64,000 nucleotides of DNA, from the NCBI RefSeq assembly GCF_021044935.1, contig NZ_JAJNMP010000001.1:1-64000 (forward strand), given 5' to 3'. Every line of letters starts with the position of its first letter. The stretch's first letter is position 1. A program made the translations under genes and the position numbers. This document shows, piece by piece, positions 1 through 64,000 of this stretch. This DNA is from Agromyces cavernae (GTDB taxonomy: Bacteria > Actinomycetota > Actinomycetes > Actinomycetales > Microbacteriaceae). The notes beneath the pieces were generated by a model that saw only the letters and a program-made list of their open reading frames with translations, searched no databases and was not told where the DNA came from.

Positions 1-172
1 CGCCTCATGTTCATCAAGCGTCTTGGACACCGGTGCATCCCTGAGGGGAGGCCCGCGAATCTTCATCGCAGTGTCGGGTGGATGCCCGATAGCCGATCCC
101 TCTGCGGGCACCTGCACACTGAACGATCGGTCTAATCAGGTCCGGATGGTGGTCGCCAGTCGGCGACGCTCT

Positions 173-925
173 TCAGTCGCCACCGCCGTCGACGCCGTCG
201 AACACTGCGGGGTAGTTGTCGAGCCACGCCCAGTTCTCGATCGGCCAGCTCACGACGAAGGCACGTCCGACCACGTTCTCGATGGGAACGAAGCCCTCAC
301 GTGGCGTGTCGGTCTGGTATCGGGAGTCTTGCGAGTTGTAGCGGTTGTCGCCCATCACCCAGAGCGAGTCCTCGGGCACGGTTGTATCGAAGTCGTCGCG
401 AGATGCCTTGCTGTCGCCTGGCGGAAGGGTGATGTACGGCTCTTCGAGCGGCACGCCGTTGATGCTCAACTGTCCGAGCGCGTTGCAACAGGTGACGTGA
501 TCTCTGGGCAGCCCGATCACCCGCTTGACGAGATGATCGTTGGAGTCGGGGGCCGTGAGGCCGACGAACGCGAGGAACCAGTCGGCGGCGGCAACGAGGG
601 GCGGCTGCGGTTCCTCAGGGCGCGCGGTGAGCCAGCCGCCTGGATCCTTGAAGACGACGACGTCGCCACGCTCGATCGGCACGACGTCGGGCACGAGCTC
701 GTTCACGATGATGCGATCGTCGATCTCGAGCGTGTCCGCCATCGACTCGGAGGGGATGAAGAACGATCGGATCAGGAAGGTCTTGATCAGAAACGAGACG
801 AGTACCGCGACCACGAAGATGACGAGCACGTCGCGCAGGAACAGCAGACCTGGGTGCTTCCTTCGCGTGACGGATTCTCCACTCGGCTCACCCGTGTCAG
901 AGGCGGTCGCTTTGATAACACTCAC
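173..925 (-). CDS. lepB: Signal peptidase I
   Basis: Type I signal peptidase, the membrane serine protease that cleaves signal peptides from exported preproteins on the outer face of the membrane. One N-terminal membrane segment (residues about 31-50) precedes the catalytic domain. IPSESM puts the nucleophile at Ser61, LVKRVIGLP the general base at Lys134, and GDNRYNSQDSR near residue 195 is the conserved C-terminal box. The 250-residue length is normal for Gram-positive enzymes. GTG at 925 is chosen because the ATG at 931-933 runs straight into a stop. A GAGAAT hexamer lies 6 bases before the GTG and resembles the leaderless -10 boxes of this window. Family identity is secure; whether paralogues exist elsewhere cannot be told. 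Confidence 0.95.
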   Translation of the reverse strand: MSVIKATASDTGEPSGESVTRRKHPGLLFLRDVLVIFVVAVLVSFLIKTFLIRSFFIPSESMADTLEIDDRIIVNELVPDVVPIERGDVVVFKDPGGWLTARPEEPQPPLVAAADWFLAFVGLTAPDSNDHLVKRVIGLPRDHVTCCNALGQLSINGVPLEEPYITLPPGDSKASRDDFDTTVPEDSLWVMGDNRYNSQDSRYQTDTPREGFVPIENVVGRAFVVSWPIENWAWLDNYPAVFDGVDGGGD

Positions 926-973
926 GGGGACATTCTCACTGTTGGCGTACGGATTGCCCGGTCACACGGGCGC

Positions 974-1549
974 TCAGAATCGTTCGTGATTGGCGGGTGC
1001 GAGTGCCGTCCCGGCGGGAGCGTCGTCGAGTAGGTCGTCGTCGTCCCGCTCGGCCAGTGCGCCGCGAAGGGCCTGCTTGGCTCGGTGCACGCGGCCGCGC
1101 GCGGTTGTGAGCGGGATCCCGAGAGCGAGGGCCGCGTCTGGGACTGGCAAGCCGTCCCAGTAGATCAGCATGATCAGCTCGCGCTGGTCGGAAGGCAGCG
1201 CCGCGACTGCTCTCCTGACGTCGAGGAGGTCGTCATCGACGGGACCCGCTGCTGCTTGCTCCAGCTGTGCACGGAGTGGCCCTGCCAGCCGTGCCGCTCG
1301 GTGCCGCCCTCGAAGCCAGTTGCTGTGCACTCGGCTGGCGACGCCGTACATCCAGAGCTTTGCCTCGTGATCGTCGGCTGGGAGATGTCGCATCCGCCGC
1401 CAGGCAACCAAGAACGCATCCGCGAGGAGATCGGCAGCATCTGCTGGTTCGCTGGTGCGACGGAGGAAGTATCGGAGCAATTCGGGGGCAAGGTTCTCGT
1501 GAAGAAGGGTCAGGCGCCGCGCATCGTCGCCCGGCCGGTCGCGCCTCAC
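974..1549 (-). CDS. ECF-family RNA polymerase sigma factor (complete)
   Basis: A 191-residue extracytoplasmic-function sigma factor that would direct RNA polymerase to a small stress regulon. Region 2 is recognisable (LLADAFLVAWRRMRHLP, then LWMYGVASRVHSNWLRG) and region 4 is complete (LPSDQRELIMLIYWDG, followed by the helix-turn-helix IPLTTARGRVHRAKQALR). The GTG start overlaps the stop of the upstream membrane-protein gene by four bases, so the two are translationally coupled. The order, partner first and sigma second, is the reverse of the usual sigma/anti-sigma arrangement. The same order and coupling recur in the opposite-strand module at 3087-4243. The C-terminus is acidic (ERDDDDLLDD). 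The sigma identity is strong; the stimulus is unknown. Confidence 0.9.
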   Translation of the reverse strand: MRRDRPGDDARRLTLLHENLAPELLRYFLRRTSEPADAADLLADAFLVAWRRMRHLPADDHEAKLWMYGVASRVHSNWLRGRHRAARLAGPLRAQLEQAAAGPVDDDLLDVRRAVAALPSDQRELIMLIYWDGLPVPDAALALGIPLTTARGRVHRAKQALRGALAERDDDDLLDDAPAGTALAPANHERF

Positions 1550-2127
1550 TGCTGCTCCTCGCAGCCGTACTGGGCCTGCAGAGCGATGCCTGCGCCGAGG
1601 AACCCGCGAGCCTCGAACTCTTCTTGAATCTGCCCGACGAACGTCGAGTTGATATAGCTCTCGTCGGGGTCCGGTTTCTGGGACTCATTGAGGCGGGCCC
1701 TGGCCCACGTGCTGTCGCTCTCGTTCGTGTTGCGGTCGAGCTCCTCGATGTCGATCGAGGCAAGGAACTGCTGAGCCTCCTCGAAACGCGCAACGGTCGT
1801 GTCGTCCCGATTCATTGCATCGGGCTCGGCACCGATGCTGATTGTGCATTTCAGAGCACCCGTTTCGATCGGGATGACACGCTCGTAGCTCAGGTCACCC
1901 TGATAGGGGCGTGCCCACGGCATGAGGTCGGGCGCGGCAATGGCAGCGGCGCCGCCCGCAAGGCCGATGCACCCGAGGACGCCTGCAATCATGAGCGGGG
2001 TGAAGCGCGCTTGCTTGGATCTGGATGCCGCGATTCTCCGCGCGAGTTGCCGGGCATTTTCGTCCATCGCGACGTCCACAGTGTGCTTCGCCGGATCCGC
2101 TTGGATCAAACGGTCATCGATACTCAC
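1546..2127 (-). CDS. Single-pass membrane protein coupled to ECF sigma factor (putative anti-sigma)
   Basis: A 193-residue protein with a basic cytoplasmic segment of about 50 residues, one membrane helix (around PLMIAGVLGCIGLAGGAAAIAA) and an extracytoplasmic domain of about 115 residues. The outer domain has two cysteines (GALKC and QYGCEE) that match two in the paralogue at 3087-3761, suggesting a conserved disulphide. There is no HxxxCxxC zinc-binding anti-sigma motif, so the role as anti-sigma factor is inferred only from topology and from the 4-base overlap with the sigma gene. GTG at 2127 is chosen because AGGAGG lies 8 bases upstream; a longer open frame exists but has no ribosome site. 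The palindrome GGACATGTCC lies 38 bases before the start. Confidence 0.7.
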   Translation of the reverse strand: MSIDDRLIQADPAKHTVDVAMDENARQLARRIAASRSKQARFTPLMIAGVLGCIGLAGGAAAIAAPDLMPWARPYQGDLSYERVIPIETGALKCTISIGAEPDAMNRDDTTVARFEEAQQFLASIDIEELDRNTNESDSTWARARLNESQKPDPDESYINSTFVGQIQEEFEARGFLGAGIALQAQYGCEEQQ

Positions 2128-2165
2128 GTCTCGCCTCCTGCCGGCAGTTGATCTGCCGTTCACTA

Positions 2166-2175
2166 GGACATGTCC
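2166..2175 (-). promoter_or_regulatory. Palindrome shared by the two ECF modules (copy 1)
   Basis: GGACATGTCC lies within the longer shared word CCGGACATGTCCTA, read toward the gene starting at 2127. The same 14-mer precedes the paralogous gene at 3087 in the same orientation and at nearly the same distance (38 versus 31 bases). It is likely part of an autoregulated sigma promoter or an operator; inferred, not proven. Confidence 0.55.
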
Positions 2176-2294
2176 GGCTTGGTGACGATCTGCACACGCT
2201 GACCTTGAATAGTTGCATGCGCCGGCCGCTAGGACGCCGCTCAGGCGGCGGCGCACTCAACCACCGGCTATTGGGCGAGCTTGAGAGCGCCGGG

Positions 2295-2810
2295 CTATTG
2301 CCGAGCATTGGCAGGTCGCGGCGCCCAATCGTTGCCATCTTCAAGTGTGAATTCCAGCGCCTTGCGTCTCAGCACGATCGTGCAGATGACGACTGCGAGG
2401 GAGACCAGGAGGCCGAAGAGCATCGGTGGTCCGCCGACGCCTGCGACGGATCCGGCATGTACGAAGACCCCGGCGAAGAGTGCGGCCGACGAACCGAGAG
2501 CCACAAGTAGGGCGATCGCCCACCACCTCTTTCGCTGGGTGCGGGTGTTCGTGGCCGCGGCCGAGAGCACCTGCCACGCGGCCAGCAGGGCCAGCTCAAA
2601 CAGTCCGATCGCGACCCCGATAGCGATGACGTAGGGACGCGCCAGGTCCGCATATTCGGGATATCGGGCTGCATACTCTGCCGCAGCGGTCGGAACGAGC
2701 CAGAACTGCATCAGCAGGGCGACGAAGAACACTGCGCTCAACGCAATGCGAACCGCTGGAACGTTCTGCTTGGACATGATCATCAGAATCGTCTCGCTCG
2801 CCTTCGTCAT
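2295..2810 (-). CDS. DUF2975-like four-helix membrane protein
   Basis: A 171-residue integral membrane protein with four predicted helices (around residues 20-42, 60-85, 95-118 and 128-148) and short polar ends. The pattern of a first helix followed by a VPTAAAEYAARYPEYADLARPY loop-like segment, then a helix, matches DUF2975 proteins. Those often sit beside a small XRE regulator; none is seen here. Function is unknown. ATG at 2810 is taken as the start, but in-frame ATGs a few codons in (MIMSKQ) are equally possible. A TATCGT hexamer lies four bases before 2810. It lies between the two ECF modules on the strand of the first. Family assignment is moderate. Confidence 0.6.
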   Translation of the reverse strand: MTKASETILMIMSKQNVPAVRIALSAVFFVALLMQFWLVPTAAAEYAARYPEYADLARPYVIAIGVAIGLFELALLAAWQVLSAAATNTRTQRKRWWAIALLVALGSSAALFAGVFVHAGSVAGVGGPPMLFGLLVSLAVVICTIVLRRKALEFTLEDGNDWAPRPANARQ

Positions 2811-3045
2811 TCACACGATAGTGACGATGAGGTTAGCCGTGCGGGACAGAATCTGGACCGCGCGCGCCGCGCGGCAATGTTGTGCCAGCTGGAAGTTCTG
2901 CGGGTTGGTCCGCTTACGGATCCGGAGTGCCCATCACGGGCTCCACCCACGCGGTATATAGGGCTCAGCTCGCTGTCTGCTACTTCTCGAACACCGCCCG
3001 GCCCGAAACAAACTTCGCGATACGAGTTAAGGACGGCGCCTTTCC

Positions 3046-3055
3046 GGACATGTCC
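3046..3055 (+). promoter_or_regulatory. Palindrome shared by the two ECF modules (copy 2)
   Basis: Second copy of GGACATGTCC within CCGGACATGTCCTA, 31 bases before the ATG at 3087. After it, both copies continue with GTGAA and GGCA at almost the same spacing, so similarity extends over roughly 25 bases. Conservation upstream of two paralogous operons points to a common regulatory input. Confidence 0.55.
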
Positions 3056-3086
3056 TATGTGAAGGCACTCTACGAAGGGCAGGCAG

Positions 3087-3761
3087 ATGGATTCGGTGGA
3101 CGAGGTGGTGCGGCGTGCTGCGCCGCGGGCGCTGGGCGCTGAGTTAGCTGCTGCGGAACAGGCCGAAGCCGTTGCGCGAGCAGTCGTTGCTGCCGAAACC
3201 CGCGAGCGTTCGCGCACTTCGCGCCTCCGAAGGTTTCTCGGCGGCGCCGCACTCGGGATCGGAATTCTCGGCCTAGGTGTCACCGCGGCCGCGGCCGCGC
3301 CTGCTGTGATCGACTGGCTGGGCTGGACCCCCGACATCGTCGCGCAACGCAGCTTCGAGTTGCAGGACGGATCCGACCTCGGGCTCTGCGAGGTCTTCAT
3401 TCGTGTGGCCCCCGAATATCGCCAGCATGACCTTTCGGACGCCGAAGTAGACAAGCGAACCGAGGAGGCACGGCGATTCCTCACCGAGCACGACTGGGAA
3501 CCGCTCATCGCGTCCATCACCACGGACGAGATCCAGGCCGCGTACGAACTCGAGGTCGAACAAAGCGTGGCGTACACCGACCCGGACAGCATCGCATCCG
3601 GTGCCACCCCGCCTCCCGCAACGTATTCAGGTGCTGCCATCCAGGTCATGAAAGATCGCATCTCCGATGAGTTCAGTCGGGCGGGTCACCTTCGTCAGGG
3701 AGTCGGCCTCGAAGGGGCGGCAGGGCCGTGCGCCGGTGCGACCGAAGGTCCGACGCAATGA
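3087..3761 (+). CDS. Single-pass membrane protein, paralogue of 1546-2127 (putative anti-sigma)
   Basis: A 224-residue protein with the same design as the gene at 1546-2127: an Ala/Glu/Arg-rich cytoplasmic part of about 48 residues, a membrane helix (about 50-73, LGGAALGIGILGLGVTAAA), then an outer domain of about 150 residues. Two outer cysteines (DLGLCEV and AAGPCAG) align with those of the paralogue. No zinc-binding anti-sigma motif is present. The TGA stop overlaps the ATG of the sigma gene (ATGA), as in the first module. The start at 3087 is supported by GAAGGG a few bases upstream. A membrane-bound regulator of the adjacent sigma factor is the best inference; a sensor with another output is possible. 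Confidence 0.65.
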   Translation: MDSVDEVVRRAAPRALGAELAAAEQAEAVARAVVAAETRERSRTSRLRRFLGGAALGIGILGLGVTAAAAAPAVIDWLGWTPDIVAQRSFELQDGSDLGLCEVFIRVAPEYRQHDLSDAEVDKRTEEARRFLTEHDWEPLIASITTDEIQAAYELEVEQSVAYTDPDSIASGATPPPATYSGAAIQVMKDRISDEFSRAGHLRQGVGLEGAAGPCAGATEGPTQ

Positions 3762-4243
3762 TGAACCGGCGGCGTCGGTCGACGCGTGAAGCGCGCTTCG
3801 AGCACGTGTACGTGGCCAACGCGGCCGACCTGCTGAGCTACTTCGGCCGGCGAGTGCAGATCCCGGCCGACGCGGCAGATCTGCTCAGCGAGACGTTCAT
3901 CGTGGCGTGGCGGCGCGGCGATCGAATGCCCGTCGAGCCCGAGCAAGCACGGATGTGGCTGTTCGGCGTCGCCAGGCGGGTCCTCGCGAACGCCGCCCGC
4001 GGCGGCGCCCGCCATTCCGACCTCACGGACAAGCTGCGCGCACATCTCGAGGCGCTCCCGACCGAGCAGGTCGATGCGGAAACCCTCGACATCCGCGCCG
4101 CGCTCGACGCCCTCCCGGACGACCAATCCGAGCTCGTTCGTCTCGTCCTCTGGGATCCGCTACCGGCATGCGGGAGCGTCGCTCAATTGTCTTCGTGGAC
4201 GAGGCGCTTCCCCATCGTCAACAGACGCGCAGTGGGTGGCTGA
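3758..4243 (+). CDS. ECF sigma factor truncated before region 4.2
   Basis: A 161-residue paralogue of the sigma factor at 974-1549. Region 2 is well preserved (LLSETFIVAWRRGDRMP, then WLFGVARRVLANAARGG) and region 4 begins normally (LPDDQSELVRLVLWDPLPA). At about 4168 the similarity stops: the last 24 residues (from CGSVAQL onward) are unrelated, and the helix-turn-helix for -35 recognition is absent. No frame downstream restores it, so the 3' end has been replaced or deleted rather than frameshifted. The protein may be dead or may keep only core-binding ability. It overlaps its upstream partner by four bases. Confidence 0.7.
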   Translation: MMNRRRRSTREARFEHVYVANAADLLSYFGRRVQIPADAADLLSETFIVAWRRGDRMPVEPEQARMWLFGVARRVLANAARGGARHSDLTDKLRAHLEALPTEQVDAETLDIRAALDALPDDQSELVRLVLWDPLPACGSVAQLSSWTRRFPIVNRRAVGG

Positions 4244-4258
4244 GCCCTTCCCGATCGA

Positions 4259-4264
4259 TATGCT
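4259..4264 (+). promoter_or_regulatory. -10 box (TATGCT), leaderless
   Basis: TATGCT ends 6 bases before the ATG at 4271, the spacing expected if transcription starts at the initiation codon. There is no Shine-Dalgarno sequence. Confidence 0.5.
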
Positions 4265-4270
4265 CAGCCC

Positions 4271-4522
4271 ATGAATTCTGCCGTGCTTGATCAGACACGA
4301 AACGGGCAGCTCTTCGCTTGGGGGCTCGTGTTTCTGGTTCTGGGCGCGGTCGCCTTCGTTGGCGGGCCGGCGTTGATCTTCACCTTCTACGTCACTCAGG
4401 GAGAAGCGCCCCTGGCCGGCATCGGGTCATGGAACATCGTCATCGGGCTGTTCACCTGGGTGGCAGCTTTGGTCTTCCTAGGCCTCGGTGGTTTGCTGGT
4501 CCTGCTTAGCCGCCGCCGCTGA
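4271..4522 (+). CDS. Small two-helix membrane protein
   Basis: An 83-residue hydrophobic protein with two predicted membrane helices (about 15-38 and 52-78) joined by a short polar loop, ending in SRRR. I do not recognise a family. ATG at 4271 is supported by the leaderless-type TATGCT box 6 bases upstream. It follows the truncated sigma gene on the same strand but has its own putative promoter. Bases 4523-4813 behind it show no convincing gene. Confidence 0.6.
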   Translation: MNSAVLDQTRNGQLFAWGLVFLVLGAVAFVGGPALIFTFYVTQGEAPLAGIGSWNIVIGLFTWVAALVFLGLGGLLVLLSRRR

Positions 4523-4813
4523 ACGCCGACGGTGATTATCTGACGTGAGCCCACAACCGTCGGGGAGCCGCCAGGAGACTGAGGCGCCCACTCCACGCAT
4601 CGAGGGCGGCGCGGAGTCACCTCCAATTCGGACATCAGCGCAGCGGCGCCGGATCGCGGAGGTTCTCCAGGGGCCGCGATGCCCTCGCTAGCCGCTTTCG
4701 AATCTGTCGGCGCGAGCTGAGCTGTTCCCAGAGAGTCAGCAGGCGCTCTGTCTCGACTGCGCCGTCCGGGTAGCCATTGCTCATGCCCCGAACCTATCGA
4801 GACGCGTCAACAC

Positions 4814-5143
4814 CTAGTGCGCGGCTCCGAATTCGATGAGGAGTACGCCGCCGACTATGAGGATGAGCCCGAGGCTCATGATCCAGGTCAATGGTTCTTT
4901 GAAGAACATGCGGCTGAGGATGGCGGTGATGGCGACGCCGGCTGCCGCCCAGATGCCGTAGGCAACGCCAAGCGCCACGCCCTCCGCGAGGACGACGGAG
5001 AGCATGATGAAGGCGAGGAGGTAGCCGCCGCCGACGGCGAACCACCACAGTTTGCTTCCGGACGTTGCCATGCGGAGCGAGATGGTGGCGGTAACCTCCG
5101 CGATGATCGCTGCAATGAGGCAGATGAGGGCGAGGGCCGTCAC
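4814..5143 (-). CDS. SMR-family efflux subunit 2
   Basis: A 109-residue small multidrug resistance protein with four membrane helices. The essential membrane glutamate is in helix 1 (LIAAIIAEVTATISLR, about residue 16), and GVALGVAYGIWAAAGV is the conserved helix-3 signature. It is the second of two adjacent SMR genes; the GTG start overlaps the stop of the first by four bases. Paired, unequal SMR genes such as YkkCD and EbrAB form heterodimeric proton-coupled exporters of cationic drugs or guanidinium compounds, which is the likely arrangement here. The operon is headed by a TetR regulator. The substrate cannot be read from the sequence. Confidence 0.9.
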   Translation of the reverse strand: MTALALICLIAAIIAEVTATISLRMATSGSKLWWFAVGGGYLLAFIMLSVVLAEGVALGVAYGIWAAAGVAITAILSRMFFKEPLTWIMSLGLILIVGGVLLIEFGAAH

Positions 5144-5487
5144 TGTGCGACCTCCGTGTTCTTGTGAGCAGCTTGTGAGCCGAGTTCGACGAGGAGCACG
5201 CCGGCCATGACGACGGCGATGCCGATGCCCATGAGTAGAGTGATCGGTTCCCAGAAGATGATGAGGGACATGATCGCCGTGAGGGCGACGCCGCTTGCGC
5301 CCCAGATGCCGTAGCCCACGCCGAGGCTCATGCCGTTACGAAGCGACATGAACAGCGCGAGGATTGAGCCGAGGTAACCGACGACGACAAGGGCGTAGAA
5401 GCCGGGTGAGTCGAGGGCGGCTTTCAGGGACAGGGAGCCGGTCACTTCCAGCGCGATCGCGATCGCGAGGAACAGCCACTTCTTCAT
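5140..5487 (-). CDS. SMR-family efflux subunit 1
   Basis: A 115-residue small multidrug resistance protein with four membrane helices, the helix-1 glutamate (LFLAIAIALEVTGSLSLK, about residue 14) and the GMSLGVGYGIWGASGV motif. The C-terminal tail is polar (AAHKNTEVAQ). ATG at 5487 overlaps the tetR stop by four bases, and its own stop overlaps the next SMR gene by four. All three genes are therefore translationally coupled. It probably pairs with the neighbouring SMR protein in opposite membrane orientations as one exporter. The open frame extends upstream of the ATG, but that part lies inside tetR and is not SMR-like. Confidence 0.9.
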   Translation of the reverse strand: MKKWLFLAIAIALEVTGSLSLKAALDSPGFYALVVVGYLGSILALFMSLRNGMSLGVGYGIWGASGVALTAIMSLIIFWEPITLLMGIGIAVVMAGVLLVELGSQAAHKNTEVAQ

Positions 5488-5993
5488 GAGTTCGAGTCCT
5501 TCGGGAGGAGGGAGAGGGCGACGTCGACGACGGCGGCGCGTTGCGGATCGTCGAGTGGGAGCATCCCCAGGCAGCGGTCGATCCAGGCACCATCCGCAAT
5601 CAGGCGTGCGGCCACGACCTGCGGGTGATCTGATTCGCCGAACCAGGCATTCATCCGCTCCGCCCACCGCACCGAGAGCTTGACGCGCAGCCGCGGATCG
5701 GCCAAGAGTGCGAGGTCGGCGGGGTCCATGTCACCCATCAGCGTGTACTCGATGTAGGCGCGCAGCCGCCCCATCGCGTCCGCGCCGGCCCCTGCGCGCC
5801 GGCTCAGTTCGGCTTCCCATTTCAAGAGCAGGTGATCCAGCACCGCGAGGGTTAAGCCTTCTTTTGTTGCGAAGTGGTGCACAACACCGGGCTTGGTGAG
5901 CCCCGATACGCGCGCCACAGCGTCAATCGTCAGTGCATCGCCTGCGCGGAGAACGTCGAGAGCTGAGTCAAGGATTTCTGGTTTGGTTGCCAC
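5484..5993 (-). CDS. TetR-family repressor of SMR operon
   Basis: A 169-residue TetR regulator. The N-terminal helix-turn-helix is clear (LTIDAVARVSGLTKPGVVHHFATKEGL, residues about 21-47) and the rest is a helical ligand-binding domain. It is first in an operon with two SMR exporter genes and almost certainly controls them and itself. A perfect 20-bp palindrome (6002-6021) overlaps a TAGGCT -10 box 6 bases before the GTG start, so bound repressor would block RNA polymerase. The start is GTG at 5993 and the transcript appears leaderless. The ligand is presumably an exported cation, as in QacR systems; this is inferred. Confidence 0.9.
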   Translation of the reverse strand: MATKPEILDSALDVLRAGDALTIDAVARVSGLTKPGVVHHFATKEGLTLAVLDHLLLKWEAELSRRAGAGADAMGRLRAYIEYTLMGDMDPADLALLADPRLRVKLSVRWAERMNAWFGESDHPQVVAARLIADGAWIDRCLGMLPLDDPQRAAVVDVALSLLPKDSNS

Positions 5994-5999
5994 AAGCAG

Positions 6000-6005
6000 A
6001 GCCTA
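6000..6005 (-). promoter_or_regulatory. -10 box (TAGGCT) of tetR, leaderless
   Basis: TAGGCT on the minus strand, 6 bases before the GTG at 5993, overlapping the operator palindrome. Confidence 0.6.
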
Positions 6006-6021
6006 CCATACGTATGGTAGG
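6002..6021. promoter_or_regulatory. TetR operator, perfect 20-bp palindrome
   Basis: Half-site CCTACCATAC followed by its exact complement GTATGGTAGG. It overlaps the TAGGCT -10 box (6000-6005, minus strand) of the tetR-smr-smr operon and lies 9 bases from the tetR start codon. Length and position are typical for TetR autoregulation. Confidence 0.85.
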
Positions 6022-6225
6022 TGCGCGGGGCCTATGTCAGCCATGGGAGTATCAACTTTTTGGCGCCCGCAAACCGGTCCAGCGCCGGACACCCGACGTG
6101 CGGCACCCCTCCCGCGAGGATCAGCGTCGCCACTGAGGGCCAGATTCCCGTATGACCCGCCCGATGAATTGCCCGGTGACGGGGGGCTATTCGCTACAGG
6201 CGAGTCCTGGCCCGGAGGCCGACAC

Positions 6226-6231
6226 TAGGCT
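6226..6231 (+). promoter_or_regulatory. -10 box (TAGGCT), leaderless
   Basis: TAGGCT ends 7 bases before the ATG at 6239 and supports that start over longer alternatives. Confidence 0.5.
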
Positions 6232-6238
6232 GCTCGAC

Positions 6239-7465
6239 ATGGCCTACGACGTCGCACGCATCCGATCGATGTTCCCCTCGCTCGAGAGCGGGTGGGCTCA
6301 GTTCGACGGCCCCGGGGGAACGCAGACGCCGCGAGCCGTGGGCGACGCCGTGGCATCCGTGCTCACCGGTCCGCTCTCGAATCGCGGCACGACCGGCGAA
6401 TCCGAAGAGCGTGCCGAGGCGGCGGTGCACGGGTTCCGCCTCGCGATGGCCGACCTGGTCAACGGGCACCCGCGCGGCATCGTGCACGGGCGCAGCGCCA
6501 CGCAGCTCGCATACGACTTCTCGCGCATGCTGTCGCGAGGCTGGGGCGAGCGCGACGAGGTCGTCGTCACACGGCTCGACCACGACTCGAACGTGCGGCC
6601 GTGGGTGCAGGCCGCCGAGCGCGTCGGCGCGACCGTGCGGTGGGTCGACTTCGACCCCGAGACCGGCGAGCTCGCGACCGAAGCCGTCGAGGCAGCACTC
6701 ACCGACCGCACCCGGCTCGTCGCCGTGACGGCGGCGTCGAACCTCATCGGCACGATGCCCGACATCCCCGCGATCGCGGCGGCCGTGCACGCGGTCGGCG
6801 CATTGCTCTACGTCGACGGCGTGCACTACACCGCGCACGAGTTGCCCGACGTTGATGCGCTCGGCGCCGACTTCTTCACGTGCTCGCCATACAAGTTCCT
6901 CGGCCCGCACTGCGGCGTGCTCGCCGCGCAACCCGAGCTGCTCGAGATGTTGATGCCCGACAAGCTGCTGCCGGCCACGAATGCCGTGCCCGAGCGGTTC
7001 GAGTTCGGCACGCTGCCCTACGAACTGCTCGCCGGCGCCACCGCGGCGGTCGACGTGCTCGCCGGGCTCGCGACGTCAGGCGACGGGTCGCATGAGTCGG
7101 ATGCCCCGGGCTCGCGCCGCGCGCGGCTCACGGCCTCCTACGCGGCGCTGCACGAGCACGAGGAAGTGCTGCGCTCGCGCATCGAGGCGGGCCTCACCGA
7201 CCTTCCGGGCCTGACCCTCTGGTCACGCGCCTCGCGCCGAACACCGACGCTGCTCATGACCTTCGCCGACCACGCGGCATCCGACATCACGAACGCCCTG
7301 GCGCAGGGCAAGGTGCTCGCGCCTTCGCACAACTTCTACGCGCTCGAGGCGTCGCGCCGGCTCGGACTCGGCGACGAGGGCGGGTTGCGCATCGGGCTCG
7401 CGCCCTACACCGACGCCGACGACGTCGACCGCCTGCTCGACGGGCTCGCGGCCGCGCTCGCATGA
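6239..7465 (+). CDS. Class V aminotransferase, cysteine desulfurase-like
   Basis: A 408-residue PLP enzyme of the class V aminotransferase fold, SufS/CsdA-like. The Schiff-base lysine is in CSPYKFLGPHCG (Lys219), the PLP-ring partner in YVDGVHYT (Asp193), and TRLDHDSN (about 111-118) lines the active site. It lacks neighbouring suf genes and an obvious persulfide-carrying cysteine loop, so it may act on another substrate such as a cysteine derivative or isopenicillin-type compound. ATG at 6239 is chosen because a TAGGCT box lies 7 bases upstream and the protein then begins like its family (MAYDVARIRSMFPSL). A longer frame to 6152 exists but lacks support. The PEP-mutase-like gene downstream has its own -10 box. 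Confidence 0.85.
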   Translation: MAYDVARIRSMFPSLESGWAQFDGPGGTQTPRAVGDAVASVLTGPLSNRGTTGESEERAEAAVHGFRLAMADLVNGHPRGIVHGRSATQLAYDFSRMLSRGWGERDEVVVTRLDHDSNVRPWVQAAERVGATVRWVDFDPETGELATEAVEAALTDRTRLVAVTAASNLIGTMPDIPAIAAAVHAVGALLYVDGVHYTAHELPDVDALGADFFTCSPYKFLGPHCGVLAAQPELLEMLMPDKLLPATNAVPERFEFGTLPYELLAGATAAVDVLAGLATSGDGSHESDAPGSRRARLTASYAALHEHEEVLRSRIEAGLTDLPGLTLWSRASRRTPTLLMTFADHAASDITNALAQGKVLAPSHNFYALEASRRLGLGDEGGLRIGLAPYTDADDVDRLLDGLAAALA

Positions 7466-7526
7466 GCGCCCCGCGGGTTTCGGACCTCACCCGGCGGCGA
7501 GCGCATGCGGTGTCGCCGGCGCCCCC

Positions 7527-7532
7527 TACGTT
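7527..7532 (+). promoter_or_regulatory. -10 box (TACGTT), leaderless
   Basis: TACGTT ends 6 bases before the ATG at 7539. Confidence 0.4.
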
Positions 7533-7538
7533 GGAACC

Positions 7539-8312
7539 ATGATCGTCGCTCAGACCGCCGCCCGACTCCGCCACCTGCACACCGCACCCGAGCTCCTCCA
7601 GGTGGTGAATGTGTGGGACGTCGTCAGCGCGACGGCCGTCGCCGGCCTCCCCGGCACCCGGGCGATCGCGACCGCGAGCCACTCGATCGCCGCGTCGTTC
7701 GGCTATGCAGACGGCGAGCACATCCCGGCCGATCTCATGCTCGACATGTGCGGTCGCATCGCGCGAGCCGTCGAGGTGCCCGTGACCGCGGACCTCGAGG
7801 CCGGCTACGGCGATGCGGGCGAGACGATCCGCCGTGCGATCGGCGAGGGCATCGCCGGCGCGAACCTCGAGGACCAGCTGAAGCCGCTCGCCGACTCGGT
7901 CGCCGCGGTCTCCGCCGCCGTCTCCGCCGCCGAGGGCGAGGGCGTGCCGTTCGCCCTCAATGCCCGCACCGACGCGTGGCTGCGCGGCAAGGAGCGGCCT
8001 CGCGAGGTCTGGGTCGCCGACGCCATCGAGCGCGGCCGGGCGTACCTCGATGCCGGCGCGACGTGCGTGTTCGTGCCGGGGAACTTCGGCGAGGACGTCG
8101 TCGCCGAACTCGTCGACGGCATCGGCGAGCGCCGGGTGAGCCTCATCGGGCTGCCTGACGTCCCTTCGCCGACTCGGCTCGAGGAGCTCGGAGTCGCACG
8201 TCTCTCGTACGGCCCGTACACTCAGCGGGTCGTGCTCGGCGCCCTGCAGGACCTCGCGAGCGACCTGCACGACGGGGGCGTGCTGCCCAGCGGCATCCGC
8301 GCGCTCAACTGA
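7539..8312 (+). CDS. Isocitrate lyase/PEP mutase family protein
   Basis: A 257-residue TIM-barrel protein of the isocitrate lyase/phosphoenolpyruvate mutase superfamily. Recognisable parts are NVWDVVSA near residue 24, the magnesium-site segment VTADLEAGYGD (about 84-94), GANLEDQ (about 107-113) and NARTDAW (about 145-151). These short actinobacterial members cleave or rearrange C-C or C-P bonds of 2-methylisocitrate-like or oxaloacetate-like substrates, but the KKCGH catalytic loop of true lyases is not seen, so the reaction is unknown. It follows the class V aminotransferase on the same strand with a 73-base gap. ATG at 7539 follows a TACGTT box by 6 bases. Confidence 0.8.
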   Translation: MIVAQTAARLRHLHTAPELLQVVNVWDVVSATAVAGLPGTRAIATASHSIAASFGYADGEHIPADLMLDMCGRIARAVEVPVTADLEAGYGDAGETIRRAIGEGIAGANLEDQLKPLADSVAAVSAAVSAAEGEGVPFALNARTDAWLRGKERPREVWVADAIERGRAYLDAGATCVFVPGNFGEDVVAELVDGIGERRVSLIGLPDVPSPTRLEELGVARLSYGPYTQRVVLGALQDLASDLHDGGVLPSGIRALN

Positions 8313-8485
8313 GCCCACCGTGAATCGGGGAAGTCCGCCGCACGGCGGGCAGCGAATCCCCCGAGCGGCGGATGACCCGGCCGCACCTGCGTCGTTAGGG
8401 TTGCCGTGAGGCGGCTCGACCGGTCGGGACGCGTGGGGGCGCGGCCCCGGCGGTCGGGTGCGTCCTCACGATGAGAGGAGCATGC

Positions 8486-9385
8486 ATGGCGGCTGGAATG
8501 CCCATCGAGATCACGGGGCTCAGCAAGCGATTCGGACCGGTGACCGCAGTGGACGATCTCAGTTTCACGGTCGCGCCCGGACGCGTGACCGGGTTCCTGG
8601 GCCCCAACGGGGCGGGCAAGACCACCACCTTGCGCGTGCTGCTCGGCCTCGAGCGCGCGACGGCCGGCACGGCGACGTTCGGGGGCACCCGGTATCGCGA
8701 TCTGGCCCGACCGCTCGAGACCGTCGGCGCCTCGCTCGACGCGAACTTCCACCCCGGGCGCAGCGCCAAGCAGCACTTGGCGGTCTACGCGACCGCCGCG
8801 GGCCTGTCGAAATCGCGCGTGCCCGCGGTGCTCGAAACCGTCGGGTTGTCGGAGTTCGCCGGCCGTCGTGTGGGCGGGTTCTCGCTCGGCATGCGCCAGC
8901 GCCTCTCGCTCGCGTACACGCTGCTCGGCGACCCGGGCGTGCTCGTGCTCGACGAGCCGGTCAACGGGCTCGACCCCGAGGGCATCAGGTGGATCCGCGG
9001 CTTCCTGCAGAGCCTCGCCCACGAGGGCCGCACTGTGCTCGTGAGCTCGCACTTGCTGAGCGAGGTGCAGCAGAGCGTCGACGACATCGTGATCATCTCG
9101 CGCGGACGGCTCGTGAAGAGCGGACCGCTGTCGGGCCTCGAGCTCGAGGCCGCGCCGCGCACCGTCGTCGACTCCCCCGACCGGCTGCGGCTCGCGGGGG
9201 CGCTCGACCAGGCTGGCCTCGAGTACACCGAGGACGGCGAGGGGTTCGTCGTCGACGAACCCGACCCGGGGCGCGTCGGCCACGCCGCGTTCGTCGCCGG
9301 GGTCGAGCTCAGCTCCCTGCACCGCCTGACGTCGGGACTCGAGGACTCGTTCCTCTCGCTCGTGAGCGGGGGTGAGCAGGCATGA
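8486..9385 (+). CDS. ABC exporter ATP-binding protein
   Basis: A 299-residue ATPase of an ABC-2-type exporter. Walker A is GPNGAGKT (39-46), the signature is FSLGMRQRLS (about 137), Walker B is GVLVLDEPVNGLDPEG and the switch histidine follows in LVSSHLLSE. A C-terminal domain of about 80 residues follows the nucleotide-binding domain, common in bacitracin- or lantibiotic-type exporters. ATG at 8486 is preferred over the ATG at 8471 because GAGGAG lies 5 bases before it and the protein then starts normally. The stop overlaps the permease start by four bases. The substrate is unknown. Confidence 0.9.
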   Translation: MAAGMPIEITGLSKRFGPVTAVDDLSFTVAPGRVTGFLGPNGAGKTTTLRVLLGLERATAGTATFGGTRYRDLARPLETVGASLDANFHPGRSAKQHLAVYATAAGLSKSRVPAVLETVGLSEFAGRRVGGFSLGMRQRLSLAYTLLGDPGVLVLDEPVNGLDPEGIRWIRGFLQSLAHEGRTVLVSSHLLSEVQQSVDDIVIISRGRLVKSGPLSGLELEAAPRTVVDSPDRLRLAGALDQAGLEYTEDGEGFVVDEPDPGRVGHAAFVAGVELSSLHRLTSGLEDSFLSLVSGGEQA

Positions 9386-10212
9386 GGGCGGTGCGTGCAC
9401 TCGGCTCCGAGTTCCAGAAGGTCTTCACGACCCGCATGTGGTGGCTCATCGCAATCCTCCTCGTGGCCTACGTCGCATTCCTCGCGGGCGGCTTCGGCGC
9501 CTTCCTCGGCTGGACGATCGAGAACCCCGATGCGGCCCAGACCAGCGGCAACAACACCCAGCTGCCGCCGGGCATGCAGCTCGCACCACTGCTCTACAGC
9601 TTCGCGTCATCGGTGGGCTACGTGTTCCCCGTGCTGCTCGGGGCGCTCGCGGTGACCGGCGAGTTCCGGCACAAGACGCTCACGCCGACCTTCCTGGCCG
9701 AGCCGCGCCGAACCACCGTGCTCTCGGCGAAGTTCGGGTCGCAGCTCGTCGTGGGCGCCGGGCTCGGCGTGGTCGCGTTCGCCACCTCGGTGGGCACGGG
9801 CGCCGCCGCGCTGGCGGCGTTCGGACTCGACACCGAGCTCGACACGAGCGACACGTGGGCGCTCATCGGCCGCGGCGTGCTGGCGATGGCGCTCTGGGGC
9901 GCGATCGGCGTCGGCCTCGGCGCGCTCGTACCGAACCAGGTCGCCGCGATCGTCATCGTGATCGCGTTCACCCAGTTCATCGAGCCGATCCTGCGCCTCG
10001 CGGCGTCGCTCAACGAGGTCACCGCGCAGATCGGGCAGTTCCTGCCCGGGGCGGCGAGCGATGCCCTCGTCGGGGCATCCTTCTACAACATCGCCGCGGT
10101 CGGATCGCCGGAGGCGCTGGAATGGTGGCAAGGCGGGCTCGCGCTGCTGACCATCGGCGTCGTGGCGACGGTCATCGGCGGCGCCACGACCTGGCGGCGG
10201 GACGTGTCGTAG
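9382..10212 (+). CDS. ABC exporter permease
   Basis: A 276-residue ABC-2 permease with about six membrane helices (first around 19-40; others near 70-95, 115-140, 160-185, 190-210 and 250-268). The N-terminus (SEFQKVFTTRMWW) and the GEFRHKTLTPTFLAEPRR segment between helices 2 and 3 are typical of ABC-2 exporter permeases. The start overlaps the ATPase stop by four bases (ATGA), so both are made together and probably assemble as a 2:2 exporter. The next gene begins three bases after its stop. Substrate unknown. Confidence 0.88.
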   Translation: MRAVRALGSEFQKVFTTRMWWLIAILLVAYVAFLAGGFGAFLGWTIENPDAAQTSGNNTQLPPGMQLAPLLYSFASSVGYVFPVLLGALAVTGEFRHKTLTPTFLAEPRRTTVLSAKFGSQLVVGAGLGVVAFATSVGTGAAALAAFGLDTELDTSDTWALIGRGVLAMALWGAIGVGLGALVPNQVAAIVIVIAFTQFIEPILRLAASLNEVTAQIGQFLPGAASDALVGASFYNIAAVGSPEALEWWQGGLALLTIGVVATVIGGATTWRRDVS

Positions 10213-10214
10213 CG

Positions 10215-11396
10215 GTGGATGTCGCGACGCTGCGCGAGCTGCGCCTGCGGGTGCAGGGGCTGCGCGCGCCGTTCGACCTGTCGGCACCCGAGGTGGTTCG
10301 GAGGTTCGTCGCCGTGCAGGCGCAGGAGTTCGTGCCCGCACAATGGGGACTCGCCGCGCGCGTGCCGCGCGAGCAGCGCCCCGACGTGGCATCCGTCGCC
10401 GCGGCGATCGACGACGGCGAGATCCTGCGCACGCACGTGCTGCGCCCGACCTGGCACTTCCTGCATCGCGACGACGCGCGTTGGGTGCTCGACCTGTCGG
10501 CCGAGCGGGTGCACCGGGCGAACGCGACGTACTACCGGCGCACCGGCCTCGAAGGAGCGGATGTCGCGCGCGCGATGGATCTCGTCGCCGCCGCGCTCGA
10601 CGGCGGGCACCGCACACGGGCCGAGATCATCGCTGCGCTCGAGGCCGACGGCATGCCGAAGGCCGGGCTCGGCTTCACCTACGTCATGATGCACGCCGAG
10701 CTCGAACGCGTCGCGATCAGCGGAGCCAACGTCGGCAGGCAGCGCACCTACGCGGCCTTCGACGAACGTGTGCCCGCGGCGGCGCCGAAGCCGCGCGACG
10801 AAGCCCTCGCCGAACTCGCGGCGCGGTTCATCGCGTCGCGGGGGCCGGTGACCGATCGGGACTTCGCGTCCTGGTCGGGGTTCACGCTCGGCGACACCCG
10901 GCAGGCGTTCGCCGATGCCGCCGACCGGGCGGGCGCACACGGCGGGCGCATCGAGCAGGTCGACGTCGACGGGGTGACGCACCTGCTCGATGCCGAGGCC
11001 GTGGCCGCGGCATCCGCTCGCTCCGACGGCGCGCGCGACGCCGGCCACCGTGACGACGGCGACGGCGACCACGGCATCGTCGACCTGCTGCAGGCGTATG
11101 ACGAGTACATCATGGGGTACGCCGCCCCGCGGGCCTACCTCCTGCCCGACGGCATCGACGCGCTGCACGCGGAGTTCCCGCTGCACGCGCTCATGATCGA
11201 CGGCGTCATGTGCGGACGCTGGGCTCCCGTCGCCGACACCAAGCGCGTGCGGGTCCGGCTCGTGCCGTGGCGCGGATTCACGGCACGAGAGGAACGCGGG
11301 CTCGAGGCATCCGTCGCCGATCTCGAGGCGTTCTTCGGCCTGCCCGCCGCGATCGAGCGCGAGGCCGTCACGTCGGTCGAGCGCCGGATCGAGTAG
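10215..11396 (+). CDS. Winged-helix DNA-binding domain protein (HTH_42/AlkZ-like)
   Basis: A 393-residue protein of the winged-helix HTH_42 family that includes the DNA glycosylase AlkZ/YcaQ, which unhooks interstrand crosslinks. Family landmarks are VAVQAQEFVPAQWGLAAR near residue 35, LRTHVLRPTWHFLH near 75, and LLQAYDEYIMGY near 295. The AlkZ catalytic motif QxQ/QxD may be represented by QAQEF, so a DNA-repair function is possible but unproven. The GTG start at 10215 is three bases after the permease stop. The last codons (RIE, stop TAG) are part of a dispersed repeat at 11387-11420. It converges with iclR. Confidence 0.8.
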   Translation: MDVATLRELRLRVQGLRAPFDLSAPEVVRRFVAVQAQEFVPAQWGLAARVPREQRPDVASVAAAIDDGEILRTHVLRPTWHFLHRDDARWVLDLSAERVHRANATYYRRTGLEGADVARAMDLVAAALDGGHRTRAEIIAALEADGMPKAGLGFTYVMMHAELERVAISGANVGRQRTYAAFDERVPAAAPKPRDEALAELAARFIASRGPVTDRDFASWSGFTLGDTRQAFADAADRAGAHGGRIEQVDVDGVTHLLDAEAVAAASARSDGARDAGHRDDGDGDHGIVDLLQAYDEYIMGYAAPRAYLLPDGIDALHAEFPLHALMIDGVMCGRWAPVADTKRVRVRLVPWRGFTAREERGLEASVADLEAFFGLPAAIEREAVTSVERRIE

Positions 11397-11420
11397 GCGC
11401 GCCAGCGCCGTATCGAGATC
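11387..11420. repeat. Dispersed GGTCGAGTAG-type palindromic repeat at a 3' end
   Basis: An imperfect palindrome beginning GGATCGAGTAG and ending TATCGAGATC, with a second eroded piece up to about 11453. It supplies the TAG stop of the winged-helix gene and lies between convergent genes, where it could act as a bidirectional transcript end. Related copies are at 15264-15311 and 31049-31125. Confidence 0.6.
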
Positions 11421-11463
11421 TAGCGCCCGACGAAGAAGGACGCGTATCGAGGCCCGGCCGCGA

Positions 11464-12243
11464 TCAGCCGCCGAGCGCGCCGCGGATGGTCGCCGCGGAG
11501 CGCTGCAGCCGGCCTGCGATCTCGGCGTGATCGTCGCGGGGCCCGATGTACACGACCGCGATCGCGGCGGGGCGCCGGCCCCGCAGACTGAGCGGCACCG
11601 CGACGGATTGCACGCTCGGAATCACCTCATCGTGACTCGTCGCGTACCCGCGGACCAGCACCTCGGCCACGTCGGCCCGGAGACCGTCGGAGACGTCCTC
11701 GGGCCACTCCGCCTCGGGCAGCATCGAGAGGATCACCTTGCCGGGCGCACCGACCGTCACGGCGTGCCGCGAGCCGGGGCGCTGCACCATCGACGCGACG
11801 GCGTGGCGCGGTTCGACGCTCGCGAGCGTGATGCACTCCGCCTGGTCGAGCACGACGACGAAGCTCGTGATGCCGAGTTCGTTCGCGATGTCGGTCAGCT
11901 CGGGGAGCGCCTCGGCCTGCAGGTCGCGCGAAACGCCCGAGGCGAGCGCCGCCATGCGTGCGCCGAGCGTGATTCGGCTCGCCGAGTCGCGCACGACGAG
12001 ACCGTGATCCTCGAGCGTGCGCACGAGGCGGTAGGCGATCGACCGGTGCACGCCGAGCGACTGCGCGACCTCGTCGGTCGTGAGCGGCGCGGGAGCGTCG
12101 GCGAGGAGCTCGAGGATGCGGATGCCGCGACTCAGGGTCTGCGACGCGGGAGCAGCGGTTGTCGGCGCGGTCTTGGGCGGCGCCGACGGAGAGGTCGAGG
12201 TCGCGGTCGAGGTCGCGGTCGCGGGTCGAGTAGTGGAGACCAA
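11464..12243 (-). CDS. IclR-family transcriptional regulator
   Basis: A 259-residue IclR regulator: winged helix around residues 35-90 (SRGIRILELLADAP, then VHRSIAYRLVRTLEDHGLV) and a C-terminal effector-binding domain. The first 35 residues are a low-complexity Thr/Ala/Ser/Pro tail encoded by a degenerate 12-base repeat. The start is TTG at 12243, supported by GGGAGGG 5 bases upstream. The gene diverges from the FAD monooxygenase at 12394, and two inverted repeats lie in the gap, so it most likely controls that gene in response to an aromatic or related substrate. Regulators of this family commonly govern aromatic catabolism. The ligand is unknown. Confidence 0.9.
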   Translation of the reverse strand: MVSTTRPATATSTATSTSPSAPPKTAPTTAAPASQTLSRGIRILELLADAPAPLTTDEVAQSLGVHRSIAYRLVRTLEDHGLVVRDSASRITLGARMAALASGVSRDLQAEALPELTDIANELGITSFVVVLDQAECITLASVEPRHAVASMVQRPGSRHAVTVGAPGKVILSMLPEAEWPEDVSDGLRADVAEVLVRGYATSHDEVIPSVQSVAVPLSLRGRRPAAIAVVYIGPRDDHAEIAGRLQRSAATIRGALGG

Positions 12244-12308
12244 CGTCGCCCTCCCATGATCGTCACCGTGCGTTGCACTGTCCGAGGTGATGCATTACGA
12301 TTTCATCA

Positions 12309-12321
12309 CTCCATAATGGAG
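12309..12321. promoter_or_regulatory. Inverted repeat between iclR and monooxygenase (site 1)
   Basis: CTCCAT, one base, then ATGGAG: a 13-base near-perfect palindrome in the divergent intergenic region, the most AT-rich part nearby. Candidate IclR site. Confidence 0.5.
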
Positions 12322-12327
12322 ATCAGA

Positions 12328-12342
12328 GTTCTAATATAGAAC
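12328..12342. promoter_or_regulatory. Inverted repeat between iclR and monooxygenase (site 2)
   Basis: GTTCTA, three bases, then TAGAAC: a 15-base dyad about 50 bases before the monooxygenase ATG. IclR proteins bind dyads of this size; candidate operator and promoter region. Confidence 0.55.
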
Positions 12343-12393
12343 CCCAGCGACCACAGCACAAGACCTCGACATCGCAGTCCGAGGAAGGGATCG

Positions 12394-14346
12394 ATGACGA
12401 TGCAGTTCCACCACCACGGCTACGTGTCCGGAGACCCTCGAGTGCTCCCGGCGGAGGGCCTCGGTCTCGATCGTCCGGCCGACCTCCCCGACGAGATCGA
12501 CGTGCTCATCGTCGGCTCGGGGCCTGCGGGCATGCTCCTCGCGGCGCAGCTGTCGCAGTACCCTTCGGTCTCGACGCGCATCGTCGAGCGGCGGCCCGGC
12601 CGGCTCGCCATCGGCCAGGCCGACGGCATCCAGGCGCGCAGCGTCGAGACGTTCCAGGCCTTCGGCTTCGCCGAGCGCATCGTGGCCGAGGCGTTCCAGC
12701 TGCGCGCGATGCACTTCTGGGCCCCCGATGCAGACGACCCCTCGAAGATCGTCCGCACCTCGCGCGCCGAAGACGACCCGCACCACGTGAGCGAGTTCCC
12801 GCACATGATCGTGAACCAGGCCCGTGTGCTCGACTACTTCGCCGAGGCCGCCGCGAACGGCCCCGCTCGCATCACGCCCGACTACGGCTGGCAGTTCGTC
12901 ACCCTCGAGGTCGATGACGAGGGCGAGTTCCCGGTGCGCGTGACGCTGAAGCGCAGCGCCGGCGACGACGAGGGCGAAGAGCGCGTCGTGCGCGCGAAGT
13001 ACGTCGTCGGCTGCGACGGCGCCCGCAGCGCCGTGCGCGAGTCGATCGGCTGCAAGCACGTCGGCGGCATCTCGGCCCACGCGTGGGGCGTCATGGACGT
13101 GCTCGCCGTCACCGACTTCCCCGACATCCGCACCAAGTGCGCGATCCAGTCGCACGAAGACGGCAGCATCCTCCTCATCCCCCGCGAGGGCGGCTACCTC
13201 TTCCGCATGTACGTCGACCTCGGCGAAGTGCCCGCAGACGACCACGGCAAGATCCGCCAGACCCCGCTCGACGACGTCATCGCGCAGGCGAACCGCATCC
13301 TCAGCCCCTACACGCTCGACGTCCGCAACGTCGCATGGCACAGCGTCTACGAGGTCGGGCACCGCGTCACCGACCGGTTCGACGACGTTCCGGTCGAGCT
13401 CATCGGGCAGCGCGACCCGCGCGTGTTCATCGCCGGCGACGCGTGCCACACGCACAGCGCCAAGGCCGGCCAGGGCATGAACGTGTCGATGCAAGACGGC
13501 TTCAACCTCGGCTGGAAGCTCGGCCAGGTGCTCGAGGGCCGCAGCCCCGCATCCCTGCTCGCCACGTACTCCGGCGAGCGGCAGGTCATCGCGCAGAACC
13601 TCATCGACTTCGATCGCGAGTGGTCGACGCTGATGGCCAAGAAGCCCGAGGAGTTCGACAGCCCAACGGCACTCGCCGAGTTCTACACGGCCACCGCCGA
13701 GTTCCCGGCGGGGTTCATGACCCAGTACACCCCGTCGACCATCACGGGCGAGGCGACGCATCAGGAGCTCGCGGCCGGCTTCCCGATCGGCAAGCGTTTC
13801 AGGTCGGCCGGCGTCACCCGCGTCGCCGATGCGGTCGAGATGCACCTCGGTCACCACCATCGAGCCGACGGACGCTGGCGCATCTACGCCTTCGCCGACA
13901 CCCCGGCCGCAGGCGAGCCGTCGGCCCTCACCGACTGGGCGGAGTGGCTCACGACGTCGGCGGACTCCCCCGTCGCACGGTTCACGCCGGCGGGTGCCGA
14001 CGTCGACCGCGTCTTCGACGTCAAGGTCGTGTATCAGCAGCCCTACGAAGGCGTCGACCTCGGGCTCGTGCCAGACATCTTCCTCCCGCGCGTCGGCCCG
14101 TTCGAGCTCATCGACTACGAGAAGGTCTACGCCATCGACCCGAAGACCGACGACTTCTTCGAGGCGCGCGGCATCGACCGCGGCGGCTGCATCGTCGTCG
14201 TCCGGCCCGACCAGTACGTCGCCCACGTGCTGCCGCTCACGGCGAGGGAGGAGCTCACCGAGTTCTTCGCGGGCAACATGCTGTCGCAGCATCCCGAGTC
14301 CGCCGCCGCGTCGCACACAGCCGACGCCTTGGCGCCCTCCGTCTAG
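12394..14346 (+). CDS. FAD-dependent aromatic monooxygenase (phenol 2-/3-hydroxybenzoate 4-monooxygenase type)
   Basis: A 650-residue flavoprotein hydroxylase that would add one oxygen from O2 to a phenolic ring using NAD(P)H. The FAD dinucleotide motif is GSGPAG (41-46), the second FAD motif is VVGCDGARSAVRESIG (about 203-218), and FIAGDACHTHSAKAGQGMN (about 345-363) is the third. A C-terminal thioredoxin-like domain (about 450-640) matches phenol hydroxylase and MobA-type enzymes in length. It starts at an ATG preceded by AGGAAGGGA. It diverges from an IclR regulator. No ring-cleavage gene is adjacent, so the pathway must continue elsewhere. Class is secure; the substrate is not. Confidence 0.88.
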   Translation: MTMQFHHHGYVSGDPRVLPAEGLGLDRPADLPDEIDVLIVGSGPAGMLLAAQLSQYPSVSTRIVERRPGRLAIGQADGIQARSVETFQAFGFAERIVAEAFQLRAMHFWAPDADDPSKIVRTSRAEDDPHHVSEFPHMIVNQARVLDYFAEAAANGPARITPDYGWQFVTLEVDDEGEFPVRVTLKRSAGDDEGEERVVRAKYVVGCDGARSAVRESIGCKHVGGISAHAWGVMDVLAVTDFPDIRTKCAIQSHEDGSILLIPREGGYLFRMYVDLGEVPADDHGKIRQTPLDDVIAQANRILSPYTLDVRNVAWHSVYEVGHRVTDRFDDVPVELIGQRDPRVFIAGDACHTHSAKAGQGMNVSMQDGFNLGWKLGQVLEGRSPASLLATYSGERQVIAQNLIDFDREWSTLMAKKPEEFDSPTALAEFYTATAEFPAGFMTQYTPSTITGEATHQELAAGFPIGKRFRSAGVTRVADAVEMHLGHHHRADGRWRIYAFADTPAAGEPSALTDWAEWLTTSADSPVARFTPAGADVDRVFDVKVVYQQPYEGVDLGLVPDIFLPRVGPFELIDYEKVYAIDPKTDDFFEARGIDRGGCIVVVRPDQYVAHVLPLTAREELTEFFAGNMLSQHPESAAASHTADALAPSV

Positions 14347-14400
14347 CCGGCAACGTCGCGCGCGCCCGTCCTCGCGACGCGCGCGACTGTTGCCGACCGG

Positions 14401-14406
14401 TACGAT
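14401..14406 (+). promoter_or_regulatory. -10 box (TACGAT), leaderless
   Basis: TACGAT ends 6 bases before the ATG at 14413. Confidence 0.45.
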
Positions 14407-14412
14407 CGCGGC

Positions 14413-14796
14413 ATGGCCGTGATCGCGAGTATCGTCGTCGCCCTCGCCGCGCTCCTGCACGGCTACATCTTCCTCATGGAGAGCGTCTGGTGGACCCGCC
14501 CGGCGACGTGGAAGCGCTTCGGCGTCGCCGACCAGGCCGCCGCCGACACGACCCGGCCGATGGCGTACAACCAGGGGTTCTACAACCTGTTCCTCGGCAT
14601 CGGTGCGGCGCTCGGGCTCGTGCTGTACTGGTCGGGCGCGATCGACGCGGGCAAGGCGCTCGTGCTCTTCACGACCGCGTGCATGGTGCTCGCCGCCCTC
14701 GTGCTCACGACGACGGGGCGGGGATACGTGCGCGCGGCGCTCATCCAGGGCACGCTGCCGCTGATCGGGTTCGTGCTCTTCGCGATGACCGCCTGA
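14413..14796 (+). CDS. DUF1304 membrane protein
   Basis: A 127-residue membrane protein with four helices. The signature of DUF1304 is present: HGYIFLMESVWW after the first helix, then MAYNQGFYNLFLGIGA. Function is unknown across the family. It follows the FAD monooxygenase by 66 bases but has its own TACGAT box 6 bases before the ATG, so co-regulation is uncertain. It converges with the gene at 14807-15190, leaving only 10 bases between stops. Confidence 0.85.
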   Translation: MAVIASIVVALAALLHGYIFLMESVWWTRPATWKRFGVADQAAADTTRPMAYNQGFYNLFLGIGAALGLVLYWSGAIDAGKALVLFTTACMVLAALVLTTTGRGYVRAALIQGTLPLIGFVLFAMTA

Positions 14797-14806
14797 CCGA
14801 CGGCGC

Positions 14807-15190
14807 TCAGTCGGGAGGGGTCTGCGCGTCGGTGTCGGGCTCGACCGAGAGCTTCAGTCGGTTGATGAGCTTGGCCGCGTGATTGGTGCTCAGGATGATG
14901 CGCGTGAACTCGCCGTCGGCGAGCTCGAGCACGACCGCCTGCCGCTTGCCCTTGACGATGACGAAGTCGCTGCCGCCGTGGTACTTCCACATGCCGACGG
15001 CGACGACGAGCGGCACCTCGGTGCCGCGCCGGCGGATGCCGCGGATCCAGATCCACGGGTCGTCGGTGATGGTCGCCGAGCGGATGTCGTCGCGCTGCAC
15101 CACGAGATCGTCGCCGCGCAGCGCGAGCGCCTTCTCGGCCGGGGTGAGGTGAACCTCGATCCGGTCGTTGTGCACGCGAAGCTGGGCCAT
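14807..15190 (-). CDS. Conserved protein of unknown function (PH-like)
   Basis: A 127-residue soluble protein rich in beta strands: short strands run from VHNDRIEVHLTPAEKALALR through IRSATITDDPWIWIRGIRR to FVIVKGKRQAVVLEL and FTRIILSTNHAAKLINRL. The pattern of seven strands and a final helix suggests a PH-like or SHOCT-associated barrel, but I do not recognise a named family. ATG at 15190 is chosen because the protein then begins with a strand; ATG at 15199 is a weak alternative. It faces DUF1304 and is separated from hemL by a palindromic repeat. Confidence 0.6.
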   Translation of the reverse strand: MAQLRVHNDRIEVHLTPAEKALALRGDDLVVQRDDIRSATITDDPWIWIRGIRRRGTEVPLVVAVGMWKYHGGSDFVIVKGKRQAVVLELADGEFTRIILSTNHAAKLINRLKLSVEPDTDAQTPPD

Positions 15191-15263
15191 ACGTTCCATC
15201 CTGCCTGAGGTGGCCGCGGCGCGCCGTGTCGCCACCCCACAAAGGCGTAACGATCCGTTCGTC

Positions 15264-15311
15264 GGTCGAGTAGCGCCCGACGAAGGAGGACGCTGCGCTC
15301 GCTACTCGACC
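15264..15311. repeat. Dispersed palindromic repeat at hemL 3' end
   Basis: Perfect 12-base arms GGTCGAGTAGCG (15264-15275) and its complement (15300-15311) flank a 24-base loop. The element provides the last codons and the TAG stop of hemL and could fold in its transcript as a terminator or stabiliser. It belongs to the family seen at 11387, 16628 and 30332-31493. Confidence 0.75.
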
Positions 15312-16732
15312 GACGGCGGTGTGGCGGATGCCGCAGCCCGCGCCGCGGCGGGCAGGGCGTCGATGACGCGGCCGATGGCCGCCTCATCGTGCGCGGCCGT
15401 GACGAACCAGGCCTCGAACACCGACGGAGGCAGGGAGACGCCCGCGTCGAGCATCGCGTGGAAGAACGGGGCGTAGCGCCACGACTCCTGTCGCTGCACG
15501 GTCGCGTAGTCGCGCACCTCGCCGGCCGCCGCCTCGGCGCCGAACACGAAGCTGAACAGGTTGCCGGCGTGCTGCACGCGGTGCGCGACGCCCTCGGCGC
15601 CGAGCGCGTCGGACACGGCCGCGCTGATGGTCGCCGCGGTGGCGTCGAGGCGGTCGTACACCGAGTCGTCGGCCGCCCGCAGCGTCGCGATGCCGGCGGC
15701 GACCGCGACCGGGTTCCCCGAGAGCGTGCCGGCCTGGTACACGGGGCCGAGCGGCGCGAGGCGCTGCATGATCTCGGCGCGCCCGCCGAGCGCGGCGACC
15801 GGCATGCCGCCGCCGATGACCTTGCCGAACGTCATGAGGTCGGGCGTGTAGGCGGATGCCTCGTTGCGGGCCTCGAGCCCCCACCATCCGGCCGCCGAGA
15901 CGCGGAAGCCGGTGAGCACCTCGTCGCTGATGACGAGCGCGCCGTGGTCGTGCGCGAGCTCGACGAGCGCGCGGTTGAACCCGGGAGCCGGCGGCACGAC
16001 GCCCATGTTCGCCGCCGCGGCCTCGACGATGACGGCCGCGATGCGGTCGCCGTGCTCGGCGAACACTGCGGCGAGCGCGTCGAGGTCGTTGTAGGGCACG
16101 ACGAGGGTCAGGGCGGCGATGTCGGCGGGCACTCCGGCCGAGCCGGGCAGCGCGAACGTCGCGAGGCCCGAGCCGGCCTCGGCGAGCAGCCCGTCGGAGT
16201 GGCCGTGGTAGTGCCCGGCGAACTTCACGAGGAGGTCACGGCCGGTGAACCCGCGCGCGAGGCGGATCGCGCTCATGGTCGCCTCGGTGCCCGTCGAGAC
16301 GAGTCGCAGCTGCTCGACCGGGGCGACGCGGGCTTCGACGAGCTCGGCGAGCTCGGTCTCGGCCGGGGTCGACGAGCCGAACGAGAGGCCGCGGCTCGCG
16401 GCATCCGTCACCGCTTCGATCACGCGCGGATCGGCGTGACCCAGGATCGCAGGCCCCCACCCGGCGACGAGGTCGACGTACTCGCGCCCCTCGGCGTCGG
16501 TCACGTACGGGCCGCGCGCCGAGACGAGGAAGCGCGGTGTGCCGCCCACCGAGCGGAAGGCGCGCACGGGCGAGTTCACCCCGCCCGGGATCGCGGCCTG
16601 GGCGCGGGCGAACAGGTCGGCGTTGGTGGGTTGAGGAGGCGACGAAGGAGCCGTCTCGAAACCACGAGACGACGGTCGAGTGGGTTGAGGAGGCGACGAA
16701 GGAGCCGTCTCGAAACCCGGCGTCTCGGTCAT
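15302..16732 (-). CDS. hemL: Glutamate-1-semialdehyde 2,1-aminomutase
   Basis: Converts glutamate-1-semialdehyde to 5-aminolevulinate with PLP, the second step after HemA. The PLP lysine lies in [12 protein letters not shown], and [22 protein letters not shown] is the family's normal N-terminus. At 476 residues it is about 40 longer than usual because residues 5-37 are two copies of [13 protein letters not shown] joined by RPSSR, encoded by a repeat with a 54-base period (16628-16717). This insertion appears to separate the initiator MTETP from TNADLF. ATG at 16732 overlaps the hemB stop by four bases. The C-terminus (SVE, stop) is encoded by another dispersed repeat. The catalytic core is intact. 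Confidence 0.95.
16628..16717. repeat. Two 36-bp direct repeats inside hemL 5' end
   Basis: Identical 36-base units at 16628-16663 and 16682-16717, 54 bases apart (18 codons, so frame is kept). Each contains GGCGACGAAGGAGCCG and CGTCTCGAAACC and encodes [13 protein letters not shown] on the hemL strand. Confidence 0.85.
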
Positions 16733-17727
16733 TCCGTGTCTCCGTTCCGGATCCATTCGGCGAGCTCCGCGGCCCAGTAGGTGAGCACGGCGTCGGCGCC
16801 GGCACGGCGAATGCCCCGCATGGATTCGATGACCGCGCGCTTGCGGTCGATCCAGCCGTGCGCGGCGGCCGCCTCGATCATCGAGTACTCCCCCGAGACC
16901 TGGTACGCCCAGACGGGGACCTCGCTTGCGGCGGCGACGTCGGCGAGCACGTCGAGGTAGCTGCCGGCCGGCTTCACCATGACGACGTCGGCGCCCTCGT
17001 CGATGTCGATCATCGCCTCGCGCAACCCCTCGCGCCGGTTACCGGGGTCGAGCTGGTACGAACGACGATCGCCCTCGAGGGTCGACTCGACCGCGTCGCG
17101 GAACGGCCCGTAGTAGGCGGAGGCGTATTTCGCCGAGTACGCGAGGATCGCCGTGTCCGAGAACCCGGCGTCGTCGAGGGCGTCGCGCACGGCGGCCACC
17201 TGGCCGTCCATCATGCCGCTCAGGCCGAGCAACTCGGAGCCGGCGCGCGACTGCTCGAGCGCCATCGCCCGGTACCGCTCGAGGGTGGCGTCGTTGTCGA
17301 CGCGGCCGCGGTCGTCGAGCACGCCGCAGTGTCCGTGGTCGGTGAACTCGTCGAGGCAGAGGTCGGTCTGCACGACGAGACGGCCGGCGGATGCCTCGAC
17401 GGCGACCCTCGTCGCGACGTTGAGGATGCCGTCGGGGTCGGTGGCCCCCGAGCCGCGCGCGTCGCGCACCTCCGGGACGCCGAACAGCATCACGCCGCCC
17501 AGGCCGGCGGCCGCGGCCGCACCGACGGCGTCGGGCAGGCTCTCGAGCGAGTGCTGCACGACGCCCGGCATCGACGTGATCGGCACCGGGGCGCTCACGC
17601 CCTCGCGCACGAACACCGGCAGCACGAGGTCGGCGGGGTGCAGGCGGGTCTCGGAGACGAGCCGGCGCAACGCGGGTGTCTCACGGAGTCGACGCGGACG
17701 GACACGGGGAAGGGGCGTGGAACTCAC
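16729..17727 (-). CDS. hemB: Delta-aminolevulinic acid dehydratase (porphobilinogen synthase)
   Basis: Condenses two 5-aminolevulinates into porphobilinogen in the cytosol. The Schiff-base lysine segments are recognisable ([20 protein letters not shown], and [15 protein letters not shown]), and the metal-site region is [18 protein letters not shown]. Length is 332 residues, normal. The start is GTG at 17727, and a TAGGCT -10 box lies 6 bases upstream, so hemB-hemL have a leaderless promoter separate from hemD. The stop overlaps hemL by four bases. A 70-base repeat (17794-17863) separates it from hemD. Confidence 0.96.
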
Positions 17728-17733
17728 CCGGCA

Positions 17734-17739
17734 AGCCTA
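17734..17739 (-). promoter_or_regulatory. -10 box (TAGGCT) of hemB, leaderless
   Basis: TAGGCT on the minus strand, 6 bases before the GTG at 17727. Confidence 0.6.
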
Positions 17740-17793
17740 CGTGGCTCTCGCTGAGTGCGTCCTCGGGTGCGGGTCGGGCCGCGGACAGAGCCC

Positions 17794-17863
17794 GCGCAGC
17801 TCAGGAGAATTGCGTCGACACGGCCTGTGACGGGCCCATGGCGCCCATTTTCCTGAGTTGCGC
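17794..17863. repeat. Dispersed repeat B (CTCAGGAGAAT...TTTTCCTGAG), copy 1
   Basis: Outer arms GCGCAGCTCAGGAGAAT (17794-17810) and ATTTTCCTGAGTTGCGC (17847-17863) are imperfect inverted repeats around a 36-base middle. It lies between the hemD stop and hemB start. A second copy with the same ends and a different middle is at 54001-54068. Confidence 0.75.
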
Positions 17864-17876
17864 ACGCAAAACAGGG

Positions 17877-18692
17877 TCAGGCCAGGGCGGTCGCGGCGTC
17901 GACGACCGCGTCGATGAGCGACTCGGCCGTGCGCTCGCGCGCGATCACGTCGACGCGCAGGCCGACCTTCGCGGCATCGCTGCGGGTCTGCGGCCCGATG
18001 GCTGCCACCAGGATGGTCTCGGGGATCGGGCCGAGCTGCTGCTGTACCTGCTCGGCGACGCTGCCCGACGTGACGAGCACGGCGCGCACGTTGCCGGCAC
18101 GCACGTCGTCGGCGACCTTCGCCGACACGGGTACGCCGACGGTGCGGTACGCGACGACCGCCTCGACGTGGTGCCCCATGCGCTCGAGTCCGACGGAGAG
18201 CACCTGCTTCGCGATCGCCGAGCGCAGGGCGAGCACGCGCAGTCCGCGCACGCCGTCGGTCGCGGCCTCCCACTCCTCGAGCATGCCGCGGGCGGAGTTC
18301 TCTTCGGCGGGCACGATGTCGGCGTGGTACCCGGCGGCCACGAGGGCGGCAGCGGTGGTCTCGCCCACCGCTGCGACCTTCGTCGTCTCGGGGATCACGG
18401 CGCCGTACGACGCGAGCACGTCGACGGTCGTCGCACTCGTCACCGTCAGCCAGTCGAAGCCGCCGGCCGCGAGCTTCTCGAGTGCGGCGACGAGCGCGGG
18501 CTGGTCGTCGGCGGGAGCGAAGTTGATCATCGGCGCGATCACGGGCGATGCACCACGGGCGCGCAGCGCTGCCGCGACGCCGTCGCCCCAGGGCCCGCCG
18601 CGGGGCACGAGCACCCGCCATCCGGCGAGCGGCTTGCCGCCGCCCGAAGCGGGCAAGTTGATGGCACCCGTCATCGGTTCGAATTCAGTCAC
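17877..18692 (-). CDS. hemD: Uroporphyrinogen-III synthase
   Basis: Closes and isomerises hydroxymethylbilane to uroporphyrinogen III. The family is poorly conserved, but the two-domain pattern is clear: WRVLVPRGG at the start, DWLTVTSATTVDVL (about 97-110), KVAAVGETTAAAL (about 121-133), and a second domain with AVLVTSGSVAEQV (about 208-220) and LVAAIGPQTRSDA (about 230-242). At 271 residues it is normal. The GTG start overlaps the hemC stop by four bases, which with the position between hemC and hemB makes the call firm. Dispersed repeat B follows its stop. Confidence 0.93.
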   Translation of the reverse strand: MTEFEPMTGAINLPASGGGKPLAGWRVLVPRGGPWGDGVAAALRARGASPVIAPMINFAPADDQPALVAALEKLAAGGFDWLTVTSATTVDVLASYGAVIPETTKVAAVGETTAAALVAAGYHADIVPAEENSARGMLEEWEAATDGVRGLRVLALRSAIAKQVLSVGLERMGHHVEAVVAYRTVGVPVSAKVADDVRAGNVRAVLVTSGSVAEQVQQQLGPIPETILVAAIGPQTRSDAAKVGLRVDVIARERTAESLIDAVVDAATALA

Positions 18693-19645
18693 GGCTGCTC
18701 CTCAGGGGGCACGAGGTCGGCGGCACCGTTGCCGAGGAGTTCGGCGACGGCGCGGTCGGCGACGTCGCGTGCCGCGTCTGCCAGATCGGCGGCCGAGCGG
18801 CTGTCGGGGGTGGCCGCGTGCGAACTGGTGAGTCGGCGGCTCCCGTCGGCACTGTACACGCTCGCCGTCAGGAACAGAAGTTCGTCGTCGATGAAGGCGG
18901 TCGCCCCCACCGGCGCAGAGCACCCTGCCTCGAGCCCCGAGAGCACGAGGCGTTCGGCGAGCACGGTCGCGCGCGTGATGCCGTGGTCGATCGCCTCGAG
19001 CGCCCGCTCGAGATCGCGATCGCCACGCTCGCGCCGCACCTCGATGGCGAGTGCCCCCTGGCCGGGCGCGGTCGGCCAGTCGGAGAGCTCGAGGTGGTCG
19101 GTCGCGGCGTCGAGCCGGCCCAGACGGCTGAGGCCGGCGGCGGCGAGGATCACGGCGTCGAGCTCACCCGATTCGACCTTGCCGAGCCGGGTGTCGACGT
19201 TGCCGCGGATGTCGACGGCGACGACGTCGGGCCGGGCCGCACCGAGCTGCGCGATGCGGCGCGGCGAGCCCGTGCCGACCCGGGCACCCTCGGGCAGCGC
19301 CGCGAGGGTCAGGCCGTCGCGGGCGCAGAGCACGTCGCGCGCGTCGACGCGCTTGGGCACGGCGCCGAGCCGCAGGCCCGGGTGCTCGGCGGTGGGCAGG
19401 TCTTTCAGGGAGTGCACGACGACGTCGCACTCGCCGGCGAGCAGCGCTTCGCGCAGTGCCGCAGCGAACACGCCCGTGCCGCCGATCTCGGCGAGCGATG
19501 CCCGCGACGTGTCGCCGTGCGTCGTGATCGGCACGAGTTCGATCTCGGCCTTCGCGGCCTTGGCGATGCGGTCGGCGATCTGACGCGTCTGCGCCATCGC
19601 GAGTGCGCTGCCCCGCGTGCCGACCCTGATGACGGCCGCGGTCAT
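18689..19645 (-). CDS. hemC: Hydroxymethylbilane synthase (porphobilinogen deaminase)
   Basis: Polymerises four porphobilinogens into hydroxymethylbilane. The N-terminal signature RVGTRGSALAMAQT is at residues 6-19, and the dipyrromethane cofactor cysteine lies in SGLEAGCSAPVGA (about 240). HSLKDLPT (about 81-88) holds the catalytic aspartate region. The 318-residue length is normal. ATG at 19645 overlaps the hemH stop by four bases (ATGA), and its own stop overlaps hemD. A longer frame upstream belongs to hemH. Identity is secure. Confidence 0.96.
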   Translation of the reverse strand: MTAAVIRVGTRGSALAMAQTRQIADRIAKAAKAEIELVPITTHGDTSRASLAEIGGTGVFAAALREALLAGECDVVVHSLKDLPTAEHPGLRLGAVPKRVDARDVLCARDGLTLAALPEGARVGTGSPRRIAQLGAARPDVVAVDIRGNVDTRLGKVESGELDAVILAAAGLSRLGRLDAATDHLELSDWPTAPGQGALAIEVRRERGDRDLERALEAIDHGITRATVLAERLVLSGLEAGCSAPVGATAFIDDELLFLTASVYSADGSRRLTSSHAATPDSRSAADLADAARDVADRAVAELLGNGAADLVPPEEQP

Positions 19646-20727
19646 CGCGGTGTCGCCTCCGCAGCGCCTGCCGTATCGACGACCGCGCCGCCGGCGATGC
19701 GGCGGTGGTCGGGCCACGGGCCGAGCCCCGTCAGGTGCGGGCGTTCGGCGTCAGGCACGTCGTTCACTCGCTCGAGCACGAGGTCGACGAGGCCCGAGAC
19801 GTAGGCCGGGTGCACGCCCGGCGTCGGCACGCGACGCACCTTCAGGCCGTGCTCGCCGGCCGTCTCGACGGCCTCGTTGTCGAGGTCCCACATGACCTCC
19901 ATGTGGTCGGACACGAAGCCGAACGGCACGATGACGACCGCGTCGGTCAGGCCGCCCGTTGCGAGCTCGGCGATCGCGTCGTTGATGTCGGGCTCGAGCC
20001 ACGGCGTGCGCGGGTCGCCCGAGCGCGACTGGTAGACGAGCGACCAGGGCGATTCGGGCGCGGCCGCTTCATTGATGACGGATGCCACGGCCAGGTGCTG
20101 TGCGACGTATGCGCCGCCCTCACCGGTGCCGACGCGCTCTTCGAATCCCTCGGCCGAGGCGGTGGCCGCCGTGATCGGGATCGAGTGGGTGACGTACATG
20201 ATGTGCGTGCGCCCGGGGGCGACGCCCTCGGCCGCGAGCGAGGCAGCGGCATCCGTCACGCCCTCGATGAACGGCTGCACGAAACCGGGGTGATCGAAGT
20301 ACTCGCGCACCCGGTCGATCGCGACGCCGGTGCCGGCCGTCGCCTTCTCGTAGTCTTCGCGGTACTGGCCGACACCCGAGTACGACGTGTACGCGCTCGT
20401 GACGAGCCCGAGCAGCGTGGTGTGCCCCGCCGCTTCGGCTTCGCGCACGACGTCGCCGAAGTACGGCGCCCAGTTGCGGTTGCCCCAGTACACCGGCAGG
20501 TCGATGCCGCGCGCGGCGAGCTCGGCCTCGAGCGCGGCCTTCAGCTGCCGGTTCTGCTCGTTGATCGGGCTCACGCCGCCGAAGTGGCGGTAGTGGTGGG
20601 CGACCTCTTCGAGGCGCTCGTCGGGGATGCCGCGCCCCGCGGTGACGTTGCGCAGGAACGGGATGACATCGTCCTGGCCCTCGGGCCCGCCGAACGACGA
20701 CAGCAGGATCGCGTCGTAGTGCGCCAT
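19642..20727 (-). CDS. hemH: Coproporphyrin III ferrochelatase
   Basis: Inserts ferrous iron into the porphyrin. In bacteria that carry HemQ, as here, the substrate is coproporphyrin III and the product coproheme (the enzyme is also called CpfC). Landmarks are LLSSFGGPEGQDDVIPFLRNVTAG read in parts at residues 8-31, HYRHFGGVSPINEQNR (about 45-60), YWGNRNWAPYF (about 78-88), and YVTHSIPIT (about 185-193) with the iron-site histidine. Length is 361. ATG at 20727 shares one base with the hemQ stop. The position between hemQ and hemC supports the coproporphyrin-dependent pathway. Confidence 0.95.
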   Translation of the reverse strand: MAHYDAILLSSFGGPEGQDDVIPFLRNVTAGRGIPDERLEEVAHHYRHFGGVSPINEQNRQLKAALEAELAARGIDLPVYWGNRNWAPYFGDVVREAEAAGHTTLLGLVTSAYTSYSGVGQYREDYEKATAGTGVAIDRVREYFDHPGFVQPFIEGVTDAAASLAAEGVAPGRTHIMYVTHSIPITAATASAEGFEERVGTGEGGAYVAQHLAVASVINEAAAPESPWSLVYQSRSGDPRTPWLEPDINDAIAELATGGLTDAVVIVPFGFVSDHMEVMWDLDNEAVETAGEHGLKVRRVPTPGVHPAYVSGLVDLVLERVNDVPDAERPHLTGLGPWPDHRRIAGGAVVDTAGAAEATPR

Positions 20728-21464
20728 CACTGCAGCACCTCCACGAGCTCGGCGGTGGTGACGCGCCGGCCGGTGTAGAACGGCACCTCTTCGCGCACGT
20801 GGCGTCGCGCGTCGGTGGCGCGCAGGTCGCGCATGAGGTCGACGAGGTCGGTGAGCTCGTCGGCCTCGAGCGGCAGCAGCCACTCGTAGTCGCCGAGCGA
20901 GAACGACGCGACGGTGTTCGCGATGACGCCCTTGAACGCCGCACCGGCCCGTCCGTGCTCGGCGAGCATGCGCCCGCGCTCTTCGGGCGCCAGCAGGTAC
21001 CACTCGTAGCTGCGCACGAAGGGGTAGACGGTGAGCCACTGCTTGGGCTCGATGCCGCGCAGGAAGCCGGGCACGTGCTGCTTGTTGAACTCGGCGTCGC
21101 GGTGCACGCCCATCGCGTTCCAGGTGGGCAGCAGCGCACGGAACAGGCGCGAACGGCGCAGCTCGCGGATGGCCCACTGCAGCCCCTCGGCCGTGGGCCC
21201 GTGCAGCCACAGCATCACGTCGGCGTCGGCGCGCAGCCCCGAGACGTCGTAGATGCCGCGGAGGGTGACCCCCTCGTTCTCGACGAGGACGATGATGTCG
21301 TCGAGCTCGCGCACGAAGCGGGGCACGTCGTGCCCGTCGAGGTCGTCGGGTCGGGACGGATCACGTCGGAGCACGGCGAAGACCGTGAACCCCTCGGGTG
21401 ACTCGCCGGATTCGGATTCTGGGCGGTGCGCGTCGGCTGCCGCTTCGGCAGCGGGGGTAGACAT
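20727..21464 (-). CDS. hemQ: Coproheme decarboxylase (chlorite dismutase family)
   Basis: Oxidatively decarboxylates coproheme to heme b, the last step of the coproporphyrin-dependent route (also called ChdC). [17 protein letters not shown] contains the catalytic tyrosine, and [11 protein letters not shown] holds the proximal heme histidine. At 245 residues it matches actinobacterial HemQ. The start is ATG at 21464, preceded by GGAGACTGGAGAC. It is first in the hemQ-hemH-hemC-hemD run, with overlapping or abutting genes throughout. Its presence, with HemY-type oxidase at 29042, rules out the classical protoporphyrin order. Confidence 0.95.
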
Positions 21465-21553
21465 GTCTCCAGTCTCCCCCTTTCCCGCCGAACGGCCAAA
21501 AGCGATCGCGGATGACCCGTGGCCGGCCCCGGGCGCCGGCACGGGTCATCCGA

Positions 21554-22726
21554 TCAATGCACGAGGCGCGTGAATCGGAACGCGGCGAAGCCCTCGATCG
21601 GCAGGATCTCGGTGCCCGAGAACCCGGCATCGCGCGCATAGCGGTCGAGCGTCGACGGCCGCATCACGGTTCCCGTGCCGACCGAACCGGGCGTCGAGAG
21701 ACCGTCGGGCAGGCACATCAGGATGCTGTACCCGTACATGACGCGCTCGACGTCGTCGCCGTCGGGAGCGAACGCCTCGGCGACCGCCTCGTCCATGATC
21801 ACGACCTCGCCGTCGGGCTTCACGGCCCGCCTGACCGACCTGAGCACCTCGACCGGGAACGGCATGTCGTGCAGCGCCTCGAACACGAACGCCGCGTCGA
21901 AGACGGCCTCCTGCGGCAGCCCCTCGCCCGCGACGTGGTGGAACCGCACCCGGTCGGCGACGCCCGCCTGCTCGGCGTGGCGGCGCGCGGCGACGACCGA
22001 TTCAGCGTCGACGTCGAAGCCCTCGACGCGCGCCGACGGATACGCCCTGGCGAGCGCGATCGACGACCAGCCGTGCCCCATGCCGATGTCGGCGAGGCGT
22101 GCTCCGGGCCGCGAGAGCACGTCGTGCAACGGAGCGACGCTCGCGAGCGCGTCGCCGAGCCGCTGCAGGAACCACGGCCGGTTGATGTCGCCCTGCCCCC
22201 ATCGGGCCTCGTCGCCGAGCTGCGCCCACGAGACGCCGCCGCCCGAGCGGTATGCGTCGAGCAGCGCGCCGAGCTGCGCGCCGGCCGCGGCGACGAAGCG
22301 GCCGAGCGGGGAGACGTAGTCGAGCGAGTCGGGGTTCACGAGGGGATCGGCGTGCGCCGGCGGCAGCGCGAATCGGCGGGCGGATGCCGCAGCCTCGGCA
22401 TCGTCGACCGTGAGGATGCCGTACACCGCCTGCTGCTCGAGCCACTCGCGGGCGTAGCGCTCCTGGGTGCCGGTGCGCTCGGCGAGGGTGGGCGCATCGA
22501 GCGGCCCCTCGTCGGCGAGCGCGCGGTACCAGCCGAGCCGGTCGCCGAGGTAGATGCTCATCATCTCGAAGGCGCCGAGGGTCGCGCCGAATACGCGATC
22601 CGCGAAGGCCGTGGTCGCGGCGTCGGTGTCGGTGTCGGGGTCGCGCCCGGTGTCGGGGTCGCGCCCGGTGTCGTGGTCGCGCCCCGTGTCGGGCGAGCCT
22701 GTGCCGTCGTGCTGATCCGTCGTCAT
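21554..22726 (-). CDS. SAM-dependent methyltransferase with repetitive N-terminus
   Basis: A 390-residue class I methyltransferase. After a helical N-terminal domain of the winged-helix/dimerisation type (about 40-150), the SAM-binding glycine loop is RLADIGMGHGWSSIA (about 204-218), followed by VEGFDVD and FVFEALHDMP. The first 37 residues are a simple repeat based on DTGRDPDTGRD, encoded by tandem 18-base units at about 22627-22690, and are probably disordered. ATG at 22726 has GAAGGAG upstream. The substrate is unknown. It lies next to a GntR regulator on the same strand. Confidence 0.8.
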   Translation of the reverse strand: MTTDQHDGTGSPDTGRDHDTGRDPDTGRDPDTDTDAATTAFADRVFGATLGAFEMMSIYLGDRLGWYRALADEGPLDAPTLAERTGTQERYAREWLEQQAVYGILTVDDAEAAASARRFALPPAHADPLVNPDSLDYVSPLGRFVAAAGAQLGALLDAYRSGGGVSWAQLGDEARWGQGDINRPWFLQRLGDALASVAPLHDVLSRPGARLADIGMGHGWSSIALARAYPSARVEGFDVDAESVVAARRHAEQAGVADRVRFHHVAGEGLPQEAVFDAAFVFEALHDMPFPVEVLRSVRRAVKPDGEVVIMDEAVAEAFAPDGDDVERVMYGYSILMCLPDGLSTPGSVGTGTVMRPSTLDRYARDAGFSGTEILPIEGFAAFRFTRLVH

Positions 22727-22761
22727 CGACGGCTCCTTCCATGCGGCCCGGCGCTCGCGCG

Positions 22762-23436
22762 TCAGGCGTCGATGAGGAGTCTCGTGGAGTGCTCGAGGTG
22801 CTCGCGCACGGCGTCGCCGCCGCGCGTGGGCAACGCGTCGAGCAGGGCGCGGTGCTCCTCGATGAGGGTGTCGAGCGTGTAGTGCGGGCGCACGTGCAGC
22901 AGGAACAGCAGCAGTTCACTGCCCAGCGCGGCATGCGCCTCGATGATGCGAGGACTGTCGGATGTCGCGACCAGCGCCCGGTGGAAGTCGGCGTGCACGC
23001 GCTCGACCTCGAGCCAGTCGACGTCGTCGGCGCGGGTCGCTGCGCTGTCGACGGCGAGCGCATCGAGCCGATCGATCGCGGCGCGGGCGGGCGCGAGGGC
23101 GGCGTCGGGCCAGTCGTGGCCGAAGCGCTCGCCCGCGATGCGCACGGCCTCGACCTCGAGCGCCGCGCGCAGTTGCTGCAGCGCGATCACCTCGTCGCGC
23201 CCGAAGCTCGCGACGCGCACGCCCCGGAACGTCTCGGCGACCGCGAGACGTTCGCCGACGAGCCGCTGGAACGCCGCGCGCACGGTGTGGCGCGACACGT
23301 CGTACCGAATGGCGGCGGCCTCCTCGCGCAAGGGCTCGCCGGGGGCGAGCACCCCGCTCAGGATGTCGGCGCGCACCGCCGCCGCGACCCGGTCGACCGC
23401 GGTCGCGGCGGCCTCGGCGGTGCGAGACGTGGGCAT
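22762..23436 (-). CDS. GntR-family regulator (FadR subfamily)
   Basis: A 224-residue GntR regulator: winged helix at about 12-75 (ILSGVLAPGEPLREEAAAIRYDVSRHTVRAAFQRLVGE, recognisable in parts) and an all-helical FCD effector domain with metal-binding residues in VHADFHRALVATSDSPR (about 145-161) and a final HLEHSTRL. FCD regulators respond to organic acids or sugar acids. It precedes the methyltransferase by 35 bases on the same strand and may control it; the DUF3618 gene lies upstream. The exact start is uncertain by a few codons. Confidence 0.88.
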   Translation of the reverse strand: MPTSRTAEAAATAVDRVAAAVRADILSGVLAPGEPLREEAAAIRYDVSRHTVRAAFQRLVGERLAVAETFRGVRVASFGRDEVIALQQLRAALEVEAVRIAGERFGHDWPDAALAPARAAIDRLDALAVDSAATRADDVDWLEVERVHADFHRALVATSDSPRIIEAHAALGSELLLFLLHVRPHYTLDTLIEEHRALLDALPTRGGDAVREHLEHSTRLLIDA

Positions 23437-23464
23437 CGGGACATCCGCTCTGGTGGAACCGGGA

Positions 23465-23785
23465 TCAATCCTTGACGGTCGCCCGCACGATGAGCCACAC
23501 GCCCACGCCGACGGCGGCGACGACGCCGACCGCGGCGGCGATCGCGGCGCCCGGCCGCTCGTCGTAGAACGCGCGCAGCGACGTCTTCGCCCTGTCGACG
23601 CGGATGCCGACCTGCTTGGGCACGTTGAGCTTGTCTTCGAGGGCGTTCAGGGTGCCGGCGAACTCGGCGCGCGCCTGCTGGGACGCGACCCGAGCCTGCA
23701 CCCGGGTGAGGTTGCGCTCGCGCGCCTTGGCGTTCCGCCCCGTGGGTCGGGGGGCGGTGGCGTCAGTAGCGGCGGTCATAGTCAC
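23465..23785 (-). CDS. DUF3618 membrane-anchored protein
   Basis: A 106-residue protein with a charged N-terminal half, the DUF3618 core (ARAEFAGTLNALEDKLNVPKQ, in parts at about 38-58), and one C-terminal membrane helix (about 80-102). DUF3618 proteins occur beside holin-like DUF1469 and YtxH-type genes in actinobacteria and are thought to act at the envelope. The start is GTG at 23785 or ATG at 23779; both overlap the upstream gene by about 20 bases, so the two are coupled. Confidence 0.85.
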   Translation of the reverse strand: MTMTAATDATAPRPTGRNAKARERNLTRVQARVASQQARAEFAGTLNALEDKLNVPKQVGIRVDRAKTSLRAFYDERPGAAIAAAVGVVAAVGVGVWLIVRATVKD

Positions 23786-24170
23786 CCGTTCCCTTCAGGG
23801 CGTCGAGGTCGGCCTTGATGCTGTCGATCGATTCGAGCGGCTCGGCGCCGTGCTTGAAGTTGACGAAGGCGATCCACAGCAGCACGACGATGATGAGCAG
23901 CAGGACGCCCGACACGGTGAGCGCGGCCGCCCAGCCCGGCATCACGAGTGCGAGCGCGAAGATCGCCGCGACGATGAGGGTGAAGAGCAGGAACACGCCC
24001 ACGACCGCGGCGCCGGCGGCGAGGCCGGCGCCGATGCCGAAGTGCTTGACCTTGTAGCTGAGCTCGGCCTTGATCTGGTCGATCTCTGCGCGAACGAGGT
24101 TCGAGACGGTGTCGGGCAATTCGCCGATCAGCGTGAAGAGCGAACGCTCGTCGTTCGTCGGTGCGGCCAT
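23763..24170 (-). CDS. Holin-like actinobacterial membrane protein (Phage_holin_3_6/DUF1469)
   Basis: A 135-residue protein with an N-terminal amphipathic segment (SLFTLIGELPDTVSNLVRAEI) and two strong membrane helices (about 45-70 and 78-102). This is the DUF1469 or holin superfamily III-like pattern; despite the name these are chromosomal envelope proteins, and no phage gene is nearby. It overlaps the downstream DUF3618 gene by about 20 bases and follows the YtxH-like gene by 19. The three form a common actinobacterial operon. Confidence 0.85.
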   Translation of the reverse strand: MAAPTNDERSLFTLIGELPDTVSNLVRAEIDQIKAELSYKVKHFGIGAGLAAGAAVVGVFLLFTLIVAAIFALALVMPGWAAALTVSGVLLLIIVVLLWIAFVNFKHGAEPLESIDSIKADLDALKGTGDYDRRY

Positions 24171-24189
24171 CGCGTGATCACCTCGGTTC

Positions 24190-24651
24190 TCAGGAGTCGG
24201 ATGCCGCGGGCTTCGAGCCGCGCTTCGCGGCCGGCTTCGCGGCCGGCTTCGCCGCGGGTCTCGCCGCGTTCGCCGCGGTCTCGGCGGTCTGGTCGATCAC
24301 GTCGTCGAGCGCGTCGGCGGCGGTGTCGACTGCGGACTTCGCGGCGCGAGCACTCTTGGCAACTCCCTGCTTCGCCGACTTCGCGGCGCTGCTCACGTCG
24401 GTCTTCGTGGCGCCGCTGCCGCGAACGGTGTTGCCGATGAGCGTCTTGACACCGTCGAGCACGGTGTCGGAGAGATCGCCGACCTTGCTCGCGGCGAACT
24501 CCTTCACCGTGCCCACGCCCTGCTGAACGGTCGGCGTGTTCCACACGCCCTCGGCCGCCCGCTTGATCTGCTCGTAGCGCTCGCGACCGGCACGAGTGCC
24601 GAGCACGTACCCGACGCCGAGTCCGACGACGAAGAGGATCTTGCCCTTCAT
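24190..24651 (-). CDS. YtxH-like protein with Ala/Lys-rich tail
   Basis: A 153-residue protein. The N-terminus is one glycine-rich membrane helix ending LGTRAGRERYEQIKR (residues about 5-32), typical of YtxH-like proteins. The rest is charged and helical, finishing in an Ala/Lys/Pro-rich histone-like tail (repeated KPAA units). ATG at 24651 is preceded by GGGGAGATGGGG. It heads an operon with the holin-like and DUF3618 genes. The function is unknown; the tail could bind nucleic acid or cell-wall polymer, which is only a guess. Confidence 0.75.
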   Translation of the reverse strand: MKGKILFVVGLGVGYVLGTRAGRERYEQIKRAAEGVWNTPTVQQGVGTVKEFAASKVGDLSDTVLDGVKTLIGNTVRGSGATKTDVSSAAKSAKQGVAKSARAAKSAVDTAADALDDVIDQTAETAANAARPAAKPAAKPAAKRGSKPAASDS

Positions 24652-24867
24652 GTGCACCCCATCTCCCCTGTGCTCATCACAACGACTGTTCCAGCGTAGA
24701 CCCCGGGCGAAGGGGCGCAAGGGGGTTGCGGCGAAATATTCCGTTTCGGCCATGCGACGGGTACGGCCGGGTGGCACGGATCATCCGGCCTGCTTCCGAC
24801 GTGGATTCCGACCAGTCGTGACAGGATGTGGCCGTGGGCAACCCGCCGACCGAGGATGAAGCGCGAC

Positions 24868-25590
24868 ATGACGATCGAGAGTGAGCATCGCGGCTCGGAC
24901 TCGCCCTACGTGACTCGCATCTGGCGAGGTCGCGCCTCGGGCGCCGAGACGATGACGTCAGTCGCAACCTCGAACTGGGAACTGGTGTTCTGGGAGGAGG
25001 ACGGCGTCGTGCACGCCGGGGCCCGCGGGCCCGAGACGGCCGCCTCTCGCGCCGAGGTCGACGGCGAGTCCGCCTCATTCGGAATCACGTTCGCCCACGG
25101 TGCTTCGATGCCGCACCTGCCGATCGCGGGGATCGTCGACGGCGGGGTCGAGAGTGCGCACGTGTCAGGCCGCACCTTCATGCTGCGCGGCGAGGACTGG
25201 GAGATCCCCGACTTCGACAACGCCGAGCAGTTCGTGCAGAAGCTCGTTCGAGCGGGCGTGCTCACGCGCGACCCCCTGGTCGACGATGTCGTCTGGGGCG
25301 GTGCCGCTCGAGTCGGCTCCCGTTCGGTGCAACGGCGCGTGGCGACCGCGACCGGCCTGACGCAGGGGGCGATCCGGCAGATCGACCGCGCCCGTCAGGC
25401 CGCCCTGCTGCTCGCCGAGGGACTCGCCCCGCTCGACGTCGTGCATCGGCTCGGCTTCTACGACCAACCCCATCTGGCGAGGGCCCTGCAACGGTTCATC
25501 GGTCGTACGGCGACCCAACTGCAGCGACCGCAGCCGTCGTCCGATCCCCTGTCGCTTCTGTACAAGCCCGAGGACCCCGCGGCTTCATAA
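24868..25590 (+). CDS. AraC-family transcriptional regulator
   Basis: A 240-residue protein with a C-terminal AraC-type DNA-binding domain. The second helix-turn-helix is best seen (LAPLDVVHRLGFYDQPHLARALQRFIGRTATQLQR, in parts at about 193-225), and the first surrounds RSVQRRVATATGLTQGAIRQI. The N-terminal half resembles the DUF6597-type sensing domain. ATG at 24868 is chosen because GAGG lies upstream; ATG at 24856 and GTG farther up are alternatives. It precedes a hydrolase and a reductase on the same strand and may regulate them. Confidence 0.8.
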   Translation: MTIESEHRGSDSPYVTRIWRGRASGAETMTSVATSNWELVFWEEDGVVHAGARGPETAASRAEVDGESASFGITFAHGASMPHLPIAGIVDGGVESAHVSGRTFMLRGEDWEIPDFDNAEQFVQKLVRAGVLTRDPLVDDVVWGGAARVGSRSVQRRVATATGLTQGAIRQIDRARQAALLLAEGLAPLDVVHRLGFYDQPHLARALQRFIGRTATQLQRPQPSSDPLSLLYKPEDPAAS

Positions 25591-25643
25591 CCTGAAGCCG
25601 TCGCGGTGATGGCCACCGCACCTGAGACGAACGGAACACTCAC

Positions 25644-26459
25644 ATGGAACACGGCACTGTCACGTCGGCCGACGGCACCACCATCGCCTACACGGCGTGG
25701 GGCGACGGCGAACCGATCGTCATCATCGACGGCGCGACCGCATACCGCGCCACCACCCCCGAGAACGCGGCGACCGCGGAACTCCTCGCCGAGCGATTCC
25801 GGGTGATCAATTACGACCGGCGGGGCCGGGGCGAGAGCGGCGACACCGCGCCCTACGCGGTGGAACGCGAGCTCGAAGACCTCGCGGCGATCATCGCCGG
25901 CCCGGCCGGCGGACGCCCGGCGACGGTGTTCGCCTGGTCGTCGGGCGGGTTCCTCGCGCTGAACGCGGCGCAGGCCGGCGTGCCGATCGCGCGCCTCGCC
26001 CTGTTCGAGCCGCCCGCCGTCGTCGACGACTCGCGTCCGCCGCTGCCCGACGACTACGTCGAACTGCTCGACGCGGCGATCGCCGCCGGACGCCCCGGGG
26101 ACGCCGCGGAACTGTTCCTCACCGCCGCGGTGTTGATGCCCGACGAGTTCGTCGCCGGCATGCGCTCGAGCGAGATGTGGCCGGGACTCGAGGCGGTCGC
26201 GCACACGATCGCCTACGACGGGCGGAACATCGGCGACGCCATGTCGGGCGAGCCGCTGGACACCGACCGCTGGGACCGGGTCGACGTGCCCGTACTGGTC
26301 ATGCACGGCACCGGAACCTGGCCGTTCCTCGCGACGGGCGCCCAGGCGGTCGCCGAGGCGCTGCCGACCGCCACCCTGCGCGCGGTGCCGGGCGAGAACC
26401 ACGGCACCACGGCCGACGTGCTCGCTCCCGAGCTCAGCGCGTTCATCGAGGCGGCCTGA
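25644..26459 (+). CDS. Alpha/beta hydrolase
   Basis: A 271-residue alpha/beta-hydrolase fold protein. The nucleophile elbow is FAWSSGGFLAL (about 93-103; Ser in WSSGG), the oxyanion region is EPIVIIDGATAYR, and the catalytic histidine is likely in PGENHGTTAD (about 250). The motif NYDRRGRGESGD (about 56-67) is typical of the family. The substrate is unknown. The reductase gene starts two bases after its stop, so they are co-transcribed. Confidence 0.85.
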   Translation: MEHGTVTSADGTTIAYTAWGDGEPIVIIDGATAYRATTPENAATAELLAERFRVINYDRRGRGESGDTAPYAVERELEDLAAIIAGPAGGRPATVFAWSSGGFLALNAAQAGVPIARLALFEPPAVVDDSRPPLPDDYVELLDAAIAAGRPGDAAELFLTAAVLMPDEFVAGMRSSEMWPGLEAVAHTIAYDGRNIGDAMSGEPLDTDRWDRVDVPVLVMHGTGTWPFLATGAQAVAEALPTATLRAVPGENHGTTADVLAPELSAFIEAA

Positions 26460-26461
26460 CC

Positions 26462-27025
26462 ATGGGGCGCCTCGTGGTCACCGAGTTCATCTCGCTCGAC
26501 GGAGTCGTCGAGGCTCCCGGCGGCGAGGACTTCAAGTACCCGAACTGGAGCTTCGCGTTCGATCGCGGACCCGACGGAGAACGCTTCAAGGAGGAGGAGG
26601 CGCTCGGGGCCGCCGCCCTGCTGCTGGGCCGGGCGACGTACGAAGGGTTCGCCGAGGCGTGGCCGCAGTACGAGGGCGAACTCGCCGACAAGTACAACGG
26701 GATGCCGAAGTACGTGGTCTCGAGCACCCTCACCACGCCCACCTGGAACAACACGACGGTGCTCTCGGGCGACCTCGTCGACGAGGTCACCCGCCTCAAG
26801 CGGGACATCGACGGCGAGATCTCGGTGCCCGGCAGCATCCGCCTCGCGCAGTCGCTCATCGCGCACGACCTCGTCGACGAGATCCGCCTCATGTCGTTCC
26901 CGGTGATCCTCGGCCACGGGCGACGGCTGTGGAGCGACACGCCCGACAAGAGCGCGTGGGAGCTCGTCGACGCGACGACCTATGGAGACGGCGTGCTGGT
27001 CACGGCGTACCGGCGGGCCGGCTGA
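26462..27025 (+). CDS. Dihydrofolate reductase-like (RibD C-terminal domain) protein
   Basis: A 187-residue RibD_C-fold reductase-like protein. Landmarks are [17 protein letters not shown] at the N-terminus, [16 protein letters not shown] (about 52-67) and [24 protein letters not shown] in parts (about 120-143). Such stand-alone proteins are numerous in actinobacteria and their substrate is unknown, though NADPH use is expected. ATG at 26462 is two bases after the hydrolase stop. The 3' end overlaps the convergent SDR gene by 26 bases. Confidence 0.85.
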
Positions 27026-27950
27026 CGGCGGGGCGCACACCGACGAGGCGCTCCGACTCGAGCCACAGCCGGTGTGCATCGTCCACGTCGGTCAGCGGCG
27101 CCCACGGCTCCTGCAGTACGGGCGCGCCGCCGACGACGTGCCTCGGCCCGTAGAACCGGTCTCCTCGCGCCCGCGGGTCGGTCGCCGCCATCAACGCGGG
27201 CAGTGCCGCGCTGTCGACGGTCCCGGTGATGCCCAGACGGGACAGGAGGCGGATGATGCGGCGACCGCCGCGGTCCTTCGTGCGCCCCATCTCGGGTCGG
27301 GCGGCGAGCAGGCTGGTCGGCGACACGCCGGGGTGCGACATGTTGCTGCTCACACCCCAGCCCTCGCGCCGGCTGCGGGCGTCGAGCCCGCGCGCGAACA
27401 GCCCGACGGCGATCTTCGACTGGGCATACGCCTTCATGCCCACGTAGTCCTCCTCCCAGTTCAGGTCGGCCCAGTTGATGCCGCCGCGGCGCGCGGCGAC
27501 GCTCGTCTGGTGCGTAACCCGGGCCCCGCCCTCGCGCAGCAGGGGGAGCAGCCCGAGCGTCAGGGCGAAATGCCCGAGGTGATTGGTACCGAACTGCAGT
27601 TCGAACCCGTCGTTCGTGGTCTGCCGGTCGGGTGGCGTCATGACGCCGGCGTTGTTGACGAGGATGTCGATGGGGCGCCCCTCGGTGACGAGCGTTTCGA
27701 CCAGCGCCGACACCGAGGCCAGCGAGGACAGGTCGACGAGACGGGTCGACACGGCGGCGCCCCGCGCCTCGTCGCGGATCTGCTCGGCGACCTTCTCGCC
27801 CTTGGGGGGCGTCCGCACGGGCATCACCACGTCGGCTCCGGCCTGCGCGAGGCGAGTCGCGATCACGCGACCGATACCGTCACTCGCACCGGTGACGACG
27901 GCGAGCTTGCCGGTGAGGTCGGGAATCTGGAATGCAGGGGTGCGAGGCAT
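27000..27950 (-). CDS. Short-chain dehydrogenase/reductase
   Basis: A 316-residue SDR oxidoreductase of the retinol dehydrogenase-like group. The NAD(P) loop is [14 protein letters not shown] (about 18-31), NNAGVMTPP follows at about 95, the catalytic serine is in [10 protein letters not shown], and YAQSK provides Tyr and Lys (about 180-184). ATG at 27950 gives a normal N-terminus. It converges with the RibD-like gene, sharing 26 bases at the 3' ends. An XRE/MmyB regulator lies 126 bases upstream on the same strand; MmyB-type regulators often sit beside an SDR they control. Confidence 0.9.
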
Positions 27951-28075
27951 GAGACGAGTCCTCCAGGCTGGGACGAGTGGTCTGGTTCGTACGTGACCAT
28001 GCTCGCTCCCGTTCGCGGAGTCATTCAGTGCCCGTCGATCCACTGACTGCGGATCCACCCCTCCGGTGAAGCGCT

Positions 28076-28915
28076 CTACGCGAGTCGCTGCGCGCCGATC
28101 ACCGCGAGCAGTCGCAGCTTCTCGTAGCTCTCGCTCCCGGGCTCCGCCGTGTAGACGAGGAGGTGATGCGACTGCTCGGGGTCGAGGAGCGTCTGACAGC
28201 TCAGTTCCAGTGGCCCGACTTCCGGATGGAGGAAGCGCTTGAGATCGGGGGGTCGTACCCCGACCTCGTGAGCGGCCCAGATCTCACGGAACTCGGCGCT
28301 CCCAGCGAGCAGGAGGTCTGCGAGGTGCGCGGCCCACGACTCGGGTCCGCGGAGCGCGACGAGTTCACGCAGCCCTGAGCCGTAGACGCGTGAGAGCACC
28401 GTCTGCTCCTCCGGCGGATACGGTTCGCGTGCGGCCGGGTCGGTGAACCATCGATACCCGACGCTCCGGTCGGGCCCCTGACGTTTGGATGCGTCACCCG
28501 TGAGCGCGACCCCCATCGGGGTCTGTCGCAGCGTCTCACCGAGTTCGGTGACGATCTCGGCGGGGGTGTCCTGCAGTCGGTCGAAGATCCGTAGCATCCC
28601 CGGGCTGATGTGCTCGCTGGATGGCCCGCGGGCGGGCGGATTGTGGCCGGCCAGACGGAAGACATGATCTCGCTCGCCGAGCGACAGATGAAGCCCCTGT
28701 GCGATCGCAGCGATCATCTGTTCCGACGGGTGGGGGCCGGTCGCACGTTCGAGACGGGCGTAGTAGTCGGTCGACATGTGACACAACGCGGCCACTTCTT
28801 CACGGCGAAGACCGGCGGTGCGCCGACGCAGCCCGCGCGCCAGCCCGACATCTTCCGGCTGCAACGACTCCCGCCGGTGGCGCAGGAACGCAGCCAGCCC
28901 TTCCCGATCGATCAT
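28076..28915 (-). CDS. XRE-family regulator with MmyB-like ligand domain
   Basis: A 279-residue regulator. The helix-turn-helix is at about 25-65 ([29 protein letters not shown]), followed by a PAS-like MmyB ligand-binding domain (residues about 100-270) with ending [21 protein letters not shown]. MmyB domains are thought to bind fatty acids. ATG at 28915 gives the usual family N-terminus ([18 protein letters not shown]) and has GGGGAA upstream; ATG at 28930 is an alternative. The SDR gene downstream on the same strand is the likely target. Confidence 0.88.
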
Positions 28916-29041
28916 CGGTTCCCCGCCCATTCCGTCTCACCGCCGGTCGCCATCGCCTCATCGTTCCTACCACCGCAGGCGGATGCCTGCCACGGCCCGT
29001 GGGTCCGCCCCGGGGAGTTCGGGCGTCGGGGACCGCCGTGA

Positions 29042-30703
29042 CTACGCGTCGCCGGCGACGGACACCCGTCGATGCCTGATGCGGTGCGCGACCTCGAGCG
29101 CGTGCGGCACCACCGACGCGAGCCCGGTGCCCGCGACCCACGACCCGGTGACCTCGAGGCCGGGTTGTGCGGCGACGACGTCTTCGAGGGCGCGCACGCG
29201 GTCGCGCTGCCCGAGCGCGGCGTGCGAGAGGGCGTCGCGCCACGCGCTGCGGCCTGCGGCACGGAGCATCCGTGCATCGAGGTCGACGCCGAGGATCGTA
29301 CTCGCGTCGGCGAGCGCGAGCGCCGCGACGTCGTCGTCGGGGCGGCCGTCGAGCGGGTTCGACGTTCCCAGACGACCATACGAGAGGCGGATGACCTGGC
29401 GGCCCTCGGCGGCCTCCCCGAGCCACGCCCATTTCGCACTCGAGTGGGTGAGCGCCTTCGCGGTGACGCCGGGCGTGCCGGCGGCGACGAGCACGCCGGT
29501 TCCGCGCGGCGCGGCGGCGAGCGCGGGCGCGTCGAGCACGAGGGTCACGAGTTCGACGGATGCCGCTGCCGGCCATTCGTCGGCCGATCGCCAGCCTTCG
29601 ACGGCCTCGCCGACCAGGCCGAGCGAGGTGTGGGCCGGCGCGGCGAGCACGACGTCGAGTGCGGTGAACTCGATGGTGGCCGCGTCGGCGCCGCCCACGA
29701 CGTCGTCTGCGCCGAGTGCCGCACCTGGCACGGCACCGACGTCGCCCTCGGCAGTTTCGCCGGCGTCTGCCTCGGCACCACGGCGGACAGCGGTCACCCG
29801 CCAGGCCTCGACCTCGCCGCCGTTCGCTTCGCCGACGGGAGCCTCGACCTGCACGCGGGTCAGCCCGGTGACCTCGGCACCCGTCATCACCGTGACGTCG
29901 AAACGCGCGAGTTCGGCGACGAGCGTGTCGACCAGGCGGTGCATGCCGCCGCGGATGCCGCGGACCGCTGCACCGGCCCTGCGTCCCTCGACGAGGTCGG
30001 CGACGCCGCCCGAGAGCGAGCCCATGCGCGTCATCGCCTGGTTGAGGCCGGGCGCCACGACGTCGAGGTCGAGGTCGTCGGGGTCGGTCGAGTACACGCC
30101 CGCCGAGATCGGGGTGACCAGCTTGTCGAGCACGGCGGTGCCCATGCGCGAGCGGACGAGCTTGCCGAGGCTGTGCGAGCGGCCGATCGTCAGGATGGGC
30201 ATGATGCGGTCGAGGTAGGCGCGCCACGCGCCGCCCCACCCGATGATGCGGCGCACGTCGTCGCCGAGCGGGTTCGCGGGGATGCCGAGCATGCCGGTCT
30301 TCGGCAGCGGCGCGGCATTCACCTGTGTTGCTCGAGGAGCGCCCGACGGAGTCGGACGCGTCTCGAGACCGCGCTCACGCCCCCACACCAGCCACGCGCC
30401 CGCCGGGTTCGGATCGACGATGTCGTCGGCGAGCCCGAGCCGCTCGAGCAGTTCGGCGACCGAGCCGCCGCGCATCGCGAACGACTCCGCGCCGCTGTCG
30501 AGGGTGAGGCCGTCGAGCTCGATGCGGCCGACGCACCCGCCGAGTTCGTCGCGTCGTTCGAGCACGGTGACGCGCAGGCCGACCCTCGCGCACTCGAGCG
30601 CGGCGACGAGGCCGGCGACGCCGCCGCCCACCACCACGACGTCGGGTCTCGAGACGCGTCCGACTCCGTCGGGCGCTCCTCGACCAGCGGATGAATCGCT
30701 CAC
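29042..30703 (-). CDS. hemY: Coproporphyrinogen III oxidase (HemY/CgoX type)
   Basis: FAD enzyme that oxidises coproporphyrinogen III to coproporphyrin III. The FAD loop is VVVVGGGVAGLVAALE (22-37), preceded by an unusual 17-residue stretch (SAGRGAPDGVGRVSRP) encoded by a dispersed repeat. A second repeat copy encodes GLETRPTPSGAPRA near 112-125. An Ala/Asp/Gly-rich insert lies around 320-370. These raise the length to 553, against about 470 in relatives. The C-terminal ALEVAHRIRHR helix and GLASVVPHALE are typical. The GTG start overlaps hemE by four bases. The core looks intact. Confidence 0.93.
   Translation of the reverse strand: MSDSSAGRGAPDGVGRVSRPDVVVVGGGVAGLVAALECARVGLRVTVLERRDELGGCVGRIELDGLTLDSGAESFAMRGGSVAELLERLGLADDIVDPNPAGAWLVWGRERGLETRPTPSGAPRATQVNAAPLPKTGMLGIPANPLGDDVRRIIGWGGAWRAYLDRIMPILTIGRSHSLGKLVRSRMGTAVLDKLVTPISAGVYSTDPDDLDLDVVAPGLNQAMTRMGSLSGGVADLVEGRRAGAAVRGIRGGMHRLVDTLVAELARFDVTVMTGAEVTGLTRVQVEAPVGEANGGEVEAWRVTAVRRGAEADAGETAEGDVGAVPGAALGADDVVGGADAATIEFTALDVVLAAPAHTSLGLVGEAVEGWRSADEWPAAASVELVTLVLDAPALAAAPRGTGVLVAAGTPGVTAKALTHSSAKWAWLGEAAEGRQVIRLSYGRLGTSNPLDGRPDDDVAALALADASTILGVDLDARMLRAAGRSAWRDALSHAALGQRDRVRALEDVVAAQPGLEVTGSWVAGTGLASVVPHALEVAHRIRHRRVSVAGDA
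30332..30370. repeat. Dispersed repeat A inside hemY (copy 1)
   Basis: 39 bases beginning TCGAGGAGCGCCCGACGGAG and ending CGTCTCGAGACC. It is in frame in hemY and encodes the insert near residues 111-125. The same unit recurs inverted at 30645-30685 and direct at 31453-31493. Confidence 0.85.
30645..30685. repeat. Dispersed repeat A at hemY 5' end (copy 2, inverted)
   Basis: 41 bases, the reverse complement of the unit at 31453-31493, with ends GGTCTCGAG and CTCGACC. It encodes hemY residues about 7-19. Confidence 0.85.
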
Positions 30704-31962
30704 GCGGCGCCCGCTTCGTGCACGAGTTCGACCACGCGGGTGAGCACAGTCGGGTCGGTCTCGGGCGGCACGCCGTGCCCGAGGTTGAACACGTGCGCGG
30801 GCGCGACGGCGCCACGACGCAGCACCTCGCGCACCGCCGCCTCGAGCACGGGCCACGGGGCTGCCAGCAGCGCCGGGTCGAGGTTGCCCTGCAGCGGAAC
30901 GCCCGCGCCGACGCGCGCCGACGCGACATCGAGCGGCACCCGGTAGTCGACGCCGACGGTGTCGACGCCGATGCCGCCCATGGCGGCGAGCAGCTCTCCC
31001 GTGCCCACGCCGAAGTGCACGACCGGCACGGCTCGCGTCTCGGCCGTCGGTCGAGTAGCGAGCGCAGCGAGCGTATCGAGACCACTCGCCGGGTCTCGAT
31101 ACGGCGCTTGCGCGCCTACTCGACCGCCGGCAGTCTCGTATTCGAGGTCGTGCACGAAGCTCAGCGCGCGTGCCGACGCGGGTGCGACGTGCGCCTCGTA
31201 GTCGGCGAGCGAGAGCGCGCCGGCCCACGAGTCGAACAGCTGCGCGGCGGATGCCCCGGCCAGCACCTGGGTGCGCAGGAAGCGCCCGGTGAGCTCGGCC
31301 GTCCACTGCATGAGCGCACGCCACGCGCCGGGGTCGGCGTGCATGAGGGTGCGGGCGGCGAGGTGATCCTTCGAGGGGCCGCCCTCGGTGAGGTACGCCG
31401 CGAGGGTGAACGGGGCGCCCGCGAAGCCGATGAGCGGCGTGCTTCCGTCGCTGGTCGAGGAGCGCCCGACGGAGTCGGACGCGTCTCGAGACCCGGCGGG
31501 CGCGGTCGTGTTCAGTTCGGCGATCGTGCGCTGCACGGCTTCGGTGATCGGGCCGGATGTCTCGTCGAGGTGCGCCGGGTCGATCGCGGTCAGTTCGGCG
31601 ACGGCAGCGGCATCCGCATAGCCCTTCGAGAAGACGGGTCCGCGACCAGGCTGGATCTCGACGTCGACGCCGACGAGCTTCAGCGGCACCACGATGTCGC
31701 TGAAGAAGATGCCCGCGTCGACCCGGTGGCGACGCACCGGCTGCAGCGTGATCTCGCTCGCCATCGCCGGGTCGAGGCAGGCGTCGAGCATGCGCGTGCC
31801 GACCCGCAGGTCGCGGTACTCGGGCAGCGACCGGCCCGCCTGTCGCATGAACCACACCGGTGTCGTGTCGGAGCGCTCGCCGCGATACGCGCGCACGAGT
31901 CGCGAGTCGGAGGTGAGGCCTGAGGAGAGCGGATGCTGCGGGGAGAGGATCACGCATGACAT
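30700..31962 (-). CDS. hemE: Uroporphyrinogen decarboxylase with two repeat-derived inserts
   Basis: Removes four carboxyls from uroporphyrinogen III to give coproporphyrinogen III. Signatures are intact: RQAGRSLPEYR (40-50), GFAGAPFTLAAY (179-190), FDSWAGALS (243-251) and NLGHGVPPETD (393-403). At 420 residues it is about 60 longer than usual. The excess is residues 157-173 (RDASDSVGRSSTS), encoded by repeat A at 31453, and residues 276-310, encoded by an inverted repeat pair at 31049-31125. Both inserts fall in places expected to be loops. ATG at 31962 is used; GTG at 31953 is possible. The stop overlaps hemY by four bases. It diverges from the gene at 32221. Confidence 0.93.
   Translation of the reverse strand: MSCVILSPQHPLSSGLTSDSRLVRAYRGERSDTTPVWFMRQAGRSLPEYRDLRVGTRMLDACLDPAMASEITLQPVRRHRVDAGIFFSDIVVPLKLVGVDVEIQPGRGPVFSKGYADAAAVAELTAIDPAHLDETSGPITEAVQRTIAELNTTAPAGSRDASDSVGRSSTSDGSTPLIGFAGAPFTLAAYLTEGGPSKDHLAARTLMHADPGAWRALMQWTAELTGRFLRTQVLAGASAAQLFDSWAGALSLADYEAHVAPASARALSFVHDLEYETAGGRVGAQAPYRDPASGLDTLAALATRPTAETRAVPVVHFGVGTGELLAAMGGIGVDTVGVDYRVPLDVASARVGAGVPLQGNLDPALLAAPWPVLEAAVREVLRRGAVAPAHVFNLGHGVPPETDPTVLTRVVELVHEAGAA
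31049..31125. repeat. Inverted pair of GGTCGAGTAG-type repeats inside hemE
   Basis: Unit 1 (31049-31083) starts GGTCGAGTAGCG and ends TATCGAGACC. Unit 2 (31091-31125) is its inverted relative, starting GGTCTCGATA and ending CTACTCGACC. The pair is open in the hemE frame and adds about 33 residues. Confidence 0.85.
31453..31493. repeat. Dispersed repeat A inside hemE (copy 3)
   Basis: 41 bases from GGTCGAGGAGCGCCCGACGG to CGTCTCGAGACC, identical apart from orientation to 30645-30685. Encodes the hemE insert SRDASDSVGRSST. Confidence 0.85.
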
Positions 31963-32164
31963 TCTCTCGTATCGGGCTGGGCGACGGCGCGTCGGTACCG
32001 GTGTTCGGCCGGGAGGCGCCGACCGTGTTTCACGACATTCGTACGGAGCACTTACATTCCACACGCGATCGGCGCTAGGGTCGGAGTCGTCGTGCGCCCC
32101 CGAGCACGACGACGCGCTGTGCAACTTCCCGATTCGGCGCGCCTCCGCACCCCACGGAGAACTC

Positions 32165-32224
32165 ATGAACCGAACATCGTCGTTTGTCCCCCTGCTCGCG
32201 CTCCCCGAGCGAGCCGTCCGATGA
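32165..32224 (+). CDS. Possible 19-residue leader peptide
   Basis: A short open frame (MNRTSSFVPLLALPERAVR) with GGAGA just before its ATG and a TGA stop overlapping the ATG of the next gene (ATGA). GC at third positions is moderately high, unlike the alternative frame that would extend the next gene upstream. It could couple translation of the 240-residue membrane protein. It may equally be chance; no homologue is recognised. Confidence 0.3.
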   Translation: MNRTSSFVPLLALPERAVR

Positions 32225-32943
32225 ACGCGGCGACGCCGCACCGCGTCAAGCTCATCCTGCTCGTCGCCGTGCTCGCTGCACTCGTCATCGCCGGTCTCGT
32301 CCTCGAGAGCGGCCGGCTCGAGCGGCTCATGGCGCTCCTGCCGGGCGACCCCGGTCCCGACGCGGCGATCGGCGTCATCGCCGCGGTCGCGCTCGGCTGC
32401 GCGGTGTGGGCCCTCGTGCGCATGGGCCATGCCGCACGTGCCCGCTCGCGCCGGCGTGCCCTCGAGGCGAGCGTTCGAGGAGACGTGAGCAGCGGCATCC
32501 GAACCCGCATGCTCGTCGCACGCCTCAACGAGCTGCGCGTCAGCGAGCGGCACGAGATCAAGCTCGCCGCGCGCTACTCGATCGTCGCCGACGAACTCGG
32601 CGTCGCGTTCTGGAACGGTGGGCGGCGCCCGCAGCGCGCGATGCACTTCCCGTGGCGCGAGGTGCGCAACATCCGGGCCGACTCGATGATCGTCGGCGGC
32701 GCGGTCGTGTCGGTGCTCGTGCTGCGGGTGCGGCGCGGCGGCACGAGCGTCGAGTTGCCGATCATCCTCGGCGCGTCGCGGGCCGGATCCTATGCGCTGT
32801 CGGATGCCCCGTTCTTCGCCGTCGTGCGCAGCTGGAAGTCGATGCATCGCGACGCCCTGAAGGCCGAGGGTATCGAGCCGCCGCCGATCACGGGAGCGAT
32901 CCCGATCATCAGGACCGGGCAGGCGTACGCGGCAGTGCGGTGA
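32221..32943 (+). CDS. Two-helix membrane protein with cytoplasmic PH-like domain, unknown function
   Basis: A 240-residue protein: two membrane helices (about 9-28 and 45-68) then a basic linker and a beta-rich cytoplasmic domain (about 105-225) that includes YSIVADELGVAFWNGG and FPWREVRNIRAD, reminiscent of bacterial PH domains. I do not recognise a named family. ATG at 32221 is preferred; an upstream in-frame GTG at 32092 would add 43 residues whose codons are not GC3-biased, so that extension is unlikely. It sits between hemE (divergent) and hemA on the hemA strand. Confidence 0.65.
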   Translation: MNAATPHRVKLILLVAVLAALVIAGLVLESGRLERLMALLPGDPGPDAAIGVIAAVALGCAVWALVRMGHAARARSRRRALEASVRGDVSSGIRTRMLVARLNELRVSERHEIKLAARYSIVADELGVAFWNGGRRPQRAMHFPWREVRNIRADSMIVGGAVVSVLVLRVRRGGTSVELPIILGASRAGSYALSDAPFFAVVRSWKSMHRDALKAEGIEPPPITGAIPIIRTGQAYAAVR

Positions 32944-33031
32944 CGGCTCGCGGCGCGCGGTATTCCGGCGCGGGAACCCCCAGATCGGGGCCTCAGTGCT
33001 GACCCGGGGTTTCCTCACCTTTGACCCCGGG

Positions 33032-33037
33032 TAGAAT
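33032..33037 (+). promoter_or_regulatory. -10 box (TAGAAT) of hemA, leaderless
   Basis: TAGAAT ends 6 bases before the GTG at 33044; no Shine-Dalgarno sequence. Confidence 0.65.
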
Positions 33038-33043
33038 CGCTGC

Positions 33044-34498
33044 GTGCTCATCTGCCTCACCGCGAGCCACAAGAACGCCGGGTTCGACACACTCGAGCGT
33101 CTTTCGGCGCACGCCGAACTCGCCGCCCCCCGCATCCTCGACCGTCACGAGACGCTCCAGGGCGCGGTCGTCGTCGCCACCTGCAACCGGTTCGAGGCAT
33201 ATCTCGACCTGAGCACTCCCGAGGGTGCGTCGCCCGTTGCCGCGGTCCACGAGGCGATCCGCGCGGTCGGAGACGTCGCGGGCCTCGAGGCCGACGAGCT
33301 GCGCGCCACGTTCGGCTTCGTGCACGGCAACGCCGTCGCAGGGCACCTCTTCTCCGTGGCATCCGGCCTCGAATCCGTCGTCGTCGGCGAAGGCGAGATC
33401 GCCGGCCAGGTGCGCCGCGCGCTCGAACAGGCGCGCGCCGAGGGCACCACGACACCCGACCTCGAGCGACTCTTCCAGCGTGCGTCGCAGACGTCTCGCA
33501 AGGTGAAGAACGAGACGGGCATCGGCAGCGCCGGACGCTCGCTCGTGCGCCTCGCGCTCGACCTCGCGTCGAGCCGGGTGAACGACTGGTCGTCCGCCCG
33601 GGTGCTGCTCGTCGGCACCGGCAACTTCGCCGGCGCGTCCCTCGCCGCGCTGCGCGACCGCGGCGTCACCGAAGTGCGCGTGTACTCGCCCTCGGGGCGG
33701 GCCGCCGGCTTCGCGGCGAGCCATGGCATCGAAGCCGTCTCCGACGCCGACTACGCGTTCGCGGCCGCTGCCGCCGACGTCATCGTCACCTGCACCACGG
33801 CCGACCACCAGGTCGTCGATCGCGTGCTGCTCGAAGGCGGGCGCGCGATGCTCATCGATGCCGAGCGCACCGGATCGGTGCTGGCGTCGTTCCGGGCATG
33901 GTGCCCGACGCCGTCGGCCGCCGCCGACGCACAGCAGCTCGTGATCGACCTCGGCATGCCGCGCAACGTCGCCCCCGACGTCGTCGAGGTGCCCGGCGTG
34001 GAGCTGCTCGACCTCGAGACCATCCGCATCCACGCCCCCCTCGAAGAGCTCGGCGCAACCGACGCCGCCCGCGAACTCGTCGGCCAGGCGGCGCGCAGCT
34101 TCCGCGAGGCCCGCGACGCCGACGACGTCACCCCGACCGTCGTCGCCCTGCGGCAGCACGTCACCGACATCCTCGACGCCGAGATCGCACGCGCTCGATC
34201 GCGCGGCGACGACGACGGACGCACCGAGGCCGCCCTGCGCCACATGGCCGGGGTGCTGCTGCACGCCCCCATGGTGCGTTCGCGCGAGCACGCGCGGGCG
34301 GGCGAGCAGCGCGGCTGGATCGACGGGGTCGCTGCCGTCTTCGGCGTGGTCGCCGAACCAGTGGCGGATGCCGCGGGGGCGACGGATGTCGCTGGGTCGA
34401 CGGATGTCCCCGGGTCGACGGATGTCGCGGAGCCGGCGGATGGCGCGCGGTCGACGGATGTCGCGGAGCCGGAGCATCCGGCCGAACTGCGGCACTGA
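33044..34498 (+). CDS. hemA: Glutamyl-tRNA reductase
   Basis: NADPH-dependent reduction of glutamyl-tRNA to glutamate-1-semialdehyde, the committed step of heme synthesis. The catalytic cysteine is in VVVATCNRFEAYL (Cys47), GEGEIAGQVRRALEQAR (about 114-130) is the family signature, and VLLVGTGNFAGASLAALRDRG (in parts, about 187) is the NADPH site. At 484 residues it is longer than usual because of a disordered C-terminal tail (about 445-484) built from degenerate TDVAGS/TDVPGS/TDVAEP repeats. GTG at 33044 follows a TAGAAT box by 6 bases. It faces hemE across the membrane-protein gene. Confidence 0.95.
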   Translation: MLICLTASHKNAGFDTLERLSAHAELAAPRILDRHETLQGAVVVATCNRFEAYLDLSTPEGASPVAAVHEAIRAVGDVAGLEADELRATFGFVHGNAVAGHLFSVASGLESVVVGEGEIAGQVRRALEQARAEGTTTPDLERLFQRASQTSRKVKNETGIGSAGRSLVRLALDLASSRVNDWSSARVLLVGTGNFAGASLAALRDRGVTEVRVYSPSGRAAGFAASHGIEAVSDADYAFAAAAADVIVTCTTADHQVVDRVLLEGGRAMLIDAERTGSVLASFRAWCPTPSAAADAQQLVIDLGMPRNVAPDVVEVPGVELLDLETIRIHAPLEELGATDAARELVGQAARSFREARDADDVTPTVVALRQHVTDILDAEIARARSRGDDDGRTEAALRHMAGVLLHAPMVRSREHARAGEQRGWIDGVAAVFGVVAEPVADAAGATDVAGSTDVPGSTDVAEPADGARSTDVAEPEHPAELRH

Positions 34499-34567
34499 GC
34501 TTCGTTCCGCGGTTCGGGGTTCGACGCCGTCGGGCGCGACTCGGGGTTCGTCGTCGTAGGGTCGCAG

Positions 34568-34573
34568 TACGCT
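34568..34573 (+). promoter_or_regulatory. -10 box (TACGCT), leaderless
   Basis: TACGCT ends 7 bases before the ATG at 34581. Confidence 0.4.
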
Positions 34574-34580
34574 TCCCGAT

Positions 34581-35276
34581 ATGCATGACTCCGCCAGTGC
34601 CGTGACCGACGCCGAACGCACCGCACTCGCGGTGGCCGACGGGCCACCGGCGCTCCGCTTCCCCTACGACGCGGCCGTGCTCGTCGATGAGCCGCTCCGC
34701 ACCGAGCGACTCGTTCTGCGACCCCTCGAGGCTTCCGACGCCGCCGACGTGTTCGAGTACCAGCGGTTGGCCGACGTCATCCGATATCTGCCATGGCCCG
34801 AGCGCGACCGCGAGCAGGCATACGCGCACACGGCGAAGCGCTCGGCCGGGCGCGTGCTCGAGGCCGATGGGGACTTCGTCGTGCTCGCGATGGTGCGGCC
34901 CGGTGAACGGTCGGTCGGTGACGAAGGTTCCCGCGGGACGTCCGTGGGACGGGTCATCGGCGATGTGATGGTGCGCGTCTCGAACGCGCAGCACGCGCAA
35001 CTCGAAGTCGGCTGGGTGGTGCATCCCGACTTCCAGCGGCGCGGCTACGCGAGCGAGGCAGCCGGCGCCCTCGTCGACTTCGCCTTCTCGATGCTGAATC
35101 CGCACCGGGTCCAGGCGTTCCTCGACGCGCGCAACGAGGCATCCGCGGCCCTCTGCGAACGCCTGGGCATGCGTCGCGAGGCGACCCTTCTCGAAGAGGA
35201 GTTCAACGACGGTGAGTGGCAGGACACCGCCGTGTACGGGATCCTTCGCCGCGAGTGGGCGGCGGCGCGGGCGTAG
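34581..35276 (+). CDS. GNAT-family N-acetyltransferase (RimJ/RimL-like)
   Basis: A 231-residue acetyltransferase. LRTERLVLRPLEASDAADVF (about 40-59) is the RimJ/RimL-type start, GWVVHPDFQRRGYASEAAGA (about 144-163) carries the acetyl-CoA P-loop QRRGYA, and NEASAALCERLGMRREA (about 190-206) is the C-terminal signature. An N-terminal extension of about 30 residues is unusual but preceded by a TACGCT box at leaderless spacing. The acceptor is unknown; relatives acetylate ribosomal protein N-termini or drugs. A headless lacI remnant begins a few bases after its stop. Confidence 0.85.
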   Translation: MHDSASAVTDAERTALAVADGPPALRFPYDAAVLVDEPLRTERLVLRPLEASDAADVFEYQRLADVIRYLPWPERDREQAYAHTAKRSAGRVLEADGDFVVLAMVRPGERSVGDEGSRGTSVGRVIGDVMVRVSNAQHAQLEVGWVVHPDFQRRGYASEAAGALVDFAFSMLNPHRVQAFLDARNEASAALCERLGMRREATLLEEEFNDGEWQDTAVYGILRREWAAARA

Positions 35277-35282
35277 TTTTGC

Positions 35283-36050
35283 GGGCTGCGGGCCGCCCAG
35301 TCCGCCGCGCGCCGCGCGGGCTACGCCGTGAACATCTCGACCGCGAGCTCGCTCGACCCTGCCGCGATCGCGGCCGCGATGACCCGCCTCGACCACCAGT
35401 CGGTCGAGGGCATCGTGCTCGTGGTGCCCGTGCCGACCGGGACCGACGCCGTCGAGGCGATCGCCCGGCGCATCCCGACCGTCACGATCGACGGCTCGCG
35501 CACCCTGTCGAGCGAGATCGTCGCGATCGATCAGTTCGAGGTCGGCCGACTCGCGACCGAGCACCTGCTGGAGCTCGAGCACCCCACCGTCTGGCACATC
35601 GCCGGTCCCGACGAATGGCTCGACTCGACCGGCCGAGCCGCCGGCTGGCGCGCCGCCCTCGAGTCGGAGGGCCGCGAGGTGCCGCCGCTGCTGCACGGCG
35701 ACTGGTCGCCCGAGTCCGGCTACCAGGCAGGGCTCCTGCTCGGGCGCATCCCCGAGGCGTCGGCCGTGTTCGTCGCGAGCGACGAGATGGCCTTCGGCGT
35801 GATCCGCGCCCTGCACGAACTCGGCCGGCGCGTGCCCGAAGACCTCTCTGTGGTCGGCGTCGACGACATCCCACTCTCCGCCTATTGCAGCCCCGCGCTC
35901 ACGACGGTCGCGCAGCCGTTCGGCGACATCGCCGCCCTCGCGGTCGAGCACCTGCTGCGCCGCATCGACGACCCCAGCGCCCCACCGGCCTCGACCGAGG
36001 TCGCCGCGCAACTCGTGATCCGCTCGAGCACGGCGCCGTACGCGGGCTGA
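35283..36050 (+). pseudogene. LacI-family regulator remnant lacking the DNA-binding domain
   Basis: A frame running directly from just after the GNAT stop encodes the effector domain of a LacI regulator: RAAQSARRAGYAVNIS, VEGIVLVVPVP, IPTVTIDGS, GRLATEHLLELEH, SAVFVASDEMAFGVIRALHELG, VPEDLSVVGVDDIPLSAY and LTTVAQPFGDIAALA. The first 70-90 residues, including the helix-turn-helix, are missing and no start with a ribosome site is present (a GTG at 35328 is internal). It looks like the product of a deletion that joined the GNAT 3' end to the middle of lacI. It is otherwise undamaged, so the event may be recent. Confidence 0.8.
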
Positions 36051-36224
36051 CCGGTCGACGGGCGCGGGGTCAGCCCCGGGACATCCATTTCGCGGAGCAG
36101 GACGGTCGTGTTCGTTGTCCTGCCAGCCGTCATCCTCGAGGACCGCCTCCAGCATCGTGCCCATGAGCGGCATGCCGAGCGGGACAGAGGGCGGCCGACG
36201 CGTGATTTCGCTGGGCGAGGTGCG

Positions 36225-36245
36225 TTGTCCACAGGGTTATCCACA
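36225..36245. promoter_or_regulatory. Pair of DnaA-box-like sites before the HNH gene
   Basis: TTGTCCACA (36225-36233) and TTATCCACA (36237-36245, the consensus DnaA box), 12 bases apart, 52 bases before the HNH gene start. The rest of 36051-36296 holds no convincing gene; minus-strand words such as LMGTMLEAVLEDDGWQ may be a decayed coding remnant. Confidence 0.5.
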
Positions 36246-36296
36246 CCCTGTTCGAAACTCTCTTCGAGTGTCGGAGGGTGCCGGGAGGATGGAGTC

Positions 36297-37799
36297 ATGC
36301 CTGAGACGCTGCCCGACTTCACCGGTTTCACCGGTGCGCTGCGGGCGCTCGGGTTGTCCCCGGCGAGTTTCCATGCCGCCGATGATGCCGGGTTGGTGGC
36401 GGCGCTCGAGGCGATCTCGGTGTTGCGGCACGAGGTCGAGCGGCATCAGGCGCTCGCGGCGGCCGAGGTGTCGCGCCGGTCGCGGGCCGGGTTCGGTCAG
36501 CAGGGCCTCGCCCGCCGTGACGGGCACGCCTCGACGGGGGCGATGCTGCAGTCCATCACCCGGGCGTCCAAACGAGACGCCGCGGCGCTGGTGATCGTGG
36601 GCGAGATGGTTGCCGAGGTCGAGGCCGCGGCCGAGTTCGAACGCATGCGACATGCTGACCCCGACATGGCGGCCGTGCTGCCCGAGGTGGTCACGCCGTG
36701 GTTCTCGCCGCTCAGCGCGGCCGTGGTCGCTGGCGAGCTCACCGTCGCGGTCGCCGACGCGATCCGCTCGGGGCTCGGCGAACCCGGAGATGACGCCGAC
36801 GAGGCCGGGCTTCGCGCTGAACTCGACGCCCTGATCCCGCTGTGCGCCGATGTGCACGCCGATGCGGCCCGCCGGGTCGCGCGGCAGGCCCGTGACCGCA
36901 TCGACGCCGCCGGAGTCGAAGCGCGTGCCGCCGCGCAGCATGAGCAGCAGTTCTGGCGGGTGTGGGTCAAGCCCGACGGCATGGTCCGTGGCGAGTTCGA
37001 ACTCGAACCCGAAGCCGGCATGTATGTGAAGGCCGTGTTCGACCAGCTCACCCACCCCCGGCTCATCGAGCCGAAGGTGCGTCGCGGGTTCGGCGACCCT
37101 GTGCACGGCGATCAAGCGTTCGCCGACGCCCGTGCGATCCGCGAGCGCCACGCCGCCGACGGACTGACCCAGCTCCTGCACGCCGGCGCGAGTGTCGACC
37201 CGGGCCGGCTGCTCAACGTGCAGAAGCCGTCGGTGCGCATCGTCGTCAACGAACGCGCCCTCGCCACCGGGCACGGGTCGGGCATGATCGAGGGCCACCC
37301 CGACCGCATCCCGGTCGCCGCGATCCACGCCGGCCTCTGCGAAGGCCACCTCCCGGTCCGGTTCGACAAGCACGGGGCGTCCCTCGACCTGGGCCGCGAC
37401 GAACGCCTCTTCACTGCGAAACAGAAGACGGTGCTCGCGATCCGTGACGGGGGTTGCATGGATCCCGACTGCACCCGTCCACCGTCCTGGTGCGAAGCGC
37501 ACCACATCTCCCACTGGCTGCGCGACGACGGCCGCACCGATATCGCCGACGGCGTCCTGCTCTGCCGACGCGACCACCTCAGGTACCACAACGAAGGCTG
37601 GGAGATCCGCCGCGAAGGGGCGACCTACTGGCTCATCCCGCCACCCGGCGTCGACTCACAGCAGACACCCCGCCTGATGCGACCGAAGACCCCGGCCGAC
37701 ATCATCAACCCCATCGACCCGGCACCGCTCCCACCGCCCGCCGTTCCACCACCGGGTGCGACCGCGCAAAATCGAGAACACGAACACGCTGCGGGGTAG
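36297..37799 (+). CDS. HNH endonuclease of the DUF222 (13E12 repeat) family
   Basis: A 500-residue protein with an N-terminal DUF222 region (about 20-330) and a C-terminal HNH nuclease (about 375-430): GGCMDPDCTRPPSWCEAHHISHW, read in parts, then DGVLLCRRDHLRYHNEGWEI. These contain the zinc-like cysteines and the His-Asn-His set. DUF222/HNH genes occur in many copies in actinobacterial genomes and resemble the mycobacterial 13E12 repeats; their role is unknown and they may be mobile. ATG at 36297 has GGGAGGATGG upstream. The tail is Pro-rich. Confidence 0.9.
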   Translation: MPETLPDFTGFTGALRALGLSPASFHAADDAGLVAALEAISVLRHEVERHQALAAAEVSRRSRAGFGQQGLARRDGHASTGAMLQSITRASKRDAAALVIVGEMVAEVEAAAEFERMRHADPDMAAVLPEVVTPWFSPLSAAVVAGELTVAVADAIRSGLGEPGDDADEAGLRAELDALIPLCADVHADAARRVARQARDRIDAAGVEARAAAQHEQQFWRVWVKPDGMVRGEFELEPEAGMYVKAVFDQLTHPRLIEPKVRRGFGDPVHGDQAFADARAIRERHAADGLTQLLHAGASVDPGRLLNVQKPSVRIVVNERALATGHGSGMIEGHPDRIPVAAIHAGLCEGHLPVRFDKHGASLDLGRDERLFTAKQKTVLAIRDGGCMDPDCTRPPSWCEAHHISHWLRDDGRTDIADGVLLCRRDHLRYHNEGWEIRREGATYWLIPPPGVDSQQTPRLMRPKTPADIINPIDPAPLPPPAVPPPGATAQNREHEHAAG

Positions 37800-37928
37800 A
37801 GAGTTAGAAATCTGCCCTCCGCAGCGAACGGACCCCTCGACCCGGGCCATCGACAGACCTGCCTCGTGCGGGCCATGGCTGCTGTCGAGGCTGGAGGCTA
37901 GTGGATGGGCGGCGGCAAGGCGCCTTCG

Positions 37929-38570
37929 CTACTCGGCCTCGTCCCACAGCGGGCGCACGCCGAGGGTGGCGCCGGCGATCGCGTCTCCGTCAAGTGGGAC
38001 AGAACAGATCGGGATGCCGACCTGCGTCCACTCGAGAACGAGCCGGAGTTCGCCACGCAACGGCTCGGGCGACCACACCCACAGTCCGGTCGAGCCCGAC
38101 ACCGACCGGTCACCACCACTACTCCCACCGTGTCGCGGCATTGCCGTGGGCGGCTCGGGCGATCCGCCTCCCGGCATCGCGAACCCGAACTCGGCCTTGC
38201 GCACCTTGCTTCCATCGGCCAACCCCAGGCCGAACCGCAGACTCGAGTCGCCGCCCTCGGGTTCGCGTGACCACCCGCCGGCCGTCGCCGACTCCGCGAG
38301 TCGCCGCCACTCCCAGGCGTCCTCGCCCCGCCGACGCAACACCCAGTCGAGGTGCACTTCGAAGCCCACGCTGAACGCGCGCACTTCGCGCAACACGACA
38401 GCCGCGGCGTCGTTGCGGGCGATCACCCTATCCAGCAGAAGTCGCACCGGTAGTTCGTCGTCAGGCGCCTGCATCCACGCCGGCGCTCGGAACTCCTCGG
38501 GTTCGGGCCGGGCAGTCGCCGCGGCATCCTCATCGTCGAAGAACCCACTCGAGCTCCAAGTCACCTGCAC
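37929..38570 (-). CDS. Conserved actinobacterial protein of unknown function
   Basis: A soluble protein of 213 residues (215 from the ATG at 38576). Features are LLLDRVIARNDAAAVVLREVRAFSVGFEVHLDWVLRR in parts (about 48-84), a Gly/Pro-rich loop (MPGGGSPEPPTAMPRHGG) and WVWSPEPLRGELRLVLEWTQVGIP (in parts, about 165-188). This resembles a family of short actinobacterial hypotheticals with an aromatic WxWPLPPPG-like segment; no function is known. A TAGGGT box lies 7 bases before the GTG at 38570 and only one before the ATG, so I favour the GTG. Confidence 0.65.
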   Translation of the reverse strand: MQVTWSSSGFFDDEDAAATARPEPEEFRAPAWMQAPDDELPVRLLLDRVIARNDAAAVVLREVRAFSVGFEVHLDWVLRRRGEDAWEWRRLAESATAGGWSREPEGGDSSLRFGLGLADGSKVRKAEFGFAMPGGGSPEPPTAMPRHGGSSGGDRSVSGSTGLWVWSPEPLRGELRLVLEWTQVGIPICSVPLDGDAIAGATLGVRPLWDEAE

Positions 38571-38577
38571 GAGCATG

Positions 38578-38583
38578 ACCCTA
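38578..38583 (-). promoter_or_regulatory. -10 box (TAGGGT), leaderless
   Basis: TAGGGT on the minus strand, 7 bases before a GTG at 38570; it decides between two candidate starts. Confidence 0.4.
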
Positions 38584-38657
38584 TCGAACGCTCTCGATCG
38601 CTCGTGAGGGTCCGGCAGACGTGTGATGCGCCAGTGAGCGCAGAGAGGGTTGCGCGC

Positions 38658-40043
38658 CTACGCGCCGACGAGCCGCGCCGCCATGTACCCCTCGAGCTCC
38701 GCGAGCGGTACGCGCTGCTGCTCCATGGAGTCGCGATCGCGCACCGTCACGGCATTGTCGTCGAGCGAGTCGAAGTCGACCGTGATGCAGAACGGCGTGC
38801 CGATCTCGTCCTGACGCCGGTAACGGCGACCGATGGCGCCCGCATCGTCGAAGTCGACGTTCCAGTGCTTGCGCAGCGACGCGGCGACCTCACGCGCGAG
38901 CGGCGAGAGACGCTCGTTGCGCGACAACGGCAGCACCGCAGCCTTCACCGGAGCGAGTCGCGGGTCGAGCCGCAGCACCGTGCGGGTGTCGACGCCGCCC
39001 TTCGCGTTCGGCACCTCCTCGACGTCGTACGCGTCGACGAGGAACGCCATGAGCGAGCGCGTGAGACCGGCCGCCGGCTCGATGACGTAGGGAATCCACC
39101 GCTCGTTCTTCGACTGGTCGAAGTACGACAGCTCCTTGCCCGAGTGCTCCGAGTGGGTGGTGAGGTCGAAGTCGGTGCGATTCGCCACACCCTCGAGCTC
39201 ACCCCACTCGCCACCGGTGAATCCGAAACGGTACTCGATGTCGACCGTTCGCTTCGAGTAATGCGAGAGCTTGTCGTCGGGGTGCTCGAAGCGCCGCAGG
39301 TTCTCGGGGTCGATGCCGAGATCGACGTACCAGTTCCACCGGTTGTCGAGCCAGTAGTCGAACCACTGGTCGTCGGAGCCGGGCTCGACGAAGAACTCGA
39401 GCTCCATCTGCTCGAACTCGCGTGTACGGAAGATGAAGTTGCCCGGCGTGATCTCGTTGCGGAACGACTTGCCGATCTGGCCGATGCCGAACGGCGGCTT
39501 CATGCGAGCAGCCTGCAGCACGTTCGCGAAGTTCGTGAAGATGCCCTGAGCCGTCTCGGGACGCAGATAGTGCAGCCCCGAGGCATCCTGAACCGGACCG
39601 AGGTAGGTCTCGAGCATCATGTTGAAGTCGCGCGGCGGCGTCCACTGGCCGCGAGTGCCGCAGTTCGGGCAGGCGATGTCGGCCATGCCGTTCTCGGGTG
39701 CGCGGCCCTTCTTGTCTTCGTACGCCTCGAGCAGGTGGTCTTCGCGGAAGCGCTTGTGGCAGTGCAGGCACTCGACGAGCGGGTCGGTGAAGACGCCGAC
39801 GTGACCCGAGGCCACCCACACCTGCTTGGGCAGGATCACGCTCGAGTCGAGTCCGACGACGTCGTCACGGCTCGTGACCATGTGCCGCCACCACTGCCGC
39901 TTGATGTTCTCTTTGAGCTCGACGCCGAGGGGTCCGTAGTCCCACGCTGAGCGGGATCCGCCGTAGATCTCGCCCGCCTGGAAGACGAAGCCCCGGTGCT
40001 GGGCGAGGGCGATGACGGATTCGAGACGGGTGGGTGCGGCCAC
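38658..40043 (-). CDS. glyS: Glycyl-tRNA synthetase (homodimeric, class II)
   Basis: Charges tRNA-Gly with glycine. A single 461-residue chain of the eukaryote/archaea-like alpha2 type used by actinobacteria. Visible landmarks are the N-terminal [20 protein letters not shown] (about 25-44), a zinc-type region with CLHC and CPNCGTRG (about 88-117), class II motif 2 in [24 protein letters not shown] (in parts, about 187-210), motif 3 near [13 protein letters not shown] (about 325-337), and the C-terminal anticodon-binding domain. ATG at 40043 starts the chain normally. A TAGGAT word about 55 bases upstream may be its -10 box. The upstream gap holds a tandem repeat. Confidence 0.97.
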
Positions 40044-40122
40044 GGTGGCTCCAATGGTCCTTGAGATCGGGGGATTCCCGGAAACGACACGGTTCCACCA
40101 TCCTACGGGCGGTCACGAGAGC

Positions 40123-40234
40123 GGATGTTCCGGTACCCGGTCGCGATAGTGGATGTTCCGGTACCCGGTCGCGAGCGTGGGTGTTCCGGTACCCGGTCGC
40201 GAGCGTGGGTGTTCCGGTGGCCGGTCGCGATCGG
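40123..40234. repeat. Four tandem 28-bp repeats between glyS and the LAATG gene
   Basis: Units at 40123-40150, 40151-40178, 40179-40206 and 40207-40234. Each is GG(A/G)TGTTCCGGTACCCGG-like followed by TCGCGA and four to five variable bases; the last unit has GGCC for TACC. The surrounding non-coding stretch 40044-40360 holds nothing else except short GATCGGCGG repeats at about 40290-40320. There are no spacers, so it is not a CRISPR. Confidence 0.9.
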
Positions 40235-40360
40235 TGCCGACTCGGCCGAGGTCGGCATCCCGATCCCCGGTCGCCGGCGCTGCCGAGTCGGCGGTGATCG
40301 GCGGAGATCGGCGGAGTGCATCGGGCACGACCGCCGCCCCCCGCCTTCGCGGTCAGCCGA

Positions 40361-41041
40361 TCAGCGCGTCCTCGATGCACGGCCGCGCCACGCGATCGCC
40401 GCACCGCCGAGCACGATCAGCGCGAGAGCGGCGATGCCGATGCCGCCGTCGATACCGGTCGCGGCCAGGCGCGGACCATCCGCCGTCGCATCGGAGTCGA
40501 CCGCCGGGGCAGCCGTGGGCGCTGCAGGCGAGGGAGTGCCCGGGGTGGTCGGCGCCGGCGGCGCGGTGATGGTCAGCAGGACCTCGTTCGACACGAGCAC
40601 CGATCCATCGCCGAGCGTCTGCGAAGCGGAGACGGTGAACCGCGGGCGCCCTTCGCTGTCGGCAGCGACCGTGTCGACGGGCGTGATCAGCACACTGAAC
40701 GTGCCGTCGGGGGTGACGTCGGCCTGCGTGCCCGCGAGCGTGCCCTCACCGGCACGAACTGCGACCCATGCGGTCGACACGCTCGGGTCGAAGCCCGATC
40801 CCGTGACCGTGAAGCCTCCGAGCCAGTCGCCTTCGGGAAAGGTCGTCTTGTCGACCTGGATGCTCGGTGCGACCGGCGCAGGAGTCGCTTCGGTACCCCC
40901 GGGCACCTCTTCGGTCACAACGGACTCGGCGGGCACGGTGACCTCTTCGGCAGCTGCAGGGGACGCCGCGAACGCGACGAGGGCGAGGCCGGCGAATGCC
41001 GCGACGACACCGGCACGACGGGGGAAGTTCAGGGTGGTCAA
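40361..41041 (-). CDS. Secreted surface protein with class E sortase signal (LAATG)
   Basis: A 226-residue exported protein. It has a signal peptide (basic FPRRAG, hydrophobic core, ASPAAAEE cleavage near residue 31), an Ig-like/carbohydrate-binding style domain (about 58-160: PSIQVDKTTFPEGDWLGGFTVTGSGF in parts), a Pro/Thr/Ala-rich stalk, then LAATG (192-196), a membrane helix and a basic end (RGRASRTR). LAxTG is the substrate motif of class E sortases in high-GC actinobacteria, so the protein is probably anchored to peptidoglycan. The start is TTG at 41041 without a good ribosome site, so it is uncertain by some residues. No sortase gene is visible nearby. Confidence 0.8.
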   Translation of the reverse strand: MTTLNFPRRAGVVAAFAGLALVAFAASPAAAEEVTVPAESVVTEEVPGGTEATPAPVAPSIQVDKTTFPEGDWLGGFTVTGSGFDPSVSTAWVAVRAGEGTLAGTQADVTPDGTFSVLITPVDTVAADSEGRPRFTVSASQTLGDGSVLVSNEVLLTITAPPAPTTPGTPSPAAPTAAPAVDSDATADGPRLAATGIDGGIGIAALALIVLGGAAIAWRGRASRTR

Positions 41042-41175
41042 GGAGGATCGGGCTTTCGTTCGGGGTTCGATTCGGGCCGCCCATCGGAGGGCGTGCGATG
41101 ACTCTACGGCACCGGCACGACGACGAATGACGGGTGCGCCCCGCCCTTACCCCGGAGGCGAGCGGATGTCCCGGC

Positions 41176-42522
41176 TCAGGCCGCCTGCAGCGAGTCCGGC
41201 CCGATCTCGGCGACCGAACGGTGCCCCGCGAGCCCCATCGTGAGGTCGAGTTCGGCGATGTGGTTGCGAACCACCTCGCGCACACCGGCGGAGCCCGCGA
41301 CCGCGAGCCCGTAGGCGTACGGGCGACCGATGCCGACGGCCGTCGCACCGAGAGCGAGCGCCTTGAACGCGTCGGCGCCGCCCCGCACGCCGCTGTCGAG
41401 GATCACGGGAATACGCCCGCCGACCCGCTCGACGACGCCGGGCAGCGCGTCTAGCGTCGCGACGGATCCGTCGATCTGGCGACCGCCGTGGTTCGACACC
41501 ACGAGGCCGTCGACACCGTGGTCGAGGGCTCGCGCTGCGTCATCCGGATGCAGGATGCCCTTCAACACCACCGGAAGCGACGTCCACTCGCGCAGCTTCG
41601 CGAGCGAGTCCCACGTGAGCGAGGGGTCGCTGAACACGTCGAGGAACGTCTCGACGGCCGCGCGGGGCAGCGGCGAACGCAACGCCTCACGGACGCCGCC
41701 GTCGACGAGGCGGGTGTGCGCACCCGAGCGGGCGATCGCGAACGCCGAGGCGAGCAGGGTCGGGGTGACCTTCGGGCGGGACGCCGATGAACCGCCCCCA
41801 ACACTGCCCCCGATGCCGTCCGCGGCACCGCCCGCGCCGGAGCGCGCCACCCGCTCGCGCACGAGCTCGGCGAACACCGGATCGCTCGTGTACTGCGCGA
41901 TGCCCTGCCCGCGCGTGAACGGAAGGTAGGCGGCATCGAGGTCGCGGGTGCGCCAGCCGAGCAGGTGCGTGTCGAGCGTGACCACGATCGCCTCGCAGCC
42001 GACCGCTTCTGCGCGACGCACGAACGACGCGTTCAGGTCGTCGGAGGCGCTCCAGTACAGCTGGAACCACCGCGAGCGCGAGCCCATCGCCGCGGCGACC
42101 TCCTCCATCGGGCGCGACGCCTGGTTCGAGAGCACGTACGGCACGTCGAGGGCTGCCGCCGCCCGGCCGACCGCGACATCCGCGTCGGCGTGCGCCATCT
42201 CGGCGACCCCGATCGGCGAGAGCACGAACGGCGTTGCCCGGCGCCGCCCGAGCAGTTCGATCGACAGGTCGCGCGACGAGACATCGCGCAGGACCCGCGG
42301 CCAGATCTGCCGACGCGCGAACGCGGCACGGTTCGCCGCCATGGTCGCCTCGGCGCCGGCGCCTCCCGCGAGGTAGACGAACGCCTCGGCCGACACGGCC
42401 TTGCGCGCGGCGCGCTCGAGCGCATCGACGTCGACCGGTACCGCGGGCCGAGTGCCCGAGAGCCCCGCTCGATACACCTCGGACTGCGTGGCGCGCCCGT
42501 ATCCGCGGTCGTCATCGGCCAT
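41176..42522 (-). CDS. FMN-dependent alpha-hydroxy acid oxidase (lactate 2-monooxygenase-like)
   Basis: A 448-residue flavoenzyme that oxidises 2-hydroxy acids such as lactate. The TIM barrel shows FVLSPIGVAEMAH (about 97-109), the catalytic histidine-arginine motif in VVSNHGGRQIDGS (about 350-362), and the FMN phosphate site ILDSGVRGGADAFKALALGATAVGIGRPY (in parts, about 375-403). The length and the DTHLLGWRTRDLDAAYLPF segment resemble mycobacterial lactate 2-monooxygenase. A Gly/Ser-rich loop (about 235-250) is unusual. ATG at 42522 has GAAGGAG upstream. It diverges from the Nudix gene. Confidence 0.9.
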   Translation of the reverse strand: MADDDRGYGRATQSEVYRAGLSGTRPAVPVDVDALERAARKAVSAEAFVYLAGGAGAEATMAANRAAFARRQIWPRVLRDVSSRDLSIELLGRRRATPFVLSPIGVAEMAHADADVAVGRAAAALDVPYVLSNQASRPMEEVAAAMGSRSRWFQLYWSASDDLNASFVRRAEAVGCEAIVVTLDTHLLGWRTRDLDAAYLPFTRGQGIAQYTSDPVFAELVRERVARSGAGGAADGIGGSVGGGSSASRPKVTPTLLASAFAIARSGAHTRLVDGGVREALRSPLPRAAVETFLDVFSDPSLTWDSLAKLREWTSLPVVLKGILHPDDAARALDHGVDGLVVSNHGGRQIDGSVATLDALPGVVERVGGRIPVILDSGVRGGADAFKALALGATAVGIGRPYAYGLAVAGSAGVREVVRNHIAELDLTMGLAGHRSVAEIGPDSLQAA

Positions 42523-42585
42523 TGGTCGCTCCTTCGCGAAGGGTGGTGCTCGGCACGTGCGAGCCAGCGTAGCGGCGACGCCGCC

Positions 42586-42591
42586 TAGGGT
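42586..42591 (+). promoter_or_regulatory. -10 box (TAGGGT), leaderless
   Basis: TAGGGT ends 7 bases before the ATG at 42599. Confidence 0.45.
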
Positions 42592-42598
42592 GGAACGG

Positions 42599-43006
42599 AT
42601 GTCCCAGATGCCCGACCTGCTCGTCGCCGCGATCGCGCTCGTCCGCGACCGCCGGGTGCTCATGGTCACGGCACGTGACCGCGAGGTGTACTACATGCCC
42701 GGCGGCAAGATCGACCAGGGCGAGACCGCCGCCGAGGCCGCCGCGCGCGAGGCGCTCGAAGAGGTCGCGCTCGTGCTCGACCCCGCCGAGCTCGACGAGC
42801 TCTTCGAGGTGGTCGTGCAGGCGCACGGGGAACCCGACGGCCGGCTCGTGCGCATGCGCGTGTTCCGCGCCGAGACCGACGCCGCGCCGTTCGCCTCGAC
42901 CGAGGTCGACGCGCTGCACTGGGTGACGACCGCCGACGCGCGCAGGTGCCCTCCCGCCGGCGTCGAGGTGCTGGCCCGGCTCGCGGCATCCGGAATCATC
43001 GACTGA
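42599..43006 (+). CDS. Nudix hydrolase
   Basis: A 135-residue Nudix pyrophosphohydrolase. The Nudix box is residues about 38-60: GKIDQGETAAEAAAREALEE in order, giving G-x5-E-x7-R-E-x2-E-E. The glycine expected two residues after EE is alanine (EEVAL), a mild departure. YMPGGKI precedes the box as usual. The substrate is a nucleoside diphosphate linked to another group; which one is unknown. ATG at 42599 follows a TAGGGT box by 7 bases; a second ATG eight bases on (42608) is possible. It diverges from the FMN oxidase. Confidence 0.88.
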   Translation: MSQMPDLLVAAIALVRDRRVLMVTARDREVYYMPGGKIDQGETAAEAAAREALEEVALVLDPAELDELFEVVVQAHGEPDGRLVRMRVFRAETDAAPFASTEVDALHWVTTADARRCPPAGVEVLARLAASGIID

Positions 43007-43021
43007 TCGCACCCCCCTATC

Positions 43022-43073
43022 CGATCCGTCAGAGCACCAACGGGCCGAGGTCGGTGCCGTTTCTGACGGATCG
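43022..43073. terminator. Hairpin after Nudix gene
   Basis: Perfect 12-base arms CGATCCGTCAGA (43022-43033) and TCTGACGGATCG (43062-43073), with inner GCACC/GGTGC pairing in the loop. It follows the Nudix stop by 16 bases and precedes the next promoter. It has no T-run, so it may be a terminator or a repeat element. Confidence 0.5.
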
Positions 43074-43111
43074 AGTCGAAGGAAGCCCCACCCCAGCATC
43101 GATCCGGTGCA

Positions 43112-43117
43112 TAGACT
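43112..43117 (+). promoter_or_regulatory. -10 box (TAGACT), leaderless
   Basis: TAGACT ends 6 bases before the ATG at 43124. Confidence 0.55.
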
Positions 43118-43123
43118 GCGAGG

Positions 43124-43876
43124 ATGCCGACCGAGCGCGATCGCGGCGGCGCCGAGCGGATGTCCCGCCGCGACGTCGCGCGATGGTGGACGCTCGACTA
43201 CGTGTACGCGGCCGTTCGGCAGCTCGCGACGCTGGGCCGGATCGTGCGGCCGAAGCCCCCTGCCGCCTGGAGCCGCGGCGACCCGGAGCGCCCGACGCTG
43301 CTGCTGCTCGCCGGCGTGTACGAGCACTGGTCGTTCCTGCGGCCGATCGGCGACGCGCTGGCCGCGCGCGGGCATCGGGTGCGCGTGGTGCACGGCCTCG
43401 GCGCCAACCTGCTCGACATCGGCGAGACCGCCCGGCGTGCCCTGCGGGCGCTCGAACGGGCACAGGTCCCGGCGGCCGGCTGGATCATCGTCGCCCACTC
43501 GAAGGGCGGGCTGGTCGGCAAGCGGATGCTCCTCGCCGAGGCCGCCCAGCGGGTGAGGTTGCGCGGGGTCGTCGCCATTGCGACGCCGTTCGGCGGCTCG
43601 CGTCTCGCACGGTTCGTGCTCGACCCCGTGCTGCGAGAGTTCGACCCCGGAAGCCCGACGATCGTGGAACTCGCGAACGGGGCATCCGTCAACGCGCACA
43701 TCGTGTCGGTGTTCGGAACGTTCGATCCGCACGTACCCGAGGGCAGCGCGCTCGACGGCGCCACGAACGTGCAGGTGCCCGTCGCAGGCCATTTCCGCAT
43801 ACTCGCCGCCCCCGAGACGCTCGACGCCGTGGTCGACGGAGTCGAGCGGCTGTCGGTGTCGACAAACGTCGGGTGA
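43124..43876 (+). CDS. Alpha/beta hydrolase, lipase-like
   Basis: A 250-residue hydrolase of the PGAP1/lipase-like group. LLLLAGVYEHWSFLRPIGDAL (in parts, about 57-77) is the oxyanion segment, IIVAHSKGGLVGKRML (about 122-137) is the nucleophile elbow with Ser in HSKGG, IATPFGGSRLARF (about 150-162) is typical of lipases, and VAGHFRIL near 225 supplies the histidine. It has no signal peptide. The substrate is unknown. ATG at 43124 follows a TAGACT box by 6 bases; ATG at 43160 is an alternative. It converges with the beta-lactamase-like gene. Confidence 0.82.
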   Translation: MPTERDRGGAERMSRRDVARWWTLDYVYAAVRQLATLGRIVRPKPPAAWSRGDPERPTLLLLAGVYEHWSFLRPIGDALAARGHRVRVVHGLGANLLDIGETARRALRALERAQVPAAGWIIVAHSKGGLVGKRMLLAEAAQRVRLRGVVAIATPFGGSRLARFVLDPVLREFDPGSPTIVELANGASVNAHIVSVFGTFDPHVPEGSALDGATNVQVPVAGHFRILAAPETLDAVVDGVERLSVSTNVG

Positions 43877-43884
43877 GCCGCGAG

Positions 43885-44793
43885 TCAGTGCACGAACTCG
43901 AGCAGGTCGCTGCCGACCTGGCGCATGCCGTCGAGCACCGCGAGCCGCGACGAGAGCATCGTGTCGGCGTAGTACATCGACACGGCGTACGACACACTCG
44001 CCCGCGGCCCGCGCAGCACGCCGACCTCGCTGCGCACGCCGGCGTCGGTGCCGGTCTTGTTCATGAGCAGCACGTTGTGGTCGGGCGTACGGTGCGCGAG
44101 CGGATCGAGTCCGAACGCCGAGGCCACCATCGACAGGTCGGCGTTGAGCGAGAGCCAGCCGACGACGCGCTTCGAGACCTCGGGCGAGACGATCTCGCCG
44201 CGGGCGAGCGACGCGAAGAGCCACGTGAGCTCCTTCGCCGACCCGATCGAGAGCTGCGGGGCGTCGTCGGGGCCGCGGTGGTCGCGCACGAGATCGAGCA
44301 GCGCCGTGCGCGTGAGCCCGAGCGCCTCGGTGCGGGCGCGCACGGATTCGAGGCCGATGTAGCGGATGAGCACATTCGTGGCGAGGTTGTCGCTCGTTGC
44401 GCCGACGAGCGCGGCGAGATCGCCGATGGGCAGCGACGGGGATTGCAGGTGCTGCCAGATGCCCGAGTCGCCGACCGCGTCGCGCGGGTCGCGGTCGAGC
44501 ACCGTGAACGCCTCGGCCCCCGTCTGCACGAGACGCGACGCGACCTCGACGAGCAGCAGCACCTTGCCGATCGACGCGGTGGGCATGACCACGTGGTCGT
44601 CGACCGAGAAGAGCACCTTGCCGGTCGCGAGGTCGGTCGCGCGAGCCGACACCTGCACACCCGCGAGCGCGAGCTCACCGAGGGCGTTGAACCCTCGCGT
44701 GAAGTCCTCGTTCGCCTCTTCGGTGCGGTGACGGCCGTGGCGGAAGCTGGCGTGTCGTGCGCGGCGCTCTGAACCCTGCGACGACGTCACCAC
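43885..44793 (-). CDS. Class A beta-lactamase-like serine hydrolase
   Basis: A 302-residue penicillin-recognising-fold protein. All three active-site motifs are present: SIGK (Ser74 to Lys77), SDN (134-136) and KTG (246-248). The omega-loop glutamate (ExxLN) of true class A beta-lactamases is not evident, and there is no signal peptide, so a cytoplasmic or differently exported esterase/peptidase-like function is more likely than antibiotic resistance. The N-terminus (about 1-30) is basic and low-complexity. The start is GTG at 44793. Bases 44794-45009 upstream hold no gene. Confidence 0.8.
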   Translation of the reverse strand: MVTSSQGSERRARHASFRHGRHRTEEANEDFTRGFNALGELALAGVQVSARATDLATGKVLFSVDDHVVMPTASIGKVLLLVEVASRLVQTGAEAFTVLDRDPRDAVGDSGIWQHLQSPSLPIGDLAALVGATSDNLATNVLIRYIGLESVRARTEALGLTRTALLDLVRDHRGPDDAPQLSIGSAKELTWLFASLARGEIVSPEVSKRVVGWLSLNADLSMVASAFGLDPLAHRTPDHNVLLMNKTGTDAGVRSEVGVLRGPRASVSYAVSMYYADTMLSSRLAVLDGMRQVGSDLLEFVH

Positions 44794-45009
44794 GGTGATT
44801 GCACGCTCTTCCTCTGGGGGCTCGGCGCTCCCCCACCGCGGTCCGCGGCGCGCTCGAGAAGGATGGACTGGACTCTTGCTGCGGTCGATTCCCGGATCGT
44901 CGCTGCTCGCATGGAACCGTCTGGAGGGCGGGATCGGGAATCACTCCCCAGCCAGTGTATGACGCGTCGGCGACACGGCTTGCGCACGACCGGCGCGGCG
45001 GGAGAACCC

Positions 45010-47085
45010 CTACCAGATGGTGACGCGCTCGGCGGGGTCGAGCCAGAGCGCGTCACCATCGTTCACGTCGAACGCCGCGTAGAACTCGTCGATGTTGCGC
45101 ACGATCTGGTTGCAGCGGAACTCGTTGGGCGAGTGCGGGTCGATCGCGAGCAGGCGGATGACCTCCTCGTCGCGACCCTTCATCTGCCAGGCCTGCGCCC
45201 ACGAGAGGAAGAAGCGCTGCGCGGCCGTGAGCCCATCGATGGCCGGGGCATCGTCGACCGAACCGCCGAGCGAGAGCACGTACGCCTTCCAGGCGATCGC
45301 GAGACCGCCGAGGTCGCCGATGTTCTCGCCGATCGTGAGGGCACCGTTCACGCGATGAGCGGATGTCGCGGACGGGTCATCCGACTCGGTTTGCTCGCCT
45401 TCGACGACCGAGGCGGCGTCGGCAACGGCGTCGGCATCGTTATCGGTATCGGCATCGGCGTCGCCGTCGGCCAGCTGCTCGGGCACCAGCGCGTCGTACT
45501 GGGCAATGAGCGCCTTCGTGCGCTCCTCGAACGCCGCGCGGTCGTCTTCGGTCCACCAATCGGTGAGGCGGCCGTCGCCGTCGTACTTCGAGCCCTGGTC
45601 GTCGAAGCCGTGGCCGATCTCGTGGCCGATGACCGCGCCGATCGCGCCGTAGTTGGCCGCGGCGTCACGCTCGGGCGTGAAGAACGGGTACTGCAGGATG
45701 GCCGCCGGGAACACGATCTCGTTGAAGCCCGGGTTGTAGTAGGCGTTGATGGTCTGCGGCGTCATGAACCACTCGTCGCGGTCGATCGGCTTGCCGATCT
45801 TGCCGAGCTCGCGGTTGAACTCGTACTCGGCCGTCGCGCGCACGTTGCCGACGAGGTCGTCGGCGCTGACCTGCAGCGAGGAGTAGTCGCGCCACTTCAC
45901 CGGGAAGCCGATCTTGGGCGTGAACTTCGCGAGCTTGTCGAGCGCGCGTTCGCGGGTCTTCGCGCCCATCCAGTCGAGCCCCGTGATCGACTGGCGGTAC
46001 GCCTCGACGAGGTTGGCGACCAGCTCGTCCATCGCCTCCTTCGCCGCGGGCGGGAAGTGCCGCTCGACGTAGATGCGGCCCACCGCCTCGCCCATGGCGC
46101 CCTCGACGAGCGAGACGCCTCGCTTCCAGCGCTCGCGCATCTGCGGGGTGCCCGTGAGCGTGCGGCCGTAGAAGTCGAAGTTCGCCTCGACGAAGTCGTT
46201 CGAGAGGTAGGCGGCGCTCGAGCGGATCACCTGCCAGGCGAGCCAGTCCTTCCACGCCGGAAGCCGGTCTTCGGTGAGGAGGGCGCCGAGGCCGGCGACG
46301 AAGGAGGGCTGGCGCACGACGACCTCGTCGAACGCGCCGCCGGGCACGCCCATCGCGTCGCGCCAGAGGTTCAGGTCGACGGATGCCGCTGCGAGGACCT
46401 CGCTCCAACCGGTGAGGTTGTACGTCTTCTCGCTGTCGCGGGATGCCACGTTGTCCCAGTGGGCCTCGGCGATGGCGGTCTCGAGGTCGAAGACGCGCAC
46501 GGCCCGGTCGGCCGGGTCGTCGAGCTGGGCGAGCCCGAACATGCGCTCGAGGTGGGCGTTGTACGCGGTGCGGATGCCGGCGAACCGCTCCTCGCGGAAG
46601 TAGCTCTCGTCGGGCAGGCCGATGCCGCCCTGCTCGACGAACACGAGGTAGCGCTCGGGGTCGCCCGGGTCGTTGTCCACGAAGAGCTGGGCGAAGCCCG
46701 TGACACCCTGACGCTCGAGGCGACCGAGGATCTCGAGCAGCGACTCGACGGAGTTCACGAGTGCGACGTCGACGAGCTGCGCGGCGATCGGGGTCGCGCC
46801 CAGCAGCTCGACGTGCTCTTCGTTCATGAAGCTCGCGTACAGGTCGCCGACCTTGCGGGCCTCGGTGCCGGCCTCGGCCTGCTGCGCCTCTTCGATGATC
46901 TCGCGCACGGCCTGCTCGGCCTCTTCGTGCAGCACGAGGAACGAGCCGTACCTGGCCTTGTCGGCGGGGATCTCGGTGCGTTCGATCCACCGGCCGTTGA
47001 CGTGGCGGAACAGGTCGTCCTGTGGGCGCACGGTCTCGTCGAGCTCGTCGTGCTGGATTCCGGAGGGCAGTGCGACGTCGGTCAT
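45010..47085 (-). CDS. pepO: M13-family zinc metallopeptidase (PepO/neprilysin-like)
   Basis: A 691-residue M13 endopeptidase that cuts oligopeptides. The zinc site is VIGHEIGHGFDDQGSKYD (His488, Glu489, His492), with the third ligand in ENIGDLGG and the NEFRCNQ...NIDEFYAAF C-terminal signature. NAYYNPGFNEIVFPAAIL (about 445-462) is the conserved substrate loop. Between the zinc helix and ENIGDLGG is an extra acidic stretch (DGDADADTDNDADAVADA and following, about 535-575) absent from typical M13 enzymes. There is no signal peptide, usual for actinobacterial PepO. ATG at 47085 follows a TAGGCT box by 6 bases. Confidence 0.93.
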   Translation of the reverse strand: MTDVALPSGIQHDELDETVRPQDDLFRHVNGRWIERTEIPADKARYGSFLVLHEEAEQAVREIIEEAQQAEAGTEARKVGDLYASFMNEEHVELLGATPIAAQLVDVALVNSVESLLEILGRLERQGVTGFAQLFVDNDPGDPERYLVFVEQGGIGLPDESYFREERFAGIRTAYNAHLERMFGLAQLDDPADRAVRVFDLETAIAEAHWDNVASRDSEKTYNLTGWSEVLAAASVDLNLWRDAMGVPGGAFDEVVVRQPSFVAGLGALLTEDRLPAWKDWLAWQVIRSSAAYLSNDFVEANFDFYGRTLTGTPQMRERWKRGVSLVEGAMGEAVGRIYVERHFPPAAKEAMDELVANLVEAYRQSITGLDWMGAKTRERALDKLAKFTPKIGFPVKWRDYSSLQVSADDLVGNVRATAEYEFNRELGKIGKPIDRDEWFMTPQTINAYYNPGFNEIVFPAAILQYPFFTPERDAAANYGAIGAVIGHEIGHGFDDQGSKYDGDGRLTDWWTEDDRAAFEERTKALIAQYDALVPEQLADGDADADTDNDADAVADAASVVEGEQTESDDPSATSAHRVNGALTIGENIGDLGGLAIAWKAYVLSLGGSVDDAPAIDGLTAAQRFFLSWAQAWQMKGRDEEVIRLLAIDPHSPNEFRCNQIVRNIDEFYAAFDVNDGDALWLDPAERVTIW

Positions 47086-47091
47086 TCGACC

Positions 47092-47097
47092 AGCCTA
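47092..47097 (-). promoter_or_regulatory. -10 box (TAGGCT) of pepO, leaderless
   Basis: TAGGCT on the minus strand, 6 bases before the ATG at 47085. Confidence 0.55.
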
Positions 47098-47120
47098 TGC
47101 GGGAGGCCCGGCGAGTGGGG

Positions 47121-47819
47121 TCAGCGCAGCTGTGCGAAGCCCTCGGCCTTTCGTGTCGGCCCCACGATGAGGATCGTGTCGTCGACGCCCAGCACGGTGT
47201 CGGCATCTGCGTTCGTCCACTCGGCTCCGGGCTTCTTGTAGGCCGCCACGGTCACGCCGAACTCCTTGCGAAGGCCGGTCTTGCCGAGCGGAATGCCGCA
47301 GAGTCGGGCGGGCGGCGACGACTTCACGACCACGTAGCCGCGCTCGACCTCGACGTAGTCCTGCGCGGCGCCACGCACGAGGTGCGCCACTTTGCGGCCC
47401 ATCTCCTGCTCGGGGTAGATGACGTGGTGCACCCCGAGTTGCTCGAGGATCAGGCCGTGCCGCTCGTCGCCGACCTTCGCCCAGATGACGGGGATCTTGA
47501 GGCTCAGCAGCACCGAGCACGTGAGGATCGAGGCCGAGATGTCGTCGCCGATCGCAACGACCACGCGGTCGAACTCGTGGACGGCGAGCTGGCGCAGCGC
47601 CTCCTCCTTCGTGGAGTCCGCGCGGACGACCTGCGTGAGCTGGCCGTTCAGCGCCTGCACGAGGTCTTCGTCGACGTCGATGCCGAGCACCTCGGTGCCG
47701 CCGGCCATGAGCTCGAGCGCGAGCGAACTGCCGAACCGGCCGAGGCCGATGACGGCGACCGAGTCGGCTTCGGCGATGCGCCGCGACGTGTCGGCGGCGA
47801 AGATCGCGAATCTAGCCAA
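47121..47819 (-). CDS. Potassium uptake regulatory subunit (TrkA/KtrA)
   Basis: A 232-residue cytoplasmic RCK protein that gates the TrkH channel in response to nucleotides. The RCK-N domain (about 18-140) begins VAVIGLGRFGSSLALEL with the GxGxxG fold, GIDVDED follows the second strand, and RADSTKEEAL and VVVAIGDD are typical. The RCK-C domain is about 150-230. The start is TTG at 47819, inside the trkH 3' end: the genes overlap by 8 bases, which couples them. The first 17 residues are an extension before the nucleotide fold. Confidence 0.92.
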   Translation of the reverse strand: MARFAIFAADTSRRIAEADSVAVIGLGRFGSSLALELMAGGTEVLGIDVDEDLVQALNGQLTQVVRADSTKEEALRQLAVHEFDRVVVAIGDDISASILTCSVLLSLKIPVIWAKVGDERHGLILEQLGVHHVIYPEQEMGRKVAHLVRGAAQDYVEVERGYVVVKSSPPARLCGIPLGKTGLRKEFGVTVAAYKKPGAEWTNADADTVLGVDDTILIVGPTRKAEGFAQLR

Positions 47820-49188
47820 TAGCGGGCCTCTCCTTCGGGTATTCGTACAGGATCCGGCGCTCGCGGAGCGCGATCGCCGAGCCCAGGGTCAGCGGCCCGA
47901 GCCGGCCGAGGAACATGAGCAGCACCAGGATGACCTTCGCCGCATCGGGCAGGCCGGCCGTGATCCCCGTCGACAGCCCCACCGTCGCGAACGCCGACAC
48001 GGCCTCGAAGAGCAACCGGTCGAGGTCCATTCCGGTGATGAGCATGAGCAGGGCCGTCGCGATGACCACGGCCGCCACGGCGATCAGCACGACGGTGATC
48101 GCCTGCCGATGCACCGCGCGCGAGAGCCGCTTGCCGAAGATGTTCACCGCGCCCTCGCCGCGCAGCTCGGTCATCATGATGAAGAACAGCACGGCGAACG
48201 TCGTCACCTTGATGCCGCCCGCGGTGCCGGCGGGCCCGCCGCCGATGAACATCAGCACGTCCATGCCGAGCCAGGTCTCGTCGCGCATCAGGCCGATGTC
48301 GACCGAGTTGAAGCCCGCGGTGCGGGTCTGCACCGACTGGAAGAACCCCGCCAACACCCGCGCGGCGGGGTCGAGCGCGCCGAACGTCTCGGGGTTGTTC
48401 CACTCGATCACGGTGATGTACGCGGTGCCTGCGACGAGCAGCGTCACGGTGCCCGTCAGCACGAGCTTGGTGTTCATCGTCCAGTGCAGCGGCCGGGTGA
48501 ACTCCTTGCGGAGCTGCATGATCACGGGGAATCCGAGCCCGCCGAGGATGATGGCGCCCGCGAGCGACAGGCAGATCCAAGGGTCGCTCACGAACCCGAT
48601 GAGGTTGTCGCTGTAGAGGGCGAACCCGGCGTTGTTGAACGACGACACCGAGTGGAACGCGGCGTGCCACGCCGCCTCACCGACCCCGTAGCCGTACCCC
48701 AGCATGAACCGCGGGAACAGCAGCACGAAGACGGCGACCTCGATCGTGAGCGAGATCAGCACGATGCCCCGTACGAGCCCGCGCACGTCGTCGAACCCGA
48801 TCGCCTTCGCCTCGCTCGCCGTGTTCAGGCGCGACCTCACCGACATGCGGCGCGCGAGCAGCAGCCCGATCAGGGCGGCGAAGATCATGATGCCGAGCCC
48901 GCCCAGCTGGATGAGCAGCATGATGACGACCTGCCCGAAGGGGCTCCAGAACGTGGGGGTGTCGAGCACGGTGAGGCCCGTCACGCAGACGGCCGAGGTC
49001 GCCGTGAACAGCGCATCGACGAACGACGGGGGCACGCCCTCGGTCGCCGAGATCGGCAACATGAGCAGAACCGTGCCGACCAGCACGGCGCCGCCGAAGC
49101 CGACCACCACGACCTGCGCGGGGTGCAGGCGGAATGCCCTGCGACGCGACATCCGTCGCGCCGGTCGCAGCCTCGCACCAGTACTCAC
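47812..49188 (-). CDS. Potassium uptake channel subunit (TrkH/KtrB)
   Basis: A 458-residue membrane protein with about ten helices arranged as four pore repeats. Selectivity-filter segments include TATSAVCVTGLT (about 63-74), SSFNNAGFALY, QTRTAGFNSVDI and FATVGLSTGI. It forms the potassium pore gated by the TrkA-type subunit encoded just downstream. GTG at 49188 is preferred because a TAGTGT box lies 7 bases upstream; a longer frame adds residues that are not family-like. It diverges from the MATE gene. Confidence 0.93.
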   Translation of the reverse strand: MSTGARLRPARRMSRRRAFRLHPAQVVVVGFGGAVLVGTVLLMLPISATEGVPPSFVDALFTATSAVCVTGLTVLDTPTFWSPFGQVVIMLLIQLGGLGIMIFAALIGLLLARRMSVRSRLNTASEAKAIGFDDVRGLVRGIVLISLTIEVAVFVLLFPRFMLGYGYGVGEAAWHAAFHSVSSFNNAGFALYSDNLIGFVSDPWICLSLAGAIILGGLGFPVIMQLRKEFTRPLHWTMNTKLVLTGTVTLLVAGTAYITVIEWNNPETFGALDPAARVLAGFFQSVQTRTAGFNSVDIGLMRDETWLGMDVLMFIGGGPAGTAGGIKVTTFAVLFFIMMTELRGEGAVNIFGKRLSRAVHRQAITVVLIAVAAVVIATALLMLITGMDLDRLLFEAVSAFATVGLSTGITAGLPDAAKVILVLLMFLGRLGPLTLGSAIALRERRILYEYPKERPAIG

Positions 49189-49195
49189 GCACGCA

Positions 49196-49201
49196 ACACT
49201 A
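49196..49201 (-). promoter_or_regulatory. -10 box (TAGTGT) of trkH, leaderless
   Basis: TAGTGT on the minus strand, 7 bases before the GTG at 49188. Confidence 0.5.
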
Positions 49202-49298
49202 TTCCGCTCGGCTCGCCGATGGGCGAGCGGATGACCCATCGAGTGCCGTGGGCGCGAGCGAGGCCCGGGTCGGTGGCCGCGCTTAGGCTCGAGACGCC

Positions 49299-50636
49299 AT
49301 GAGCAAGACCGTTGAACGCCGTTCCGTCGACCGCGACATCCTGCGGCTCGCGGTGCCCGCGCTCGGCGCGCTCATCGCCGAGCCGCTCTTCCTGCTCGCC
49401 GACACCGCCATGATCGGCCACCTCGGGGCGACGCCGCTCGCGGGGCTCGGGCTCGCGAGCGCGATCCTGCAGACGATCATCGGGCTGATGGTGTTCCTCG
49501 CCTACGCGACGACGCCCGCGGTGGCGCGGCGCGTCGGCACGGGCGATCGCCGTGGCGCGGTCGCGGCGGGCATCGACGGGCTCTGGCTGGCGCTCGGCCT
49601 CGGCGCGGTGCTCGCCGTCGCGGGGTGGTTCGCCACTCCCCTGCTGGTGGGCCTGTTCGGGGCCGCGGGCGACGTCGCCGCCGAGGCATCCGTGTACCTG
49701 TCGATCTCGATGGCCGGGCTGCCCGCCATGCTCGTCGTCTTCGCGGCCACCGGACTGCTGCGGGGCCTGCAGGACACGCGCACGCCGCTGTGGGTCGCCG
49801 GCATCGGGTTCACCGTCAACATCGCGCTCAACTACGTGTTCATCTACGTGCTCGGCTGGGGCATCGCCGGGTCGGCGTGGGGCACGGTCGTCGCGCAGTG
49901 GGGCATGGTGCTCGTGTATCTCGTGGTCGTCGGTCGCCATGCCGCGCGCGAAGGGGCGAGCCCGTGGCCGCACCACGCCGGCGTGCTGCGTGGGGCACGG
50001 TCGGGCGGGTGGCTGTTCCTGCGCACCGCGAGCCTGCGGGCGGCGCTGCTGCTGGCGACCTGGGCGGCGACCTCGCTCGGGTCGAACGAGCTCGCCGCGT
50101 TCCAGGTCGCGATCACCCTCTACTTCACCATCGGGTTCGCGCTCGACGCCCTCGCGATCGCCGCGCAGGCCCTCGTCGGGCTCGGACTCGGCGCGGGCGA
50201 CGTCGCCCGGGTGCGCGCAGTGCTGCGACGCTGCCTGCAGTGGGGCATCGGCGGCGGCGTGGTCGTCGGGGCACTCGTCATCGCGACGGCGTGGGTGCTG
50301 CCCGCGCTCTTCACGAGCTCTCCCGAGGTCCAGGCGCTGCTGCCGCCGACGCTCGTCGTGCTCGGGCTCTCTGCGCCGCTCGGCGGACTCGTGTTCGTGC
50401 TCGACGGCGTGCTCATCGGCGCGGGCGACGCGCGCTACCTCGCCTGGACCGGCCTCGTCAACCTCGCGGTGTTCGTGCCGCTCGCCGTCGCCGTCGTCGC
50501 GGTCGCACCGGCCGGCGCGGCCGGGCCCGCGTGGCTCATGGCGGCGTTCGCGATCGGGTACCTCGCGGCGCGCGCTGTCACCCTGTGGCTGCGAGCGCGC
50601 GGATCGGCGTGGATGATCACCGGCGCGCCCGGCTGA
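49299..50636 (+). CDS. MATE-family efflux transporter (DinF-like)
   Basis: A 445-residue exporter with twelve predicted helices in two MatE repeats. ILRLAVPALGALIAEPLFLLADTAMIGHLG (read in parts, residues about 11-40) is the family start, and the second half repeats the pattern from about residue 235. It would exchange protons or sodium for organic cations; the substrate is unknown. DinF members are the nearest type by N-terminal sequence. ATG at 49299 follows a TAGGCT box by 9 bases. The NmrA-like gene follows by 14 bases. Confidence 0.93.
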   Translation: MSKTVERRSVDRDILRLAVPALGALIAEPLFLLADTAMIGHLGATPLAGLGLASAILQTIIGLMVFLAYATTPAVARRVGTGDRRGAVAAGIDGLWLALGLGAVLAVAGWFATPLLVGLFGAAGDVAAEASVYLSISMAGLPAMLVVFAATGLLRGLQDTRTPLWVAGIGFTVNIALNYVFIYVLGWGIAGSAWGTVVAQWGMVLVYLVVVGRHAAREGASPWPHHAGVLRGARSGGWLFLRTASLRAALLLATWAATSLGSNELAAFQVAITLYFTIGFALDALAIAAQALVGLGLGAGDVARVRAVLRRCLQWGIGGGVVVGALVIATAWVLPALFTSSPEVQALLPPTLVVLGLSAPLGGLVFVLDGVLIGAGDARYLAWTGLVNLAVFVPLAVAVVAVAPAGAAGPAWLMAAFAIGYLAARAVTLWLRARGSAWMITGAPG

Positions 50637-50650
50637 GAGAGGATCGCACC

Positions 50651-51400
50651 ATGACCACGCTCCTCGTCACCGGCGGCACGGGCAAGCTCGGCCGCCCGAC
50701 CGTAGCGACGCTTCGCTCTGCAGGGCACGACGTGCGGGTGCTGAGCCGCCGCGAGGGCGAAGGCCACGTCTTCGGTGACCTTCGTACCGGCGTCGGAATC
50801 CGGGATGCGGTCGACGGGGTCGACACCGTGCTGCACCTCGCCACGCGCAACGGGCGGGGTGATGTCGCGCTGGCGCGCACCCTGCTCGACGAGTGTCGGG
50901 TCGCCGGCATCCGTCACCTGATCTACACGTCGATCGTGGGCGTCGACCGAATTCCGCTCGGCTACTACCGCGAGAAGCTCGCGATCGAGCAGCTGCTCGC
51001 GTCGTCGGGCTTGCCGCACACGATCCTGCGTGCGACGCAGTTCCACGAACTCGTCGAGCGGCTGTTCAGCGTGCAGCGCCACCTGCCGGTCGTGTTCGCA
51101 CCGAAGTTCTCATTCCAGCCGATCGCGACCGGGGACATCGCAACCCGCTTGGCCGAGCTCGCCGTCGCGGAAGCCGCAGGTCGCGTTCCCGACATCGGTG
51201 GGCCCGAACAACTGCCGGCGTCCGACCTCGCACGGCAGTGGGAGCAGGCGGCATCCGTGCGGCGCAAGATCACGCCGATCTCACTCCCCGGCCGGATCTT
51301 CGCCGGCTACGCGGCCGGCCACAACCTCGTGCCTGGCCCCGCCTACGGAACGCAGACGTTCGCGGACTTCCTGGCGGAACGCCACGGAGTGCGCCCATGA
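50651..51400 (+). CDS. NAD(P)-binding NmrA-like protein
   Basis: A 249-residue atypical SDR of the NmrA/HSCARG type. The nucleotide loop is LLVTGGTGKLGRPTVATL (about 4-21), then VFGDLRTG and IYTSIVGVD (about 91-99). The second half has the substrate-side segment RATQFHELV. No clear YxxxK, so it may bind rather than turn over NAD(P). ATG at 50651 has AGAGGA upstream. The stop overlaps the next gene by four bases, so they are co-translated. Confidence 0.87.
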   Translation: MTTLLVTGGTGKLGRPTVATLRSAGHDVRVLSRREGEGHVFGDLRTGVGIRDAVDGVDTVLHLATRNGRGDVALARTLLDECRVAGIRHLIYTSIVGVDRIPLGYYREKLAIEQLLASSGLPHTILRATQFHELVERLFSVQRHLPVVFAPKFSFQPIATGDIATRLAELAVAEAAGRVPDIGGPEQLPASDLARQWEQAASVRRKITPISLPGRIFAGYAAGHNLVPGPAYGTQTFADFLAERHGVRP

Positions 51401-51840
51401 CACTTGCACTGCGCATCGGGCTCGCCGCGCTCGCGCTCATCGAAATGACGCTCGGACTCTGGACACTGCTCTTTCCCGAGAGCTTCTACGACGACGTGTC
51501 GACCGTGAACCTCACGCCTCCCTACAGCGAACACCTGTTCCGCGATTTCGGCGGGGCGACGCTCGGGCTGGCCATCGTCCTCGGTGCCGCGGCCATCTGG
51601 CCCCAGACGAAGTGGGTGATCGTCGCGCTCCTCGCGTACCTCGCCTTCGCGGTACCGCACCTGGTGTTCCACCTCGGGCACCTGCACGACGCCTCCGATG
51701 TCGAGGCGGCGATCCTCACGATCGGGCTCTGGGTGCTCGTGGTGCTGCCTCTGGCGCTCATCGGAGTCGCGCTCGTGCGCATGCGGCGCGGAGGCCGCGT
51801 GCCGCGCGGCACCGGATCGCCGAAACCAGCACGCGACTGA
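51397..51840 (+). CDS. Four-helix membrane protein of unknown function
   Basis: A 147-residue membrane protein with four predicted helices (about 4-25, 55-70, 75-95, 105-130). The extracellular loop ESFYDDVSTVNLTPPYSEHLFRDFGG (in parts, about 28-54), then LGLAIVLGAAA, resembles small DUF4345-like or DoxX-like proteins, but I do not name a family. The ATG overlaps the NmrA-like stop by four bases (ATGA). Its last ten bases are the left edge of the 865-bp tandem duplication, so an orphan copy of its 3' tip lies at 52695. Confidence 0.7.
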   Translation: MTLALRIGLAALALIEMTLGLWTLLFPESFYDDVSTVNLTPPYSEHLFRDFGGATLGLAIVLGAAAIWPQTKWVIVALLAYLAFAVPHLVFHLGHLHDASDVEAAILTIGLWVLVVLPLALIGVALVRMRRGGRVPRGTGSPKPARD

Positions 51841-53559
51841 GCGCGACGATACGCCTGACTCACGCGTTCGCGAGCATTCCGAAGCGGTTCGGGCGCCGCG
51901 GCCGATGCGGAGCGGTCCGGACGCCGCGGCCGGGTGCGGCGTCCGGGCTCAGCGCGCCGCGCGAGCCGGGTGCGGCGCCGTGGTGTCGCCGACGTGCAGG
52001 GTGCTCGTGAAGCACACCGACTCGCCCGGCTCCCCGGCGAGCAACTGCACGACCGCTTCGCCCGCCGCTCGCCCCTTCGCCACCGAAGGCTGGGCGAGGG
52101 TCGTGAGGTCGTGCTGCAACCCGTCGACGCGGATGCCGTCGAACCCGAGCACACTGAGCTCGGCGGGCACGGCGATGCCGAGCTCCTCGGCGGCATTGAT
52201 GACCCCGGCGGCCAGCAGGTCGCTCTGGGCGATGATCGCGCTGGGGCGGGTCGCCGGGTCTGCCAGCAGGGCGAGGCCGGCCTCGCGGCCCTCTTCGATC
52301 GAGCTCGCGGCGGCGGCGCGTCCGTTGGCATCGGGGAACACCAGCCGGGCGCCGGCGAGCCGCTCGCTCGCGGTGTCGGCGGTGCTCGCGGCGATGAGCT
52401 CGGGCGTCAGCGGACCACGCGTGCGGTCGGCGTCGAACGGGAGTGTCACGAGCGCGACATCCGTGTGCCCGAGTTCACGCAGGTACTCGGCGCCACGCCT
52501 CGTGGCCTCACGATTGTCGATCGAGATCTGGGGCACGCCCTCTCCCGCCGCGCCCTCGATCGCGACCGCCGGGATGCCACGGCGGCGCAGCACCTCGACC
52601 GCGTCGCCGAGCCGTGGGCTGCAGCCGACGAGCACGACCGCGTCGACCGGTGCGCTCTCGATGCCGACCGCGTTGCCGCCCGCCTCGCCGGTATCACGCG
52701 ACTGAGCGCGACGATACGCCTGACTCACGCGTTCGCGAGCATTCCGAAGCGGTCCGGGCGCCGCGGCCGATGCGGAGCGGTCCGGACGCCGCGGCCGGGT
52801 GCGGCGTCCGGGCTCAGCGCGCCGCGCGAGCCGGGTGCGGCGCCGTGGTGTCGCCGACGTGCAGGGTGCTCGTGAAGCACACCGACTCGCCCGGCTCCCC
52901 GGCGAGCAACTGCACGACCGCTTCGCCCGCCGCTCGCCCCTTCGCCACCGAAGGCTGGGCGAGGGTCGTGAGGTCGTGCTGCAACCCGTCGACGCGGATG
53001 CCGTCGAACCCGAGCACACTGAGCTCGGCGGGCACGGCGATGCCGAGCTCCTCGGCGGCATTGATGACCCCGGCGGCCAGCAGGTCGCTCTGGGCGATGA
53101 TCGCGCTGGGGCGGGTCGCCGGGTCTGCCAGCAGGGCGAGGCCGGCCTCGCGGCCCTCTTCGATCGAGCTCGCGGCGGCGGCGCGTCCGTTGGCATCGGG
53201 GAACACCAGCCGGGCGCCGGCGAGCCGCTCGCTCGCGGTGTCGGCGGTGCTCGCGGCGATGAGCTCGGGCGTCAGCGGACCACGCGTGCGGTCGGCGTCG
53301 AACGGGAGTGTCACGAGCGCGACATCCGTGTGCCCGAGTTCACGCAGGTACTCGGCGCCACGCCTCGTGGCCTCACGATTGTCGATCGAGATCTGGGGCA
53401 CGCCCTCTCCCGCCGCGCCCTCGATCGCGACCGCCGGGATGCCACGGCGGCGCAGCACCTCGACCGCGTCGCCGAGCCGTGGGCTGCAGCCGACGAGCAC
53501 GACCGCGTCGACCGGTGCGCTCTCGATGCCGACCGCGTTGCCGCCCGCCTCGCCGGTAT
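51830..53559. repeat. 865-bp tandem direct duplication
   Basis: Copy 1 is 51830-52694 and copy 2 is 52695-53559, offset exactly 865 bases. I find one mismatch (T at 51889, C at 52754). The unit runs from the 3' tip of the membrane-protein gene through to the codon for residue 116 of lacI. Copy 2 keeps an intact lacI; copy 1 is its headless downstream repeat. Confidence 0.95.
51949..52694 (-). pseudogene. Duplicated 3' fragment of lacI (residues 116-363)
   Basis: Encodes the same residues 116-363 as the intact regulator at 52814-53905 and ends at the same stop, but lacks the helix-turn-helix and hinge. Upstream of the fragment the frame runs into the other copy out of phase, since 865 is not a multiple of three. 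No ribosome site or promoter is visible. It arose by the tandem duplication 51830-53559 and is almost identical to its parent, so it is very recent or an assembly artefact. Confidence 0.9.
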
Positions 53560-53905
53560 CGGTGAGCAGCAGCAGGCCCGCACCGAGCGGCGCGATGCCC
53601 TCGGTGATGCCGTCGAGCATCTGGATCTTCACCGGGTCGAGGAACGCCGCCCGCACCCGCTCCTCGAGCACGACGCCGACGATGCCCGAGCGTCCGCGGC
53701 GCAGCGACCGCGCGCGCGGGTCGGGTCCCGCGTAGCCGAGTTCGGCGGCGGCGGCGAGGACGCGCTCCTTCGTGGCATCCGACACCGGGCCGGAGCCGCT
53801 GAACGCGAGCGAGGCGGTCGATGCCGACACGCCGGCGCGGGCCGCGACATCGGCGAGCGTGGGTCGTGCGAGCGTGCCCTCACGCGGGGCAGGTTCGGAC
53901 TGCAT
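52814..53905 (-). CDS. LacI-family transcriptional regulator (CGAATCGATTCG operator)
   Basis: A 363-residue LacI repressor: helix-turn-helix at about 16-40 (LADVAARAGVSASTASLAFSG), hinge near 60-70, and a periplasmic-binding-like effector domain with GCSPRLGDAVEVLRRRGIPAVAI (in parts), ISIDNREATRRGAEYLRELGH and LSVLGFDGIRVD. ATG at 53905 follows a TAGAAT box by 7 bases, and the palindrome CGAATCGATTCG lies just upstream of that box, indicating autoregulation. The same 12-mer precedes the MFS gene at 62317, its likely target. A headless duplicate lies downstream. The effector is probably a sugar or nucleoside. Confidence 0.92.
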   Translation of the reverse strand: MQSEPAPREGTLARPTLADVAARAGVSASTASLAFSGSGPVSDATKERVLAAAAELGYAGPDPRARSLRRGRSGIVGVVLEERVRAAFLDPVKIQMLDGITEGIAPLGAGLLLLTDTGEAGGNAVGIESAPVDAVVLVGCSPRLGDAVEVLRRRGIPAVAIEGAAGEGVPQISIDNREATRRGAEYLRELGHTDVALVTLPFDADRTRGPLTPELIAASTADTASERLAGARLVFPDANGRAAAASSIEEGREAGLALLADPATRPSAIIAQSDLLAAGVINAAEELGIAVPAELSVLGFDGIRVDGLQHDLTTLAQPSVAKGRAAGEAVVQLLAGEPGESVCFTSTLHVGDTTAPHPARAAR

Positions 53906-53912
53906 GCGCCCG

Positions 53913-53918
53913 ATTCTA
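53913..53918 (-). promoter_or_regulatory. -10 box (TAGAAT) of lacI, leaderless
   Basis: TAGAAT on the minus strand, 7 bases before the ATG at 53905, with the operator directly upstream. Confidence 0.65.
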
Positions 53919-53921
53919 GGC

Positions 53922-53933
53922 CGAATCGATTCG
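53922..53933. promoter_or_regulatory. LacI operator (CGAATCGATTCG) at lacI
   Basis: Perfect 12-base palindrome three bases upstream of the lacI -10 box. The identical sequence is the core of the palindrome at 62227-62242 before the MFS gene. Confidence 0.75.
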
Positions 53934-54000
53934 AGGGGGCCGGGAAAACTCTCCGACCGATGCGCACCGAGCGCGCTGCCGCGCCCTCACTCCGGATGCC

Positions 54001-54068
54001 GCAGCTCAGGAGAATGGGCGCAGTCCTCCGGCTGGGGCGGGGATGGGTCCTCTTTTCCTCAGTTGCGC
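54001..54068. repeat. Dispersed repeat B, copy 2
   Basis: Ends GCAGCTCAGGAGAAT (54001-54015) and CTTTTCCTCAGTTGCGC (54052-54068) match those at 17794-17863; the middles differ. It lies between kbl and lacI, again in a gap between minus-strand genes. Confidence 0.75.
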
Positions 54069-54139
54069 GAGGGGCGTGCCAGGGTGAGCGGCGCTGGCGC
54101 GCCTCCTCACCCACCACAGTGCGGCGCTGGCGCGCCTCC

Positions 54140-55330
54140 TCAACCCACGGGTGCGGCGACCTCGTCGCGCGCGGCCGCGAACGCCTCGACGCAGCGGCGG
54201 ATCTCCTCCTCGGAGTGCGCTGCCGACAGCTGCACCCGGATGCGCGCCGCACCGCGCGGCACCACCGGGAAGCTGAACGCCGTCACGTACACGCCCCGCG
54301 CCTGCAGGGCGTCGGCGATGCGCGCCGTGAGCGCCGCGTCGCCGAACATGACGGGCACGATCGGGTGCTCGCCGGGCAGCAGGTCGAAACCCTCGGCCTC
54401 CATGAGCGAGCGGAACAGCGCCGCGTTCGCCTGCAGCCGTTCGCGCAGCGACCCCGACGACTCGAGCAGTTCGAGCGCCTGCAGCGTGCCGGCGACGATC
54501 GCCGGCGCGAGCGTGTTCGAGAAGAGGTACGGCCGGGCGCGCTGGCGCAGCAGCGCCACGATCTCGGCGCGCGCGGCCACGTACCCGCCGGATGCTCCGC
54601 CGAGGGCCTTGCCGAACGTGCCGGTCGTGATGTCGACCCGGCCCTCGACACCGCAGTACTCGGGCGTACCGCGCCCGTGCGAGCCCACGAAGCCCACGGC
54701 ATGCGAGTCGTCTACGAAGACGAGGGCGTCGTACCTGTCGGCCAGATCGCAGATCTCGGCGAGCGGGGCGATGTAGCCGTCCATCGAGAAGACCCCGTCG
54801 GTGACGATCACGCGGCGGCGCGCGCCTGCGGCCGCCACGAGCTGCGCCTCGAGGTCGGCCATGTCCCGGTTCTTGTAGCGGAACCGCTGCGCCTTCGACA
54901 GCCTGATGCCGTCGATGATCGACGCGTGGTTGAGCTCGTCGCTGATGATCGCGTCGTCGGCTCCGAAGAGCACCTCGAACACGCCCCCGTTCGCGTCGAA
55001 GCACGACGAGAACAGGATCGTGTCGTCATAGCCCAGGAACGCCGACACGCGGCCCTCGAGTTCGAGGTGCAGTTCCTGCGTTCCGCAGATGAATCGCACG
55101 CTCGCGAGTCCGTAGCCCCACTCGTCGAGGCCGCGGTGCGCCGCCTCGACGATGCGCGGGTCGTTGGCGAGCCCGAGGTAGTTGTTGGCGCAGAAGTTCA
55201 GCACCTCGCGCCCGCCGACCTCGATCTGCGAGGACTGCGGGCCGTGGATGCCGCGCTCGCGCTTGGTGAGGCCGGCCGCCTCGATCTCGTCGAGTTCGGC
55301 GCGAAGCTGGTCGCGGACCGTCGTGTACAT
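54140..55330 (-). CDS. kbl: Glycine C-acetyltransferase (2-amino-3-ketobutyrate CoA ligase)
   Basis: PLP enzyme that cleaves 2-amino-3-ketobutyrate with CoA to glycine and acetyl-CoA, the second half of threonine breakdown. [13 protein letters not shown] (about 44-56), [12 protein letters not shown] (about 205-216) and the PLP lysine in [15 protein letters not shown] (about 238-252) identify it among alpha-oxoamine synthases. At 396 residues it matches E. coli Kbl. Its ATG shares one base with the tdh stop, and the tdh-kbl pairing makes the substrate call firm. It is the last gene of the catabolic operon. Confidence 0.95.
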
Positions 55331-56373
55331 CAGAGCTCCGTCCAGTCGAGGATGACCTTGCCCACGCCGCCGGACGCGGCAGCGTCGAATGCCGTGCGCC
55401 ACTCGCGCGCGGGGTATCGATCACTGATGATCGACGCCACACGCGACCGCAGCTGCTCGCTCGTCTGCAGCATGGCGCTCATCGAGTTCCACGTCTCGAA
55501 CATCTCGCGTCCGTAGATGCCCTTGAGCGTGAGCATGTGGGTGACCACCTTGCCCCAGTCGACGGCGTACGGCTCGGCGGGAAGGCCGAGCAGGGCCATC
55601 CGACCGCCGTGATTCATGTTCTCGATCATCTCGGGCAGCGCGCGAGGCGACCCGCTCATCTCGAAGCCGACGTCGAAGCCCTCGCGCATGCCCAACTGCT
55701 CCTGCGCGGAGCGCACGCGCTCCGTCGAGACGTCGACGGCGGCGTCGGCGCCCATGGCGAGCGCGAGCTCGAGCCGCGCGGGCGACACGTCGGAGGCGAC
55801 GATGAAGCGGGCGCCGACGTGGCGCGCGACGGCGATCGACATCAGGCCGATCGGGCCGCAGCCCGTGACCAGCACGTCTTCGCCGACGACCGAGAACGCG
55901 AGGGCGGTGTGCACGGCGTTGCCGAACGGGTCGAAGATCGCACCGACCTCGGGCTCGACGGGCGAGTGGTGCACCCACACGTTCTCGCCGGGCAGCACCA
56001 CGTACTCGGCGAAGGCGCCGTCGCGGTGCAGGCCGAGACCCTGGGTGCGGATGCACATCTGTCGCCGCCCCGCGCGGCAGTTGCGGCACATGCCGCACAC
56101 GACGTGTCCCTCGCCCGACACGTGGTCGCCGACGGCGACGTCGTGCACGAGCTCGCCGACCTCGACGACCTCGCCGTAGAACTCGTGCCCGGGCACGAGC
56201 GGTGCGGCGATCGTGGACGCGGCCCAGTCGTCCCACTTCTCGATGTGCAGGTCGGTGCCGCAGATACCGGTGCGCAGCACCCGGATCTTCACGTCGGCGG
56301 GCCCCGGTTCGGGCTCGGGCCGGTCGACGTATTCCAGTCCGGCGCCGGGGGCGGGTTTGTAGAGGGCCTTCAT
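55330..56373 (-). CDS. tdh: L-threonine 3-dehydrogenase
   Basis: Zinc-dependent NAD enzyme oxidising threonine to 2-amino-3-ketobutyrate. Catalytic-zinc residues are Cys38 (GICGTDLH), His63 and Glu64 (PGHEFYGEV); the structural zinc cysteines are in [15 protein letters not shown] (about 93-107). The NAD loop is [17 protein letters not shown] (about 166-182). The 347-residue length and positions match E. coli Tdh, and kbl follows directly. It lies downstream of Gfo/Idh/MocA and sugar-transport genes on the same strand, so threonine breakdown may be co-regulated with a carbohydrate or amino-sugar pathway. Confidence 0.93.
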
Positions 56374-56508
56374 GTGCTCGGAACTCCGTTGTTTCGGCGC
56401 ACGAACCGCTGGGTGCGGCGGTTCATGCGGGTGGTCCGGTGGGTGCGCCGGATGACTCAGCCATCGTATCGGCGCGGATGTCTCAGGGCCGGGCGAGGCG
56501 CGGATGCC

Positions 56509-57702
56509 TCAGGGCCGGGCCGCGCCCGCCGTCTCGACCTGCCCCGCCTCGAAGTACTCGACGAGGTCGGGCTCGAGCGGCGGCACGGCGAGGGTTCCCC
56601 CGTCACCGCGCAGCGACTCGGTGGCGCGGATGCCGACGGCGACCGCCTCACGCGCGGCCACGGGCGAGGTCTCGGTGAGCCCGCCGTCGCGCACGAACCG
56701 CAGGAACTCGGCGACGAGCAGCGCATCGGCGCCGTCGTGACCGACGTCCTCGGGCGATTCGGGCACGATGAAGGTCTCGTCGGCGGGCGCCGCCCCGTTG
56801 TGACGCCGGTTCCAGAGCCGAACCTCCGACCCCGAGACATCCCCGAAGTTCTCGATGCGGCCCTCGGTGCCGATCACCGTGTAGTTGCGCCAGTAGTCGG
56901 GCGTGAAGTGGCACTGCTGGTACGAAGCGAGCACGCCGTTGCCGAGCCGCAGGTTCACCATCGAGATGTCCTCGACGTCGATCACGGGGTTGAGCCCGGT
57001 CTGCGAGGCCGGCGGCCAGTTGTCGAGGCTGAACCAGTCGCGCATGCGCTCGCCCGACCGGTCGCGCCGGTCGTCGACGTCGCCGTAGACGCTCAGCGAC
57101 CCCATCGCCTGCACCTCGGTCGTGTACGCGCCCGCGAGCCAGTGGATGACGTCGAGGTCGTGCGCGCCCTTCTGCAGCAGCAGGCCGGTGGTCTTCTCGC
57201 GTTCGGCGTGCCAGTCCTTGAAGTAGTAGTCGCCGCCGTTGCCGACGAAGTGGCGGCACCACACGGCCTTCACCTCGCCGATGCGTCCCTCGAGGATGAG
57301 CCGGCGCATGAGCAGCACGACCGACATGTGCCGCATGTTGTGGCCGACGTACAGCCGGGTGCCGGTGCGGCGCGCCGTCTCGAGGATGGCGTCGGCATCC
57401 TCCACCGTGACGGCGAGCGGCTTCTCGCAGAACACGGGCACTCCCGCCTCGAGTGCCGCGATCGCGACCGGCGCGTGCTGGTGGTCGGGGGTCAGCACCA
57501 TCACCGCGTCGACACCGCTGGCCAGCAGCTCGTCGAGCGATTCGGTGACGGATGCCTCGGGCAGCGCTGCGCGCGCCTCTGCGCGCGAGCGCTCGGCGAG
57601 ATCGCAGACGGCGGTCACGCGCGATCCCCGGCCGGGCTTGTGCGCCTCGGTCCAGAGTGAGGCGCGCGCGCCGAAGCCGACGATGCCGATGTTCAGATCC
57701 AC
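56509..57702 (-). CDS. Gfo/Idh/MocA-family oxidoreductase
   Basis: A 397-residue NAD(P)-dependent oxidoreductase of the glucose-fructose oxidoreductase family. NIGIVGFGARASLWTEA (about 4-20) is the nucleotide loop, VMVLTPDHQHAPVAIAALEAGVPVFCEKPLA (in parts, about 71-101) contains the family lysine in CEKP, and GHNMRHMSVVLLMR follows. The C-terminal sheet domain would bind a sugar or inositol derivative. It sits between lacI (58 bases upstream) and tdh in the sugar-transport operon, so it likely oxidises or dehydrates the imported compound. The substrate is unknown. A 26-base word is tandemly doubled at about 56474-56524, overlapping its 3' end. Confidence 0.9.
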   Translation of the reverse strand: MDLNIGIVGFGARASLWTEAHKPGRGSRVTAVCDLAERSRAEARAALPEASVTESLDELLASGVDAVMVLTPDHQHAPVAIAALEAGVPVFCEKPLAVTVEDADAILETARRTGTRLYVGHNMRHMSVVLLMRRLILEGRIGEVKAVWCRHFVGNGGDYYFKDWHAEREKTTGLLLQKGAHDLDVIHWLAGAYTTEVQAMGSLSVYGDVDDRRDRSGERMRDWFSLDNWPPASQTGLNPVIDVEDISMVNLRLGNGVLASYQQCHFTPDYWRNYTVIGTEGRIENFGDVSGSEVRLWNRRHNGAAPADETFIVPESPEDVGHDGADALLVAEFLRFVRDGGLTETSPVAAREAVAVGIRATESLRGDGGTLAVPPLEPDLVEYFEAGQVETAGAARP

Positions 57703-57760
57703 GGGGTGGTGCTCCTTCAGGGTGTTTGCCGCGTACAGGTGTCGCCTGCCGGCGCGGGGT

Positions 57761-58858
57761 TCAGTTCGTGCGCGCCGGTCGCGGCGGCGCGTCGAGGTCG
57801 GTCGAGCCGCCCGGGACGAGCGACCAGGGGAACTCGTGCAGACCGGGCTCGCCGTCGCCCGAGTCGAGCGCTCGGGCGACGATGATCTCGGCCTGCCTGC
57901 GGTAGAAGTCGGTCGGGCCGACGGTGGTCAGGGTCGGCGCGATCGACTGCGCGTCGGGCGTGTTGCCGATGCCGATCACGGCCACGTCGTGCGGCACCCG
58001 CAGGCCGAGCATGTGCGCGGCGTTGATCGCCGCGATGGCCGCGAAGTCGGTCGTCGCGTAGATCGCCGTGGGGCGGTCCTCGCGCGAGAGCAACGCGACC
58101 GCCGCGGTGAACGCGCTCGCCTGCGTGTCGGCGTACGTCGCGGTGTGCTCGGGCACGATCGGCAGTCCGCGCTCGCGCATCCGCACGAGGTACGGGGTGT
58201 ACCGGGAGTGCTCGGGCGTGCGCACCGCACCCTCCGCCACGAGGCATCCGATCGCGGTGTGCCGTTCGAGCAGGTGATCCATCGCGAGGTAGCAGCCGGG
58301 AATCGCGTCGGAGCGGATCACGTCGTACCCGTCGGGCTCGAGGGTCTCGCTGAAGACGACGAGGCGCTGGCCGCGCTCGGCGAGCGCCTGCAGCTTGCGC
58401 CGGGCCTCGTCGCTGCCGACCGCGGCGTCGAGGTAGGCGACGTCGCTCTCGACCCGGTCGAGTGCGGCGTACCAGTCGCCGTCCGCGAGGATCAGCGTCG
58501 TGAGGCCGTGGCGGTTCGCCTCCTCGTTGACGGCCGCGGCGACGGCGAGCGACCACGGGTCGCTCAGCATGTGCAGTGACAGCTGCACGGTGTCGCTGCG
58601 ACCCGTGCGGATGGTTCGGGCGGCTCGGTTGGGCCGGTAGTTCAGCTGCTCGGCGGCCTCGAGCACGCGCTTCGCGGTGGGCTCGGCGACGCCCGAACCG
58701 CCGCCGTTGCGACCCGAGAACACGTACGACACGGTCGCCGTCGAGACTCCGGCGAGCTCGGCGACCATGCGCAGCGTCGGGCGGCGGCGCGCTGCCGTTC
58801 CGCTGCCCGGCCGGAATGTGCCGGTACCGCCCTGGCCCGACGCGTTGTCCTGCACCAT
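57761..58858 (-). CDS. LacI-family regulator of the sugar-ABC operon
   Basis: A 365-residue LacI regulator: N-terminal tail, helix-turn-helix at about 27-52 (LRMVAELAGVSTATVSYVFSG), hinge LNYRPNRAARTIRTGRS, then the effector domain with VFSETLEPDGYDVIRSDAI in parts and VIGIGNTPDAQSIAPTLTTVG. It lies four bases after the second permease gene, inside the operon it probably controls. The 28-bp palindrome at 62068-62095 before the operon is its likely operator. The effector is presumably the transported sugar. Confidence 0.9.
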   Translation of the reverse strand: MVQDNASGQGGTGTFRPGSGTAARRRPTLRMVAELAGVSTATVSYVFSGRNGGGSGVAEPTAKRVLEAAEQLNYRPNRAARTIRTGRSDTVQLSLHMLSDPWSLAVAAAVNEEANRHGLTTLILADGDWYAALDRVESDVAYLDAAVGSDEARRKLQALAERGQRLVVFSETLEPDGYDVIRSDAIPGCYLAMDHLLERHTAIGCLVAEGAVRTPEHSRYTPYLVRMRERGLPIVPEHTATYADTQASAFTAAVALLSREDRPTAIYATTDFAAIAAINAAHMLGLRVPHDVAVIGIGNTPDAQSIAPTLTTVGPTDFYRRQAEIIVARALDSGDGEPGLHEFPWSLVPGGSTDLDAPPRPARTN

Positions 58859-58862
58859 CAGC

Positions 58863-59765
58863 TCACCCCTTCGTACCCGAGAAGGCGATGCCCTGGATGA
58901 ACTGCTTCTGCAGGATCATGAAGGTGATCAGCATGGGCAGTGTTGCCAGCAGTGCGCCCGCCATCAGCACAGGGTAGTCAGTGCCGTGGAGGCCGACGAG
59001 CTGCGACAGGCCGACCGACAGCGGCATCTTCTCGGGGTCGGTCGTGACGACGAGCGGCCACAGGAGGTCGTTCCACGACCACAGCACGGTGAAGACCGTG
59101 AGCGCGATGATTCCGGGCTTCGCCAAGGGCACCATGACCCTGACGAAGGTCTGCCACGGATTCGCCCCGTCGATGCGCGCCGCCTCCTCGAGCTCGGCCG
59201 GCATCGACATGAAGAACTGCCGCATGAGGAACGTGCCGAACGCGCTGAAGATGCCCGGCACGATGAGCGCCTGCAGCGTGTTCAGCCAGCCGAGCGACTG
59301 GATGATCTCGTACTGCGGCAGCAGGTACAGCTGCGACGGCACCATGAGCACCGAGAGGAACACCACGAACACGACGTTGCGCCCCTTGAACGGGATGCGG
59401 GCGAACGCGTAGCCCGCCATCGTGCACAGGATGACCTGCCCCACGGTGCGGCCGATCGTGAGCAGCACCGAGTTCAGGAACATCTGGCCGAAGGGCATCG
59501 ACTCGAAGACCTCGGCGAAGTTCGTGAACACCCAGGGGTCGGGCAGGATGATCGGCGGCACCTGCACCGAGTCCTGGAACGTCTTGAACGCGGTCAGCGT
59601 CTGCCAGACGAACGGGAAGACCATGAGGACGGCACCGCCGGCCAGCAGCACGTGCACGAGCCAGTGGCCGCGGTTGCGCCGGCGATCCGGCTCAGCCGTT
59701 CGAGATTCGGATGCCTCGGACGGGGCCCCGGTCATCGCCCGGGTGTCGAGGGAGAGATCACTCAT
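58863..59765 (-). CDS. Carbohydrate ABC transporter permease (MalG-type)
   Basis: A 300-residue inner-membrane permease with six helices. The EAA loop that docks the ATPase is EEAARIDGANPWQTFVRVMVPLAKPGI (in parts, about 200-226). The N-terminal tail of about 30 residues is polar. It overlaps the upstream permease gene by 8 bases, so both are made together. No ATPase gene is in the operon; a shared MsiK/MalK-like ATPase elsewhere is the usual actinobacterial solution. Confidence 0.93.
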   Translation of the reverse strand: MSDLSLDTRAMTGAPSEASESRTAEPDRRRNRGHWLVHVLLAGGAVLMVFPFVWQTLTAFKTFQDSVQVPPIILPDPWVFTNFAEVFESMPFGQMFLNSVLLTIGRTVGQVILCTMAGYAFARIPFKGRNVVFVVFLSVLMVPSQLYLLPQYEIIQSLGWLNTLQALIVPGIFSAFGTFLMRQFFMSMPAELEEAARIDGANPWQTFVRVMVPLAKPGIIALTVFTVLWSWNDLLWPLVVTTDPEKMPLSVGLSQLVGLHGTDYPVLMAGALLATLPMLITFMILQKQFIQGIAFSGTKG

Positions 59766-60732
59766 AGTGCACCCACTTCTTCTGCAGACGGAACTGCACG
59801 ACCGTCAGCACGAGGATGATGATGAGGAGCAGGAACGCGATCGCCGCGGCGTAGCCCTGCTCGTTGTCGAGGAAGCCCGCCTCGTAGAAGAGGTAGACGA
59901 TCGTGCGGGTGTTCGGCATCGCCGGGTTCGACTGGCCGAGCATCATGTAGATGAGGTCGAACACCTGCAGCGCGCCGATGACGCTGATCACGCTCACGAA
60001 GAAGATGCTCGGGCTGAGCAGCGGGATCGTGATCGAGAAGAACTTGCGCACCGGGCCCGCGCCGTCGAGATCGGCCGCCTCGATCACGGTGTCGGGGATG
60101 CCCTGCAGGCCGGCGAGGAAGATGACGATGTTGGTGCCGAGACCGGCCCAGATGCCGACGACGGCGATGGCGGCGAGCGCGGTGTTCGGGTCGGTGAGCC
60201 AGCTCTTTCCGTCGATGCCGAAGACGCCGAGCACCTCGTTGAGCACGCCGTAGTCGCCGTTGTAGATCATGCGCCAGACGAGCGCGATCGCGGCCGGCAT
60301 CGTGACGACGGGGATGAAGTAGAGCGTGCGGTACACCCCGCGCCCGCGCAGGCCGGCGGTGTTGAGCAGGGCGGCGATGGCGACCGCGACGGGGATGCCG
60401 ATGAGGGCGATCACGGTGTACACCGCGGTGTTGCGCAGGGCGCCGATCAGCTCGGGGTCCTGGAAGAGCCGAACGTAATTGTCGATGCCGACGAACTCGG
60501 AGCCGCCGAAGGGGCCGGACTCGGTGAACGACATCAGGAAGGTGCGCACGGTCGGCCAGAGGTAGAAGGCCAGGAGGCCGGCCGCGGTCGGGCCGATGAA
60601 CAGCAGCGCCCACCACGGAGACTGGCCCGGTCCGCGCCCTCGGCGACGGCCCCGCCCGGGGGCGGCCTCGGGCCGCCCCCGGTCGAGCTCGGAGATCGGC
60701 GCGCCCGTGCGCTGCGCGATCAGTTCGGTCAT
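59758..60732 (-). CDS. Carbohydrate ABC transporter permease (MalF-type)
   Basis: A 324-residue permease with six helices after a polar N-terminus rich in Arg/Gly (GRPEAAPGRGRRRGRGPGQSP). The EAA loop is VIEAADLDGAGPVRKFFSITIPLLSPSI (in parts, about 227-254). It forms a heterodimeric pore with the MalG-type subunit; the genes overlap by 8 bases. It starts four bases after the binding-protein stop. Confidence 0.93.
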   Translation of the reverse strand: MTELIAQRTGAPISELDRGRPEAAPGRGRRRGRGPGQSPWWALLFIGPTAAGLLAFYLWPTVRTFLMSFTESGPFGGSEFVGIDNYVRLFQDPELIGALRNTAVYTVIALIGIPVAVAIAALLNTAGLRGRGVYRTLYFIPVVTMPAAIALVWRMIYNGDYGVLNEVLGVFGIDGKSWLTDPNTALAAIAVVGIWAGLGTNIVIFLAGLQGIPDTVIEAADLDGAGPVRKFFSITIPLLSPSIFFVSVISVIGALQVFDLIYMMLGQSNPAMPNTRTIVYLFYEAGFLDNEQGYAAAIAFLLLIIILVLTVVQFRLQKKWVHYE

Positions 60733-60736
60733 GGCG

Positions 60737-62011
60737 CTACTCCGACTCCGCGTCCAGCGCAGCCTGCATCTGCTCGGCGAGCTGCTGCAGGCCGTCCTTC
60801 GGCGAGACGCTGCCGGCCCACACCTGCGAGAGGACCTCGCTCTCGATCGACGTCCACGCGGAGGTGTTCTTCGAGATCGGGTACGCGACTGCGGTCTCGA
60901 GCGCGTCGATGTAGACCTGCAGGTCGTACTGCGGGAGCGCGTCGACCCAGGCCTGCTGGGTTCCCGTGAACGCGGGGATCACGGTTCCCGTCTCGGCCTG
61001 GATCTCGGCGGCCTGCTCGGAGCTCGCGAACGCGGCGAACTGCTTCGCGATGTCGAGGTTGTCGCTCTTCGCGTTCGCCACGTTGCCGATGCCGTGGATG
61101 ACGCTCTGGTTGCCGTCCTCGCCCGCCGGGAGCGGAGCAACATCGACCTTCTCGGCGATGTCGGCGTTGTCGGCATACGCGACAGCCGCCCACGACCCGT
61201 TCTGGAACATCGCGACCTTGCCCGAGAGGAAGAAGTCCTCGGGGTTGGTGTCGGTCATCTGCTGCGCGGTCGGGGAGGCGCCGGCCGCGATGAGGTCGGT
61301 CCAGAGCTCGATGCCCTCGAGTGCCTCCGGGGTGTCGTACCCGGTCTGGGCGCCGTCGGCCGAGATGACCTCGCCGCCGGACTGTGCGATCGAGTTGTAG
61401 AAGTTCTCCTGGCCGTACTGGCTCGCCGCGATGCCGAACTGACCCTTCGCCGGGTCGGTGAGCTTCGCTGCGGCCGCCTTCAGGTCTTCCCAGGTCCACC
61501 CGGCCTCGGGGTAGGCGACGCCGGCCGCGTCGAAGAGTTCCTTGTTGTACCAGAGAGCGACCGTGTCGAAGTCCTTCGGGGCGCCGTACAGCTTGCCGTC
61601 GAACGTGTACAGGTCGATGAGGCCCTGCGGGTAGTCGGCTGTCTCGATGCCCTGGTCGTCGAGCGGGGCGATCACGCCGTTCGAGGCGTACAGCTGGAAG
61701 TTCGGGCCGTTCATCCAGAAGACGTCGGGTGCGGCACCGCCCGACACCGAGGTCTGCAGCTTGGTGAAGTACTCCTTGTACGGAGTCAGCTGGATGTCGA
61801 CCGTCACGTTCGGGTGCTCGGCGGTGAACGCGGCGGCGATGTCCTCCATCGCAGGCTGCTGGTTCTCGTCCCAGATTCCATACGTGATGGTGACGTCTTC
61901 GCCGCCTCCTCCGCTGGAACCCGAGCTGCTGCAGGCACTCATGGCGAGCGCTGCCGTCGCGGCTACAGCCAGTGCCGCAGCACCCCGTCGGGCGATTGCG
62001 CTTCGAAGCAT
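60737..62011 (-). CDS. Sugar ABC transporter substrate-binding lipoprotein
   Basis: A 424-residue extracellular binding protein of the cluster 1 (MalE/UgpB-like) type. The signal peptide ends in a lipobox (AMSAC, lipid-modified Cys27) followed by a Gly/Ser linker. The fold signature includes YNKELFDAAGVAYPEAGWTW (in parts, about 182-200) and GKVAMFQNGSWAAV (about 282-295). It delivers an oligo- or monosaccharide to the two permeases encoded downstream. ATG at 62011 has AAAGGAGG upstream. First gene of the operon running down to kbl; a 28-bp palindrome lies 57 bases upstream. Confidence 0.94.
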   Translation of the reverse strand: MLRSAIARRGAAALAVAATAALAMSACSSSGSSGGGGEDVTITYGIWDENQQPAMEDIAAAFTAEHPNVTVDIQLTPYKEYFTKLQTSVSGGAAPDVFWMNGPNFQLYASNGVIAPLDDQGIETADYPQGLIDLYTFDGKLYGAPKDFDTVALWYNKELFDAAGVAYPEAGWTWEDLKAAAAKLTDPAKGQFGIAASQYGQENFYNSIAQSGGEVISADGAQTGYDTPEALEGIELWTDLIAAGASPTAQQMTDTNPEDFFLSGKVAMFQNGSWAAVAYADNADIAEKVDVAPLPAGEDGNQSVIHGIGNVANAKSDNLDIAKQFAAFASSEQAAEIQAETGTVIPAFTGTQQAWVDALPQYDLQVYIDALETAVAYPISKNTSAWTSIESEVLSQVWAGSVSPKDGLQQLAEQMQAALDAESE

Positions 62012-62067
62012 CCGATCCTCCTTTGGATCTGTCTCTGGTGAGGGGGTTTCGCGGTGCTGGCCCGCGG

Positions 62068-62095
62068 TGTTAATCGTTTAGCTAAACGATTAACA
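62068..62095. promoter_or_regulatory. LacI-type operator, perfect 28-bp palindrome
   Basis: Half-site TGTTAATCGTTTAG followed by its exact complement. It is the most AT-rich spot of the region, 57 bases before the binding-protein gene, and is the probable operator of the LacI at 57761-58858. The non-coding stretch 62012-62316 also holds the palindrome at 62227-62242. Confidence 0.85.
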
Positions 62096-62226
62096 GGACA
62101 GTAGCGGGGTGGTCCTGCGCACGCAAGCGCCGCGGGCGGATGGGGGACGATTGGCCCGCACGAGCTCGCCCGACCCAGGCAGCGGCTTGCGGGCGAATCC
62201 CCACGTCGATAAAGTGCTCGAACGGA

Positions 62227-62242
62227 ATCGAATCGATTCGAT
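62227..62242. promoter_or_regulatory. LacI-type operator before MFS gene
   Basis: Perfect 16-base palindrome ATCGAATCGATTCGAT, 75 bases before the MFS start. Its core CGAATCGATTCG is identical to the operator at the lacI promoter (53922-53933), linking the two genes. Confidence 0.75.
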
Positions 62243-62316
62243 ACCTCGACATCCGCCGCCACCGGGCGCCGATGCCGCACCCCCACGCCGAAGAATCCGA
62301 CCCAGAAGCAGCCAGC

Positions 62317-63576
62317 ATGACCGAAACCCCGCAGCCGACGGCCGCAGCCGCGCGCCCGACCCGCGAACTCGTCGCGTGGCGCAACGCGATCTTCACGATC
62401 TTCTTCCTGTCGGGACTGAGTCTCGCGAGCTGGGTCGCGCGTCTCCCGGCGATTCGCGACGAGATCGGTGTCAGCACGCAGGGCGTGGGCCTCGTGATCC
62501 TCGCGATGTCGATCAGCTCGGTCCTCGGGCTCATCGGCGCACCCTGGATCATGGCCCGCTTCGGTGCCCGGCTCGGCATGTCGGGTGTGCTCCTGCTCGT
62601 CGCGGCGGGACTCGTGCTGATCGGCATCGGCGGCTCCATCGCGCCGTCGGTGCCGCTCGTCGTGGTCGGCCTCGCGTTGTTCGGATTCGGCAACGGATCG
62701 GTCGACGTCATGATGAACGTCGAGGGGGCCGAGGCCGAACGCGAGCTCGGCAAGACCGTGATGCCGCTCATGCACGCGTTCTTCAGCTTCGGCACCGTCG
62801 CCGGCGCAGCGCTCGCGGTCGCGGCATCCGCGATCGCACTGCCGGTGTGGGCGCACCTCGCGATCATCGCCGCGCTCATCGCGGTGACGGCGATCATCGC
62901 CGTGCGGTTCGTGCCGGTGCGTGAGGAGCTGGGCGACGACCCGCACACCGACACGGTGCGCGAGCCGTGGAGTGTTCGACTGCGGCGCAGCCTGCGCGTC
63001 TGGGCCGACCCGCGACTGCTGCTCATCGGCGTCGTCATGCTCGGCATGTCGTTCGCCGAGGGCAGCGCCAACGATTGGCTGGCCATCGCCGCCGTCGACG
63101 GGCACGGCCTCGACCAGACCGCCGGCGCGGCCATGTTCACGGTGTTCACGATCGCCATCACGAGCGCCCGCGTCGCCGGAGGACCGTTCATCGACCGATT
63201 CGGTCGCGTCGCGATGCTGCGGAGCATGTCGATCATCGGCGTCGTCGGCCTCGCGCTGTTCATCTTCTCGAGCGAGCCGTGGCTGATCGTCGTGGGCACG
63301 GTGCTCTGGGGTATCGGCTGCTCGCTCGCGTTCCCGGTCGGCATGTCGGCTGCTGCCGATGTTCCAGACCGAGCGGATGCCGCGGCTCGCGTCAGCGCGG
63401 TCGCCATGATCGGGTACTGCGCGTTCCTGGTAGGCCCGCCCCTCATCGGGTTCCTCGGCGAGATGTTCGGGATCCTCAACGGACTCATCCTGCTGCTCGG
63501 ACTCATGGCGCTGGCGGGACTCGCGGCGCCAGCGGCTCGCGAACGCTCGGGCCCGCGGGCGCGCTCCGGAGCCTGA
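62317..63576 (+). CDS. MFS transporter
   Basis: A 419-residue major facilitator with twelve predicted helices. FFLSGLSLASWVARLPAIRDE (in parts, about 29-49) resembles YbjJ-like MFS members, and the inner loop between helices 6 and 7 is charged (VREELGDDPHTDTVREPW). GGPFIDRFGR near residue 287 is the loop-8/9 motif. The substrate is unknown; sugars are possible given LacI control inferred from the shared palindrome. ATG at 62317 is preferred over an in-frame upstream frame that is not membrane-like. Confidence 0.9.
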   Translation: MTETPQPTAAAARPTRELVAWRNAIFTIFFLSGLSLASWVARLPAIRDEIGVSTQGVGLVILAMSISSVLGLIGAPWIMARFGARLGMSGVLLLVAAGLVLIGIGGSIAPSVPLVVVGLALFGFGNGSVDVMMNVEGAEAERELGKTVMPLMHAFFSFGTVAGAALAVAASAIALPVWAHLAIIAALIAVTAIIAVRFVPVREELGDDPHTDTVREPWSVRLRRSLRVWADPRLLLIGVVMLGMSFAEGSANDWLAIAAVDGHGLDQTAGAAMFTVFTIAITSARVAGGPFIDRFGRVAMLRSMSIIGVVGLALFIFSSEPWLIVVGTVLWGIGCSLAFPVGMSAAADVPDRADAAARVSAVAMIGYCAFLVGPPLIGFLGEMFGILNGLILLLGLMALAGLAAPAARERSGPRARSGA

Positions 63577-63967
63577 CGCTCGCCCCGCCGCATCCGCCCA
63601 CCCCGCGCCATCCGCCCGCCCCGCGGCACCCGCCCGCCCGCGTCATCCGCCCGTCTCGCGGCATCCGCCCACCTCGCGTCATCCGCCCGTCGTTTCATCG
63701 AACGTTTCCATTCCCGCCGAATGCGTCCACTCCAGAGGGAACGTTCGGCGCAAACGGAAACGGTCGGCATCGCCGGGGGTGGGTGCGGGCGCCAGGAGGC
63801 GGGCGGGGCGCGGCGCCGAGCGAGGCGCGACGGGCGCGGCAGCAGAGAGAGGCGGGCGGGGCGCAGCGCAGAGAGAGGCGGGCGGGGCGCAGCGCCGAGC
63901 GAGGCGGGACGGGCGCGGCAGGAGAGTGGCTGGGCGCGGGGAGGACGAGCGCAAGTAGACTCACCGG
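63577..63967. repeat. Non-coding stretch of simple tandem repeats before nucS
   Basis: From about 63587 to 63695 an 18-base word (CGNCATCCGCCCGCCTCG-like) is repeated about six times. From about 63790 to 63930 longer imperfect repeats containing AGAGAGGCGGGCGGGGCGCA occur about four times. A small inverted set CGTTTCC/GGAAACG lies at about 63704-63757. No convincing gene is present; the open frames here are by-products of the repeats. Confidence 0.75.
63956..63961 (+). promoter_or_regulatory. -10 box (TAGACT) of nucS, leaderless
   Basis: TAGACT ends 6 bases before the GTG at 63968. Confidence 0.55.
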
Positions 63968-64000
63968 GTGCGCCTCGTCATCGCCCGCTGCTCCGTCGAC
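63968..64000 (+). CDS. nucS: Endonuclease NucS (5' end only, cut by window edge)
   Basis: Only eleven codons are visible, reading VRLVIARCSVD from a GTG start. This matches the well-conserved N-terminus of actinobacterial NucS/EndoMS, the mismatch-specific endonuclease of the non-canonical repair pathway in bacteria lacking MutS/MutL. The TAGACT box 6 bases upstream fits a leaderless start. The identification rests on this short stretch and should be read with that limit. Confidence 0.7.
   Translation, partial: MRLVIARCSVD

Follow-up and report, generated by a model that had tools for sequence, protein, structure and literature searches.

Short palindromic repeats of the REP/BIME kind are ~20-40 nt long and usually number more than 100 per genome; they lie mostly outside genes, avoid the gaps between divergent genes, form inverted pairs and keep their stems through compensatory changes. 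REPINs and GTAG REPs are in addition marked by an associated RAYT, and the GTAG superfamily by an unpaired terminal GTAG. Some copies of the GTAG/CGTC-tagged REPs are intragenic, according to the main text of Di Nocera et al., 2013 (PMC3733652), and the short Rickettsia palindromic elements (RPEs) RPE-4 and RPE-6 are CGTC REPs in the accessible portions of the literature on them (PMC2229807, PMC10969869, PMC3733652).

We analyzed a 64,000-nt stretch (the window) of an Agromyces genome near A. humatus, in which hemL, hemY, and hemE carry extra in-frame sequence. What has been inserted is very probably a palindromic DNA element of the Microbacteriaceae that is REP-like and high in copy number. 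Its copies occur within and outside genes, leave the reading frames of genes open, and keep their structure through compensatory changes, and many relatives lack given copies. All of the repeats that an earlier note had named in the three genes are present, and at every named hem site the coding frame runs through without a stop. The features, in window positions, are as follows.

15264..15311, no strand assigned: composite of two opposed repeats, truncated, at the hemL 3′ end (sequence reading and partial matches)
15302..16732, minus: hemL, glutamate-1-semialdehyde aminotransferase, 476 aa (Pfam PF00202, 3.1e-70)
16629..16663, plus: palindromic repeat (GGTT..AACC type) within the N-terminal coding part of hemL; antisense reading gives a 12-residue peptide
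16683..16717, plus: second hemL copy, identical and with the same peptide, 54-bp period
29042..30703, minus: hemY, flavin-dependent porphyrinogen oxidase (the earlier note's naming), 553 aa (Pfam PF01593)
30329..30370, plus: hemY internal copy with one degenerate end, read as GLETRPTPSGAPRA
30645..30685, minus: hemY N-terminal copy, 41 nt, read as GRGAPDGVGRVSRP, preceding the FAD-binding motif
30700..31953, minus: hemE, uroporphyrinogen decarboxylase (gene call; Pfam PF01208, 7.8e-104)
31049..31083, plus: one half of the hemE inverted doublet, read antisense as GLDTLAALATRP
31092..31125, minus: second half of this doublet, giving GRVGAQAPYRDP
31453..31493, plus: hemE copy, 41 nt, read as GSRDASDSVGRSST

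The composite at 15264-15311, which the earlier note does not describe, supplies the stop codon of hemL through the TAG of its GAG-TAG (minus strand 15304-15302). The hemL ATG overlaps the hemB stop (ATGA), and the hemY GTG overlaps the hemE stop. Judged from the start codons, the N-terminal copies in hemL and hemY would be coding, and the reading frames suggest that the inserts are translated. Alignment to relatives, which the earlier note had proposed, shows that most HemL, HemY, and HemE rows lack the given inserts. For HemL, 30 loci were fetched from 60 genomes, and 4 of these 30 rows have the repeat pattern upstream of the core. The internal insert that makes HemY 14 aa (42 nt) longer than that of A. 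humatus is found in 1 of 22 rows (one row, L016, was misread, and 6 of 27 loci yielded no HemY). HemE inserts 1 and 2 occur in 4 and 1 of 32 aligned Agromyces rows, respectively (the window plus 31 loci, a subset of those in hand), with no further independent insertions in these rows; the copy at 31453..31493 is common to A. humatus, A. italicus, and A. bauzanensis. In the predicted structure of HemE, pLDDT is ≥90 for 266 of 412 residues and <50 at 149-163, 272-277, and 291-293, and the model places both inserts in low-confidence loops. The three enzymes had been described as longer than usual by about 40, 80, and 60 residues. HemL is indeed longer than relatives without the repeat, by ~32 aa, and HemE by ~38 aa (412 versus 374 in several Agromyces); the excess of HemY disappears, since readable relatives measure 535-581 aa (starts roughly set) versus 553, with a repeat-coded part of ~28 aa.

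The hem repeats belong to one family of imperfect palindromes of 24-43 nt with the consensus GGTYGAG[T/G]AG-hairpin-CGT[A/C]TCGARACC, the unit being GGTY-GA-G-xA-G / variable stem, often with a GNA triloop / C-G-Ty-TC-GA-RACC, in which Y pairs with R and x with y. The genome-wide search that had also been proposed gave 239 pattern matches (a few overlapping) versus 0 with a reversed control. Coding status was examined for 198 of these: every one listed on contigs C2, C3, and C4 (the last to position 689137) and, on the remaining sequence, every GGTT-type copy and those GGTC-type copies that lie in fetched stretches, with overlapping long matches (e.g., 91242) and containing matches left out of the counts. 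Outside predicted genes lie 134 copies, or 131 once the hemL and hemY copies are counted as coding, and 35 lie deep within 20 predicted genes (RecF, MurB, LigD, HutH, and others); adding hemL and hemY gives 38 coding copies in 22 predicted genes. Copies mostly adjoin gene ends, many of them just 3′ of genes and often as inverted pairs. Close pairs (n = 68) comprise 51 "+-", 1 "-+", and 16 direct arrangements. Only 3 of 99 clusters outside genes sit between divergent genes, although 90 of the 332 intergenic gaps in the stretches fetched are of that kind (p = 1e-8). By pattern search the family is found in 51 of 60 Agromyces genomes, with copy numbers across the 60 ranging from 0 to 338, and with a stricter pattern in 73 of 299 Microbacteriaceae genomes (32 of 85 genera positive). 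The counts within this genome, together with the insert-free relatives, support the earlier proposal that coding sequence tolerates a small non-autonomous element.

The hairpin itself is conserved. Complementary bases are found at Y-R in 195 and at x-y in 193 of the 198 copies. Among 29 distinct 35-mers, 89.9% of cells are paired, x-y is paired in every one (once as U-G), and the covariation score is 0.260 versus 0.091 for shuffled and ≤0.067 for slid alignments, as expected of a stem kept through compensatory changes. An alternative register with G7 paired was rejected (covariation 0.186; two pairs unpaired in 9 of 29). The best central loop is a triloop in 96 of the 198 copies, of 4 nt in 45 and of 5 nt in 20, with none in 37. 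GNA makes up 53 of the 96 triloop copies, on one strand of the element, versus 7.5% of triloops after core shuffling, and it occurs in 26 of 39 cases in other genera (45 hand-picked elements). The GNA loop is especially stable in DNA. With a DNA energy model, six single strands (both strands of three copies) gave no clear folding advantage over dinucleotide shuffles (z scores 0.15, 0.18, −1.24, −2.11, −0.15, and −0.01). In a comparison with RNA energies and mononucleotide shuffles, which is weaker evidence, the folding energy was below the mean of the shuffles for 90 of 91 copies. Together, covariation, one-strand GNA triloops, inverted pairs, and divergent-gap avoidance are marks of REP/BIME elements.

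Coding copies are open in frame, and their hosts, of unrelated functions, are apparently intact and have Pfam domains. Near-identical as DNA, the three 41-42-mers of hemY and hemE each use a different reading frame and give unrelated peptides, so what was inserted was DNA. Deep coding copies are oriented at random to the host gene (17 sense, 18 antisense), and 25 of 35 stand in codon phase 0 in either orientation, a bias whose p value is optimistic because these copies are not independent (doublets, local duplicates) and which target-site preference could also cause. The favored frame gives Pro-rich linkers and recurs in RecF and HemL. In the RecF loop, among 120 relatives listed of 7999, a REP-type peptide is present in 24 of 120 versus 0 of 120 elsewhere in the protein, the peptide pattern having been drawn up after the loop was read. 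In Clp, 3 of 12 sense rows (own, L267, and L275) carry REP-like peptides by eye, the remaining 18 of 30 rows being antisense shadow frames that were ignored. Besides this Clp-family host (L199), the genome has at least one more such gene, 50% identical, at C2:1043612. An excess of GGAG-type repeats among coding copies, suggested by contig C2 (p = 0.018), disappeared over the 198 copies (p = 0.57). Where the earlier note had the inserts "tolerated, or selected," tolerance is supported, and only the frame bias and the recurrence of one frame in RecF and HemL hint at selection.

The GNA loops on one strand and the random orientation to genes suggest that a hairpin of single-stranded DNA is the form in which the element spreads, or the cause of its spread. 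In-frame copies landing in surface loops, linkers, or termini would survive, presumably owing to the hydrophilic, flexible nature of their peptides (mostly G[F/L][E/D]T..P-rich or GR[G/V]-rich), and others would be removed; the heme enzymes would be ordinary bystanders. A RAYT was rejected as the mobilizer: PF01797 (RAYT/Y1_Tnp) was detected in 0 of 60 Agromyces genomes, with E. coli and a further four of 14 positive in the control; an associated enzyme may have been lost or have diverged too far to match PF01797. As no transposase was detected, we infer mobility from dispersal and from empty sites; some copies' sites are empty in the closest relative, imprecisely so, with variable loops and no target duplication seen. 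Spread through replication slippage, local duplication, and gene conversion, not transposition, is a possibility to be held tentatively, and one compatible with a REP-like element. It would account for the near-identical neighbors in hemY and hemE, the tandem hemL units (two here versus three in A. humatus), tandem runs elsewhere (C4:713212-713321), and the lack of a detected RAYT; however, more than 200 copies at unlinked sites, some of them empty in the closest relative, need a dispersal step too.

Equally compatible with a REP-like element, though unlikely, is that the repeats act mainly as RNA, as gene-end hairpins that stabilize or terminate transcripts, with coding copies as by-products. 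The many copies just 3′ of genes would fit, as would the avoidance of divergent gaps, shared with other REPs in the main text of PMC3733652, but the deep coding copies show no preferred orientation, the DNA-stable GNA loop sits on one element strand, and nothing in positions 15000-32000 of the window reached the gathering score of an Rfam family. A preference for the hem cluster, as the earlier note had it, is very improbable. Six copies in a 16-kb span versus 0.95 expected (P = 0.0005), or the hem copies taken as four clusters (P = 0.007), would favor it, but that span was chosen after the copies had been seen, and merging within 500 bp, the distance behind the expected value, leaves two clusters versus 0.73 expected (Poisson P ~0.17). 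Over the whole 64 kb, six copies versus 3.8 expected are unremarkable (P = 0.18), 19 other predicted genes of mixed function have deep copies besides the hem host, and HemE insert 1 is confined to just 4 of 32 rows. That the peptides are old functional protein sequence, with the DNA similarity secondary, is scarcely credible, for although REP-type peptides persist in the HemL N-termini of L235 and L237, where the DNA does not match the pattern exactly, and RecF shows a recurring frame, the hemY/hemE sequence yields unrelated peptides in three frames, most rows lack the peptides, and 131 of 198 copies lie outside predicted genes.

Returning to the REP-like element, we speculate that it might represent a RAYT-independent actinobacterial REP superfamily, with a base-paired tag, two conserved bulges, and a GNA triloop, that spreads as single-stranded DNA via another enzyme and is a standing source of protein linkers. 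One frame (G[F/L][E/D]T..P[Q/R]P) would have been kept repeatedly in the RecF loop, the HemL N-terminus, and the Clp linker; such recurrence in the same places in different species would suggest that coding use is shaped by selection.

A literature search that included Microbacteriaceae/Actinobacteria and the Agromyces aureus genome paper, mostly outside the subscription literature, found no description of the family, and the main text of PMC3733652 contains none of the actinobacterial words searched. The Agromyces repeats appear to form a new family, unusual in structure, of a known repeat kind, in-frame REPs being already known. As depicted in that main text, GTAG/CGTC REPs are likewise small, high-copy palindromes, predominantly head-to-head dimers and mostly downstream of genes, whose TAG supplies stop codons and whose copies enter genes, including repair genes (PMC3733652). 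Their tag lies outside base pairing, whereas in Agromyces GxAG is internal and x is paired with y; the GGTY/RACC outer arm of the Agromyces family, with its conserved bulges, is additional; and its loops are GNA, whereas TY or CMA fits many GTAG/CGTC REPs (PMC3733652). Inverted pairs of short palindromes are shared with REPINs in the accessible portions of PMC3116915 and PMC2817692. The Agromyces family differs in that no Y1_Tnp/RAYT gene was detected in 60 genomes, and it poses the question of what spreads REPs where a RAYT is not found. The RPEs (Ogata et al.) are similar in placing in-frame palindromes in unrelated conserved proteins; in the portions accessible, classical RPEs are 105-146 bp and belong to Rickettsia, whereas the Agromyces family is 24-43 nt, is read in several frames, and belongs to the Microbacteriaceae, in a different phylum (PMC2229807, PMC10969869, PMC3733652). 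Furthermore, it provides numerous natural insertions in well-studied enzymes (HemE, RecF, MurB, HutH, and LigD), several with insert-free orthologues, which makes tolerance, frame choice, and protein-linker origin directly testable. Together, the actinobacterial host, the base-paired tag with conserved bulges, the GNA loops, the lack of a detected RAYT in 60 genomes, and the favored Pro-rich frame set this family apart, and it extends in-frame coding palindromes, for which the sources consulted give chiefly examples in Rickettsia, proteobacteria, and a few other phyla, to an actinobacterium in which one genome has 22 predicted host genes.

The repeats placed by the earlier note in hemL, hemY and hemE are all present in the window sequence and share the family consensus GGTYGAG(T/G)AG, a variable hairpin and then CGT(A/C)TCGARACC. 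In hemL there are two identical copies at a 54-bp period, and the TAG stop (window 15302-15304) lies within a truncated composite copy (15264-15311). The hemY and hemE copies are 41-42-mers, that at 30329-30370 having one degenerate end, and hemE additionally carries an inverted pair of shorter units. The three near-identical 41-42-mers in hemY and hemE correspond to the peptides GRGAPDGVGRVSRP, GLETRPTPSGAPRA and SRDASDSVGRSST, and thus, as predicted by translation, a single DNA sequence is read as three different peptides. A whole-genome search found 239 matches to GGTYGAGKAGN{4,34}TCGARACC in the 4.07-Mb genome (a few overlapping; reversed control 0). The GGTC form is present in 51 of 60 Agromyces genomes, at 0 to 338 matches per genome (control, four matches across the 60), and a stricter GTAG form occurs in 73/299 Microbacteriaceae genomes and 32/85 genera. 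Copies are densely packed in contig C4 of this genome (673602-713910), with three identical tandem units at 713212-713321.

Base 4 (the Y of GGTY) and its partner (the R of RACC) are complementary in 195 of the 198 copies examined in this genome (109 C-G, 86 T-A), as are the paired positions x and y of GxAG...CGTy in 193 (110 G-C, 83 T-A). A structure pairing GGTY-RACC, GA-TC and xA-Ty, then an inner stem, was tested on 29 distinct 35-mers; 89.9% of cells are paired. The structure's covariation score is 0.260; shuffling gives 0.091 on average, and slid versions do not exceed 0.067. An alternative pairing register scored lower (0.186). Tandem G.A/A.G occupies two inner positions in 12 of the 29. 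In a loop test, a triloop was the best central loop in 96/198 copies, and 53 of these 96 are GNA, compared with 7.5% (112/1487 triloops) when the core was shuffled; GNA also forms 26 of 39 triloops in 45 hand-picked elements from other genera. The string CGNAG is present in 138/198 copies, a raw count without control. Because the duplex is nearly symmetric, the GNA loop marks one strand, although three copies folded on both strands in a nearest-neighbour DNA model gave no clear gain over dinucleotide shuffles, which counts against this strand evidence.

Genes were called with a codon-usage finder, trained for this analysis, that trims starts. By these calls, 134 of 198 copies lie outside predicted genes, 16 overlap a gene edge, 35 are at least 150 nt inside genes (deep copies), 11 are near a C-terminus and two near an N-terminus. 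Owing to the trimming, the two hemL copies and the hemY N-terminal copy were called outside genes; the conserved N-terminal motifs stay complete when translation begins at starts further upstream, which overlap the preceding gene as ATGA or GTGA, and we therefore infer from the sequence that these three copies are coding, which brings the coding total to 38 copies in 22 genes. Divergent-gene gaps hold 3 of 99 extragenic clusters, compared with 90 of the 332 gaps of at least 60 nt in the same stretches (p=1e-8). Among 68 pairs no more than 60 bp apart, 51 are +-, one is -+ and 16 are direct. The preference for the hem cluster suggested earlier does not hold, as deep copies are not hem-specific and their Pfam hosts range from RecF, MurB and LigD to a LysR regulator.

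Hosts of deep copies, identified by Pfam search of the genes
HemE
L121:2202-3698, 498-aa ORF with the copy between two ABC permease stretches
a RecF
glycosyltransferase fusion
methyltransferase
CofC-like protein
aromatic amino acid lyase (HutH by our reading)
molybdopterin oxidoreductase
phosphotransferase-domain/aminotransferase fusion
twin-ATPase ABC proteins (two hosts)
NAD-kinase-like protein
beta-galactosidase
Clp-type ATPase
MurB
TPP enzyme
enoyl-CoA hydratase
LigD
LysR regulator
DUF3418 helicase

The ORF at locus L121 may be two genes bridged by the repeat. Orientation to the host is even (17 sense, 18 antisense), and the frames of the 35 deep copies are antisense-0 (15), sense-0 (10), sense-2 (5), antisense-1 (2), sense-1 (2) and antisense-2 (1). 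The antisense-0 frame, which encodes G(F/L)(E/D)T...P(Q/R)P, is in excess over one sixth (p=2e-4) and over one fifth (p=0.002), these copies being non-independent. Given this, and since 25/35 share codon phase 0 whichever way they are oriented (p=5e-6), the bias could stem from a target-site preference instead of selection on the peptide.

A. humatus is the closest named relative by hemE search (HemE identity 92%). Its collinear contig holds 29 copies, and it has a repeat at the matching place for many copies of this genome and none for some intergenic ones. Of 32 aligned HemE rows, four carry insert 1 (31453-31493), namely those of this genome, A. humatus, A. italicus and A. bauzanensis, and one, that of this genome, carries insert 2 (31049-31083/31092-31125). 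The HemL repeat pattern is found in 4/30 rows, with copy numbers 2, 3, 1 and 1; some further rows (for example loci L235 and L237) have REP-like peptides without the DNA pattern. The internal HemY insert appears in 1/22 rows and adds 14 aa relative to A. humatus. In RecF, a REP-type peptide pattern, defined after the loops had been read, occurs at one loop in 24 of 120 relatives among the matches listed (13 forms; doublet in 6/120) and outside it in 0/120. This loop, before GPHRDD, is a hot spot that also holds varied Ser/Ala/Asp-rich sequences. REP-like peptides are present in a Clp-family linker in 3/12 readable rows. At the A. humatus hemE-hemY junction (G019:C9, about 473428-473584; L181), a different inverted-repeat element of ~100 bp, GTTGCTCGTTCAGGGGATT ... 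AATCCCCTGAACGAGCAG, lies near the site of the hemY N-terminal copy in this genome. In two Agromyces genomes (L229, L239), the HemL N-terminus is extended by tandem ALRRAQGTSGAQGTS-type peptides, apparently from a separate repeat family.

HemE keeps the residues invariant across 39 aligned relatives, and solved structures exist for the family. Its AlphaFold2 model has a mean pLDDT of 86.5, with at least 90 for 266/412 residues. The inserts fall near residues 149-162 and 272-297, and pLDDT drops under 50 at 149-163, 272-277 and 291-293. Insert 1 is predicted to have a helix on one side and a strand on the other, and insert 2 to lie between a short strand (266-269, after a helix) and strand 300-303. 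Loops leading from helix to strand in TIM barrels are on the side away from the active site.

Local duplication clearly contributes to the copies, judging by the hemL tandem units (two here, three in A. humatus). PF01797, which covers RAYT and IS200 transposases, gave 0 hits in 60 Agromyces genomes and was positive in 5 of 14 controls, including E. coli; a mobiliser may thus be lost, unrelated, too divergent or nonexistent. We file the family as REP-like by general features and not as a GTAG-superfamily REP, since its tag is paired and internal and RAYT was not found in the 60 genomes. Literature searches on Microbacteriaceae and Actinobacteria found no published description of the family, and the actinobacterial words searched are absent from the main text of PMC3733652. 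The phenomenon of coding repeats is already known: intragenic REPs occur in many species, frequently in repair genes (PMC3733652), and Rickettsia carries RPEs in frame inside genes (PMC2229807, PMC10969869). The hemL TAG has a counterpart in GTAG REPs, for which a stop codon supplied by the repeat is likewise reported (PMC3733652).
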